Made by a program: the position numbers and the translations under genes
Notes under the pieces: generated by a model
What the model was told of the DNA's origin: nothing
The model's input: the letters and a program-made list of their open reading frames with translations, nothing else
Databases searched by the model: none
In this document: positions 1 to 64,000 of the stretch, in pieces
Numbering within the stretch: the stretch's first letter is position 1
Layout: each line of letters opens with the position of its first letter
Assembly: GCF_018446385.1 (NCBI RefSeq)
Contig: NC_056003.1
Span: forward strand, 26,471,198 to 26,535,197
Length of the DNA stretch: 64,000 bases
Source: Zingiber officinale
Lineage: Eukaryota; Streptophyta; Magnoliopsida; Zingiberales; Zingiberaceae
Direction of reading: 5' to 3'

Positions 1-573
1 TCCACAGAATTGTGTTGTCTTCTGCCTTCTAAGCTATGTTGTACAATACAAACTGGCTTTTGAACCAGTGAGTCTGGTAAAGTTTTCTTTCTGAGAATCA
101 TCTTCTCTTAAAGCATTGTTGACAATGCTTTTGCTTAAAGAACACAGGCATAAATGGTGGGTGAACACAGGATCAGGGTTCTCTTGATTTGTTCCTTATT
201 AAGTTGGCATTGTGTCGGTGAAATTTGGAGGGCATGGAGTCATACTTTGTGAAAGGTTGATATGATTTCTTCACGTTCTTTTTTGAACGAGTTTACGTTT
301 GATTATAATGGAGTGATAGCTGAGCTATCTATAAATGCAATATGGAGTTCTATTTCTTTTAATTTTGAAAGAAGTACAATAGGTTCTCTGATAACACTAT
401 TGTCTATTTGTCTTCTCTGTACTTCAATGCCGTGACTGTCATTATCTAATTCTTTGCCCCCTTAGTTCTCAGTGCTACTGTAGTTATGTTCATACATAAG
501 ATTTTTATCAAATCCTGTACCCAAAAACCTCATATTCATGTTATAATCTGATTGATTGTCCCTTCATTTTCAG
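1..573 (+). other. Intron or upstream part of the sugar-nucleotide transporter gene
   Basis: No coding exon is recognisable here. The sequence is T-rich, ends in a polypyrimidine stretch and a CAG acceptor at 571-573, and leads straight into the first recognised exon. The roughly 90 N-terminal residues usual for this family are not visible, so those exons should lie left of the window edge. Confidence 0.6.
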
Positions 574-3500
574 GCAGCTCGGAATAATGTTCTTTTGGCT
601 GTACCTGCTCTTCTGTATGCAATTAACAACTACTTAAAATTTATCATGCAGGTATATTTGTATCTGTATGTCATAATAAAGCTGTTATCTACATTCGCCA
701 ATGTTTGATTTATTTATTTGGATGCCTCTGGAAGTTGTTAATATTTTTGCTATTCTCATTAATTTCTCCTCTTTGCAGTTATACTTCAATCCTGCAACTG
801 TGAAAATGATGAGTAACCTGAAGGTATTTTTTAATGAGGATTAGGCTGAATATAGTTTTTTTTTCAATCATTTATTTCAACATAATGTCTTTAAAATGGA
901 AAATATTGGCATTTTATAATCTAACTTTGTAATGGATAAAATAGCCTATTGAAAATTGCACTTAGGTAGAAGATACTGGCAATTGTTCATGCAATTGTTT
1001 TTGAAGTTGCAGTTCTTTATCTATCTGTATTGCATTTTCAATCTGATATACATATTTTGCTTCATGAAACACTTTGGAGTATGATGCCATCTTAGCAACA
1101 CTAATAACCTTTTTTGTTTTTGCTGCAAACTGAGCCAATTAGCGTGAATTTGCCTTTGCAAGACTCCGGCTTATGATCAACTAGTGTTGAGTTATTGTGG
1201 AGGGAATTGGGCTAGATAACACGAAACATGTTTCACTGTTTTTATATTAGTTTAAGAGAGTTATTGATGACCTATAAACCTAGAATTAAATCTCAAAATA
1301 GAGGGCTTTTTTTGGGTGTCTTTTCACTGTTTTATCCTCTCGTCTTTTATTTACATGACTTGTTAGTACAAATCATAAGATGATGGCAAACTCAGTCTGC
1401 AAGCATATTGTGGATATTTATCTTCTTTATGCAAACTCTTGTAGGTCTTGGTGATTGCTGTCCTACTAAAGGTCATAATGCAAAGACGTTTTTCCATAAT
1501 TCAGGTATGTTGAACTGAAAATAAGTTTGTATCATGTGCATTTGCTTATGGAAGGGTTATGTACTTACCTAATCATGAATATTTGTGCCTCAGATGAAAT
1601 GATATTCTTTTACTGGACTATTATCTACACAGTCAATTTACTTTTGAAATTTCATGGTATGGGCTGTAATGTTTTCATATTGACCTTGACCCTCTTCATT
1701 TTTGTTGATTACAGTGGGAAGCTCTTGCACTTTTGTTGATTGGGATAAGTGTAAATCAGCTTAAGTCATTCCCTGAGGGATCCACAGCTCTGGCTCTTCC
1801 AGTTACAATGATTGCTTATGTCTATACCTTAATTTTTGTAAGTTCTATCATCCTTGTTTTCATATTTTTTGTTTTTGTTCCTCTTTTGCATTGAAATTTA
1901 TTTTCCTACCCTTGATTAACCCAATACTCAAATTGCAGATTTGTCTTTTCTTCCTAATACATAAATTATATGTTTGCTGAACTATTTTCATTAAGTCAAT
2001 GAGCTATAACTTCTGCTACCTATTTGTTTGCCTTTAAGGCTCAAACTCGGTCATATAATCAATTAGATGGATCTAACATCATCAGATCACGGCAATGCTT
2101 TTCTTCAATTAACATCTTTAAACCACAATGTTAGCCTGTTTCAATCCAAGAATTAATTCTAAATAGATTATTAATTCATTTATCTGTGGAAAAAATGCAG
2201 TTTTGATGGGTACTTTTGAGTACATGACATTCTTTTGTTCGCATTTAAATGTGCATTAAATTTTAGTTTCGGTACCATATAATTCTTCTGTACATTAGGC
2301 TACAAGTATTACATGATCATGTGAACATCCTTACATTTTTTTTCGTCTAGGTTGCTCATCTAGTAGAAAATATTAGTTGAAGTTCTTTTACGAGAACTTA
2401 ATGAAATATTAACAAGTTGCAAGATAAAGTGAATCCTTATAAAGATTACTACTTTCAGTATAGATATTTTGATTTAATCTTATAAGCTCACATAGCACCA
2501 TGTAATTCCAGGTTACGGTTCCCTCATTGGCTTCCGTGTACAATGAATATGCTTTGAAGAGTCAGTTTGATACAAGTATCTATCTACAGGTGACTCTTTA
2601 TAATGAATGTAGCTGACATTCAGTCAATGAATAACTTACACATTACCTTTGTTTTTTTCCCTTCAAATATACTGGGAAATATGCCAGCCCATATACTGAT
2701 GACAGTTTACCACCCTCTTTTCGTTTTCAGAATTTGTTTTTGTATGGCTATGGTGCAATATTCAACTTTTTGGGCATTATAGGAACTGCCATCTTTAAAG
2801 GTCTGTATCCTTTCTCTTGACATCAAAAAATATACCAAATACCTGTGTAGCTGTTGTGCTTTTCATGACTGCCTGTTTTACTTTGTTGTGCTAATGACAT
2901 TCTATTTTTGTATGATTAATTTTAGCAAATTTAGAGTCAAACAAGATAACAAAACTCTAAGCAAACACAAATTTTATAGCCGATGATATGAGAGTGATGC
3001 TATGCAGCGTGAGTATCATGATATGGCACTAGTTGACGTGATTATAAATAATTTATTTTAAAGAAACTTTGAGTGATATAATGTCATAAATTAACATATT
3101 AGGAAACTTTACTAATTCAATATCATATATTTTTTATAGGAATTTTAAACGTTTTTTTTTTTTTTTTTTTTGTATCATCATATCATTGGATATTGATACT
3201 AAATGTTGACACAAAATGATATGGCAAAACCATGTCAAAAAACAAAGGTTTATCCCTATGCAGGGTTCATGAATGCATGTTACAGATAGAAAAAGCGCCT
3301 ATTTAGTCATTGGCCAAATCTTGGTGTTTGTGTAACCTTGTTTCGTTTGTACTTGATTTTGATTTAATTTGGAAAGAGATCACAATAGTTTATGTTCTTT
3401 GAGTTGTATCCTTCTGTTTTTGTATAATTTTTTCTTGTTTCACATTTCAAAATCATCTATAGGGCCTAGTAGCTTCAATATCCTTGAAGGGCACTCAAGA

Positions 3501-4318
3501 GCGACAATGTTTTTGATATGCAACAATGCAGCGCAGGGCATATTGTCATCATTCTTTTTTAAGTATGCTGGTAATTTATCATAACTCTGTTATTTTTTAC
3601 TTTAGATGGTTATCAAGACTTGTGAATCTTAGGGATATTTTTCTTCCTTTTACTCTTTGTCCGACTGCTCTAATGGTTCTGGCAGACACCATCTTGAAGA
3701 AGTATTCATCTACTGTTGCTACAATTTTTACCGGGATTGCATCTGCTGCTTTATTTGGCCATACATTGACTATGAATTTTATCTTGGGGATTTCAATAGT
3801 CTTTATTTCAATGCATCAGGTATTTGATGAATTAGATTCTTAGAACCATTCTAGTCGTTTAGTTCCATAATAGCCTTGCCCTCTTTCTATCAGTTCTTTT
3901 CTCCCATGGCCAAAATCAAAGATGAGGCACCAGTTGGATCATTAGAGATGGTGGAACCTCAACGTGCCAGGTTATCCCATAAATTAATTTTGTTATTATT
4001 TGTGTAGTTCCAGATGTTGGTTCTGATCTATAGTTGCTTTTGTGTGGGAAAAAAAAATCAAAGATATTAAATATTATCTTATATAATCATTTTAAAGGGC
4101 TTCAGCACTTAAATTTAGTTGTACGGTTGTCTCTCTTTCCAGGTTGAAAGATGATTCTTTTGCGAACATGGCTGCTGGTGCTGCTGAAGATGTAAGATGC
4201 CGTGAAGCACATTTCTTGCATTAGGTTGAACTATTATATTCTTACACAAAAACTATTTCTTTTTCAGGCTGCTCATCATGTTGGACACGATGAGAGACAA
4301 CCACTTTTGCCCATATAA
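574..4318 (+). CDS. UTR6: UTR6-like nucleotide-sugar transporter (CMP-sialic acid transporter-like), 3' part
   Basis: Multi-membrane-span Golgi/ER antiporter of the NST/drug-metabolite transporter superfamily. Family members exchange a nucleotide sugar for the matching nucleoside monophosphate. Exons by frame and GT-AG borders: 574-651, 779-823, 1445-1504, 1715-1837, 2512-2589, 2731-2800, 3463-3570, 3686-3819, 3894-3970, 4143-4191, 4268-4318. They give 290 residues in phase to the stop. Diagnostic stretches include [72 protein letters not shown] and [20 protein letters not shown], followed by a hydrophilic tail ending QPLLPI. From memory this follows Arabidopsis At3g59360 (UTR6) nearly residue for residue. 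The true substrate in plants is uncertain, since plants have little or no sialic acid. The gene is 5'-incomplete only because of the window edge; I see no disruption. Confidence 0.88.
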
Positions 4319-5822
4319 TGTTTCTTTGAGGCACTACTCAAATCCTTGTTTATTATTTGATGCATTATCTGATAACTAAAGTTGCATTTCAATCTGTAGC
4401 CTTCATTTTTACTCAAAAGATATATTTATGTTTAATTATTCTGCCTTGGTATGTTACTAGTCTATTCTCTTAACCTTACCAATTTTTTTTTTTTTTGTAT
4501 CTAGGTTGAAGAATAATATCCTAACATAGATTTTATCAGACCTCGTTCTTGCATTCTCTTAACAATCATGCATGAAATCAAGTGCCTGAATACATATTGT
4601 GTCACTTTAGATTTGACAATATTGATCAATAAAATTTCCATTCTGTTTTATTTTCTGCCAAATTTATTGAGATTTTATCCTCTTCATAGGTAGATTCACT
4701 TGTTCATTGACAAGTGGGTTGATCTAGCTTGGAAAAGTATAGAAAAACATCGGTCTCATTGAGTAGAATTGTCTGATAGAGGATGATTAATGCTAGCTTG
4801 GAAATATTCTTCCACCATATATTAGGCAATCTTAATTCCTTAGCCCTATTTCTTATATTACGTTTTATAAAAATTTGCTGATAATTTTATATTTTCTAAT
4901 CGTGGTCAAATTCCTTGTGAAGGTTAGATGAATACCTGTCCTATCCCTTCTAAATTTACATTAATATTGGTCAAATTCTCAAGTCAAAACTATAGTGACA
5001 GCAAATTTACATTGCATACTATTTTTTGCGACAGGTATCTTTGAGTTCTTTTTTGTTAACTTTAGACACAGAGGAGCCACCAACAGGGAATATAACTATC
5101 CAAAAGTGGGGAAAAGGAATTCTTGATCCACGACCGTCATATCTTCTCTGTGATCAATGTTTTGTTTGAGCAAAAGAGGAAAGTAGCAGCCATTACTTGA
5201 AATTGCAGAGGATGGTATTAAAGAAATTGTACAGGTGGATCCAAACATCAATTAATGGTGTAATTTTCAATAACTAGACTTCCCTAGAAATCATTTTCCA
5301 TAAACCTCACAGGTCTCTCATTATTCTGTATTGCATTCCCTCTCTAGGCATTTTGATATTTCGTTCCTTACCTTATTTCTCTATTTGTTCAATAAAATAA
5401 TGATTCATGTTAAATCGATACCCCTGCCTGTCGCTCTTTCTCTTGGGGTGTTTTGAGGATCAGTAAAAATTATATTGGACATAATCGTTTATTGTGCCAA
5501 TGTAGCAAATAATTCTCATCTATTTGTTCTACTACCAAGAATACTGTCAGTTCATTTTTTTCTGCATTGAAATGCTTGTTCATTTTCCTCACGAGATTGG
5601 GAGCTTGTGTATTGTGTTTTTGTTTGGTGAATGTTGCAATAATAACTTGGGTTTCTATTGTTTGACACTGAATATGAGTACCAGTATCGAAATTTGGACT
5701 TCTCCCCTATGCATTTATACGCAACGGCGATCATTTCTAAAGGTTTATTTCAGGTGCAAGACAAATGATCTTATTAAAGAAATTGATGATTATGTCATTA
5801 CAATGGCCTTTATAACAAACTT
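4319..5822. other. 3' UTR and intergenic sequence after the transporter gene
   Basis: AT-rich sequence follows the transporter stop. AATAAA-like motifs near 4627-4633 and 5390-5400 are possible poly(A) signals but cannot be assigned. The short open frames between 5524 and 5874 have no recognisable domain and overlap frames on the other strand, so I do not call genes. Confidence 0.4.
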
Positions 5823-5841
5823 CATGATCCAGTTGTCTTCG

Positions 5842-6052
5842 TCCTTTCAGATGGGTCTAGTGGCTAGTACATGAGATGTTGTTATCATGAAGTCTGGGGT
5901 TTGAATTTTGGTAAAGTCGAAGTAAATGTCTCCTTTATGTATTAGTCACTATTTCAAAGGTTAATAGTTATCCATGATTTATCTTTTCTGTGTTAACCTT
6001 AGAATGGATTGATGAGGACGTTGGAGGTGAATATATTCGTCTTTTTTATCAC
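5842..6052 (+). mobile_element. tRNA-derived SINE, full length, with 19-bp target duplications
   Basis: A 211-bp insertion is flanked by near-perfect 19-bp direct repeats: 5823-5841 (CATGATCCAGTTGTCTTCG) and 6053-6071, one mismatch. Near the 5' end is an A-box-like TGGCTAGTACATG (about 5861-5873). About 30 bp on is a B-box-like GGGTTTGAATTTT (about 5899-5911), the spacing of an RNA polymerase III internal promoter. The 3' end has the tail ATTCGTCTTTTTTATCACC. This is a LINE-mobilised, tRNA-related SINE. 5'-truncated relatives sit at 38660-38748 and 62637-62701. Confidence 0.8.
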
Positions 6053-6539
6053 CATGATCTAGTTGTCTTCGCTATATAAGGAAGTTGTTTCTTGACCGTG
6101 ACTTTGAACGTGATTGGTGATCACATAATAAAGTCTCCATATCAATGTCTATTAGTTAAATATGTACTAAAAACTTGTACCAGAAAATCTTGATCATCGT
6201 CTCGTTCTTTTTCCTTGCGATTCCATGTGATGGCATTTTATTCACAAACTCATGAAAATGAGCATTAAAGATATTCTTACTTTTAGCTGTTTTGGGCAGA
6301 CAATGTTACGGCGTGGCATCATGGAGTCCCTTGGTAGTAGGGCTGTAGGAGGTAAGTTTTGAGGTGTTTAAATTTATTTAATAAGGTAATTGAACTAAGT
6401 GGAGTCGAATTTAGAATGAATTAAGTTTTTAAAATAATTATTATTTTTTATAAGTTTGAGTTTGTTTGAAGTTTCATTTGAGCTTAATTTATTTTGATGT
6501 TGTTAAATTTTTAATTTAAATTTGACTTGAACGAACTTG

Positions 6540-6796
6540 CTATCCATCCAATCGAACTTTCTGCTAAATATGGCGTGTGTAGAGATAGCCATCATGCGAC
6601 GCATGACCTGAAACATGCACGAACACTGTCCTGTGCATCTACACAACCTACCACTAGCACTAGACATCATCGAACAACATGATGTCGTTCGTCCCATGTC
6701 ACGCAGTTAGCACATGTAAGTGCAGATCGTGTGGAGCCGCCATTTGTAGAAACCTTAGTGATATGAAGTAGCTCCCTAAGGTAGCGGATCTACCTC
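6540..6796. repeat. Unidentified GC-richer block, possible SINE-like remnant
   Basis: This block is richer in G+C than its surroundings. It ends with a 20-nt motif (CTAAGGTAGCGGATCTACCT, 6776-6795) that recurs exactly at 42564-42583, inside an insertion private to the second kleisin copy. That shows a repeat family, but its class is unknown. The - strand open frame through here has no recognisable domain. Confidence 0.4.
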
Positions 6797-7222
6797 TTAG
6801 GCTATGTTTACTCTAGAGGGTGGATGAGGAAAGGAAATGAATCAACGATAGAAAGTTGTCTTTGGAGGAAGAAAAAAGAAAGGGTGAAGAAATCTTTTCC
6901 TTTGCACACTTGTTTATCTTGATAGAGGAAGGTGAATACTTATGATGTAATTTTGTAAATAAAAAAGGGTGCATGCGTCATTTTTTTTTTTGTATATGGT
7001 GTAATTTTGTGAATGCAAAAGGGGTACATGCGTCATTTTTTTTTCCATCCGTTGCTTTCCGTCCGATTTTGAGGTGATTGATTTTGGCTCCAAAATTATC
7101 CGCGGATGGATTACATTACTTTTCCTTCGGAAAATTTTAATGAAGTAAACGACGGAAACTTTTCCACCGTGGAAACTTTTCCTTAATTTTATTTTTCACT
7201 CTCCCAAATAAACAGAGCCTTA
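6797..7222. mobile_element. MITE-like element with terminal inverted repeats
   Basis: The left end TTAGGCTATGTTTACTC (6797-6813) is mirrored by the right end reading AAATAAACAGAGCCTTA (about 7206-7222). The 18-bp sequence CCTTAGTGATATGAAGTA occurs on both sides, at 6753-6770 and 7218-7235. Size (about 430 bp), inverted ends and lack of coding fit a non-autonomous DNA transposon. The exact target duplication is unclear because the long direct repeat also encloses the 20-nt motif at 6776-6795. Confidence 0.6.
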
Positions 7223-7239
7223 GTGATATGAAGTACAAA

Positions 7240-8260
7240 ATCTCTCTAATAATTAAATAGATTAAGTAAAATAAACTCATGTTAATTGTACGATAATTAA
7301 AACATCCATATCAATTATTTTACCTAAAGATTTATCTTAAATTTAGAATAGGATAGTTAAAAAATTTTTACATCAGTTACTCTATTCATTATCTAAATTT
7401 AGTATTTATAAATAGTATTTTTCTAAATTTAGAAAATATATATTATTCCTTAAATATTATAGAGGAGAGAAAAAAATAGGGAAGCTAATATATGGTATAG
7501 TGAAAACTATATATCCAAATTTAATAAAATAATTTTTTTACCTTAAATTATATATTTTAGATAAGAAAGTTAGTATGGATGCTTAGTATACTTAAAGAAT
7601 TTGAACTACTTATAACGATAGCATGCATTTCTCGATTTATTCTGATTGTTGATAGGAAATCATTTCTCGATTTATTCTGATTGTTGATAGGAAATCTATG
7701 TAGAATTTAACGGGTCAAATTTTAGAGAGTTGGATACTTAAATTAAACAAATAATAACCTCTATCTCACATTCTGTATAAGGGTAAAGGCATTGATATCA
7801 ATTTCTTTATAATATTTTTAAAATTTAAGATAAATTGTTCATTTAAATTTAAACAATCACTCTTCACTATACACAATATTAACTATTGTGAAATTTCTAT
7901 TATTTTTATTATTTTCTTCTATTTTCTATTTTTTAAATTATTTTTTCTCTCCTATATAATATCTATTTTTCATCGTCTAATTCATTCTTTTTATTTTTTG
8001 TCATCCAAATCAAATGATATTTTAATATTTTGAAATGGATTTTATTATCTAAATTTTAATTTAGAGAATGAATAAGATAATTGATATAAAGATTTTTTTA
8101 AAAAAATATATATATAATTTAAAATAAATTCTGTGCTTAGAAAAATTAATGTGGATCTTCATGAATGATTTTTTTTTTTTAAAAAAAAAGTAAATATAAA
8201 AAATCTCAAGTCATTCATTTAGATGTACAAGATGTGCTCATCAAAAGCAAATATAAAAAT
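7240..8260. repeat. Cluster of AT-rich MITE-like sequences
   Basis: Very AT-rich, with repeated inverted segments. Sequence around 7297-7330 (ACATCCATATCAATT...) is mirrored near 7560-7583. A second related pair lies near 7785-7830 and 8100-8160. Internal segments at 7350-7425 and 8035-8110 are also reverse-complement related. This suggests two or more related small DNA elements side by side. Borders are approximate and no coding is visible. Confidence 0.45.
7626..7695. repeat. Perfect 2 x 35-bp tandem duplication
   Basis: The unit starting CATTTCTCGATTTATTC occurs twice head to tail (7626-7660, 7661-7695) with no difference that I can see. It is probably a recent local slippage duplication inside the AT-rich MITE cluster. 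Confidence 0.85.
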
Positions 8261-8877
8261 CTCAATAAATAGATTTAATAAACATATAATAGAATACAAT
8301 AGATAGAGAGGCAAGTCAGCAACTTTAGCAATTGAAAAGAAAGTCCACACTATCTAAACTTTGGGAGTGCAGGTGTTTCATAATACTATATTTGAATTGT
8401 CAATTCATCAAGGCCATAAGTAACTAAGTTTTGGCTTCCGACATGCTGGTAGTACGTTGGCATGTATTTTCATTTCCCTCCCGGAGAATCAGTAAGAGAA
8501 TTTGTTTTTAGAGCATCCATGAGAACGTTATCTTTGGAGTTTAGACGCCAATATTTGTCACAAAAAATTGGTAGTTTATCAGTACACATTCTAGTTGACC
8601 CAACAAACCAATTAGACATTATAGTGTCGATGCGGAAATTAAAATTATGCTGATAAAAAATAAATAAAAGGGAATAGCACAACCAGCTAAATGTAAGTAT
8701 TCCAAGAAACTTTAAGATCATTTGTACTGTATCATAACAAATAACTTGTGTAAGTCAAGGTTAACAAGAGAACGACTAAAATCTGGTAATTCAATATGCT
8801 AGAACACCCAAAGTCGTAGAAATGGATACAGCAAATAAGAGAAGTTCGAAAGAGGTGGAACGAACACAAAGAACTGA
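8261..8877. other. 3' flank of RPN7, no other gene seen
   Basis: AT-rich sequence downstream of the RPN7 stop, which lies at the right end of this interval on the - strand. It presumably contains the 3' UTR. Short overlapping open frames on both strands at 8462-8721 have no recognisable domain. Confidence 0.4.
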
Positions 8878-11800
8878 TTACAGGTCTATTACGCGGGAAA
8901 GCTTCTGGATACGATTCAAAAGGAAGTCCCCTTGCTTGATAGTTGCCTGGTAGAGTGCATTTTTAGCATCAGGTCTGTTGGTTTCCAGAACACCAGCAAC
9001 CTTGTCGATCTTGCAATGCAGTTTCCCAGCGGCTATGAAACGAGATAATTCCCTAAATAAATGGGAACAAACAAAACGCATCATGCTCAGTGGAACTTAA
9101 ACTGGTGTTTTCATAGCGAACCATCAGCAAAAGGCATCATAATTAATAAATATCTTCATGAACTTTCATTGAATAATATTGTCGAGGTATACACAGGTTC
9201 CTTCTCGATTTAAACAAAAAGTATTATTCAGTAGGGAACATTTCAATTTGCTCTTGAAAGGTTATCCAATATCGACAGGAGGTTTGCAATCACTGATCAC
9301 ATCCCTTATTCATAGTCTTCATCAGATGTAGATAAAATGTTGAATGCACGAACAACAAAGTACATGTAGTGGCACATATTTGACTGATAATATTTGTTGC
9401 AAACAAGGGCCTAAATGTAAATACCATTAATACAACCTACTTGTAATGTGCATATTGATTAATAATATAAACAGAAAGAGAGAGGACTACCTAAAGTAAT
9501 TAATCTAATTTTCCCCTTGACGGTGGTAGTAAACCCTAGGTATCTCATTGAATCTCTCCCCTTTTCTAATTGCACCGATCTACTTCCTTGCTGGAGATGA
9601 GCCCCCTTCGCCCACGCCAAGTCCGACCACTCTCCATCACAGAGCCCTTATACTAAATGCCAAAACAAACATACCACTGCGACTCTGAGCTCTTACCTCT
9701 ATCTTCCTCATCTAACCTCAGCAGACACATCACCACTGCCTGAATATGACTTACGCCAGGAACATCTAACTGTACGCATCTTTGCCCAGGAATCAATGCC
9801 ATCATCTCAAGATGTAAGACACACTTCAGAAGCACTGCCCAATGATCATGAGACCTCTATATGGATGTCCCTGGGTAGCAAGACAACTCTGCTTCTGCAG
9901 ATTGGGCTGCAGTGTTATTCTCTTCTATTGAGGCAACACCCAGTTTGCATCCTGCCAATGATGACCAAATTGCGACCGCTTTTCATTAGCAAACCAACCA
10001 AGAGAGCAGATCATGCTGGACCCTCAAACCTTGTTCCTCAATGTGCAGATTCTACTGAAGAAAATGTAAGGAGAAACTTGACCCTCTGCTTGCAAAGGCT
10101 CTTCATTGTGCAAGACAAGACCATTGGCATTACCGTATCCATCATCCTGTGCGCTCACCCATCCCTTTGAAGACGTAGGGTTCTGGAACTAGGGCAGCCT
10201 GGTGAACTATAGAATCCCTTACAAGCTAGAGTAGTAAGTCAAATCATCCTAGTCGAAGAGGCGACCAGATAGGAGAAAGGCTTTGTTAACTGCACATCCC
10301 TACGCAAGGAGCAGACAGCAACAGGTTTCTGCAAGAATAACTTGTTCCAAAAAACTTTTAAAAAAAAGGTTGTTTGGTAAATCCTCCAAAACTATACTCA
10401 ATTTAAAAATTCTAATTCATCAACTACCCTCTTGATGCCTCAGATGATTATGGTTTTTTTTTAGCCCTTTTGGCTAAATGATTACTGCAGAGAAGTCAAA
10501 TTGGAAGAACTGCACTTCATAGGTTGCAGCAGTTAGTTTGGTTTATGGATCAAGATAAACTAGAACACCTCGCTACTCAAGCAACTGAGATTTTTTGGGT
10601 CAAACAGAGCTGCATACTACTATGAAAATCCATTGATCCTAACCTGTGAACCATCTCCCACGGACTCTCTTGCTTTGAGACTTAGAAATAAGCTATGGAC
10701 TTATTTATGAGTGCCAACTCTGTATTCTATAATGAGATTTTGGTCCTACAGTGGACCGATCTGCTCTAGAAGTTTAATCATTGTCTAGAGGGTCATTTAG
10801 CAATAGAGGACACAACATCCAACTCTAATTTCTTCCTCCTGGATCTTGTCCCCCTCATTTTTACAAAGGCACTAGAAAGAGGCCAACTTCGCATTTACCT
10901 TATAGTTATTTATCATATGCTTCATTATCGCTTTAGCGGCCAATTGCATTTCAGTTAATGTTGAGCAATTATCAATGAGATAGAGCTGTCCCCCACACTG
11001 GTATTCAGAAACTTATTCCTTCAAGAGAAGCTCACAATGGGTTGTAAGTGAGGTTTTAAATGTACTTCTAATGGTATTTTGGCCCTTCAAATCCCAATTA
11101 GTGCTGAGCTATCAATGAGCCACTGTAACGGTACTTTCGAGTTTTCTTTTACTCTCTAGGGAAGTTTACAATGAGTTTCAAATGCTCTTGATGTATTGTA
11201 GATCAACAGTTAAATGCTTCTCTGATGGTTAGGGATATAATCAGACTTATGATGCAGATTATCTTGACACATTTTCTCCAATAGCCAAGAAATCTTCAGG
11301 TCGCATCTTTCTAACCTCAGCAATTGTTGTTCCTTCATTAGCTTAACATAAGATCCTATTCCTTCGTGGTGATAAGCTTAACATAAGATCCTATTCCTTC
11401 GTGGTGATGATGCTAATATGGAGCAATCTCTAAATTTTTTCATCAGGGGCAATCTACGAGTGCTCAATTCAAAAAATTGAACTCTTTTTTGATATGGCTT
11501 GATCAGAATCACAAGAAACCACTAAGTATTTACCTCGTTTCTCAAAGACATCCTTCTTATTGTCTTCAATATTATCATGATTGGTAATGATTCCATTTAG
11601 ATCACATAACAGAGAAGCCCCTCTATCAGTATTCTTAGACTAAAGAGTTGGGTGGCCTCAAGTGCTTCCATAGTATAGAGGTTGCTTGTTCAAACAAAGA
11701 AATTTCTCTCTTAACAGAAGAATGCATTTCATACTGAAGAAGTTGGTATACTGTGGACCAAACTAACAGGCACTCTTATGCATCCTAATGTCATATTTAT

Positions 11801-14800
11801 GCCAAGTCAAAAGGACTCACTAATTGATCTTCAAAGGCCTGATAGAGCACTAAACTACTTTACAGTTATAGTGTAAAAAAAAAACTTACTCTCTCATTCC
11901 AGTCCGTAGGATAGGATCAGTAAAACCCTAAAAATTCCTTTCATGATCATTAGGAAGAACTTTAAAAATTCTATGGCACCTCAAAAATGCTCTAAAAAGA
12001 GTCATCTGTTTCAGAATCAAGATCATCTTTAGATTGAAGGGCATAGAAATGCAAGTGGAGCATGATAGGCAATCCATATCAAGCTACTGCTTTCTTTTAT
12101 AAGGAAACTGAATTTCCAGGAAATACAATACGCAGACTCATGTCAATAAGCAGACTCATGTAGCCAGATCAATTGCAAGGCAGATATAGTCATGGAGCTA
12201 AATAGCATAGGAGCTTATCTGGATTAACAATTGATTGGCTGAGTTAGGACACATTCCTGTAAAGCTGACAACTATGCCAATGAGGCTTTCGTGCACATAG
12301 CTTCCAATCCATAATATCATAAGAGAATAAAACACATAAAGAGCAATTATCCCTTTATCAAAGAGAAAGTGAAATTGGATGAGATCATCACAACATTTGT
12401 CAACTCGCTAGCACACTTGCTACCAAATCATAAGTATACATGTAACAAGCTAAGGTTTCATAATATATTTGAACCAACACGAGGGAGTCTTATGAAACTA
12501 GGGCCTAAATTTAAATACCATTAATATTGGCTAATGTTGACTTTGATTAATATTACCAAATAGATAGAGGGTTATCTTTGGTAATTAAGCTAAATTTCTA
12601 CCAACAATATTATGTCAAGAACCTCATAAAAATGTGATTGCGGCACTAAGTGGTAATCCATTGTGTAAGTTGAAAAAAAATTCTAATGTGGCAAAATACC
12701 AAATGAGACTATGAAGAACAAACAGAAACTACGTAAACATCATAATAAAATAGTATAAAGTTTTTAAAATGCAAGTTTTGGAGTCATGATCACCGAAGAA
12801 TAGCACAAACACTTACAGATCAATGAAATCAACAGATACTCCAAAAGCTGTTGCCATTGCCTCCATTGTCACGCTTTTGTAAGATTCAAGGAACTGAGAA
12901 TAAACTACTGTGCGAACTTCCCTCATGTAATACCGAAAATGAGGCTGTAAATACCGGTCAAACTTTATCTGCTCAGTTAGTCCAGCTGAGAAGCAAATGA
13001 TCACAATCAAATAAGTATGGTTGAAGGGGGGAAAAGCTAGAAACATACTAAAAAATGGAAAGCATTGTCGATGTAGCCCACTAAAATTGAAGAAAATTTG
13101 ATGAGTTATGGACTTAAAAAATACTACAACATAGTTGTATTATAAAATTTCAAAAATAAACTTTGTGAGTCTGATTTACTGATTCAATTGAAATTGCTTA
13201 CAATGCTTGAAGGTACGGCCTTTACAAAAAACTGTATATATTAAATTTTAAGTTCAACGATCAATAGGTCCAGAATCACAGTATGAAAAGAATGGCTGTG
13301 GCAGTGAACACTGAATAATATGAAGCCACGTGTGTAGATGAAAAATATGAGAAAATATATCTACCTAGTAACTCAAGCAACAAGATGAATGACTGTCAAA
13401 AATTAACAACAATTCCAAGAGATGAACTTGGTGAGCACAGTCCAAATGTGGCTAGACGCTAATCGAACTAAACCATGAGCATGCGCAAAATATACAAGCA
13501 AGACATCAAATTGAGTTATCTTTGGCGTACTGTTTAGAAGACAGCAATTTATCCACTTACAGAATGCAGAAAAAAATGACTTGTACTGGCAGCCATAAAG
13601 GGAGTTGAGGAATTCAGATAGATGAGGAATTTTGCCAATAACTGTTAGAATTTCAGGTGCATCAACAACCTGCAGATTATTCATTGGAATTTTAGCTAAA
13701 TACAAGAAGCAAACGAGTAAAGCATCTTGACAGTGCAAATACCTTTTGTTTAAGAGATACTCTGTCCAATGATATAATGCTTGTGAGAACAGTGTAGAAA
13801 ATGAATGTATCATAAGAGAATAGCTCATAAGTTGTGAAGGTTGATATTGAATCCAAAAATAAATTGGCTGCTTTCTTAAAGTTACGGGTAGACATGCAAT
13901 ATAAACCTTCGTATACTTTTAATCGGTTCTTCCTCTCCCAGTCACCTCCTTCTTCAAATAGTCTGTCCAAATTATGTCCAGTATAATTAGCTAAAGCTTC
14001 TCCAGATCAAACTAGAACTAGAAAATTGATAACTTACTTCTTAGCCCTGTCAATTGACCTAGAAATGAGATCAAAATCCATGTAGAAGAAACCAAGTTGC
14101 AAGGTATAGAAGACAAGATCCATCTTTTGTCCAATAGCAACTGTTTTTCCTTCAGTTACTTTAAGCTGTTCTAATGCCTTCTCCTGTAGTTAAAAGTTTA
14201 ACAATTTTTTAATACTATAAATGTAACATTCAATAACAAATTCACATTCAAAAATCATAACCATGTGTACCTTGTCTCCAATCTGAATGTAGAACAAAGA
14301 CTTAGCTAAATGAGCTTCACGTACTTCACTTTCTCCTAGATTCTCTTCAGCATCAGCAATCCTTTCTCATAATAAAAGCACAATGTTATTGGCATGCCAT
14401 ATCATACCCAATGGATTAGAAACAAGAATTTACTCCTACTTTAAGAATATTACATATGTGACAAGGGCAAGAGTGCAGGTGACAAATTTCTACTTTTAAA
14501 AATTATTGTATAATAGTAGGCCAACTAAAAATATATATATTAAGAAAAACATTCAATGCCGGTCCCAAGTTCAAATGAAAATGTTGAGTTTTGCCTATAC
14601 AATCTGTCAAATTTGTCTAAGCCTAGCTATGAACCTATTGTCAGGCTAGGTTGTCACCTAAAACTAAAGCGAAGGGCCTTCGATACCTAGGTACCTCCAT
14701 ATTCAAAGTATGGGCAATGTGATGCAAAATAACTAAGTGTTCTGGCATTATTATGATAAATAATGTCTCCATGATTATACGAAAAGGTTAGCAACTTGCA

Positions 14801-17711
14801 ATTAGGGACGTCAACAACAACAAAACCTTATCTTACTAGATATGATTGGCTATATGTATCCTTCTATGCCATTAGGCTCTATCCCCTATTATATAATCAT
14901 TTATATTTAAATAAATTTTATCTTCTTTTATTGTTGCTAACCAAGTTTTTTTTTATCTTCCTCTTCCTCGTTTGATATGCACATTTGTCATTATTTACAT
15001 CGCCTAACTGAAGCATATATTGGTCGTTAGGTGCAACCCAACTTTCTCTCTAATTTTTCATTGTGTTATCCTATCCATCCTTGTATATCCACACATCCAT
15101 CTTAACATCCTTATCTCTGCAACTCTCATCTTTTACTCATGTGCTCAAGTCATAACCCAACATTCAGCCCAACATTTTACAATATAGGAAATTTTTTGAA
15201 AAAAAAAATGACTAGAATTACTATATGTCATGACTAGGAAAAAACATAGTGTAACTTTCTTATAGAAAACAAAATACGATGGAGAAATAACTAGAAAAAA
15301 AATCAGTAACATAGGTTTTAACATAAGCTAGAAAGGCTATACATAAAAAATGGAGTAGGCATTATGCAAGGTTTCTAAAAGTATGTGCAAGTATGCAATC
15401 AACCATTACATAGCACATATGTGATAGGTGGGGCAAGAATAAAAAATATTATGAATTTTTTCATGTAGAAAAAACTTGCAACAAAGTCCATAGACAACAA
15501 TTTGGTAGGTTTTAGAGAAGAAAAGAATATCTTACAATTGTATTGATATGACAAAGACATGTATAATAATGTTATTGCTAGTGTTAGAAGAATCGGGAGT
15601 GCGACAAATATTTTTTCTCTGTAGTTGTAGGTTAATCAAAGGCCAACTCAAAGTATAAATCTCTTCACATTAGTACTAAATATGCTAACCAATCTAAACC
15701 TCCTTAGTGTATATTAGTCGCAAGCAATATCATGTTGATTGATCCAAATGTAATTACATCGAATTGGAAATTGCAATTGTGAAAAATAACTTTTAAAACA
15801 TAAGGTTTTAAGATAAGTATAATAAAAAATGGAACATCTGAACTCCGATTTCAAAAGCAAGAGAAAATTGATGAAATGGTCAAGATGGATGGATATGAAA
15901 CCCTTGAAAGAATTTATGTATCTCAGATTTAGTTTTCAACAAAAAGAGGGCATTGAGTATGACATAATTAACATGATAAAAATTGAGTGGTGAAAATAGA
16001 AAGAAGCTTCCTGAATCTTATGTGATTGTTGTCTCCCTTAGGCTAAAAAGAAAAGTATATATACAGTATGATTTACTATAATTTTGAATCAGTGTGTTAG
16101 GTTGTTTTTAAAAAAAATAATGAATAAATTAATGCAATAAATAAATAACTCTTAGAAAGATGTGTGGGGTTATTAGAAAGTATAAAATAAAGATTCTAAT
16201 ATTTGGGAGTTATCAAGTGTAGTTTCAATGGGTAATAAAATGAGAGAAAATACATTGAGATTATATGAAGATATTTCAAGATATCCAGTATATGTTATAA
16301 CTAGATAAGTTGAATTTATTAAAGTGGAAGGTTGAGGGGCAAAGTGAGACCAGAAAATACTAGACAATTTAATAAAATTGATTTTATTAATTTGAATATT
16401 AGTAATGACATGACTTTGCATAGGACTCGAAGAAGGGATAAAATTCATGTAGTGAATCTCAAATAATTGAAACAATCATAGCTGATGATGATGATCGTAT
16501 TGATGATGATGAATGGGGCTGACTAAGAAGAGGAATTGAACTTTCAGTGACCAAATTCTTCTACAAGAATATTTTATAATTTATGTGACCACTAACAGGG
16601 GAGTTGAGTTGTGAGTATCCAAATTCTACCTCGACTATATTAATTCATGACAACTAACAGGGGTAAATGAACACAGTAATATCTAGACAGGAAGGGCTGA
16701 AGTTAAATGAAGATTCAAATAACATCTTTACACGGAATAGTTATCCAAAGCACATATTACATGGTGTTCAATTATTGGATAGTTACTGTAATAGACAGAA
16801 GGTCAAACATACACCAAAACTAGATCAGATTAATGACATTTGATATTTAAGTTGCTGCAGCGTATATTTTTCAATTGTTCTTAGCTTTCTTTTTCAAGCA
16901 ACAAAACGCAAGCAGAGAATAATCTCTCAAATATCTGTACTCGAGTATTAACAGTAAGAAATCTAGATAAGCGTCTCAAGAGGTATCTAACGTCAGTCAA
17001 GCCACACAGAATGGTCAGACAGAAATCGGATGAGATGAAGATGATATTTTCCTGCTAGAAACGGCTAGGTTTAATATCGTGCATGTTTGTATGCAAACTA
17101 TGATTTCAGCTTCTCTTGCTCGAGTCAAAAAATCTTCTACCTGTTCTCTGACACTAAATATCATCAAACTAGTATAGATCTGATCAATGCTCCCCAAATC
17201 ATATAACATGTAACTCAAGGATAGAGTTAAAACATCTAAAAAACCCCATCAGGGTACAATTACTAGAAAAACACGAGAACAATAAGAAAAATCAAATATT
17301 AAAGAGTAATAAGGGGAAAAAATCACTTTTCATCAAGCTTCTTGAGCTCCTCCTCGATTTTCTTCTTCATTGAATCGAGCACCGAGGCGTCTATCTCCAG
17401 CACCGAGGCGGAGGCGAGTGACTCATAAAGGGAGGCCATGTCTGTTCGGGCAACAAAGAAGCAAGATGTGAAGAAGCAAAAACAGACAGAAAGCGAAACC
17501 CGGCGAAGGAGTGCGTCACTTGGCAAAAGCATGGAACAAAACGATCTCTACGTTCGCAGATGCAGAACCCATTACCGTTTGCCCTGACGGCATCGAGGAC
17601 CTCGCCGCGGAGGCGGACCTTCTCGATGTCTTCGGTATCCGGATGGGAGAGGAGGAAGAGTTTGTGAGCGAGGGCGAGGTGTTCTTGCTGCGTGCCTTCT
17701 TGCCCTTCCAT
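8878..17711 (-). CDS. RPN7: 26S proteasome regulatory lid subunit RPN7 (PSMD6 homologue), complete
   Basis: A lid subunit of the 19S regulatory particle, which recognises and processes ubiquitinated proteins in cytosol and nucleus. Exons in transcription order: 17711-17576, 17441-17327, 14361-14271, 14183-14038, 13962-13743, 13669-13561, 12985-12817, 9052-8878. Their phases agree and give 386 aa, the usual length for plant RPN7. The N-terminus starts [20 protein letters not shown]. The middle, with [16 protein letters not shown] and [20 protein letters not shown], is the PSMD6 N-terminal helical-repeat domain. The C-terminal PCI winged-helix part includes [20 protein letters not shown] and ends [18 protein letters not shown]. 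The upstream ATG at 17711 was preferred to the ATG at 17439 because exon 1 matches the family N-terminus. The last intron (about 3.8 kb) and the second (about 3.0 kb) are enlarged by transposable elements. No coding damage is seen. Confidence 0.95.
9400..12620 (+). mobile_element. Decayed Ty1/Copia retrotransposon in the last RPN7 intron
   Basis: This fossil lies antisense to RPN7. Two diverged copies of a terminal segment starting GGGCCTAAATKTAAATACCA occur near 9409 and 12503, consistent with the remains of LTRs. Between them, Copia polyprotein traces are readable on the + strand: a reverse-transcriptase trace with [12 protein letters not shown] near 11.25 kb, and an RNase H C-terminal trace with HIASNP near 12.3 kb. 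It is heavily broken with many disruptions, and the LTRs are strongly diverged, so it is old. Exact ends are uncertain. Confidence 0.75.
14790..15190 (-). mobile_element. RTE-type LINE remnant, C-terminal end of the reverse transcriptase ORF
   Basis: On the - strand, in the sense direction of the host intron, one frame reads [20 protein letters not shown] followed shortly by KIREKVGL. This is the signature of the C-terminal end of plant RTE-clade LINE ORFs. The frame contains several stops (for example just before and after HE in the segment preceding KMRVAE, and after TQ), so it is dead. Only the 3' end is present, which is typical of 5'-truncated LINE copies. It sits in the second RPN7 intron, between exons 2 and 3. 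Confidence 0.8.
15200..17320. other. Rest of the large RPN7 intron 2, no gene seen
   Basis: AT-rich intronic sequence. The - strand open frame at 16173-16475 has low-complexity codon content and no recognisable domain. Nothing else is supportable. Confidence 0.5.
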
Positions 17712-18104
17712 CTCCGCCGCCCTTGCTTCGCCTGCTCCTCAGACTAGCGCTTCCTCTCCGTTTTTTCTTTTCCCTGGGATTCGCTTGCTGCTCAAGCAAC
17801 CCGATTATGATGAAGCAGCGAGATGTGGGTCTTTCCGCATAGGGCTCAGGGTGCGGGCCGGTTTAACTCGAGTTATGGTTGGTTCCGACCGAAGTTATTT
17901 TTGGTTGATTTTCATTGACACCCCTGTAATTTATTTTTTCTCAAGAAAAATATTCTCAGGCCATTTAACTTGATTTTGAATTGTCACGTGTAATTCACAA
18001 TGGAGCTAGAATTCAACACAAAAGGACCCTAGTAATAGGACGCGTTTTCTCTTGCTCGATAGGTAGTCCAATTGGATGGTTTTGATGGGTTAGAAATTTA
18101 CCCT
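17712..18104 (-). promoter_or_regulatory. RPN7 5' region and presumed promoter
   Basis: Sequence upstream of the RPN7 start codon. It is G+C-rich next to the ATG (5' UTR and core promoter expected here) and turns AT-rich by about 17.9 kb. I could not assign a clear TATA box or transcription start. Confidence 0.4.
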
Positions 18105-18589
18105 GCACCAATGAGTGATAATGAATAGAAATAGCCCTAGAGCATAGTTGAGTTGACTACTAGGAAATAGATATTATTATAATAGATAAAAAGTTAAATT
18201 TTAGTAAAATTGAGAAAAAAGCACTCCAAGTAATGATCAATTATAATTTTCTAATTTACCTCTTGATCGTTGGGTTAGTTATGTAGGGTCGTTAGAATGG
18301 TATATTCCATATTTTGCTACAATGATAATGGATAGAAATACTCTTAGGTATAGTCGAGTTGGTCATCATATGGTAGAATTGCTGCAATAGGCAAGGGTTA
18401 ACTTGGCAAAAGCTAAGAAAAATACCCTCCCACATGGGGGGCCAGTTTCGATTTCTTGATTTACCTCTATACAGATGGTTATAGGGTCAACTGTGAGGGG
18501 CATTCGGGATCAGTGTTATAGGATCAATTGCATATGAGAAGGGAACGAATCACGTGTATTTAAAAAAAACAATTTTTACTTTTTAAAAA

Positions 18590-19320
18590 TGAGTGTGCAG
18601 TAGAAAAATAGTTGAGTAAGAAATAATAAAATAAAATATAACGATTAACTTGGTTCAGATCATTCGACGACTCATATTCCAAAATAAGACCTTTTGGACC
18701 TTTTCAACGAGTAATCCACTAATAATTACAAAAACCAATACAAATAAAGAAAGTGTAACAACTCTATACTTTTTTAAGTAATAATTAAATTAATTAAAAG
18801 TTACCCAACACAAAGACGTCGAAATGAATGAGTTCATGTGTTAGAGTCAGTCTGACTATAACAATCGAGCATAGTAAAGTAGCATAGCATGAGGACGTTG
18901 CAGCATAATGGCCAAGGAAGTTCATGTAATTGTTGTGTAATGAATGCTACCGCTAACCTCCTTTTATACTGCATAAGAGGCGTCTCCGTTCATGCTGATC
19001 CTCTCCATGAACTTTAGCTTTATTTGATTGGAGGCGCCTTCCATAAGTTCTGAGGCGCCTCCAATGCGCTCCAAGGCACCTCTAGTCCTCTCTGAGGTGC
19101 TTCTCCAAAGCAAAATTTTATCTTTGAATCCTATTCGTGTGAGGGGTGCCTTTGCCCTGTCTAGGGTGCCTCCAATCAGCTCTGAGGTGCCTCTAGTTAG
19201 CTCCAAGGTGCCTTGAGCATTGCTCATTTGAGGCTCAATTTTACACTTTGCATCTGCAAAAACATATTAGTCTGAATAACAAAAGGTAATATGCAAAACA
19301 AAGTTAGCATATTAAAAATT
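18590..19320. mobile_element. LTR-like fragment with GGAGGCGCC-type internal repeats
   Basis: The layout resembles the LTR at 51191-52219: a primer-like start region, a TTTTATACTGC TATA-like zone near 18962, then a minisatellite at about 19020-19210 built from variants of GAGGCGCCTCC and GAGGTGCCTCTAG. A segment with CAAAACAAAGTTAGC follows near its right end, as in the other LTR. It is probably a fragment of a Copia-type LTR. The open frames on both strands at 18964-19227 are by-products of this repeat. Fossil; ends uncertain. Confidence 0.5.
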
Positions 19321-19322
19321 AT

Positions 19323-21190
19323 TGGGACACTTTAGAGCTAGAAGGGGGTTGAATAATTCGCTCGCTTCGTTGATGATGATCTTTTACAATGGAAAACTCG
19401 AAGCGAAATTCTCCAATGCTAACACAAATAATTTACTTGGTATTCACCTCAAGATGAAGTAACTAATTCAATAATCCACACCCAAGCACACTCTCCGCTA
19501 TAAAAACACTCCTTGGAAATGGAGAAACCTTATACATACTCACGTAAGCATACAACTTAAAATAAGAAGTAAATGTACAAGAATACAAATGAAAATCTCT
19601 TCTTGCTTGATCTCTTGTATCTTGTAGATGTCTCTTGAATCTTGGAAGTGCAGCAACACTTATCTTCAAGAACCTTCAAGAATTGGTGACAATGGCGGAG
19701 AGAATAGCGTAAGTGATTGGTGAAGGGACATGTGAGTTTTAACCTCGCCAACGACTTTATTCTGTCATGATCTAGGGCTCTCAATCGATTGTCACGTCAG
19801 ATCCAATCGATCTCAGCCATCCAAAGCTCGCAACTTACACAACAGTTATATCCCAATCGTTTGACCAATCGATTGGGGAGGCTTCAATCGATCGACTGAT
19901 CGATTCATAGTGCCTCTGTGCTCTTGCAGAAGGCCCAGAATCGATTGACCAATCGATTCTGGCTACCTCGCAAAATTGAGAAAAACCTTCTCCAATTGAT
20001 CAGTTGACCGATTAGAGTGTCCCAATCGATCGGTTGATCGATTGAGACAATCTCAATCGATCAACTGATTGATTGGGAAACTCTGTGTGTTTACGTTAAA
20101 CTTCCAATCGATCGACCAATCTATTAGGCTTTGGGCCAATCAATCAACTGATCGATTGTCATGCTCTATCTCGTCAAACACAAGTCTAAGGTTCCCATGT
20201 CCAACATCCAGTCAACTGGGACATGTTAAAACTTCCTCATGCCTAGCATCTGGTCAACCTTGACCTGGACTTCGTCACTAAGTGTCCGGTCAATCTTTTG
20301 GCCAATTTGGACTTTCTTCTCTTGCCAAATGTTCGGTCAACCTTGACTCACTTGGACTTATCATCTCATGCCAAGTGTCCGGTCAGCATTGACCCACTTA
20401 GACTTCCAATCACCAGGTGTCTGGTCAACATTTGACCCACCTGAATTTTCAACTGTCTGACTTAACTCACTAGGACTTCCTCACTGCCTAACTCCACTTA
20501 CTAGGATTTTTCACATTAAGTGTCCAGTTAGCACCGACTCACTTAGATTTTCTTCTTTTACCAACCTTCCTGTTGGTTTTACCCTTGCCTAACTTCCAGT
20601 TAGGACTTCTCAATCAAGTATCCGGTTAACCTTGACCTACTTAACTCTTCATCACATCAAAATGATCAAACCTTAACTAGAGGAAAATTACACCAATAAT
20701 CTCTTCAAACAGACAATTACACCTGCAATCTCCATATATTGTCAAATATTAAAACTCAAATATCAAGACTCAAGCTTAAGCTAACTTAAATTTAGTCAAA
20801 CTGATCAACCTTAACCTAGAGAAATTGCACTGACAAAAATAAGATAAATTTAAGACTTAGATCATGTCTTCCCAATACTGAGATCTAGTCATGATCTCAA
20901 CTTAGACTACTAAAATGGATATAAGTTGAACCATCGCTTACTACCCCCACTAAGGCTTGTCTTCACTGGATCACTCTCTTCTAGTGCTTACCTCACTTAC
21001 CATTATAGGCTTACTCAACTCTTGACCCACTAAGTCTTCCTACTAGATGCCCTATCTGAACTTTAGTCAATTGTCAAGTCTCGCGGACCCCACTGGAACA
21101 CTTGGTAAATAAGTTAAATCACAAGTCTAACTTTAACATTTATCGTACATCAAAATCTGAGTTTACTTATTAGTGCAAACTGCACCAACA
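19323..21190 (-). mobile_element. Large solo-LTR-like sequence (Copia type) with ATCGAT and GTCCGGTCAA repeats
   Basis: The ends read TGGGACACTT (19323) and ...GCACCAACA (21190). The right end matches that of the LTR at 58021-59093 (GTGCTAACCGCACCAACA), so the LTR reads on the - strand starting TGTTGGTGC. Inside, 19790-20160 is a degenerate array of AATCGATTGACCAATCGATT variants. 20200-20650 is an array of CCAAGTGTCCGGTCAACCTT variants. I see no internal region or partner LTR, so it looks like a solo LTR or one end of a larger broken element. Flanking 5-mers (ATTAT and AATAT) do not match clearly. Confidence 0.6.
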
Positions 21191-21218
21191 AATATATGAC
21201 CTTTTATTGCAACGATAA

Positions 21219-21902
21219 TGTGGTAGGAATGCCGATATCTCCACAATTGCATGATATTATCCACTTTGGGCCGAAGGCCTCATGGTTTTGCTCGCTCTCA
21301 TGGTTTTACTCTTGGGCTCTACCCAAAAGGTCTCATGTCAATGGAGATATCTTTTTCTCTTATAAACCCATGATATTTTCCATGTGTGTTTCAATGTGGG
21401 ACTATGTTTGTAACATTGCAACCCCAACAATCCCCCCCTCAAACAAAGGACTACAGGCTTCCCACGTCCGATCCTCGACCCACCAGGACTTCCTGCCCCT
21501 CAGTCCACCTGACCTACTAGGACTTCCTTATCTAGACACAACTAGGACTTTCTGCCTGGCGTCTGGTCCTCTTGATCCGAACATAGGAGCCCCCCATTTT
21601 ATTTGTTCGAGGTCAATATTGTACCCACATGGCTCAATCAGACCATAGCTCTTGTGCACAGTCGGCAGTTAAACCTTCTGATAGTCCGAGCTTTGATATC
21701 AATTGTAGGATCGTAAGAAATTTAGATATCTCCACAATTGCATGATATTGTCCACTTTTAGCCTAAGACCTCATGGTTTTAGTCTTGGACTCTACCCAAA
21801 GGGCCTCATGCCAATTGAGATATCTTTTTTCTCTTATAAACCCATGATCTTTTCTATGTATTTTCAATGTGTGACTATATTTGTAACTTTGCAACCCCAA
21901 CA
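21219..21902 (-). mobile_element. TRIM (terminal-repeat retrotransposon in miniature), about 680 bp
   Basis: Two related direct repeats of about 200 bp (21219-21429 and 21704-21902) share GATATCTCCACAATTGCATG and end GCAACCCCAACA. They flank a non-coding interior of about 270 bp. Read on the - strand, the interior opens with a degenerate primer-binding site TGATATCAAAGC (compare TGGTATCAGAGC for initiator tRNA-Met) right after the 5' repeat. It closes with a purine tract GAGGGGGGGAT before the 3' repeat. It lies inside the third ~200-bp unit; ATAA flanks both ends. It has no coding capacity, as is usual for TRIMs. The repeats have clearly diverged, so it is not recent. Confidence 0.75.
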
Positions 21903-22070
21903 ATAACTGAGTTGGTTACCACATGGTTAGTTTGTAGAATTGAGCAAGAATCGATTTTTGACGAAACTGGTAGAAATACCCACCCATATCGTAGCTTACT
22001 TCAATTTTCTGATTTATTTCCTCCTAATGGTGTGGAGTAGTGATGGGGGGCCGTCAGGGAGACAAATTTC

Positions 22071-22454
22071 ACCTTTTACAGAAAGAAGATAATGGTATAG
22101 AAATCTACCTCATATCATGGAGCATTGACATCGTTAATCAATTTCACGAAGAATAACATATACCAAATGACTCACCAAGAGTTACTTGATGAGAACCTCC
22201 AATGCTTAAATTAGATATGAGATATAGAAAAATAACCTATGAGCACTTGATGTGACAAATTGACTCAGGAAGCTTTTTTTTAAATTATTTTTTAAGATTT
22301 AGAATTTTAGGATTAGAGTTTATGATTTAAAGATTATGTTAGTGTTGAATATAAGAAAATAATAATAGTGGGCATCCAATTAAATATTTTTTTTAAAGAA
22401 ATGTTGAGTTAATTTGTCACATTAGCATGTATATATGGGTTATATATATATATA
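22071..22454. other. AT-rich spacer ending in a TA microsatellite
   Basis: No gene is seen. The right end is an alternating TA run (about 22439-22454) into which the Gypsy element inserted; the TA run continues beyond its right LTR from 29792. Confidence 0.6.
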
Positions 22455-23242
22455 TGATCCGGTAGTAAGAGCGGGCCCCCCCCCCTTGTGAAGTCAACGC
22501 TAAGCGGAAGTCACCGGGACAGCCGCCCATCCGGGTCCGACTGGACGGACGGCCGGCCGATGTAATTGAATACCCGGATGGGTCCGGTCGGCTTGCCGAC
22601 CGGACGATATACACTGATGGTTGGAAGGCACCCTGTCAAATCAGGGTTCCGGCGCTCAGTTGAAAAGGTCATGGGCCGAGCTGACCTCTAGGTCGACCAA
22701 AGCCATAAGGCACCACTGCTTATTAGTCTCCACAAAGCACAAGTAAACCCCTGCGGATGTCCAGCCGGATGTTGAGGGAGCTGTCCGCCCGGGCGACAGG
22801 TTTGGAGCTAAGGGGAAAAGGACAAGGGACTTCTTTTTCTGACAACTGGTAGGTTTCACGTGTGGGCCATGCTCCAAATTTTGTGACAGGGGATTCTGCT
22901 GTCCCATCGAGGACATGCTTTGACTGTAGCGGTATGGGTCAGGTGAGCTTTCTGACAACCACATACCGAGGAAAGGACAGAGGACACATATGCACCTCGG
23001 TATGCGTGCCCTAACCCTTCACAACTCTATATAAAGAGCCTCAGACATCGTCGGAGGTACGTATTCTGAAACTTTGGGAGCCACCTTTTTCACCGTTGCT
23101 TACCTGACTTGAGCGTCGGAGGGTCGCCGCCGGGAACCCCTTTCCCGGCTCGACTTCTGTGCAGGTTCGCCGGAGCTTCGTTCCAGCAGTCGAAGAGCGC
23201 TCCGTGCCCAGCGTCCATTGATTCAGCCTTCGGACAGGATCA
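22455..23242 (+). repeat. 5' LTR of the Tat-lineage Gypsy element
   Basis: A direct repeat of 28988-29791. It starts TGATCCGGTAG and ends ACAGGATCA, so the terminal six bases form an inverted repeat. It contains a TATA-like TCTATATAAAG near 23026-23036, the likely promoter. The short open frames on both strands inside it are not genes. Confidence 0.95.
23026..23036 (+). promoter_or_regulatory. TATA box of the Gypsy 5' LTR
   Basis: TCTATATAAAG lies about 210 bp before the LTR end, with a CTCAGAC segment just after it. The same motif is present in the 3' LTR near 29566-29576. Assigned by motif and position only. Confidence 0.6.
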
Positions 23243-26200
23243 ATTGGCGCCGTCTGTGGGAACGCTCCTGCATCCGACCGGAAACAATGGATGAGGCTGG
23301 ACGACAACATACGGTGACGCTTTCGACGGAAGAACTCGACGCTCTGGTCGAGATAAGGGCCGCTAAACTTGTGGAGCAAAAACAGAAATCATCTGCCGAG
23401 CGGCCGGAGCAACAAGCAACATCTGCGTCGGGTGGCCGAGCGGAAGCACCTTAAGCCACTGCTGCATTCCATCGAGCCTTATTTCGCACCCCTGAAGCCG
23501 TACCAGCTCGAAGAGATAGAGGATCTTCTTCAGACGAAATGCCTAAGCGAGATGACAGAAAGGGGAAAGTCCCCCGAGCGGACGCATCCCCCGAGCGGAT
23601 CAATCGCCAATTTTCGGAGGCTATTCTACGAGACCCTCTGCCCAAGCACTACGTGCCTCCGACGATCGGCGAGTACAATGGAACAACGGACCCTGATGAT
23701 CATCTGGGTAAGTTTGATAACACAGCTACGCTCCATCAATACACAGATGGAGTAAAGTGCCGAGTCTTTCTTACCACTCTCTCGGGATCGGCTCAACGGT
23801 GGTTTCGGAGGCTGCCGGACGGATCCATCACAAGCTTCAAGGACTTCCTAACGGCCTTCCTTCACCACTTCGCTAGCAGTCGGCGTTATCAGAAGACAAG
23901 TGTCAGCTTGTTCGCCATCAAGCAAGAGCCGAGAGAATCGCTTCGAGCTTACATCCAGCGGTTCAACAAGGTGGCAATGGACATTCCAACGGCCACCTCG
24001 GAGACGATGATGAATGCCTTCACGCAAGGCCTGGTGGATGGCGATTTTTTCCGATCACTCATTCGGAAACCGCCCCGAGATTATGATCACATGCTACACC
24101 GAGCCAATGAATACATCAACGTGGAGGAAGCGCAAGCGGCCAGGAAAAAAGAAACACCAACCGAACGGGCTCCACCTGCCGAGCGGAAACCCTTCGTCGC
24201 TCATCAACCGCCAAGAGGACCAAGGGCCGAAGCAATCCGCTCCCCTCGTGTGAGGTCCCAAGTGCAAGAAGTAGCTGCCGCTCGGAGCAAGCCAAAGAAG
24301 AAATGGACCCCTATGTTCTGCTCCTTCCACCGGACGGATACGCACAACACGAGGGATTGTCGAAGTCTTCCCTTCGTGGCTAATCCCGTTCCCAGGAGTG
24401 CCGAACGACGGTCTCCTTCCATCGACAGGAGACAAAGGACCCATGAAGCCGACCGGACCCGCACCGAGAGGCGACATCAACAGACGCCCGATCGACACCG
24501 ATCTCCAAGACAGGAGAATCGCCGAGCGTCCAGAGAACGGTCTCGACCGTCCGCTCGGGAAGAGGAAAATAGAAGCAATACTTCCCGAGGCGAGATCAAC
24601 GTTATTGCTGGTGGGCCGACCGGAGGAGACTCCAACCGAGCTAGAAAGGCGAGCGTCCGGCAACTCCAGATTCATGCAGTCGGCTACAACCAAGAGCGGG
24701 CGAACGGACCGGAAATCAGTTTCGGACCAGGGGACTTGGAAGGAGTCGAAGTACCCCACGACGATGCCTTACTCATCAAAGCGGTAATAGCCAATTACAC
24801 TATTCACCGCGTATTTGTTGACACAGGGAGCTCGGTCAACATCATATTCAAGAAGGCGTTCGATCAACTGCAAATTGATCGAGCCGAGCTGCTGCCTATG
24901 ACGACCCCGCTCTACGGGTTTACGGGCAACGAAGTTCAGCCGGTCGGACAGATTCGGCTAGCTACCTCGCTGGGAGAAGAGTCGCCAGGAGGACAAGGAC
25001 AATAAACTTCGTGGTGGTCGACTCTCCCTCGTCCTACAACGTAATTTTGGGACGACCGGCGCTCAGCGAATTCCGAGCGGTCGTCTCAACCTTCCATCAG
25101 AAGATCAAGTTCCCCATGGAGGACAAAGTGGGAGAAGTACGGGGAGATCAGCTAACAACTCGGCGGTGCTATATAGAGATGATCCGAGCAGAAGCCTGTT
25201 CCGCTCGGAAGGCGCCCCGGATCGAGGTAAACGCCATCACTGAAAAGTCACCCTCTTTAATTTATGAAGAAAAAGAGGAAGTGCAGATTCACCCCACCCG
25301 ATCGGAGGCCACAACCTTTATTGCGTCCGATCTGGAGGAAAAACAGAAAGAAGAACTAATCCAATGCCTCCAAAGGAATCATGATGTCTTCGTATGGTCG
25401 ACACACGAGCTGCCCGGAATTTCGCCGAGCATAGCGCAGCACGAGTTACATGTCCGACCGGACGCTCGGCCAGTGAAGCAGAGAAAAAGGGATTTCAGTG
25501 CCGAGCAGAATGTCATAATCCGGACAGAAGTAGAGAAACTTCTGGAGGCCGGCCATATACGCGAGGTGCAGTTCCTGAGCTGGCTGGCTAACGTAGTATT
25601 AGTCTCCAAGCCGGGCGGCAAGTGGAGAGTCTGCATCGACTTTCGGGACTTAAACAAAGCGTGCCCCAAAGATTTTTATCCCCTGCCCCGGATAGATCAG
25701 CTGGTGGACTCTACGGCCGGCTGCGAATTAATATGTATGCTCGACGCTCATCAGGGATATCATCAAGTGCCGCTCGCCCAGGAAGATCAAGAAAAAGTAA
25801 GCTTCGTAACGGCCGACGGCACTTATTGCTACAATGTGATGCCGTTCGGATTGAAGAATGCCGGGGCCACCTATCAACGCTTGATGAACAAAGTGTTCAG
25901 GGAGCAGATCGGGCGGAATCTGGAAGTCTATGTGGACGACATTCTTATCAAATCTGTCCGAGCGACCGATCTCTTCAAGGACATGGAAGAAACCTTCCGA
26001 ACGCTACGCAAATATGGAGTCAAGCTAAATCCCCAGAAGTGCCTGTTCGGAGCGAAAGGAGGGCGTTTCTTGGGGTACATAGTGACCGAGCGGGGAATTG
26101 AAGCAAATCCTAGCAAGGTGAGAGCTCTCCAAGACATGTCGTCTCCAAGAAATACAAGGGAAGTGCAACGTTTGACCGGTCGGATAACCTCATTGTCCCG

Positions 26201-27239
26201 ATTCATCTCCAAAACTGCCGACCGAAGCCTCCCTTTCTTCAAAATTTTGCGCAAGGCCACTAAATTTCGCTAGGACGAGGAATGCGACCGAGCATTCGAA
26301 GAATTGAAGACATATCTTACTTCTCTGCCTGTACTTGCCAAGCCGATCGGGGGTGAGTCACTTTATATTTATCTGTCTTCAACTGAGCATGCTGTAGGCT
26401 CGGCACTTATAAGGTCTAGCGGGGAAGAGCAGCCGGTGTATTTTCTGAGCCACATTTTAAAAGATGCCGAATCTCGTTACACTGGGCTCGAGAAGTTGGC
26501 CTTTGCTTTGGTTCTGGCCGCTCGGCGCCTTCGACCATATTTCTTGGCTCACACCATCATAGTCCGGACGAACAGTCCACTAGGAAGAGTACTGTTGAAT
26601 CCAGAAGCGTCCGGACGGCTCATCAAGTGGACGACAGAACTAAGTGAATTTGACATCCAATACCAGCCCTGCTCGGCGATCAAAGTGCAATCCTTGGCTG
26701 ATTTTGTGACCGAAGTGCAAAGGCCAGAGCCGGAAGCTATGTGGAGAATATATGTGGATGGGTCGTCCACTCGGCTCGGGAGTGAGATTGGAGTATTGCT
26801 GCTCTCACCTCAAGAAGAGAAGATGCATCTATCCGTCCGGTTGGATTATAAAGCTACCAACAATGAAGCAGAGTATGAGGCCCTCATAGCCGGATTGCAG
26901 GCAGCTCAGCATGTTGGCGTCGGTCGGGTAACGCTTCATTCTGATTCGCAATTGGCCGCGCAGCAACTCTCTGGTGCATTTGAAATTAACAGCGCCCGGC
27001 TCAAGCTCTATGCTGATGCATTTGGGAAACTTAAAGCCAATTTCAGAGAAGTTATCGTCCAGAAGATACCCAGAGCAGAAAACCAAGTAGCCGATGAGTT
27101 AGCCAAACTCGCAAGCTCAATAACGTCGGTCGCCATTCAGCAACCAATTGAAAAAGTACTGCTGGTGGCGCACGTCGATCGGATGGAAGGCCTCACGTTT
27201 CCAAGCGACTGGAGGACACCCATTATAGAGTTCCTCCGC

Positions 27240-28690
27240 TCGGGAGCTACATCGGCCAACCGGAATGAGGCCCAACTACTAAGCCCGCTGAGGTAGCCGA
27301 GCGCAGCGGAGTCTCCACCCGGCGCCTCTTTTGCAGGGGCTGTTCCTCCTCCCGAGCGGACCCTTCCTCGGGGGCCGTTGGTTCCCCGGAGGGGATAGCT
27401 CCGCTGGCCACCTGCTGTTGAGAGGCCTGAGCGGCCGATTTAGCCTGGGTGCCACTCTCTCCTTCGTGAGAACCGACCGGCTGAATACCCAGCACTTCCA
27501 TTTCCTTAGCCGCAGCGGCCTCCAACGCCGCTGCCTTTCTCTTCAGAACGCCGGCCATCACCGAGTCCATGACGATGTTAGCTGCATGGAAAGGAGAAGA
27601 AATCAGTTAGCAATTAAAGTAAATGCCCAAGCAAAATTCTTACCGAAGCCGGTCGGAAGTGGGGTCCGTATAGGACTCAGCCCGAAAATGTACATCACTC
27701 CCTCGTGAAGAAGTTTGTTAATGTCAAGTCGCAGACCGGCTAGTACATTTGCGGCATGAAGATAATCCGGTCGGGTCTTGAATTTCTTCAACTCGGGAGT
27801 AGGAGGCAGACTGACCTGCCACTGGGTCGGGAAGTTTGGCTGACTGGGCATGCGGATGTAGAAATAATAGTCCTTCCAATGTTTATTGGAGGTGGGTAGT
27901 TTGTTGAAGAAGACCAAGCCGGGTCAAGCTTGGAACATAAAGGTGCCCGGCTCGGCTTGCTTAGGGTAGTAGAAATAAAAGAAGACCTCCGGTCGGAGGG
28001 GGATGTTGTGAATCTTAAACAAAACAACAACGCCGCAGAGGAGACGGAAGGTATTGGGTACTAAACTGCCGAGCGACATACCAAAATAATTACAGACATC
28101 TACTATGAAAGGATGTACAGGAAACCGTAGACCGGCGGTAAATTGGTCGCGAAAGACACAGAACGCGCCGCGCGGCGGTTTGTTTGGCCGAGCGGAGGGA
28201 CCAGCTAGGCGAACTTCAAAATCCTTGGGGATTTCGAAATTGTCTGTCAAAATATCGAAATCTCGTTGTTCGAATCGGGACCGCATGGTAGTGTACCATG
28301 GGCCGAGGGATTGTTCTTCGGGATGAGAAGAACTGGCCATGAGCTGGACGGAAGAAATCAAAAAAGGAGCGGAAAGGCCAGAGGAAAACAACCGACGAAG
28401 AAAAGAAGTTTCAAAGATTGGAGCTAGGGAAAGAAATGCGAATGAGACACCGGAAAAGAGGGAGGAAAGATATAAAACCTTACTGCGGGGAGAGGGATTA
28501 AGGAAAGGCGCCGGAGAGCATCGGAGGGCAAAAACAGGATCGCCGGAGCTCCAAAGCGCAGAGGGCAGTAGCAGAAGTCGCGGAGGCGAGTGAGGGAGAG
28601 AAGGAAACGAAGAATTTATAGGGTGAAGGCCGGGCAGCCTCAACCGTCGGATCCAGGTCACGGGAATCAAAGCATGCATCTAGCCGTCCA
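27240..28690 (-). other. Antisense reading-frame region of the Gypsy element, plant gypsy-type transposon domain
   Basis: The 3' part of the Gypsy element, between the second RNase H and the 3' LTR, carries open sequence on the opposite strand. It contains RGAFCVFRDQFTAGLRFPVH and NTFRLLCGVVVLF. These match the plant 'putative gypsy-type transposon' domain (PF04195-like), recalled from memory. Extra antisense reading frames in this position are known for Tat elements. It stands where an integrase would be expected in a complete element. It is treated as a fossil part of the element, with a few breaks. Confidence 0.7.
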
Positions 28691-28987
28691 TTTCGAATTG
28701 CTTCGATCACGTCAAAATATCATGCTACCGCCGCCGTACTCTGATGGCATTGCTCCACGTGGCATTCAATCATTCGGAGCATTTAATGAGAGCATGATCA
28801 ACCTTGATGTCGAAGATTGGCGCAGAACACGAGGAGATCCGATGAAAGTCATCATTGATTCGTTCAAGGATATCTCTACGGCTGACCGGGCGAAGAGTAC
28901 TAGCACGGAGGGGTCGTTCGGCTAGATTCACAGTCCAGTCAGTCGGACTATTCGCCTCCTTCGACTAGACTTGAAGAGGAAGCAAGT

Positions 28988-29791
28988 GATCCGGTAGTAA
29001 GAGCGGCCCCCCCCTTGTGAAGTCAACGCTAAGTGGAAGTCACCGGGACAGCCGCCCATCCGGGTCCAACCGGACGGACGGCCGGCCGGTGTAATTGAAT
29101 ACCCGGATGGGTCCGGTCGGCTTGTCGACCGGACGATATACACTGATGGTTGGAAGGCACCCTGTCAAATCAGGGTTCCGGCGCTCAGTTGAAAAGGTCA
29201 TGGGCCGAGCTGACCTCTAGGCCGACCAAAGCCATAAGGCACCACTGCTTATTAGTCTCCACAAAGCACAAGTAAACCCCTGCGGATGTCCAGCCGGATG
29301 TTGAGGGAGCTGTCCGCCCGGGCGACAGGTTTGGAGCTAAGGGGAAAAGGACAAGGGACTTCTTTTTCTGACAACTGGTAGGTTTCACGTGTGGGCCATG
29401 CTCCAAATTTTGTGACAGGGGATTCTGCTGTCCCATCGAGGACATGCTTTGACTGTAGCGGTATGGGTCAGGTGAGCTTTCTGACAACCGCATACCGAGG
29501 AAAGGACAGAGGACACATATGCACCTCGGTATGCGTGCCCTAACCCTTCACAACTCTATATAAAGAGCCTCAGACTTCGCCGGAGGTACGTATTCTAAAA
29601 CTTTGGGAGCCACCTTTTTCACCGTTGCTTACCTGACTTGAGCGTCGGAGGGTCGCCGCCGGGAACCCCTTTCCCGGCTCGACTTCTGTGCAGGTTCGCC
29701 GGAGCTTCGTTCCAGCAGTTGAAGAGCCACGTCAGCAGTCGAAGAGCGCTCCGTGCCCAGCGTCCATTGATTCAGCCTTCGAACAGGATCA
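28988..29791 (+). repeat. 3' LTR of the Tat-lineage Gypsy element
   Basis: Nearly identical to 22455-23242. It is slightly longer, mainly through a short local duplication around CAGCAGTYGAAGAG near its right end. The TA microsatellite follows directly. Confidence 0.95.
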
Positions 29792-29796
29792 ATATA

Positions 29797-32330
29797 TATA
29801 TATATATATTTTTTGGTTTATTAAAATATCGAGCCATTATGGGCTATAGCAGATCTGACCTGACCCATATCAATCTCCCATGGGCTTTTGTAATAAAATT
29901 GAAATGTACCCTACATTTTGGCACTGACTCATCGAAATATTTGGCTTTGAGAAGATGAAGACTGAAGCAATATAATTAGAAGAGAGCTAGTTGACAATGG
30001 TGGTGGCTCCCAACTAATCGAGAGTGAGTAGGAAGCCATGATTCTTCCTCATTCGTATAGGATGACAATTCCGAGCATTATTGTCACGCCAAGTTTAGAA
30101 CAATCTCTTATAAAGTAGAGTAACATTGCGTACAATAGGATCCTTCCCCCAAGATCCGTTTTGACGAGAGTTTGCACGAGGCTACCACTACTACCTCAGG
30201 TACAAGTTCACTTTTCTTCTCTTGTTCGTTTAGTAATTTGGTGTTTCCCTATAATGGAAAAGTAATATATCTCATCTTTAGAGTAAAAGATGATTACACT
30301 CAACCCCAGCAGCCTTCCACTACCGGACCCACAATACATGGAAGAGAGGTAAATCACGAAAGACCTTTGACCTACCGAGCGACTTCCTAGGTGAGGGGGT
30401 CACTTGCACGGGGCAGCTCCATTGCTTCTGCCATTTGAATCGAAGTCCATTTGGAGCAACTCCTCATCTGAGTACCAACTCAACTACCCTATGGGGTCAC
30501 AATATATCTTATCTCATCTTGATTCTTGCATAATTTCCTTTTGCACTAGACCATTTACATTGCTATCGACTTTTCACGTAGATTCTAGGGATGACAATGA
30601 GTTACGTTTGGATTGGATTCCACCTCCTCCATCTATGCCCCCATTTATTATCTCTATACCTATATCCATCTTCATGTGCTCAACTTTCATCTTCATTCAT
30701 ATACCTGTCGGAGGATCAAATATTCATACTCATGTCCATCCTCATTTAATTGAACTGACAAAACTTTCTAACAAAACTCGAAGAAACCGAATTGATAAAA
30801 CATTAACGGTGATATTGATTTTGAAAACTATCACCATTATGAACCGAATTATCCATATATATATATAGAGAGAGAGAAATAATTGAATTAAATTTTTAAA
30901 TTTGATCTATTAATTTAGTTTAATTGAATTTTTACTCATCCCTACATGTTAATAGAATTTTGATTTTATTTGAGATTTAGGAAAATAAATTATATATATA
31001 TAAAAGAGCTCACTCAAGGCATATGTCACTAAATGCCTAGGGCCCCTATTATATTGGGCCCATCAAAATTTGTTATTATATATATTTTATATTTAGTAAA
31101 CAAAATATGATTATTATTTTAGAAATATATAAGTTTAGATGGTAAATATTTAAAATTATTGTTACAATCAAGATTCATTTTAATTTTTACAATCAAAATC
31201 ATTTTAAATTTTTTAGATTTGACCTAAATTTTTTAATTTTTTACATCAAAATTAATTTGATTGTTTTTAATTTTGTACTCACCTAAGTTAGATTTAATTG
31301 ATAATTTTACTTTTTTACTATTAAAAATATAGATTTGATTGGTAATTATTTTTTTTAATTAAAATTTAATTTTAATTTTAATTTTTTATTGATAAAAAAT
31401 TATTGTACTTTTAAATTAAGTTTAGTTAATAAATAAAATATATTTATTGATTATATTTATTTATAATTGATATTTTTTTATAAAAATATTTTGTAAGTCA
31501 AAAACATATTTAATATTATATTATTATATATTATAAAATTTTATTTCAATTTACTTTTCTCCTTCCTCCCCAAGTTTCTATGCACATTATCTCTCTTCTT
31601 ATTTTTAATTCACCGGGATGTTTGCCAGTTAAATATTTTTACTAAATAAATTTAATTGATAATTTATTAAAATTTATAAAAAGTTAATTAAATGCACGAA
31701 TGTTAATGTAAGATATCGGAAAGAATCTATCATAAGTAATTTTTTATATTTACTATTTGGGCATATTATTTTTATATCACAAAATAACAATTTTATTGTT
31801 GATTAACGTCAAGACTTGCTGTATCAAAATTAAAGTAACAATTAAAATGTATATTAATATATTATAATAATTTATTACTCATTGTTAGAGGTTAGTATTT
31901 TCAATATTTTATTAACAAAATTTAACTTTAATTATTAAATTAAAAATATTCATTAGAAAAAAAATATTATTTTTTAATAAATAATGAAAGTTTTTTTTTT
32001 TAAAAAACTTTTTTAAAATTTTAATTGAGTTTTTATACCAGATAAAATTATTACTATATGATCCATTTGTATACTCCTTCTAATTGTGAAAATAATCTTT
32101 TATAATTTATGAAACTGTCTTTGTAAATATCTCTAATAATATTTTATATATATTTTTTTAAAAAAAAATAAAATTTATTTAAAAAATATTAAAATTTTAA
32201 TTTTTGTTTTCTATGCCTAAATTTATATCCTAAAATATCCATACTCATCTATTTAATCAGGTAAAAAACCCATTATATCCTCCTCCATTCCTATTTATTT
32301 AATTGGGTAAAAAACCTCTCTATATCCATA
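29797..32330. other. AT-rich intergenic region, no gene seen
   Basis: Apart from the MITE-like element at 30586-30944 I find no supportable gene. Open frames at 30172-30390 and 30404-30868 have no recognisable domain. The sequence from 31.0 to 32.3 kb is extremely AT-rich with many homopolymer runs. A pair of similar segments near 32225-32270 and 32290-32330 (CCTCCATTCC / GGTAAAAAACC motifs) is a small local repeat. Confidence 0.5.
30586..30944. mobile_element. hAT-like MITE candidate
   Basis: The left end is TAGGGATGACAATGAGT and the right end is ACTCATCCCTA, so the termini are inverted repeats of about 10 bp. Size is about 360 bp with no coding. TAGGGATG-type ends are common in non-autonomous plant hAT elements. 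I could not find a convincing 8-bp target duplication, so the call is tentative. Confidence 0.45.
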
Positions 32331-32660
32331 TAAATATTCTTTGACTAGATAGATCATGAATATTTGTTTATATTTCTTTTCTGAATTAGATAACAAGTTC
32401 ATTAAAAAAATAAATTAAAATTGCAAAATTTGTAATGGGATTAGAAATATTATTCAGTTGCGCTAAATTAGGCTGAATTAGAAATATTTTTTTATATTTC
32501 TTTTCTGCATATAAAATATTCTTCTGTTGCGCCAAATTAGACTGATTAATTCTTATGGGATTAGAAATAAATTCAACTAGATTTCATAAACTTCAACTTA
32601 CACACCGCACCGCGCTAGCTTTCATCCCTTCTTACGACACCTTTCATCCCTTGAGCAAAG

Positions 32661-35600
32661 ATGTTTTATTCCCACTCGTTGTTGGCTAGGAAGACTCCTC
32701 TTGGAATGGTGTGGATTGCCTCCCACTCCCAGAAGATGAAGAAGACTCAGATAGACTGTGTCGACATCCAGTCTTCTGCAGGTTAATCTCTAGACTATTT
32801 CATTCAATCCTTTAGATTTTTAACAACGCAACCCGGGCCCGTACGAGTCTCCTTCTCGATTGTTTAGTTAGATTTGGTTGTTCTGTCTCAATAAGCGATC
32901 TACATATTTTGGACGTCCATTGCGGAGTTTCCTGTTAACTTGAAGAAATGAATCCGGGTCGTTATTTTATTCTTCTTCTTATATACAAAGGTAAAATTAT
33001 ATTTTTTACGTGTGTTTTAGTTGGATTTTTCAGAAGATGAATTCTTTATTTAGAATATCACCAAAACATGTCTATATAGATATGGATAAATGACCCTGTT
33101 GTTGTTTCCAGAGCAAGTTTAGGGTATATGCTTCATGTTCTATGTTTTCTTTTAATTTACAGAATGTTTACATTGGTTCATAAATGTATATTTGATGAAA
33201 TATTCGTTGCTTTTACTTTCTTTTTTTTGCTGATTTTTTTATTGTTTATTTTAAAACAAACTTTGTTGTAAATTTTGCATTAGGAAAAGGTTTTGTCATT
33301 TCCTTTTATAGGATGGCCTGATCTTATACTTCGGTTTTGTGATGCTTGTTTTTAACTTGTGTGTTTTGGTAGATGATATTATGTATCCTCGAGCTCCAAT
33401 TGCTTTGAGACTGTCGGGACATCTTTTGGTTGGCCTTGTCAAAATATACTCGCGGAAGGTGAATTATCTTTTCCAAGACTGTAACAGAATGTTAACTAAT
33501 ACAAGGGTGGTCGTTGCTTCGATACACATCAATTTACCCACAAATGCAGATAAAGCGCCATTTGAGTCTATAACATTACCTGAGACCTATAACCTTGATG
33601 CATTGGAGTTAGAGGAATCAATCAATCTTATTGAGTATGTAATTTTTCACTTTAAATTTTATAGGAAATTCAAGTGGTTTTTAGCTCTTTATAATTATTT
33701 CATATATTTTGATACAGTGATCCAGACAATCACCAAAAAGATTATGAGCAAATAACTTTGGCAGGTCAGTAAATTTTTTTGATTAAAAAAGGGTTATTTG
33801 AGAGATAGGAGTTTGCTAACAATGGATTTATTGTACTAAGCGAAGCTTCAGCAGAGCAAGATCAATATGTGGCTTTCTTCATTGATAAGGTCTCAAATAT
33901 TTTATGTCTTACATGTATCAATATTTTTATAATTTCAATAATCTAAATATTTAAGCTTTTATATGGGTTCCATGATTTAGGATATCAATACAAATTCATC
34001 AATACAACTACAAACTAGACATGATGCAGAGCCGATGGAAGAAGAGTAAGACCTTATGTTAAGTTTCTTACCGAAACACTCTGGCACTCATTTTCTAATT
34101 GTTCACTTTGATGCAGTGTGTTGCCGCCATTAGATGATGATTTGGATGTCAGCCGAGCTTTAAATTCTTCATCTTTTGAAGGTCCTGGTTCAAAGAGTCA
34201 TGGCAATGGTTCTTTTCAAACTTTTGATGCCAACAACAATATTCAAAATTTTCAAAAAATTGAGGTTATGCGTGACAATAACTTAGAGCTTGAGAACCGA
34301 TTAGAGTTGGACAATACTAGCAATGATGTTGAATTAAATGATCATTCTACATCAGTAACAAAGAGAAAGCATAGTTTTGATCCAATGCTTGAAGATATTT
34401 TGGTTTCTAGAGAGGAACCTTTGCCTTCAACATTTCATGTCACATCACCCGTGACTACATTTGATTCCAACATTGTAAACATGGATATATCTCCGGGTAA
34501 GATTTTTTTTATTCTCTGATATATATTTTTCAATTGTTTTGGGGTCAATCGATTTAACAATCAATAATTTTAATGTGTATGATAATATTGTTTGTGATTC
34601 ATCTTATTCTTTCTGTTTGTTGGTTGTTTGGTAGGTCAAGCCTTGCCTCACCTGGAGTTGGAGCTTCAACCTTCACCTCCTGTTAGAGAACGGAAACGAA
34701 AGAGAAGAATGAAAGAGCATTCATATGATGAGAACATTGTATTGTCAAATGTGTAAGTATCACTATATTTTTTTCCAGATATTTGCATCACTTGTCACAA
34801 TATTTCAGATTTCAAGTACTCTCATCATTATTCTTTGTTATTATACCTGGATTTTCACCTTTTAGCTATATCAATCTTCATAAAATAGTAGCATGGTTTG
34901 ATAATCGATTATATAATTGCTGAGTTATTTAAAGCACATGGAATGCCAAAATTCACAAATATAAGTATTATAAATTTATAAGTCAGTTTCTATCTCTCTA
35001 AACCTCAAACAAATATCTTATGAAACATAACCTTAGTAAAACTTATTATTATGGTTATCAAGCTCATATATTTGTAATTCAAATTGCACAATTTGATCCT
35101 ATTTAGGTCACAAATATGACAAATCTTATGCGTTGATCAGTCTGGATCAAGAATCAATCTAACATGAGTTGATCAAACTGATTTATCAAAATCACATTAG
35201 TAATAATTCATGGAAACAATACAAAAACCCAAACTAATTAATATATTTTGTTTTTTAGTTTGTGCTCAAACAACACAATGTTAAATTTTAAATGGGACAC
35301 AAAGACCCAAGTTAGGCATATAGTTGCATTTTTTTCTTTTTCTTATTCGTCTCTTTTCTCCCCTCTCTAATTTGCTATCGGCACCATACAATTGGAATAG
35401 TGACACTACTAAAATAATATTGTTTCAGTCATATATTGAATCTTTTGAACCTTTAACAAATCATATGAAAATGAAGTATTTTTTAAACAAATGATGTTAT
35501 TTGTTCATTAGTGTTAATAATAGATACAATGGTTGTAGAATTTGCTTACATGATTAATTTAATTTTTTGTAAACATCATGGATTGACATTGTTTTTATAA

Positions 35601-37614
35601 ATCATACAATCTGTTTTTCTTTTAGAGACATGAAAAAACAACTTAAAGACACTACCGATTTAATTCGCAAGAGAAGGAAGGTTTCAGATGACCGCCAAAA
35701 TGAGCAAGTATTGCATGAAACACTGCAATTAGGTTAGTTTCCCTTTTCTTTTCTTTTCTTGTTTTCCATTTTTACAATTTTGAGTTATATGATCCTTAGT
35801 TTGAATCAAACATATATGCAGTGCGATCTCGTAAGCTCCAAGAGCTTTGTTCTAGACTCTTTCTTTCTCAAAGCAACAATTCGAGTCATATGGAAGCTTC
35901 ATCAGAGTTTGCAAATGAATTACCTCATGTTGCCTCAGAGGATCTGCAAAAAGAGCCTAAGCAACAAAATAATGATAGGAATACAGAACGAGAACAACAG
36001 GACAAGCTGAATGCAGTACCTGAGAATTCTCAATTCGATATGCATACTGATATCCAACCAAGAGAACAGGATGAGTTGCATCTAATACCAATACCTGAGA
36101 TTGCTCGATTTGATTTGTATAGTGGAGCGAATATAAATGAACCAATACAATCACCCTCCGCAGGAGTAGATATGACTCTCTTTAACACCACAATAGCAGA
36201 TTCAACTCATGACTTTGATAAGACTTTTGATACAGAGATATTACCTACAGTTGAAAGTTTTACTAGGACCAAAGCAACTAGTTATGCAATTGGAGCTAGC
36301 CTATTCTCTCTGGAGGAAGAACCACTTCAAAATAGCATGCCCAGAATTCCAAATGTGTTGCTATCTGTGGAGGAAGTAAGTTCCTTAGTAGAAGAATATC
36401 AGTGACACTACTTTCCATGTTTTACTTTAGTTAAGATTATTTCATACTAATTATATACCTTGCCTTGAATCTTTGATTTTGCTTTGTTTAGGATTTTGAT
36501 TTTCTTGATGCAAGTACCCAATCATCAGGTAAGATAAGTATATATTTTGTTTTTTCCTTTGCATACTTTGTTACATAGAAGTTCATAAATCTTAAAATAG
36601 TTGTCCTCATGCAGGTTATAAAGATAATGAAGCTGGAACTTTATCCGCACGGACTAGGTAAGAGACATGTGATTTATAATATATTTATTTTCTTCATTAA
36701 AACAAGTAGAAGAACAATGCTTATGTTATTAAAGTTTCTTCATGGTAGGGCTGTGGTGCAATTTCTTAAAAATCAATCACCACCTCAGAGTGGAGATAGA
36801 GAACATAGAGTTTTAAGTTTAAATGAAATCTTACAAGGACAAACAAGAAGACGGTGCGCGCAAATGTTCTTTGAAAGTTTGGTAATGTTATATTCTGAGA
36901 ACATTTGTTTTCCTTTTGATTAACATGATATGTGAACATTGTTAATTCTTCCATTAGAGAGTATTACAATTTAGCCATTTAGTGGTGAAATTAATTACCA
37001 GGGTTAAAGGAGGTCATGATGATTAACTATTCCCATAGTTAACATTTCCTTCTAGCTAAAACATTCTCTGTCAAATATCACAGAGGCAAAAACAATCTAG
37101 TCTCATCTCTAGATCGACTTAGGTTTTTATGAAGAACAAATTCCTTAAGAAGAGATCTTTGAATTAGTAACTCCCAAACATCACTTTTTCTTTCAAGCAA
37201 TATGTATTCTATATCTTAGATTTTGATGTGGTTTCTACTTATTGTAGGTACGTGTTTGGTCATTTTAAGTGTTTAGTCTTCATTTTATTAGAAATTCTTT
37301 AACTCAATTTATTAGGCGTAAGTATAAATTTCTTTTACCTTGAGTACATTTGATAGTCGCACATTGTTTCATTGGAATTTAAAACTAAGATCCATTTTCA
37401 TGATTGAATAACATTGTTAATCCTTGTTGTTTCATTTGAACTCTCGCTTTCTTTCGAGTACAAATAGAAAAGAAGTCTTTCATCTTTGTGCTTATTCGGA
37501 AATCTTTGTTGCTAGGTTCTAAAGACTTATGGGTTCTTAGATGTACAACAAGAAGAGGCATATGGCGATATTGTCATTTCTCCAAAACCTGCACTTTTTG
37601 CTACCAAGTTTTGA
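32661..37614 (+). CDS. RAD21/SCC1-like cohesin kleisin, copy 1, apparently intact
   Basis: The kleisin subunit closes the cohesin ring on SMC1/SMC3 and is cut by separase at anaphase. Exons: 32661-32781, 33373-33634, 33718-33764, 33852-33889, 33981-34045, 34117-34496, 34635-34752, 35626-35732, 35822-36375, 36492-36528, 36615-36657, 36749-36881, 37516-37614. All phases agree and give 667 aa. The start MFYSHSLLARKTPLGMVWIA and DDIMYPRAPIALRLSGHLLV are the Rad21/Rec8 N-terminal domain (residues ~1-110). RERKRKRRMKEHSYDE (~320-340) is a basic patch. RAVVQFL...LSLNEILQGQTRRRCAQMFF and EEAYGDIVISPKPAL (~591-665) form the C-terminal winged helix that binds the SMC1 head. It resembles the plant SYN2/SYN3/SYN4 (RAD21.1-like) group more than REC8; which one is not settled. 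Exon 4 is short (38 bp) and its acceptor was chosen by phase. Confidence 0.88.
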
Positions 37615-37689
37615 GGCGATATCTTCCACAGACTTGTCTGTATTGTATATAGAGGTTAAACTCTATCCAACCTGAATCTTAACTATTGT

Positions 37690-38045
37690 TTGCAACATTC
37701 AGCACGAACAGCACCATGAAGCACCACGGGGCGATGACCTTCTTCTGGGGAAGAACTCGGAGATTTTGTTCGCCAGCTGGCCCAGCACACACTAGTCGCC
37801 GTCTTCCTCCACTGGCCGGTAGAGTCAGCAGTGGAGGGTCTCAGCCACACCATCCTCCATGTCCTCCGCGTCGGCATGGGCTACCTTCTCATGATCGCCG
37901 TCATGTCCTTTAACAGTGGCATTCTCACCGGTGCTGTTGCCGGCCACGACAATGGGTTCCTAGCTCCTTTTCACTCTCCTGGCGCTTCAGAAGGAAGAAA
38001 TGGATTAATGTTGTCCGTGATGATGGCGAGAGTCCAACGGTTTTA
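37690..38045 (+). pseudogene. Broken COPT/Ctr copper transporter gene, copy 1
   Basis: About 100 bp after the kleisin stop, GC-rich sequence encodes pieces of a Ctr-family copper transporter. The start is MKHHGAMTFFWG (from 37716), the classic extracellular Met-containing start of TM1. In a shifted frame NSEILFASWPSTH follows. In a further frame (37831 on) comes LHVLRVGMGYLLMIAVMSFN, the TM2 region with the MxxxM-like metal path, then AVAGHDNGF of TM3. The pieces lie in different frames, with an in-frame stop after ASWPSTH, so a working protein is not expected. COPT proteins import Cu(I) at the plasma membrane or tonoplast. The same remnant follows kleisin copies 2 and 3. Confidence 0.8.
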
Positions 38046-38262
38046 ACTACCTCCAGTCAATATGATGCGGCCTAATTCCCAGTAATAAGGGCTTAGTCGA
38101 TCAATTAATGTGTGTCGCTTGTTTAATTCAACATTTTAATTATTTTGAAGTTTGTTGTGTGATGGTCCTCCTTTTCACCGAGATGAGCTCCTCCTCTTCC
38201 TTTGTCTATAGCGTCTGGTCCTGAGCCGTCTCAGGATGATTAAATCCACCTGCGATACAAAG

Positions 38263-38435
38263 GAGAGTAGATCCTCTCGATCGTAAATTGGGATTTAAAG
38301 AATGGATCATTATATTGATTAGTTGATTTGGGTGAACTTTATCTATTTAATAAATGAGGTCTATCCAAATCAATCAATTATCCTTTATGATCCATCTCCT
38401 GATTCTCAAAGTGCGAATCAGAAAATTCTATCCGA
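38263..38435. mobile_element. MITE private to duplication unit 1 (8-bp target duplication)
   Basis: Unit 2 reads through the site as GCGGTATAAAGACC (about 48230), whereas unit 1 has 173 extra bases. The insertion is flanked by ATACAAAG (38255-38262) and ATATAAAG (38436-38443), an 8-bp target duplication with one change. Ends GAGAGTAGATCCTCTCGAT and the reverse of GAATCAGAAAATTCTATCC are imperfect inverted repeats. This fits a hAT-type MITE. A related end, GATCCTCTGATCCGTAAATTG, occurs near 63928-63948. Confidence 0.7.
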
Positions 38436-38659
38436 ATATAAAGACCATTAGTATTAGTGATGGATTGGCATTGTTGGCGCAGTCCCTTCGACGGCCACTC
38501 TGATAATTTTTAAAAACGAACTTTTTTTTTTTATTTTTGCCATAGAAATAATCTTCTATCTGTTTGGCCTCCGGACATAATTGGGTTGGTACAACTAATA
38601 TTTGTTGATTTTTTTTATAGTCTCCTACATAGTATGGAACATGTTTAAATGAACAATAT

Positions 38660-38748
38660 AGTAGTCGTCCATAATTTACTTCCTCCGTATTGGTCTTGAG
38701 ACGAATTTACAGGGACGCTGGGACGAATGTATTCGTCTTTTTATCACA
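38660..38748 (+). mobile_element. 5'-truncated SINE in the tail of unit 1
   Basis: An 89-bp insertion between direct repeats ATGTTTAAATGAACAATAT (38641-38659) and the same with one change (38749-38767). Its 3' end (GGGACGCTGGGACGAATG...TCGTCTTTTTATCAC) matches the 3' end of the full-length SINE at 5842-6052. Unit 2 has the empty site (about 49022-49040). Unit 3 has an insertion at the same site (62637-62701). Confidence 0.8.
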
Positions 38749-38799
38749 ATGTTGAAATGAACAATATAAGCAGATAAATGAGAAAATACTTTTATTAAT

Positions 38800-40090
38800 T
38801 GATGAGAATGTCATAATATAATTTTATTTGATCCGATAAATGAGAAAGATTGATAAATAAAATGTCTAATAATTAATATATCATAATATAATTTTATTTG
38901 ATCCGATAAATGATTTATTTAATAATTCCTTCTTACTCCCGACTCCACGGTGTACATCATCCGCACCATTGCCATTGTGTACATGTTGTTCACTGATGTC
39001 AACTTCGTTGGCCCTCCCGTCGCTACGATACCCTGCGTGATGATGTGGCAAAAGATAATTACGTTTGTCTTTAGTGCCCCCGTCAGTCCGCCCCAAGACT
39101 AATACAAAAAAGACAAATCACAGTAATTGAGCGGCAAGTGGAAGGGGTGAAATACAGATTGTAAAGATTTATGTTCCGCCATCCTCGAGATTCGACTCCT
39201 GAACCTCATGTGGCAAATCAACAACCATTTACCAGCTCAGCTAATCCTGGGGCGAGGGGTGTACTATATGATGATGTACTTTTCTGTCGATGCTTGCTTT
39301 CACCCGATCAAAATTAAATCCCCTCAAGTCGTAACAATCGAAAGATGAATTAGCTGATAATCTAAAATTAAAAATAAAATTTTACTTGCGACGGAGGTGT
39401 CGCAGAGTGTCGGCTCAAGACATAAGTTGTTAAGGCCTATGTCTATGCCTACGTCTTAATAATTTAAGAATATTTTTATTTAATTTTTTTAAAGAAAATG
39501 TTCACCTTTAATCCTAAATTATTTTAATTTTGTTTATTTCATATTGTTTTATAATTATTATTATTAATTATGTGTGTGATTTTTTAAAATTTAATTAATT
39601 CTGATTGGTCTTTCAAAATATATGCGATAATCTGGTATCTTTTCCTTTTCTCATTGTTCTGTATTTTTTTTTCTCTTTAATGATTTGATATCTCTTCTCT
39701 CACTCCAATTTTACTCTCGAATGTCCTTCTCTCATTATAATATTTCTTCCTCAGTTTTTTTTCTTAGTTCTTTATCCCGTCGACCAAAGTAGAATATTAA
39801 TTTAAAAAAAATGATTTTTTTTATTTTTTTATTACATAAATACAAAATGATCACTTCATAGTTTTTAATGAAAAAAATAGAAATGACATACTATTTTCCA
39901 AAGATTTTTATTAATTATAATATTTAATTCATATGACAAAAAATAGTTCACTCATCCTATCACCCGTCAATCTCTAGACTAACACAAAAAAAAATTAATC
40001 ATAGATGACTATCAATCACATGTGGCCAAGACATGGAGGGATAATATTTATAATATTTAATTCATGATACTTATAGATTGTTGATTAATG
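38800..40090. other. Spacer between units 1 and 2, with one orphan exon-like stretch
   Basis: AT-rich except for 38935-39110. There the + strand has an open stretch reading DSTVYIIRTIAIVYMLFTDV and then NFVGPPVATIPCVMMWQKII, hydrophobic and membrane-like, ending at a TAA near 39100. I do not recognise the family; it may be a stray exon of a membrane protein. The - strand frame over the same bases is its shadow. The rest (39.1-40.1 kb) holds nothing I can name. Confidence 0.35.
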
Positions 40091-40100
40091 TTTAAAATAA

Positions 40101-41050
40101 CGGTAAAATAAAGAAAAATCCCCAGTCATAACTTGAATTTTACATGCAATCCTCACTCATAAAAAATTTTATTTCCACTTACTGCATGTAAAGTTTTATT
40201 TGCTTCAACTCTCCCGTGCAATTATTGTGACTTAATTGACCCTCAAATTTTTTAGGTACAAAAGGTCCAAAAATGAGTATAATTCCTCTTAAATTCAGCA
40301 CTTTACATTAGAATCGAGTATATTTTCGATTAAATTGAGCATATTTTTTCCTATTTTAATATAATTCCTTCAAAATTCAGCACCATATAATAAAAAGAAA
40401 ATCTAGTATATTTTCTATCCAATTAAGTATCATTTAAAAAAAATCTAGTATATTTTCTATCTAATTGAGTATCATTTAAAAAAAATCTAGTATATTTTCT
40501 ATCTAATTGAGTATCATTTAAAGAAAATCTAGTATATTCGAGTATATTTTCTATTAAAACTATTTTCATATTTTTTAGGTATAAATAGTCTAAAAATGAG
40601 TATAATTCCTATTAAATTCAGCATTTTAAATTAGAATCAAGTATATTTTCTATTAAATTGAGTACAACTTTTCCCTATTTAATATAATTTCTCCTAAATT
40701 CAGCACAATTTGAAAAAAATCTAGTATATTTTTCATCCAATTGAGTATCATTTAAAGAAAATCTAGTATATTTTTCATCCAATTGAGTACCATTTAAAGA
40801 AAATCTAATATATTTTTCATCCAATTGAGGTGGAAAAAGAATCGTACTCAATTTGATAGAAAATATACTAGATTCTAGTTTAATGTACCGAATTTAAGAA
40901 AATTATACTCATTTTTAGACTTTTTATACTTAAAATATCAGGGACAATTAAGTAAATATATTAGATTAGGGAGTGAAAACAAAGATTTTTTTCAATGGAG
41001 AGTGCATACAAAATTATGTTTACAAATGAGGACTGCATGCAAATTTTCTC
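40101..41050. mobile_element. Mutator-like foldback MITE with a minisatellite core
   Basis: A 950-bp element flanked by a 9-bp target duplication TTAAAATAA (40092-40100 and 41051-41059). The left ~230 bp (ACATGCAATCCTCACTC ... ATGAGTATAATTCCTC) is the reverse complement of the right ~210 bp (ATTATACTCATTTTTAG ... GAGGACTGCATGCAAA), so the DNA can form a long hairpin. The centre is a tandem array (separate entry). A 9-bp duplication with long inverted arms is typical of Mutator-like elements. No coding is seen. Confidence 0.75.
40385..40830. repeat. Minisatellite AAAATCTAGTATATTTTCTA.., period about 37-40 bp
   Basis: The unit AAAATCTAGTATATTTTCTATCTAATTGAGTATCATTTAA (cited as a motif: AATCTAGTATATTTT then TCCAATTGAGTA) is repeated head to tail in at least two blocks, 40385-40560 and 40700-40830. 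A related non-repeated segment lies between them. It forms the loop region of the foldback element. Confidence 0.8.
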
Positions 41051-41059
41051 TTAAAATAA

Positions 41060-41788
41060 TCTAGTAGTATTGTTTAAATTTGGACCGATTAGTCGTTAAT
41101 TAAGATACTCATTCTATTTAATCCAAATAAAAAATAATATTTATTTCCTTTTTAATAATCGAATTTTAAAATATCATAAAAGTATATGATATAAATCAGA
41201 TTTTATTTTTTCCTTTAATTTTAAATAATTTTATTTTGATAAAATATTATAGACTTATATTTTATATTATTTGAATATAAATATTTTTATTAAAAAAATG
41301 ATTTTAGATATACAAAATGTATGAAAAACTTTTATTATATTTTCAATATTTTTTTTTTAGAAAAATAAATGATGCTAATCCCAAGTTCGGATAACAAAAG
41401 ATGAAAATAAATATTTAATTTTAAAAAATATATATAAGTCTAGAAGTTTTTTTTCCCGCCTAGGTCTCAAAAATACTTGAGCGGACCCTGGTGTCGCGGA
41501 TGGAGTGGCTGAAGGCGCCATCGACGGGAACGGGGCGGGGGATGAGGGGCGAGCCGACGACGTTGAGGAGCATCTGGAGGGCGATGTTGGTCCTGCCGGC
41601 GGCGACGAGGACCCCTTCGCCGTCGCGCTGGCGAAGTGCGCCAACCGCCCGACGGGACCCACCATCGAGGAGCTCTTCACGTGGACCGGCTATGCATATA
41701 AATTTATATCTGCAAAATAAAATATTTAATATCTGCATATAAATTATTTAAAAATAGAATTTATATGGTAATAGTAAACATATTCTTT
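41060..41788. other. Spacer before unit 2 with a GC-rich island (41455-41700)
   Basis: AT-rich until 41450. Then come about 240 bp of GC-rich, coding-like sequence, open in several frames. The most protein-like reading is on the - strand: ALQMLLNVVGSPLIPRPVPV and DGAFSHSIRDTRV. I do not recognise the family. It starts and stops abruptly in AT-rich DNA and looks like a single exon or a captured gene fragment. No start or splice signals were assigned with confidence. Confidence 0.35.
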
Positions 41789-41994
41789 GATTAGATAGAT
41801 CATGAATATTTTTTTATGTTTCAGTTAGATAACAGAATTTTTGCAAAATTTATAATAGGAATAAAAAATTATTCTGTTGCGCGAAATTAGACCCATTATT
41901 CTTATGAGATTAGAAATAAATAGATCTAGATTTCATAAGCTTCAATAAATTACAACACGGAGCTAGCCTTCATCCCTTCCAGAGAAGAACAAAG

Positions 41995-44900
41995 ATGTTC
42001 TACTCACACTCGTTGTTGGCTAAGAAGACGCCTCTTGGAATGGTGTGGATTGCTGCCCACTCTCAGAAGATGAAGAAGACTCAGATTGACTGGGTCGACA
42101 TCCAGTCTTCTGCAGGTTAATCTCTAGACTATTTTATTCTATCCCTTAGATTTTTAACAACGTGATATAGGCCCGTACTAGTCTCCTCGATTGTTTAGGT
42201 TAGATTTGGTTGTTCTGTCTCAATAAGCGAATCTAAATATTTTGGATGTCCACTGCGGAGTTTCCTCTTAACTTGAAGAAATGAATCCTGGTCGTTATTT
42301 TATTCTTCTTCTTATATACAAAGGCAAAATTATATATATTTTTTTATGTGTGTTTTAGTTGGATTTTACAGAAGATGAATTCTTTATTTGGAATATCGTC
42401 AAAATATATCTATATGGATATGGATAAATGACCCTGCTATTGTTTCCAGAGCAGGTTTAGGGTGTATGCTTCAAGTTCTATGTTTTCTATGCTTCACGTT
42501 CTATGGCCTGTGTACCTGCATGAACCTCCCTCCATATCCGTGCGGCCGGCACTAGGGGGACCACTAAGGTAGCGGATCTACCTTTTTTTAATTTACAGAA
42601 TGTTTACATTGGTTCATAAATGCATATTTGATGAAATATTCATTGCTTTTACTTTTTTTTTTGCTGATTCTTTCTATCGTTTTTTTTAAAACAAACTTTG
42701 TTGCAAATTTTGCATTACGAAAAGATTTTGTCATTTGGCTTTTATAGGATGGCCTGATCTTATACTTCGGTTTTGTGATGCTTGTTTTTAACTTGTGTGT
42801 TTTGGTAGATGATATTATGTATCCTCTAGCTGCAATTGCTTTGAGACTATCAAGACATCTTTTGGTTGGCCTTGTCAAAATATACTCATGGAAGATGAAT
42901 TATCTTTTCCAGGACTGTAACAGAATGTTAACAAATACAAGGGTGGTTGTTGCTTCGATACACATCAATTTACCCACAAATGCAGATAAAGCGCCATTTG
43001 AATCTATAACATTACCTGAGACCTATAACCTTGATGCATTGGAGTTAGAGGAATCAATCAATCTTATTGAGTATGTAATTTTTCACGTTAAATTTTATAG
43101 GATATTCAAGTGGTTCTTAGCTCTTCATAATTATTTACTTTGTTCATATATTTTGATACAGTGGCCCAGACAATCACCAAAAAGATTATGAGCAAATAAC
43201 TTTGGCAGGTCAGTAAGTTTTTTTGATTAAAATAGGGTTATGTGAGAGATAGGAGTTTGCTAACAATGGATTTATTGTACTAAGCGAAGCTTCAGTAGAG
43301 CAAGATCAATATGTGGCTTTCTTCATTGATAAGGTCTCAAATATTTTATGTTCTACATGTATCAATATTTTTATAATTTCAATAATCTAAATATTTAAGC
43401 TTTTATGTGGGTTCCATGATTTAGGATATCAATACAAATTCATCAATACAACTACAAACTAGACATGATGCAGAGCCCATGGAAGAAGAGTAAGGCCTTA
43501 TGTTAAGTTTCTTATTGAAAGACTCTGGCACTCATTTTCTAATTGTTCACTTTGATGCAGTGTGTTGCCGCCATTAGATGATGATTTGGATGTCAGCCGA
43601 GCTATAAATTCTACATCTTTTGAAGGTCTCGGTTCAAATATTCATGGCAATGGTTCTTTTCAAACTTTTGATTCCAACAACAATATTCAAAATTTTCAAA
43701 AAATTGAGGTTATGTGTGACAATAACTTAGAGCTTGAGAACCGATTAGAGTTGGACAATACTAGCAATGATGTTGAATTAAATGATCATTCTACATCAGT
43801 AACAAAGAGAAAGCATAGTTTTGATCCAATGCTTGAAGATATTTTGGTTTCTAGAGAGGAACCTTTGCCTTCAACATTTCATGTCACATCACCAGTGACT
43901 ACATTTGATTCCAACATTGCAAACATGGATATATCTTCTGGTAAGATTTTTTTTGTTCTCTGATATATATTTTTCAATTGTTTTGAGGTCAATCGACTTA
44001 ACAATCAATAATTTTAATTTGTATGATAATATTGTTTGTGATTCATCTTATTCTTTCTGTTTGTTGGTTGTTTGGTAGGTCAAGCCTTGCCTCACTTGGA
44101 ACCGGAGCTTCAACCTTCACCTCCTGTTAGAGAACGGAAACGAAAGAGAAGAATGAAAGAACATTCATATGATGAGAACATTGTATTGTCAAATGCGTAA
44201 GTATCACTAAATTTTTTTACAGATATTTACATCGCTTGTCACAATATTTCAGATTTCAAGTAGGGGTGAGCATTTGGTTAATTCGGTCTATAAATTAATC
44301 GAAAACCGATTTAGTATTGACTAACCGAATCAAATCAAAGTTTTACTAAAACTGAATTAACCGAATTAGTTATTTCAGTTAACACCGAATTAACTAAATT
44401 TGTTTAAAATAACAATAAAAAGAATTTATACAAAATTAATATCAAATTAACCGAATGCTCACCCCTAATTTCAAGTACTCTTATCATTATTCTTTGTTAT
44501 TATATCTGGATTTTCACCTTTTAGCTATATCAATCTTCATAAAATAGTAGCATGGTTTGATAATCGATTATATAATTGCTGAGTTATTTAAAGCACATGG
44601 AATGCCAAAATTCACAAATATAAGTATTATAAATTTATAAGTCAGTTTCTGTCTCTCTAAACCTCAAACAAATATCTTATGCAACATAACCTTAGTAAAA
44701 CTTATTATTATGGTTATCAAGCTCATATATTTTTAATTCAAATTGCACAATTTGATCCTATTTAGGTCACAAATATGACAAATCTTATGCTTTAATCAGT
44801 CTGGATCAAGAATCAGTCTAACATGAGTTGATCAAACTGATTTATCAAAAATCACATTAGTAATAATTCATGGAAACAATACAGAAGCCCAAGCTAATTA

Positions 44901-47327
44901 ATATATTTATTTTTTAGTTTGTGCTCAAACAACACAATGTTAAATTTTAAATGGAACACAAAGATCCAAGTTAGGCATATAGTTGCATTTTTTTCATTTT
45001 CTTATTTGTCTCTTTTCTCCCCTCTCTAATTTGCTATCGGCACCATACGATTGGAAAAGTGACACTACTAAAATAATATTGTTTTAGTCATATAATGATT
45101 CTTTTGAACCTTTAACAAATCATATGAAAATGAAGTTTTTTTTTAAAACAAATGATGCTATTTGTTCATTAGTGTTAATAATAGATACAATGGTTGTAGA
45201 ATTTGCTTACATGATTAATTTAATTTTTTGTAAACATCATGGATTGACATTGTTTTTATAAATCATACAATCTGTTTTTTTTTTTTTTCAGAGACATGAA
45301 AAAACAACTTAAAGACACTACCGATTTAATTCGCAAGAGGAGGAAGGTTTCAGATGACCGCCAAAATGAGCAAGTATTGCATGAAACACTGCTATTAGGT
45401 TAGTTTCCCTTTTCTTTTCTTTTCTTGTTTTTCATTTTTACAATTTTGAGTTATATGATCCTTAGTTTGAATCAAACATATATGCAGTGCGATCTGGTAA
45501 GCTCCAAAAGCTTTGTTCTAGACCCTTTCTTTCTCAAGGCAACAATTCGAATCATATGGAAGCTTCATCAGAGTTTGCAAATGAATTACCTCATGTTGCC
45601 TCAGAGGATTTGCAAAAAGAGCCTAAGCAACAAAATAATGACAGGAATACAGAACGAGAACAACAGGACAAGCTGAATGCAGTACCTGAGAATTCTCAAT
45701 TCGATATGCATACTGATATCCAACCAAGAGAACAGGATGAGTTGCATCTAATACCAATACCTGAGATTGCTCGATTTGATTTGTATAGTGGAGCGAATAT
45801 AAATGAACCAATACAATCACCCTCCGCAGGAGTAGATATGACTCTCTTTAACACCACAATAGCAGATTCAACTCATGACTTTGATAAGACTTTTGATACA
45901 GAGATATTACCGACAGTTGAAAGTTTTACTAGGACCGAAGCAACTAGTTATGCAATTGGAGCTAGCCTATTCTCTCTGGAGGAAGAACCACTTCAAAATA
46001 GCATGCCCAGAATTCCAAATGTGTTGCTATCTGTGGAGGAAGTAAGTTCCTTAGTAGAAGAATATCAGTGACACTACTTTCCATGTTTTACTTTAGTTAA
46101 GATTATTTCATACTAATTATATACCTTGCCTTGAATCTTTGATTTTGCTTTGTTTAGGATTTTGATTTTCTTGATGCAAGTACCCAATCATCAGGTAAGA
46201 TAAGTATATATTTTGTTTTTTCCTTTGCATACTTGGTTACATAGAAGTTCATAAATCTTAAAATAGTTATCCTCGTGCAGGTTATAAAGATAATGAAGCT
46301 GGAACTTTATCGGCACGGACTAGGTAAGAGAGATGTGATTTATAATATATTTATTTTCTTCATTAAAACAAGTGGAAGAACAATGCTTATGTTATTAAAG
46401 TTTCTTCATGGTAGGGCTGTGGTGCAATTTCTTAAAAATCAATCACCACCTCAGAGTGGAGATAGAGAACATGGAGTTTTAAGTTTAAATGATATCTTAC
46501 AAGGACAAACAAGAAGACGATGCGCGCAAATGTTCTTTGAAAGTTTGGTAATGTTATATTCTGAGAACATTTGTTTTCCTTTTGATTAACATGATATGTG
46601 AACATTGTTAATTCTTCCATTAGAGAGTATTACAATTTAGCCATTTAGTGGTGAAGTTAATTACCAGGGTTAAAGGAGGCCATGATGATTAACTATTCCC
46701 ATAGTTAACATTTCCTTCTAGCTAAAACATTCTCTGTCAAGTATCACATAGGCAAAAACAATCTAGTCTCATCTCTAGATCGACTTAGGTTTTTATGAAG
46801 AACAAATTCCTTAAGAAGAGATCTTTGGATTAGTATCTCCCAAACATCACTTTTTCTTTCAAGCAATATGTGTTCTATATCTTAGTTTTTGATGTGGTTT
46901 CTACTTATTGTAGGTACGTGTTTTTCATTTTAAGTGTTTAGTCTTCATTTTATTAGAAATTCTTTAACTCAATTTATTAGGCGTAAGTATAAATTTCTTT
47001 TACCTTGAGTACATTTGATAGTTGCACATTGTTTCATTGGAATTTAAAACTAAGATCCATTTTCATGATTGAATAACATTGTTAATCCTTGTTGTTTCAT
47101 TTGAACTCTCGCTTTCTTTCGAGTACAAATAGAAAAGAAGTCCTTCATCTTGGTGCTTATTCGGAAATCTTTGTTGGTAGGTTTTAAAGACTTATGGGTT
47201 CTTAGATGTACAACAAGAAGAGGCATATGGCGATATTGTCATTTCTCCAAAACCTGCACTTTTTGCTACCAAGTTTTGTGGCGATATCTTCCACAGAGTA
47301 CTTGTCTGTATTGTATATAGAGGTTAA
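41995..47327 (+). CDS. RAD21/SCC1-like cohesin kleisin, copy 2, C-terminally extended
   Basis: Exons match copy 1 in number, length and phase: 41995-42115, 42809-43070, 43162-43208, 43296-43333, 43425-43489, 43561-43940, 44079-44196, 45292-45398, 45488-46041, 46158-46194, 46281-46323, 46415-46547, 47181-47327. The N-terminus MFYSHSLLAKKTPLGMVWIA and the C-terminal winged helix are intact. The normal stop after FATKF is changed (TGA to TGT). Together with a small insertion just beyond, reading continues for 16 residues (CGDIFHRVLVCIVYRG) to a TAA at 47325-47327, giving 683 aa. Changes in the N-terminal domain (for example PRAPIALRLSGH to PLAAIALRLSRH) sit in a conserved region, so function may be weakened. 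Introns hold a hAT-type MITE and a small repeat insertion. Whether it is expressed cannot be told. Confidence 0.8.
42489..42582. mobile_element. 94-bp insertion private to kleisin copy 2 (intron 1), SINE-like
   Basis: Copies 1 and 3 read straight from CTATGTTTTCT into TTTAATTTAC. Copy 2 has a 94-bp insert beginning with a second ATGCTTCACGTTCTATG and ending CTAAGGTAGCGGATCTACC before a T run. The last 20 nt recur at 6776-6795. The duplicated 17-mer and T tail suggest a retroposed element, but both 17-mers lie on its left, so the mechanism is not clear. Confidence 0.5.
44261..44467. mobile_element. hAT-type MITE in intron 7 of kleisin copy 2
   Basis: A 207-bp element with ends TAGGGGTGAGCA and TGCTCACCCCTA (perfect 12-bp inverted repeats; similarity continues inward as TTGGTTAATTCGG / TTAACCGAA). 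The 8-bp target duplication ATTTCAAG is at 44253-44260 and 44468-44475. Copies 1 and 3 have the empty site. A second member of the family is at about 49381-49593. Confidence 0.92.
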
Positions 47328-47369
47328 ACTCTATCCAACCTGAATCTTAACTATTGTTTGCAACATTCA

Positions 47370-47720
47370 GCACGAACAGCACCATGAGCACCACAAGGCC
47401 ATGACCTTCTTCTGGGGAAGAACTCGGAGATTTTGTTCGCCAGCTGGCCCGGCACACACTTGTTGCCGTCTTCCTCTGCTGGCCGGTATAGTCAGCAGTG
47501 ATGGGTCTCAGCCACACCATGCATCCTCCATGTCCTCCACGTCGGCACCGGCTACCTTCTCATGCTCGCCGTCATGTCCTTCAACAGCGGCATTCTCACT
47601 GGTGCTATTGCTGGCCACGACAATGGGTTCCTGCTCTTCACTCTCCCAGCGCTTTGGAAGGAAGAAATGGATTAATGCTGTCCGTGATGACGGCGGGAGT
47701 CCAACGATTTTAACTACCTC
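47370..47720 (+). pseudogene. Broken COPT/Ctr copper transporter gene, copy 2
   Basis: The same remnant as after copy 1. The start region is further changed (ATGAGCACCACAAGGCCATGACC, so the MKHHGAMTFF start is out of frame; MTFFWG opens at 47401). The TM2 piece is HRLPSHARRHV-shadowed in other frames but still recognisable as VLHVGTGYLLMLAVMSFN-like sequence near 47540-47590. The end GFLLFTLPALWKEEMD lies near 47630-47675. The pieces are in different frames, so it is a pseudogene. Confidence 0.75.
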
Positions 47721-47864
47721 CAGTTGATATGATGCCGCCTAATTCCAGTAATAAGGGCTTAATTAGTTTAATTCCACATTTTAATTATTTTGAAGTTTGG
47801 TGTGTGATGGTCCTCCTTTTCATCGAGATGAGCTCCTCCTCTTCCTTTGTCTATAGCATCTGGT

Positions 47865-48205
47865 GGTGCTAGCCCGATCTTTTGATCTATATTTAATTAT
47901 AGTTAAATCGTGGTCACAATTTAGTTGTAATTGGGTTATTATCTCCTTTTGATTTATTTTTTAATTTAGGTTATGATTTGGGTCGGAGCAAGAGGTTGGA
48001 GATTGCTTGGAGGCTAATTTCTCTCTGCATCCGACAGTCCTACTATCCGCCCACCACGGCGATCTCTAGACGACAATCCAGATGAAAAGATGAATCTAAA
48101 AAATCACAACTAATTATGATTGAGTCAAATTAGGATTACGATTCGGACATAATCGGATTGTAAATTATTTTTTTATCCACAAAAAAAGGTCTAAGGATCC
48201 TCTTT
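47865..48205. mobile_element. About 340-bp insertion private to unit 2, class unknown
   Basis: Unit 1 reads GTCTGGTCCTGAGCCGTCTCAGGATG. In unit 2 the block between CATCTGGTGG and CACCTCAGGATG is replaced by about 340 bp of different sequence ending GTCTAAGGATCCTCTTTCCA. It contains a GC-richer core (CATCCGACAGTCC...CGGCGATCTCTAG). It is probably a small transposable element; no clear target duplication or inverted repeats were found. Confidence 0.45.
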
Positions 48206-48289
48206 CCACCTCAGGATGATTAAATTGATCTGCGGTATAAAGACCATTACTATTAGTGGTGGGCTGGCGCTGCCGGCACAGTCCCCCCA

Positions 48290-48940
48290 GAGTCAACAGT
48301 CAAGTCATTGAATACTACCGAACGGGAAAGGAAATAAATAAATTAAGAGACAGAAGCCGCCTCAAATAGAGGATGGCATAATGTTTAGTTTGATGATTTT
48401 CATCTTTTTATAATTATTATTATTTTCTTAACAATTTGATTAAATGCATGCAGCTTCATCAAATAATTCAATTTTAAAAAAAATACAGCGCCTCCTATCA
48501 TCATCATTCGTATATAATTCTCCTTCTATTATTATTATTATTATTTAAAATTTTCATCTAAATCATAAATTAGTCATAATAATTAAGATTACTACAACAC
48601 ATATTTAATTTATTCAAAAATATTCATATTATTGAAATTATGAAATTATAACTAGTATGTCTTAAATATTTTTGAATAATTAAATTTACATTGGAACAGC
48701 CGTGAAGCAATTACGATTTCATATCTATTTTAATAGATCCAACTGCTATGAAGTAGTTGCAATTTCATATCTATTATAGTCTGACTGATTCAAATTTAGA
48801 TGGGAGATAAAATGATATTTATGGGTAGGATGACAAATATACACTATTCAATAGTAGGATGTTTTTTTGATAAAAATATAAAATAGAATATCACTTTGAT
48901 GATTTAAAAAGCACCTTTTTAATTTTTACTCATAAAAATA
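48290..48940. other. AT-rich sequence private to unit 2, no gene seen
   Basis: In units 1 and 3 the CAGTCCCTTCGACRGCCACTC segment runs directly into the TTCTATCTGTTT tail. Unit 2 has about 650 bp in between, AT-rich and non-coding, with paired similar segments around GCTGTGAAGCAATTACGATTTCATATC (near 48700 and 48745). Nothing further can be named. Confidence 0.45.
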
Positions 48941-49199
48941 CTCTTCTATCTGTTTTGGCGTAGCTGAGTTGGTACAACTAATATTTGTTGAATTTTTTTA
49001 TAGTCTTTTACACGGTATGGAACATGTTTAAATGAACAATATCAGCAGATAAATGAGAAAATACTTTTATTAATTGATTAGAGAACAATAGGTGCCGATT
49101 AAGAGAAAAGTTTAACATAATTATTAAATAAATTTCGAATTTAAACGGACAAGTTGGATTTATTTTATTTTATATTTAAACAAAGAAGTCCTAGCTACT

Positions 49200-49290
49200 T
49201 ATTACAATTACAGGAACACAGTTGGCTTAACTGAAGCGTCTTGGTCTTGGTGGCGAGCTCGACAATAAAGGGGGCAGGATCTCGTATATC
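49200..49290 (-). pseudogene. Fragment of an unrecognised gene exon, tail of unit 2
   Basis: The - strand reads a lysine/threonine-rich end (VELATKTKTLQ) matching the longer copy at 62880-63005. The upstream part is lost or changed, and the GT donor seen in unit 3 reads TTAAG here. It is likely a decayed copy of the same exon, carried along by the segmental duplication. Confidence 0.4.
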
Positions 49291-49380
49291 ACTTTTTTAT
49301 AGTTTAGGGGATTAAATCACTAATATTTGCAGATGGATCGTGACCGTGATCAGTCATAATTGGTGGTTCTGTCTCAAATA

Positions 49381-49593
49381 ATTGTGAGCATTCGATTAAT
49401 TTGATATTAATTTTGTATAATTTTTTTTATTATTATTTTAAATAAATTTAGTTAATTCGGTGTTAACTGAAATAACTAATTCGGTTAATTCAGTTTTAGT
49501 AAAATCTTGATTTGATTCGGTTAGCCAACACTAAATCAGTTTTCAGTTAATTCGGTTAATTTATGGACCGAATTAACCGAATGCTCACCCCTC
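49381..49593. mobile_element. hAT-type MITE at the broken 5' edge of kleisin copy 3
   Basis: Same family as 44261-44467, in opposite orientation: right end GAATGCTCACCCCT, left end GTGAGCATTCG, inner AATTAACCGAA / TTAATTCGGT. The flanks TCTCAAATA (49372-49380) and TCTCAATA (49594-49601) are a slightly altered 8-bp target duplication. Kleisin homology on its left is only about a dozen bases, so the truncation point lies almost at the element edge. Confidence 0.8.
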
Positions 49594-51190
49594 TCTCAAT
49601 AAGTGAATCTACATATTTTGGACGTCCATTGCGGAGTTTCCCGTTAACTTGAAGAAATGAATCCTGATCGTTATTTTATTCTTCTTCTTATATACAAAGG
49701 CGAAATTATATTTTTTATGTGTGTTTTAGTTGGATTTTTCAGAAGATGAATTTTTTATTTAGAATGTCGTCAAAAAAATGTCTATATGGATATGGATAAA
49801 TGACCCTGCTGTTATTTCCAGAGCAGGTTTAGGGTGTATGCTTCACGTTTTATGTTTTCTTTTAATTTACCAAATGCTTACATTGGTTCATAAATGTATA
49901 TTTGATGAAATATTCGTTGCTTTTACTTTCTTTTTTGCTGATTCTTTCTATTGTTTTTTTTTAAAACAAACTTTGTTGTAAATTTTGCATTAGGAAAAGA
50001 TTTTGTCATTTCCTTTTATAGGATGGCCTGATCTTATACTTCGGTTCTGTGATGTTTGTTTTTAACTTGTGTGTTTTGGTAGATGATATTATGTATCCTC
50101 GAGCTCCAATTGCTTTGAGACTGTCGGGATATCTTTTGGTTGGCCTTGTCAAAATATACTCGTGGAAGGTGAATTATCTTTTCCAATACTGTAACAGAAT
50201 GTTAACTAATACAAGGGTGGCCGATACTTCAATACACATCAATTTACCCACAAATAAAGATAAAGCGCCATTTGAGTCTATAACATTACCTGAGACCTAT
50301 AACCTTGATGCATTGGAGTTAGATGAATCAATCAATCTTATTGAGTATGTAATTTTTCACTTTAAATTTTATAGGAAATTCAAGTGGTTCTTATCTCTTC
50401 ATAATTATTTACTTTGTTCATATATTTTGATACAGTGGCCCAGACAATCACCAAAAAGATTATGAGCAAATAACTTTGGCAGGTCAGTAAGTTTTTTTGA
50501 TTAAAAAAAGTTATGTGAGAGATAGGAGTTTGCTAACAATAGATTTATTGTACTAAGCGAAGCTTCAGTAGAGCAAGATCAATATGTGGCTTTCTTCATT
50601 GATAAGGTCTCAAATATTTTATGTTCTACATGTATCAATATTTTTATAATTTCAATAATCTAAATATTTAAGCTTTTATATGGGTTCCATGATTTAGGAT
50701 ATCAATACAAATTCATCAATACAACTACAAACTAGACATGATGCAGAGCACATGGAAGAAGAGTAAGGCCTTATGTCAAGTTTCTTATTGAAACAATTTG
50801 GCGCTCATTTTCTAAGTGTTCACTTTGATGCAGTGTGTTGCCTCCATTTCATGATGATTTGGATGCTATTGTCAGCCGAGCTCTAAATTCTGCATCTTTT
50901 GAAGGTCCTGGTTCAAATATTCATGGCAATGGTTCTTTTCAAACTTTTGATGCCAACAACAATATTCAATATTTTCAAAAAATTGAGGTTATGCGTGACA
51001 ATAACTTAGAGCTTGAGAACCGATTAGAGTTGGACAATACTAGCAATGATGTTGAATTAAATGATCATTCTACATCAGTAACAAAGAGAAAGCATAGTTT
51101 TGATCCAATGCTTGAAGATATTTTGGTTTCTAGAGAGGAACCTTTGCCTTCAACATTTCATGTCACATCACCCATGACTACATTTGATTC

Positions 51191-52219
51191 TGTAGGACCG
51201 TTAGATTCGATAGAGGGGGGGGGGGTGAATATCGATTCGAAAAACAAGAGTTTAAACGCAGCGGAAAAGTAAAATAGACACAATGGTTTTACTTCGTTCG
51301 GAGCCTGTGACGACTCCTACTCGAAGGCCCGTGGTCCTTGACCACTTTCGTTGGGCAATCACTAGCAATTCGGAATAATGATTACAAAAGAACCGTACAG
51401 GGAATGCTAATGAAACTGAAAAACAAATAACGACAAAAAGGGAAAAGAATGGAGCGTAGTGTCGGAGCTTTGTTGGCGTCGCACTGAGCGTCGAGCAGCA
51501 AGACCAGCAGTAGAAGAGTTCTCAGCTTGATTGATTGATTCTGAAGCTCCTGTCTGGGGCTTCTTTTATATGCTGTTCCGGGCGCCTGGATCCCTTCCGG
51601 GTGCCTGGAATGTGACGTAACTACTCAAACCAAGATGCTCCACGTGGCGACGACTTGGCTGGATAGAATTCGCCTTCCGGGCGCCCGGACCTCCAGGCGC
51701 CCGGATCCCCTCCGGGCGCCCGGACCACCTTGTTCCAGAAAAACTCCTTTTTCCTGCAAAACAAAGTTAGTCCGAGGCAAATATACATCCTGTAAAACAA
51801 ATTGTTAGCACAGTTAAAGTTCAACAGATGGATAAAAAGAGTATGACTTAGATTCCGTCTTTCCGAGACCGGAATCTAGTCACGATCTCGACTTAGACAT
51901 CCGAAATGGATCTAAGCCGGATCGACGCCTAATGTCCCCTTCCCGGGAACGCATCCTCATAGTCACTCCCCTCCAGTGACTTACCTCACTTACCTGCCAG
52001 ACGTCCGGTCAGCCCGTCGACCCGTCTGGACTTCTTGCCAGCTAACCGGTCAGCCCGTCGACCTAGCTGGACTTCGTGCCAGACATCCGGTCAGCCCGTC
52101 GGCCTGTCTGGACTTCTCCTGCACACTCGATCAAAGTGTCAGACAACAACAAGACTAACTTAACCTATTTGTCATTCATCAAAACCTGGGTTAAATCGTT
52201 AGTGCTAACCGCACCAACA
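51191..52219 (-). repeat. LTR (left on the + strand, 3' LTR of the element)
   Basis: Direct repeat of 58021-59093. It holds GGGCGCCCGGA repeats (about 51565-51725) and CCGGTCAGCCCGTCGACC repeats (about 51995-52110). Compared with the other LTR it has extra GGCGCCCGG copies and fewer CCGGTCAGCC copies, showing that these internal arrays change quickly. Confidence 0.95.
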
Positions 52220-53409
52220 ATCTCCCCCTTTTTGATGGAATGACAACCTGGTTAAGTTAGTGAAAACATATGCAAGAAACAACATGCTTTTATGTGGTTT
52301 TAAAGTTAGTTTGTGTTTTCAAATTGGTTTAGCTAACTTAACCACCTAACCCTCCTCCCCCTTTGGCATTCATCAAAAATAAGCAAAGGTAAACAATCAT
52401 AGTGAAGAGTCACTGTAAAAGGTAATCAAATTTTGAAATATATCTAAGTTTGGTTCAAAAATTAAGCGATAAAAGTATAATTTTTAACACCAAGTTAACA
52501 AAATAGTCAAGTTGACTTGGGGGAGACAAGTTGAATTTTGAAAAGTATAAATTCAAAGTTAATCAAGTTTAACTTTTCAAGTGTGTAAAAAAAAAAATTT
52601 AAATCAGGTTTTCCAAATTTACTTTTAAAAAAATAAATTTTCAACTTCAAATTTTCAAAACCAAACTGAAAGTTGATTTTTCAAGCATATGTTACAAAAC
52701 TGAATAAGTTTAAATTTGCAATATTCAACTTTTAAAATCAGGTTTTTTTTAAAAAAATTAGGTGGGATTAAACTTAGTTAAATTTAACTTTTTGAAAACT
52801 GTTTTTTTTTAAAAATAACATAGATGTAAAAAAACATTTTTCAAACACACATCAATTTCTCCCCCTGAACTTGACATTTATCTTTAACCAGCTGTCTAAC
52901 CAATTAGGTACTAACTAACTATCAGAAGATAGTAGCTTTCACTTGGTTAGTCAGATTAAGTTAATTATAACCAGTCAGTGTTTGACTTGACTGATGAACT
53001 TTAATCTGATTAATATCTGAATTGTATTTAACGTCCAGACTTATGCTGATGCACTGAAATAAGCATCTTAAGTCTAGACAGTTGGCCTATGCATCTCACC
53101 CCTTTCTATGTTTGTCAAACACAAGCAAGGTAAACCTAAGGTGTTGGTGAGATGCTCAAAAACTAGTCCTATGGGTACATGCTTTCTAAGGATGTAAAAC
53201 TAGTCTAAGGCCAAAACTGTTTTTGAAAGTCTAAAAATGGAAAGTTTGAAAACATACAGTTTTAACTTATAAGTTGGTAAAATCATTTTTGAAAGTATTT
53301 TTGAAAGATCCTAGCCTATCAAGATAGAACATTTTCAATGTAAGTCTGAAATACCACTAGATAGATCCAAAATAATTTACAGGTAGTGTAACTACAGAAG
53401 TGAGTCATA

Positions 53410-54600
53410 ACTAGATCTACTGAGAAGATGAAGGGGGTGGTCCAGACCCTAAGGATCGGAGAAGCGCCATCAGCTCAGTGTGTCGGGTATCCCCGGCAGC
53501 TCGTAACTCGGCTACCTCTCGCCGAATGTCCCGATGAAAGTCAGAGTTCTCCTGCTGGAGACTCGCCATAGCTCTCTCTAGTCTGGTCATACGGTCAGCT
53601 AGAGAGCGATGAGCGTGACGTGGTGCTCGAGCTGGGGGCGGTGGTGGAGCCGGAGCGGCTTCCTCTGGAAATAGTGCGAGCATGAACTCGTCCACCTGTG
53701 CGTCTGGATCGGGCTGGTGCTGTGCCCCCCTCCGCCAAGACATAGTCCCGTCATCTCTATCTATCTGGATACCGGCTAGGGAGAAGTTTCGAGCTGCTAT
53801 AACATCGAACTCGGTCATATGGGCAATGTCTCCTCTAGTGACATCAATGTGCAACGAGGACATATAGGCTGTCAGAATGTGACCAAATGGCATATGGACT
53901 CGACTATCAGTCACGAATCCAGCTGAGTAGATAATGGTGGAGAAGATATGTAGGCTGATGTCAATGTCTAACCTATGAATTAGGGCATAAAGTAAGAACG
54001 AATGGAATGGGCGCATCACAGCGATGTCCCGAGTAGTCAGTGGTAAAATGCAAAGGACTACAACCCTATAAGAGCGTAGTCCTGGACCCGAAGTTCTACT
54101 GACCTAAACTGTGTCACAGTGGGATCTCTCTCTCCCCCGAAAAAATACGAATAAATCGTATCGAGAGTAATATGTGAGTAGGGATCTTCGAATGGTAGAT
54201 CCCTCGGAGGATAGCACAAAAAGGAGCAAGTAGATGGACGCAACTCTAAAAACTCTCGGATAGTCGTAGGGGAAAATACGATATCAGTGCCTGCTGCCCT
54301 AGTGGTATAGGTGAGATCGTCTACTTTCACCAGGTTATTGCAAAATTCGGCACACAGACTTATGTTTATTGGACTGGTACATTCGACAAGGTTCCTTAAG
54401 TTATAGTGGCCTATAACCTCTAAAGCGGAGGGACATGACCTTAAAAAGAACGATCTATCTATGCAGGTAGTCCTAATTGCCTTATAAATGGTTGACTCAA
54501 ACTTAATCCTAAGTTCGTCTGTGGGAAACCTAGGGTCTGTACTAGCATTGGAGGGTCCAGCACCAGTATTTGTTCGTTTCCTACTGTATATAAATAAAAG
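53410..54600 (-). other. Plant transposon-protein domain region inside the LTR element
   Basis: This fossil part of the element sits where pol would be expected. Recognisable pieces are VFSPTTIREFLELRPSTCSF and MRPFHSFLLYALIHRLDIDI, followed by a proline-rich stretch (APAPPPPPARAP) and a coiled-coil-like MTRLERAMASLQQENSDFHR segment. This matches the 'putative plant transposon protein' domain (PF20167-like, from memory) found in many plant retroelements, function unknown. A TATA-like TATAAATAAG lies upstream on the same strand at 54831-54840, so this part may have its own promoter. Confidence 0.65.
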
Positions 54601-54830
54601 AATATTCTAAGAAAAGATTGAGAAGACAAATTCTAATAAAATTTTCAGAGAGGGGAAGAATTTTTACCGAGGAGCCATCGAAAAATATAGATTTGACGAC
54701 CTCGGTTGAATCGCAACAGCGTCTTCACCGCAAGAAAATTTAGATTTAGAGTACTTTCGCACTGAGGTTCGGAGTGAACCTTGGCAAAAGTGAGAATTAG
54801 TGGTGCAAAGATTGGGGGCGCCTGCTGCCC

Positions 54831-54840
54831 CTTATTTATA
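54831..54840 (-). promoter_or_regulatory. TATA-like box before the transposon-protein region
   Basis: TATAAATAAG on the - strand, about 165 bp before the first ATG of that region and just downstream of GGGCGCCCGG repeats. Assigned by motif only. Confidence 0.4.
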
Positions 54841-54945
54841 GGGGACTCCGGGCGCCCGGGGTTGCTAGGGCGGGGCGCCCGGATCCCCATTCGGGCGCCC
54901 CGGAGGGGAATACCAGGGGCGCCCGCCCCTGGTTTTTTTTTTTTT

Positions 54946-55575
54946 TGGAAATTAGGTTTGAAGTTAAGTTTTAAGTTTAAAATAATTTTTTAAGTTTAGA
55001 ATTTTGAAATTAATTTTTTAAGTTTAAAATTAGAATTTTGAAATTAGTTTAAAATTTTGAAAATAATTTTTAAGTTTAAAATTAGAATTTTGAAATTAAT
55101 TTTTTAAGTTTAAAATTTTGAAAATAATTTTTAAGTTTAAAATTAAAATTTTGAAATTAATTTTTAAGTTTAAAATTAACATTTTGAAATTAATTTTTAA
55201 GTTAAAATTAAAATTTTGAAATTAATTTTTAAGTTTAAAATTTTGAAAATAATTTTTAAGTTTAAAATTAAAATTTTGAAATTAATTTTTAAGTTTAAAA
55301 TTAAAATTTTGAAATTAATTTTTAAGTTAAAATTAAAATTTTGAAATTAATTTTTAAGTTAAAAATTTTGAAAATAATTTTTAAGTTTAAAATTAGAATT
55401 TTGAAATTAATTTTTAAGTTTAAAATTAGAATTTTGAAATTAATTTTTAAGTTTAAAATTTTGAAAATAATTTTTAAGTTTAAAATTCTGAAAATAATTT
55501 TTAAGTTTAAAATTCTGAAAATAATTTTTAAGTTTAAAATTAAAATTTTGAAATTAATTTTTAAGTTTAAAATTT
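54946..55575. repeat. Minisatellite TTTTTAAGTTTAAAATT.., about 630 bp
   Basis: About 18-20 head-to-tail units of 22-37 bp built from TTTGAAATTAATTTTTAAG and TTTAAAATTAGAA alternate in two length classes. They lie within the LTR element between its gag and transposon-protein regions. The lysine/phenylalanine-rich open frame at 55341-55640 on the + strand is only a translation of the repeat. Confidence 0.9.
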
Positions 55576-58020
55576 TAAACCTTATTCATCTCACCCGATC
55601 TATATTATCAATCAGGGAATCCTATGATTTTGTGAGATGAAATTAGATATATTTTTTTTCATGGAGTTTTGGTTTAACTTGAGTTAGATTCAGATTTAGC
55701 TTTGGTCTCCACAAATAGGCATTCTTCGGATAAATTTCTAAGCTTGGTGAGTCACATGGACGTCATTAGAAGTAACCAACCTTTCGAGATTTTCCGAATA
55801 GTCCTATCCACGGAGCTTAGTACTAAATCTTGGTCTAACTGATTAGGATCCATTTAAGGGTAGCTTCGGTCAGTTCCACTTGGCCAAATGCACCAGATCG
55901 AAGCCATATCTTTCTAGACATGCGATGCCCAAGCTTCCCTAACGTACTATCATCCAAAAACTTCTCCAGTATCATGATTCAAGTTAAACTTGGTCTCTAA
56001 TTCTAATTACCCTGCCGGGTTAGTTAGTTTTGGGCTACCCTGTCGGGTAAGTTAGTTTTGGAGGTGCCAGCTATTCTGGAGCCTCCCCCTGAATTATTGG
56101 CCATTAATTTAAGTTTTGATTTTAGGCTTGTGTCGATTCTTTTTATAGTTATAGTTAACTTGGTGATAATTTTGTTGTTTTTTAAACTGTTTAGATTTTG
56201 AATTTGATTTAGGTTTGTATTTTGGATTTTGGTTTGGTTTATTCAATTTTATATAATGTATTTTTTCTTTAGGTATATAATATTGATTAAGTCCTACTTG
56301 CGTGGTCAGACACGCTTTCGGAACCCAAGCTAGATTGGTTGACTTGTATTGGGTTATTAATGATTTGAAGGTTTTATTTGAATTCGACTTATATCCTAGT
56401 CCGGTTTTATTATAACATGCTTTTTGATTATTTAGGATTAGGTCTAAATTTTTTGATCTTGTTGTGAATTTTTCTAACATCTCCTTTAAATTGTTTATTT
56501 CATTTTTTAATGATAAATTCTCCTCCTCAAGTGTTAGATCTTGAGTTGGATTCGAATTTTTTAATTGTTCCTTGAGGTTCTGATTTTCCTCAAGAAGTAA
56601 TTTGTTTTCATTTTCTACTTTGGTTAATTTACTATTTAAACAAGAAATGATTCTAAAAATTTTTTTGTTTAAATTAAAATATACCTCATTCGAGCCTTCG
56701 GAAACGAGTACGGACTCGTGGCTTGTTTCGGGTTCGGACCCGTCTTCATCTTCCGACTCATTTTCAGTTTCGGCTTCGCGGGCCATCAGTGCGAGGTGGC
56801 TCTGATGTTTCTGCTCTTCTTCCTCCGATTCGTCCGAGGAGTCGTCCCACGTTGCTTTGAGTGCTTTCTTTTTGGTTGGCTTTGGTTTGTCGAACTTCAG
56901 TTTTGGGCATTCGTTCTTGTAATGTCCCTTTTTGTTGCAGCCGTAGCAAGTCACGTTCTTTTGTTCTGAGGGAGAGCTGATCTTTTGTTTTGCTGAAGCT
57001 CCTCTTTCTCCTGGTGAACATTTTTCTTACCAAGTTCACCAGGTGTTCTTCGTCTTCAGAATCTTGATCGGAGTCTTCTTCAAGTTCAAGCTTGCTTTTC
57101 TTTTCTTTGGAGGAACCTGCAAATAGAGCTATACCTTTCTCGGCTCCAGCATTAGTTTGTTCGTGTAATTCTAATTCACAAAACAGCTCGTCTAATTTTA
57201 AGTTAGAAAGATTCTTGGAAATTTTGTAGGCATCCACTATTGATGCCCACAAACTATTACGTGGAAAGGCGTTTAACACGTACCTTATTAAGTCTCTGTT
57301 CTCCATTTGGTGGCCTATCGCATGAAGCCTGTTGAGGATGTCCTTGATCCTCGCGTGTAGTTGATTCGCTGTTTCTCCTTCCTGCATTTTTATATTAAAA
57401 ATTTTATTTAGAAGCAAGTCTCGTTTTGTTACCTTAGCGTCGCTCGTTCCCTCGTGCAGTTCGATCAGCTTGTCCCATAGCTCTTTAGCGTTTTTGTGTG
57501 GACCGACTCTGTTCAGTTCTTCTCTTGTCAATCCGCACTGTAGAGTGTTGATCGCTTTATTTTCTGTTGATGCTTTTTTCTTGAGATCTGCTGTCCAGTC
57601 TTCAGGATCCACTAGATTCTCGGCATTGTCCACTGGAATTTTGTAGGGTCTCGTAATGCTCATCCACTGGTCGAAGTCTGTTTTGAGGTAAACCTTCATG
57701 CGCTTCTTCCAGTAAGGGAAGTCGTCCCCGTTGAAGAGTGGAGGTCGCACTGTGCTGAATCCTTCTTGTTGGGACATTCTGTGCACAGGTAAATAACCAA
57801 AAAAAATATCCCAAGACTTGGTCTTGGATTAGTAGTGCGGGAAGAGAAAAATAGAAAAAAAATCTAGATTCGTGTTGCACTAATTTAAATTGTTTAGATA
57901 AATATTAAGTTAACGAAACTCCAGTTTTAAAATTAATTATCGAACAAAAACAAAAAAAAATCACCCCCTGTCTGATTGGTGGTTGCACCAAATCAGAGCG
58001 GTACCTGCTCTGATACCACT

Positions 58021-59093
58021 TGTAGGACCGTTAGATTCGATAGAGGGGGGGGTGAATATCGATTCGAAAAACAAGAGTTTAAACGCAGCGGAAAAGTAAA
58101 ATAGACACAATGGTTTTACTTCGTTCGGATCCTGTGACGACTCCTACTCGAAGGCCCGTGGTCCTTGACCACTTTCATTGGGCAATCACTAGCAATTCGG
58201 AATAATGATTACAAAAGAACCGTACAGGGAATGCTAATGAAACTGAAAAACAAATACCGACAAAAAGGGAAAAGAACGGAGCGTAGTGTCGGAGCTTTGT
58301 TGGCGTCGCACTGAGCGTCGAGCAGCAAGACCAGCAGTAGAAGAGTTCTCAGCTTGATTGATTGATTCTGAAGCTCCTGTTTGGGGCTTCTTTTATATGC
58401 TGTTCCGGGCGCCTGGATCCCTTCCGGGCGCCTGGAATGTGACGTAACTGCTCAAACCAAGATGCTCCACGTGGCGACGACTTGGCTGGATAGAATTCGC
58501 CTTCCGGGCGCCCAGACTACCTTGTTCCAGAAAAACTCCTTTTTCCTGCAAAACAAAGTTAGTCCGAGGCAAATATACATCCTGTAAAACAAATTGTTAG
58601 CACAGTTAAAGTTCAACAGATGGATAAAAAGAGTATGACTTAGATTCCGTCTTTCCGAGACCGGAATCTAGTCACGATCTCGACTTAGACATCCGAAATG
58701 GATCTAAGCCGGATCGACGCCTAATGTCCCCTTCCCGGGAACGCGTCCTCACAGTCACTCCCCTCCAGTGACTTACCTCACTTACCTGCCAGACGTCCGG
58801 TCAGCCCGTCGACCCGTCTGGACTTCTTGCCAGCTATCCGGTCAGCCTGTCGACCTAGCTGGACTTCTCGCCAAGCGTCCGGTCAGCCCGTTGACCCGCT
58901 TGGATTCCTCGCCAGCTATCCGGTCAGCCCGTCGACCTAGCTGGACTTCGTGCCAGACATCCGGTCAGCCCGTCGACCTGTCTAGACTTCTCCTGCACAC
59001 TCGATCAAAGTGTCAGACAACAACAAGACTAACTTAACCTATTTGTCATTCATCAAAACCTGGGTTAAATCGTTAGTGCTAACCGCACCAACA
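58021..59093 (-). repeat. LTR (right on the + strand, 5' LTR of the element)
   Basis: Direct repeat of 51191-52219. It carries five CCGGTCAGCC-type units against three in the partner and lacks one GGCGCCCGG block. It directly abuts the primer-binding site on its left and the GATTC duplication on its right. Confidence 0.95.
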
Positions 59094-62000
59094 GATTCCA
59101 ACATTGCAAACATGGATATATCTCCGAGTAAGATCTTTTTTATTCTCTGATATATATTTTTCAATTGTTTTGGGGTCAATCAACTTAACAATCAATACTT
59201 TTAATGTGTACGATAATATTATTTGTGATTCATCTTATTCTTTCTGTTTGTTGGCTGTTTGGTAGGTCAAGCCTTGCCTCACTTGGAGCTGGAGCTTCAA
59301 CCTTCACCTCCTGTTAGAGAACGGAAACGAAAGAGAAGAATGAAAGAACATTCATATGATGAGAACGTTGTATTGTCAAATGCGCAAGTATCACTAAATT
59401 TTTTTACAGATATTTGCATCACTTGTCACAATATTTCAGTTTCAAGTATTCTTATCATTATTCTTTGTTATTATACTTGGATTTTCACCTTTTAGCTATA
59501 TCAATCTTCATAAAATAGTAGCATGGTTTGATGATTGATTATATAATTGCTGAGTTATTTAAAGCACATGGAATGCCAAAATTCACAAATACAAGTATTA
59601 TAAATTTATAAGTCAGTTTCTATCTCTCTAAACCTCAAACAAATATCTTATGAAACATAACCTTAGTAAAACTTATTATTATGGTTATTAAGCTCATATA
59701 TTTTTAATTCAAATTGCACAATTTGATCCTATTTAGGTCACAAATATGGATCAAGAATCAGTCTAACACGAGTTGATCAAATAGATTTATCAAAAAATCA
59801 CATCAGTAATAATTCATGGAAACAATACAAAAACCCAAGCAAATTAATATATTTTGTTTTTTAGTTTGTGCTCAAACAACACAATGTTAAATTTTAAATG
59901 GGACACAAAGACCCAAGTTAGGCATATAGTTGCATTTTTTTTCTTTTTCTTATTCGTCTCTTTTCTCCCCTCTCTAATTTACTATCGACACCATACAATT
60001 GGAATAGTGACACTACTAAAATAATATTGTGTCAGTCATATAATGAATCTTTTGAACCTTTAACAAATCATATGAAAATGAAGTTTTTTTAAACAAATGA
60101 TGCTATTTGTTCATTAGTGTTAATAATAGATACAATGGTTGTAGAATTTGCTTACATGATTAATTTAATTTTTTGTAAACATCTTGGATTGACATTGGTT
60201 TTATAAATCATACAATCTGTTTTTTTTTTCCAGAGACATGAAAAAACAACTTAAAGACACTACCGATTTAATTCGCAAGTGGAGGAAGGTTTCAGATGAC
60301 CGCCAAAATGAGCAAGTATTGCATGAAACACTGCTATTAGGTTAGTTTCCCTTTTCTTTTCTTTTCTTGTTTTTCATTTTTACATTTTGAGTTATATGAT
60401 CCTTAGTTTGAATCAAACATATATGCAGTGTGATATGGTAAGCTCCAAGAGCTTTGTTCTAGATCCTTTCTTTTTCAAAGCCGCAACAATTCGAGTCATA
60501 TGGAAGCTTCATCAGAGTTTGCAAATGAATTACCTCATGTTGCCTCAGAGGATCTGCAAAAAGAGCCTAAGCAACAAAATAATGACAGGAATACAGAACC
60601 AGAACAACAGGACAAGCTGAATGCAGTACCTGAGAATTCTCGATTCGATATGCATACTGATATCCAACCAGGACAACAGAATGAGTTGCATCTAATACCA
60701 ATACCTGAGATTGCTCGATTTGATTTGTATAGTGGAGCGAATATAAATGAAACAATACAATCACCCTCCGCAGGAGTCGATATGACTCTCTTTAACACCA
60801 CAATAGCAGATTCAACTCCTGACTTTGATAAGACTTTTGATACAGAGATATTACCTACAGTTGAAAGTTTTACTAGGACCAAAGCAACTAGTTATGCAAT
60901 TGGAGCTAGCCTATTCTCTCTGGAGGAAGAACCACTTCAAAATAGCATGCCCAGAATTCCAAATGTGTTGCTATCTGTGGAGGAAGTAAGTTCCTTAGTA
61001 GAAGAATATCAGTGACACTACTTTCCATGTTTTACTTTAGTTAAGATTATTTCATACTAATTATATACCTTGCCTTGAATCTTTGATTTTGCTTTGTTTA
61101 GGATTTTGATTTTCTTGATGCAAGTACCCAATCATCAGGTAAGATAAGTATATATTTTGTTTTTTCCTTTGCATACTTTGTTACATAGAAGTTCATAAAT
61201 CTTAAAATAGTTGTCCTCATTCAGGTTATAAAGATAATGAAGCTGGAACTTTATCCGCACGGACTAGGTAAGAGACATGTGATTTATAATATATTTATTT
61301 TCTTCATTAAAACAAGTAGAAGAACAATGCTTATGTTATTAAAGTTTCTTCATGGTAGGGCTGTGGTGCAATTTCTTAAAAATCAATCACCACCTCAGAG
61401 TGGAGATAGAGAACATAGAGTTTTAAGTTTAAATGATATCTTACAAGGACAAACAAGAAGACGGTGCGCGCAAATGTTCTTTGAAAGTTTGGTAATGTTA
61501 TATTCTGAGAACATTTGTTTTCCTTTTGATTAACATGATATGTGAACATTGTTAATTCTTCCATTAGAGAGTATTACAATTTAGCCATTTAGTGGTGAAA
61601 TTAATTACCAGGGTTAAAGGAGGTCATGATGATTAACTATTCCCATAGTTAACATTTCCTTCTAGCTAAAACATTCTCTGTCAAATATCAGAGGCAAAAA
61701 CAATCTAGTCTCATCTCTAGATCGACTTAGGTTTTTATGAAGAACAAATTCCTTAAGAAGAGATCTTTGGATTAGTAACTCCCAAACATCACTTTTTCTT
61801 TCAAGCAATATGTATTCTATATCTTAGATTTTGATGTGGTTTCTACTTATTGTAGGTACGCGTTTGGTCATTTTAAGTGTTTAGTCTTCATTTTATTAGA
61901 AATTCTTTAACTCAATTTATTAGGCGTAAGTATAAATTTCTTTTACCTTGAGTGCATTTGATAGTTGCACATTGTTTCATTGGAATTTGAAACTAAGATC

Positions 62001-62309
62001 CATTTTCATGATTGAATAACATTGTTAATCCTTGTTGTTTCATTTGAACTCTCGCTTTCTTTCGAGTACAAATAGAAAAGAAGTCTTTCATCTTTGTGCT
62101 TATTCCGAAATCTTTGTTGCTAGGTTCTAAAGACTTATGGGTTCTTAGATGTACAACAAGAAGAGGCATATGGCGATATTGCCATTTCTCCAAAACCTGC
62201 ACTTTTTGCTACCAAGTTTTGAGGCGATATCTTCCACAGACTTGTCTGTATTGTATATAGAGGTTAAACTCTATCCAACCTGAATCTTAACTATTGTTTG
62301 CAACATTCA

Positions 62310-62455
62310 GCACGAACAGCACCATGAAGCACCACGGGGCGATGACCTTCTTCTGGGGAAGAACTCGGAGATTTTGTTCGCCAGCTGGCCCAGCACACAC
62401 TTGTCGCCGTCTTCCTCCGCTGGCCGGTATAGTCAGCAGTGGTGGGTTGGCGTTG
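62310..62455 (+). pseudogene. COPT/Ctr copper transporter remnant, copy 3, cut short
   Basis: It keeps the MKHHGAMTFFWG start (ATG at 62324-62326) and the shifted NSEILFASWPSTH piece. It stops at GTCAGCAGTGG, where the sequence jumps to TGGGTTGGCGTTG, which in unit 1 lies about 640 bp further on (38461). The TM2-TM3 part is therefore deleted. The shared AGTGRTGG bases at the junction suggest a short-homology deletion. Confidence 0.75.
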
Positions 62456-62636
62456 TTGGCGCAGTCCCTTCGACAGCCACTCTGATAATTTTTAAAAGAG
62501 AACTTTTTTTTTTGCCCAGAGAAATAATCTTCTATCTGTTTTTGCCTCCGGACATAATTGAGTTGGTATACAACTAATATTTGTTGAATTTTTTTATAGT
62601 CTTTTACATGTATGGAACATGTTAAATGAACAATAT

Positions 62637-62701
62637 TTTATCTTCTCCATGTTGGATGGGTTGACGGGAGCGCTAAGATGAATATATTCGTTTTTGTCAC
62701 A
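62637..62701 (+). mobile_element. 5'-truncated SINE in the tail of unit 3
   Basis: A 65-bp insertion between perfect ATGTTAAATGAACAATAT repeats (62619-62636 and 62702-62719). It occupies the same site as 38660-38748, with the same 3' end (ATTCGTTTTTGTCAC). Confidence 0.75.
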
Positions 62702-62876
62702 ATGTTAAATGAACAATATAAGCAGATAAATGAGAAAATGCTTTTATTAATTGATTAGAGAACAATAAGTGCCGATTAAGAGAAAAGTTTAACATAATTA
62801 TTAAATAAATTTGGAATTTAAACACATTCGGGACGAGTTGGATTTATCTTTTTTGTTTTTAAGGAAGAAGTCCTAG

Positions 62877-63005
62877 CTACTTATTGCAATTATAGGAACA
62901 GAGTTGGATTACCTGAAGCGTCTTCGTCTTGGCCTTGGTCTTGGTGTCGAGCTCGACAACAATGGTGGACTTGGAATCCAAGGCAAACTCGTTGCGGGTG
63001 AACCA
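62877..63005 (-). pseudogene. Orphan exon of an unrecognised gene, tail of unit 3
   Basis: On the - strand an open stretch reads FTRNEFALDSKSTIVVELDT, then KTKAKTKTLQ, followed by a GTAATCC donor-like site. It is probably the 3' edge of a coding exon. I do not recognise the protein. A shorter, altered copy lies at 49200-49290 but none after unit 1. No complete gene is visible around it. Confidence 0.4.
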
Positions 63006-63259
63006 AAATATTGATATTAAAATTTTATAGGTTTTAAAAAACAGTAAAATATGTGGCATAACGACCCATGTAAATATATGATGTGGCGGAAACTTACAAC
63101 CCCATATGTCCAGTGTGATTAAGAAGCGGACTGGGTTGGTCAAAATTAAAGCGGATCAATTTTGACCCAAAGGGCAAAAAGGAGAATCAAACTCAGTCTA
63201 CATTTGGGTCTAGTCAAACATGTTTGGTACACACATCCAGAGGAGCCATGTTCACTTGG

Positions 63260-63650
63260 GGGCAAGTCAACTACTGCAACTCGTCCACAATTCTTGAACT
63301 CAACCTCACTCGACGACATACCCTCAGACTTGGCCATATACATCAACTTACTCGTCGACTTGGCCTCACTCGCCACAACTCTCCGACTCAACCTCACTCG
63401 TCCACAATTCCCGGACTCGGCCTCACTCGATGATATACTCTCGGAGTTGGCTACACGTGCCAACCTACTCTTTGACTTAGCCTCACTCGGCTACAATTCT
63501 CAGACTCGATCTCACTTGGCGATATACTCTCGGACTTGGCCACATGCCTCAACTTGCTCTCTGATTTGGTCTCCCTTGGTGACATATTCTCGGACTCGCC
63601 CCCAGTCATCGACTTCATCCCTGACTCAGTCTTCTTCACCAATAAATTAG
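63260..63650. repeat. Minisatellite of CTCGGACTTGGCC / CAACCTCACTCG units
   Basis: A degenerate tandem repeat of about 115 bp built from variants of GACTCAACCTCACTCGNCNACAA and GATATACTCTCGGACTTGGC. The overlapping open frames on both strands here (serine-rich or threonine-rich) are translations of the repeat, not genes. Confidence 0.75.
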
Positions 63651-64000
63651 GAAATAATTTATAAAATTAGAAATTTCACATTGGATTAGGAAATAATTTC
63701 CATATCCATAATTTCTTAAATTTCCATAGATAACTTTTACTACAATCTACACATGATAACATAGATCTATGATCTATGCCAAAGTGTAAGTGACTCTGAT
63801 ATCACCATTAGATTTCCAAATGTATATTTTAAAAATTTGTTTCATAAACAAGGAGTGGAAGTATAATAATTTTTTAAAATTATTACAATACGCATCACAC
63901 ACATAACCACAAGGATACACATGCGGGATCCTCTGATCCGTAAATTGCGAACCAGAGGATGGTCCACTTTGTAGATTGATGGATTATGATGACCCTATCT
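63651..64000. other. AT-rich sequence, possible retroelement edge
   Basis: No gene. On the - strand GGTGATATCAGAGTCAC near 63790-63806 resembles a tRNA-Met primer site (TGGTATCAGAGC), so an LTR may lie to its right, cut by the window end. GATCCTCTGATCCGTAAATTG (63928-63948) resembles the end of the MITE at 38263-38435. Both are suggestions only. Confidence 0.3.

Follow-up and report, generated by a model that had tools for sequence, protein, structure and literature searches.

The window, i.e. the whole 64-kb stretch of DNA analysed here, carries three tandem copies of a RAD21-like gene. Does this array consist of working cohesin genes, of decaying duplicates or of units misplaced in the assembly? 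The array was judged from assembled sequence, using the intact paralog D, the allelic array on a second chromosome and codon models.

Layout and identity of the array

By alignment of the 64-kb window to D18, the allele of D on the same chromosome (C18), all three gene copies reported in the initial annotation were recovered on the + strand (Table 1). The 13 exons of equal length in copies 1 and 2 (121, 262, 47, 50, 65, 380, 118, 107, 554, 37, 43, 133 and 99 nt) and the exons 2-13 in copy 3 were found as described there; exon 9 of copy 3 has 557 nt instead of 554 nt. Across most of the gene, identity among the window copies is 94-97%, falling to 86-91% in some 5' stretches, which is far beyond chance. 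Copy 2 does run past its stop, for 16 codons including the changed one. Copy 3 indeed lacks exon 1 and is broken, an LTR retrotransposon splitting its exon 6. This element has the ends TGTAGG...CCAACA, a 5-bp target duplication (GATTC) and a copia-type gag frame on the - strand; between its two LTRs, 14 of the 991 sites compared are different (K2P 0.014).

Table 1. Positions of the gene copies and associated features in the window.
Feature	Position	Strand	Remarks
Copy 1 (W1), 13 exons	32661..37614	+	Exon map via alignment to D18; Pfam N- and C-terminal kleisin domains
W1 exons 1-7	32661-32781, 33373-33634, 33718-33764, 33840-33889, 33981-34045, 34117-34496, 34635-34752		
W1 exons 8-13	35626-35732, 35822-36375, 36492-36528, 36615-36657, 36749-36881, 37516-37614		
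Shifted exon-4 acceptor, copy 1	33838..33845	+	AA at 33838-33839; AG there in D
Broken Ctr copper-transporter remnant behind copy 1	37707..37962	+	tblastn with the Ctr frame adjacent to D
Copy 2 (W2), 13 exons (41995-42115 ... 47181-47279)	41995..47279	+	Exon-4 acceptor lost; stop TGA changed to TGT
Broken Ctr remnant behind copy 2	47389..47684	+	tblastn
Copy 3 (W3), 5' part: exons 2-5, start of exon 6	49591..51190	+	Homology begins within intron 1
LTR retrotransposon inside exon 6 of copy 3	51191..59093		LTRs 51191-52219 and 58021-59093
Copy 3, 3' part: remainder of exon 6, exons 7-13	59094..62222	+	Exon 7 donor GC
Short Ctr remnant behind copy 3	62315..62400	+	tblastn; only residues 21-49 recognisable

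Spliced in frame, copy 1 scores 107.3 bits for the SMC3-binding Pfam domain Rad21_Rec8_N (cut-off 23.1) and 69.3 bits for the SMC1-binding domain Rad21_Rec8 (cut-off 22.7), and thus has both the N- and the C-terminal domain that define the alpha-kleisin (RAD21/REC8) family. In copies 2 and 3, exon 2 exceeds the cut-off for Rad21_Rec8_N, and in each of the three window copies the last exon exceeds that for Rad21_Rec8. By resemblance, the class is tentatively taken to be the plant RAD21.1/SYN2-type alpha-kleisin.

The intact kleisin gene D has 690 codons and is located at about 33.90 Mb on C18 (D18) and about 34.05 Mb on C17 (D17), on either chromosome 7.3-7.4 Mb from the array. In both alleles the frame is open, with AG at 12/12 acceptors and GT at 12/12 donors; among the seven modelled gene copies, only these two are canonical at every splice site. 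D is adjoined by a Ctr copper-transporter gene with an open frame of 149 aa (PF04145, E = 9.4e-18). When this frame was used in a tblastn search, Ctr remnants were found behind all five array copies, three on C18 and two at the allelic place on C17, and the DNA behind copy 1 matches the place of Ctr beside D at 79% over 328 bases. Judged by sequence comparison, the five array copies descend from D, and the Ctr neighbour was duplicated along with it. No trace of the D promoter was found in front of the array copies, the alignment beginning 25 bases upstream of the ATG of copy 2. D, the co-duplicated Ctr gene, the acceptor lesion shared by all copies (see below) and the copy number of three versus two between haplotypes were absent from the initial annotation.

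The exon-4 acceptor and the lesions of single copies

Copy 1 had been described as open throughout. This did not hold: its frame is open only conditionally because the acceptor of exon 4 reads AA instead of AG, and the frame hinges on the choice of a downstream AG. With GT at 12/12 donors and AG at 11/12 acceptors, copy 1 lacks the complete canonical set expected of an intact gene. The nearest AG (33839-33840) shifts the frame and the protein ends at 186 aa, whereas the next AG (33844-33845), five bases on, keeps the frame and gives 669 aa. The nearer site, 1 nt past the lost acceptor, is expected to be preferred in splicing. Copy 1 on C18 may still be expressed, and its product may be a cohesin subunit of 669 aa or, for the most part, a truncated one of 186 aa.

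AA is present at this acceptor in all five array copies, on C18 as well as on C17. The acceptor is AG in D17, in D18 and in three of four further relatives searched (L037, L039 and L040); in the fourth, L038, the site pattern was not found. Since the loss is common to all five copies, it is older than the spread of the array or has itself spread through the array.

Compared to D, copy 1 lacks 10 codons of exon 8, two of exon 6 and nine of exon 9, and has two additional codons in exon 9. All small exon indels relative to D are multiples of three (-6, -30, -27 and +6, and +3 in copy 3), in contrast to 19 of 55 indels in the introns between D18 and copy 1. Private lesions occur in four of the five array copies, namely copies 2 and 3 on C18 and both copies on C17, of which copy 1 has lost two acceptors beyond the shared one and copy 2 has one nonsense codon. 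In copy 1 on C18 alone, no lesions beyond the shared ones were found.

Constraint and alternative readings

Codon models were fitted by maximum likelihood using our own script instead of a published program. D18 served as the anchor of the codon alignments, so that columns inserted relative to it were dropped; the stop codon in copy 2 of C17 counted as missing data, and copy 3 was masked over exon 1. The trees were computed without the D-family relatives L037-L040. Exon and intron identities are 99.18% and 98.55% between the D alleles and about 88% and 82% between D and the array; within the array, exon minus intron identity is only -0.2 to +0.7 points in all 10 pairs. Overall ω in the array is 0.61, which is below 1 (p = 0.005) and not different (p = 0.84) from the 0.58 of the branch that links the array to D. 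Therefore, the term "relaxed" rests mainly on the comparison of exons and introns. With copy 1 and the stem set aside, the array tips gave 0.83, indistinguishable from 1 (p = 0.41), and no other single tip apart from copy 1 differed from 1. Log-likelihoods and separate trees of exons 1-4 prefer a tree joining copy 2 of C18 with copy 2 of C17 (stem ω 0.18), those of exons 5-13 and of the whole sequence a tree joining copies 1 and 3 of C18 (stem ω 0.15). Branch values are approximate, because no one tree suits all exons. Constraint on the array is weak, but present; it sits on shared stems and perhaps on copy 1.

We consider it possible, though unlikely, that copy 1 on C18 is a functional second cohesin gene, which would use the AG six bases into exon 4 to produce a kleisin of 669 aa under selection, lacking two residues at this site and ten of exon 8. 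Both kleisin domains in the in-frame product and the lack of further lesions agree with this, as does a tip ω of 0.40 (p = 0.016, uncorrected for six per-branch tests) under one tree; however, the tree fitting the whole coding sequence better gives 0.55 (p = 0.17, uncorrected), and exons 5-13 give 0.435 (p = 0.05) or 0.545 (p = 0.22) depending on the tree, both uncorrected. In exons 5-13, which follow the lost acceptor, the stem of copies 1 and 3 is constrained (ω 0.20, p = 0.007 uncorrected, under the tree preferred by these exons), but it is shared with the plainly broken copy 3. Furthermore, the allelic copy on C17 has lost two further acceptors, and the expected first AG would lead to the early stop. 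It is very improbable that the array is selected because the shifted acceptor yields a short N-terminal piece of kleisin, one that might bind SMC3 and leave the ring open. The acceptor loss in every array copy and its absence from D and the three relatives fit this idea, as do ω values of 0.42 in exons 1-4 (p = 0.004) and 0.75 in exons 5-13 (p = 0.21; both uncorrected). Yet the same contrast appears on the joining branch (0.39 versus 0.65) and in D (0.085 versus 0.38) and is therefore an effect of the domain, not of a fragment. The constrained exons 5-13 on the stem of copies 1 and 3, the missing exon 1 of copy 3 and the unequal predicted fragments (186 aa in copy 1 versus 147 aa in copy 2) also argue against it. 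Similarly improbable is a switch, in which two AGs five bases apart would give the short N-terminal fragment next to the full-length form, making the array a dosage-variable regulator of cohesin with copy number differing between haplotypes.

An assembly artefact, with a misplaced haplotype as the source of the whole array or of copy 3, is very improbable. Both haplotypes apparently are in the assembly, and the identity of copy 2 to copy 2 of C17 (97.0%) is similar to that between the two D alleles (97.7%). However, C17 has its own two-copy array in a collinear place (flanking positions 63170-69937, for example, match at 95.4%), which speaks against a simple assembly artefact; simple assembly duplication was rejected for this reason. 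In addition, the five copies are 2.5-4.6% apart in exons, and copy 3 has the missing exon 1, the LTR element and the GC donor to itself. The array itself is real. A processed (retro)pseudogene was ruled out, as introns are kept and align with the introns of D at about 82% identity. Capture by a transposon was also rejected, but not firmly, because match counts are lower bounds, only the best candidates being scored: at least 15 matches were obtained with the 501 bases that precede copy 2, and at least 54 with the 761 bases downstream of copy 1, mostly short and at about 566-746 of the query.

We therefore prefer, with a probability of about 0.75, to read the array as a branch of a single plant alpha-kleisin gene, duplicated and in decay. 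D and its Ctr neighbour were copied together with introns, and the copies, which show mosaic similarity to each other, lie 7.3-7.4 Mb away; unequal exchange and conversion between units may have changed the copy number. The AG six bases into exon 4 would have let some in-frame product form, which would explain the residual constraint. The duplicate would have been coding for a time and then decayed via private lesions; most likely, the array is a duplicate once kept coding and decaying at present. Of the initial proposal, a local, fairly recent and decaying RAD21-type array stands. Neofunctionalisation is not supported, given the weak constraint, the private lesions in four of five copies and the intact D in both haplotypes.

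Relation to known systems

D and copy 1 resemble the plant RAD21.1/SYN2 type in having the N- and C-terminal kleisin domains; the array differs by the lost canonical exon-4 acceptor, the 10 codons missing from exon 8 and the further lesions in four of five copies. A tandem RAD21 array is not described in the available parts of PMC10218516, PMC8342452, PMC4273318 and PMC9957857, and titles and abstract openings of literature on RAD21 or cohesin with Zingiber or banana did not reveal such genes. In Fusarium oxysporum, extra rad21 paralogs exist beside the normal set and are called functional in the title of the report (PMC6591460); these are fungal, whereas the array here is dominated by lesions.

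The locus offers a worked example of cohesin gene copies being multiplied and then lost, with unequal copy number between two homologous chromosomes, and a warning for annotation, as automatic calls may list several RAD21 genes here. The array is ordinary in kind. Like other local tandem duplicates and pseudogenes, it is arranged head-to-tail, contains introns and a co-duplicated neighbour, and combines mosaic similarity, a transposon insertion and copy number unequal between homologues; its identity as a cohesin kleisin is the sole less usual point.

Exon structure and lesions of the array copies

Gene models of the five array copies (copies 1-3 of the window on contig C18 and two copies at the allelic place on C17) were measured against D18, the C18 allele of D, an intact kleisin gene. 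As the initial annotation had described for the window, 13 exons of equal length are found in C18 copies 1 and 2, and also in both C17 copies (total 2016 nt), and exon 1 is missing in C18 copy 3. Copy 2 indeed reads past its stop, the stop codon being lost, and copy 3 is broken by a 7.9-kb LTR element in exon 6 (target duplication GATTC; LTRs differing at 14 of 991 sites) whose minus strand holds a copia-type gag frame. A tandem repeat block lies within this element. The exon 7 donor of copy 3 is GC, a donor which plants use and which alone need not break a gene. On C17, copy 1 lost the acceptors of exon 7 (AT) and exon 11 (TG), and exon 6 of copy 2 is interrupted by a nonsense codon.

All five array copies have AA at the exon-4 acceptor and an exon 8 shortened by 30 nt. 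This acceptor is AG in D18, in the C17 allele D17 and in three (L037, L039, L040) of four further, more damaged relatives of D; in L038, the acceptor search pattern was not found. The nearest AG is located 1 base downstream and shifts the frame, giving a stop after 186 residues in copy 1 and 147 in copy 2. An AG six bases inside exon 4 restores the frame; the copy 1 product then has 669 residues and both kleisin domains (Pfam). Because the frame hangs on the AG used, the claim that copy 1 is open throughout stands with the inner AG and falls with the nearest one. Copy 1 may still be expressed.

Selection on the array

Exon versus intron identity is 99.18% versus 98.55% between the D alleles and about 88% versus 82% between D and the array; within the array, both are nearly equal in 10 of 10 pairs (for example 96.97/96.28, 97.51/97.56 and 95.41/95.61). 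Omega was calculated under a codon likelihood model with a purpose-written script, and all p-values are uncorrected. The D alleles had 0.26 and the branch joining them to the array 0.58. At 0.61, the array lay below 1 (p = 0.005) and did not differ from the joining branch (p = 0.84).

Two trees were used, joining either C18 copy 2 with C17 copy 2 (tree A) or C18 copies 1 and 3 (tree B). For all codons, tree B has the better log-likelihood (-4681.6 versus -4693.7); exons 1-4 favour tree A and exons 5-13 tree B. Run per branch, as the initial annotation had suggested, dN/dS points to constraint on the shared stems and depends on the tree for copy 1. In tree A, omega was 0.18 (p = 0.005) for the stem of C18 copy 2 and C17 copy 2 and 0.40 (p = 0.016) for the copy 1 tip, and the other tips (C17 copy 1 0.65, C18 copy 2 0.67, C18 copy 3 0.98, C17 copy 2 1.34) were not different from 1; separate tip omegas gave no significant gain in fit (p = 0.10). 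In tree B, omega was 0.15 for the stem of copies 1 and 3 (p = 0.0004) and 0.55 for the copy 1 tip (p = 0.17).

Array omega was 0.42 in exons 1-4 versus 0.75 in exons 5-13, a ratio close to that of the joining branch (0.39 versus 0.65). For exons 5-13, which lie 3' of the lost acceptor, whole-array omega (0.75-0.83) was not different from 1, and the tree B stem of copies 1 and 3 had 0.20 (p = 0.007). Small exon indels relative to D (-6, -30, -27, +6, and +3 in copy 3) are all multiples of three, with the target duplication of the copy 3 LTR element as exception; in introns between D18 and copy 1, 19 of 55 are. Some indels may have arisen on D's side. Taken together, exon/intron identities, omegas and indel phase indicate that the array was coding after arising, probably for some time past the acceptor change, and that this constraint is now being lost. 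The decay suspected initially is thus supported, the private lesions included.

Origin, copy number and age

Remnants of Ctr, a copper-transporter gene, lie 3' of all five array copies, those of C18 copy 3 and C17 copy 2 being short. The stretch behind copy 1, used as query, matched sequence downstream of D on both contigs, at a distance of about 1.7 kb on C18; the Ctr frame beside D, examined on C18, is open with 149 codons (PF04145). Therefore, the duplication took in two adjacent genes as one block. The alignable block starts 25 bases upstream of the copy 2 ATG and ends 85 bases past the copy 1 stop codon, followed by the Ctr remnant; D's promoter is unrecognisable upstream of the array copies. 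A stretch of ~205 bases, which looks like a small transposon, is present in intron 7 of copy 2 and in both C17 copies; C18 copies 1 and 3 show no match at the corresponding position. An inverted copy lies exactly where copy 3 homology starts.

The array flanks are collinear between C18 (three copies) and C17 (two), and gain on C18 and loss on C17 are both possible. C18 copy 2 pairs with C17 copy 2 in the tree of the 5' half (100/99), and C18 copies 1 and 3 pair in that of the 3' half (95/94); within a single stretch of 500 columns, 2 of 497 sites distinguish copies 1 and 3, compared with 10-14 for the nine other pairs. Unequal exchange or conversion inside the array would be the natural reading of this mosaic.

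A rate of ~5.5e-9 per site and year was computed from the ginger-Musa Ks of 0.7 at 63.57 MYA in excerpts of PMC8342452. With dS of 0.18-0.22 between D and the array, the split roughly dates to 17-20 million years ago, after the whole-genome duplication at ~27 MYA given there; dS of 0.027-0.073 inside the array corresponds to roughly 2.4-6.6 million years.

In L039 and L040, D's 5' flank was copied (identity mostly 94-97%), and exon 1 and exons from 8 onward were not found. In L037 and L038, the match to D stops just past exon 9; their opposite strands and different positions on neighbouring contigs, presumed homologues, would fit a large inversion or separate insertions.

Kleisin loci of the genome

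The 3.09-Gb genome (211 contigs) was searched, and matches pair on neighbouring contigs (C17/C18, C9/C10, C7/C8, C13/C14), which fits a haplotype-resolved assembly; such a ginger assembly of 3.1 Gb has 11 pseudochromosome pairs of 88.69-194.39 Mb (excerpts of PMC8342452). With the Pfam C-terminal kleisin domain as query, 9 matches were obtained. D18 and D17 both have 13 exons, canonical splice sites and an open frame of 690 codons, and judging from this frame D would supply the normal protein. Among solved cohesin structures, D matches the Rad21 homolog chain 6wg3_C (2.4e-30). The remaining kleisin-like loci, apart from a fragment on C13/C14, are presumably RAD21.3-, RAD21.2- and REC8-like genes.

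Coordinates of kleisin-like loci, D relatives and repeats
Feature	Contig	Position	Remark
C-terminal kleisin domain	C18		three window copies; window at 26471198-26535197
C-terminal kleisin domain	C17	26.75 Mb	two matches
C-terminal kleisin domain	C17	34.06 Mb	
C-terminal kleisin domain	C18	33.90 Mb	D18
C-terminal kleisin domain	C9/C10		one pair
Other kleisin-like	C7/C8	121.64/131.06 Mb	
Other kleisin-like	C9/C10	65.21/61.30 Mb	
Other kleisin-like	C17/C18	119.96/107.92 Mb	
Other kleisin-like	C13/C14	130.86/108.79 Mb	fragment containing stop
Other kleisin-like	C9/C10	117.6/110.8 Mb	
L037	C5	20456001-20465000	broken D relative
L038	C6	7824001-7833500	broken D relative, - strand
L039	C18	33780501-33790500	more damaged D relative, 111 kb before D
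L040	C17	33911001-33921000	more damaged D relative, 136 kb before D
LTR element, candidate	window	22455-29727	repeats 22455-23198 and 28987-29727, 98.1% alike
~205-base stretch	window	44262-44462	intron 7 of copy 2
~205-base stretch, inverted	window	49384-49592	start of copy 3 homology
Tandem repeat block	window	54943-55579	in LTR element of copy 3

The candidate is probably another LTR element; its repeats enclose a + strand reverse transcriptase and a - strand Transposase_28 match.

Among the papers listed by the literature searches, no title or abstract opening names a tandem RAD21 array in plants, a weak indication, as full texts and most subscription papers were outside this scope; the event is ordinary in kind. 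D presumably resembles the RAD21.1 class. In Arabidopsis, RAD21.1 is needed for double-strand break repair, and plants mutant in both rad21.1 and rad21.3 are viable and fertile (excerpts of PMC4273318); should D belong to this class, losing or gaining extra copies could be tolerated.
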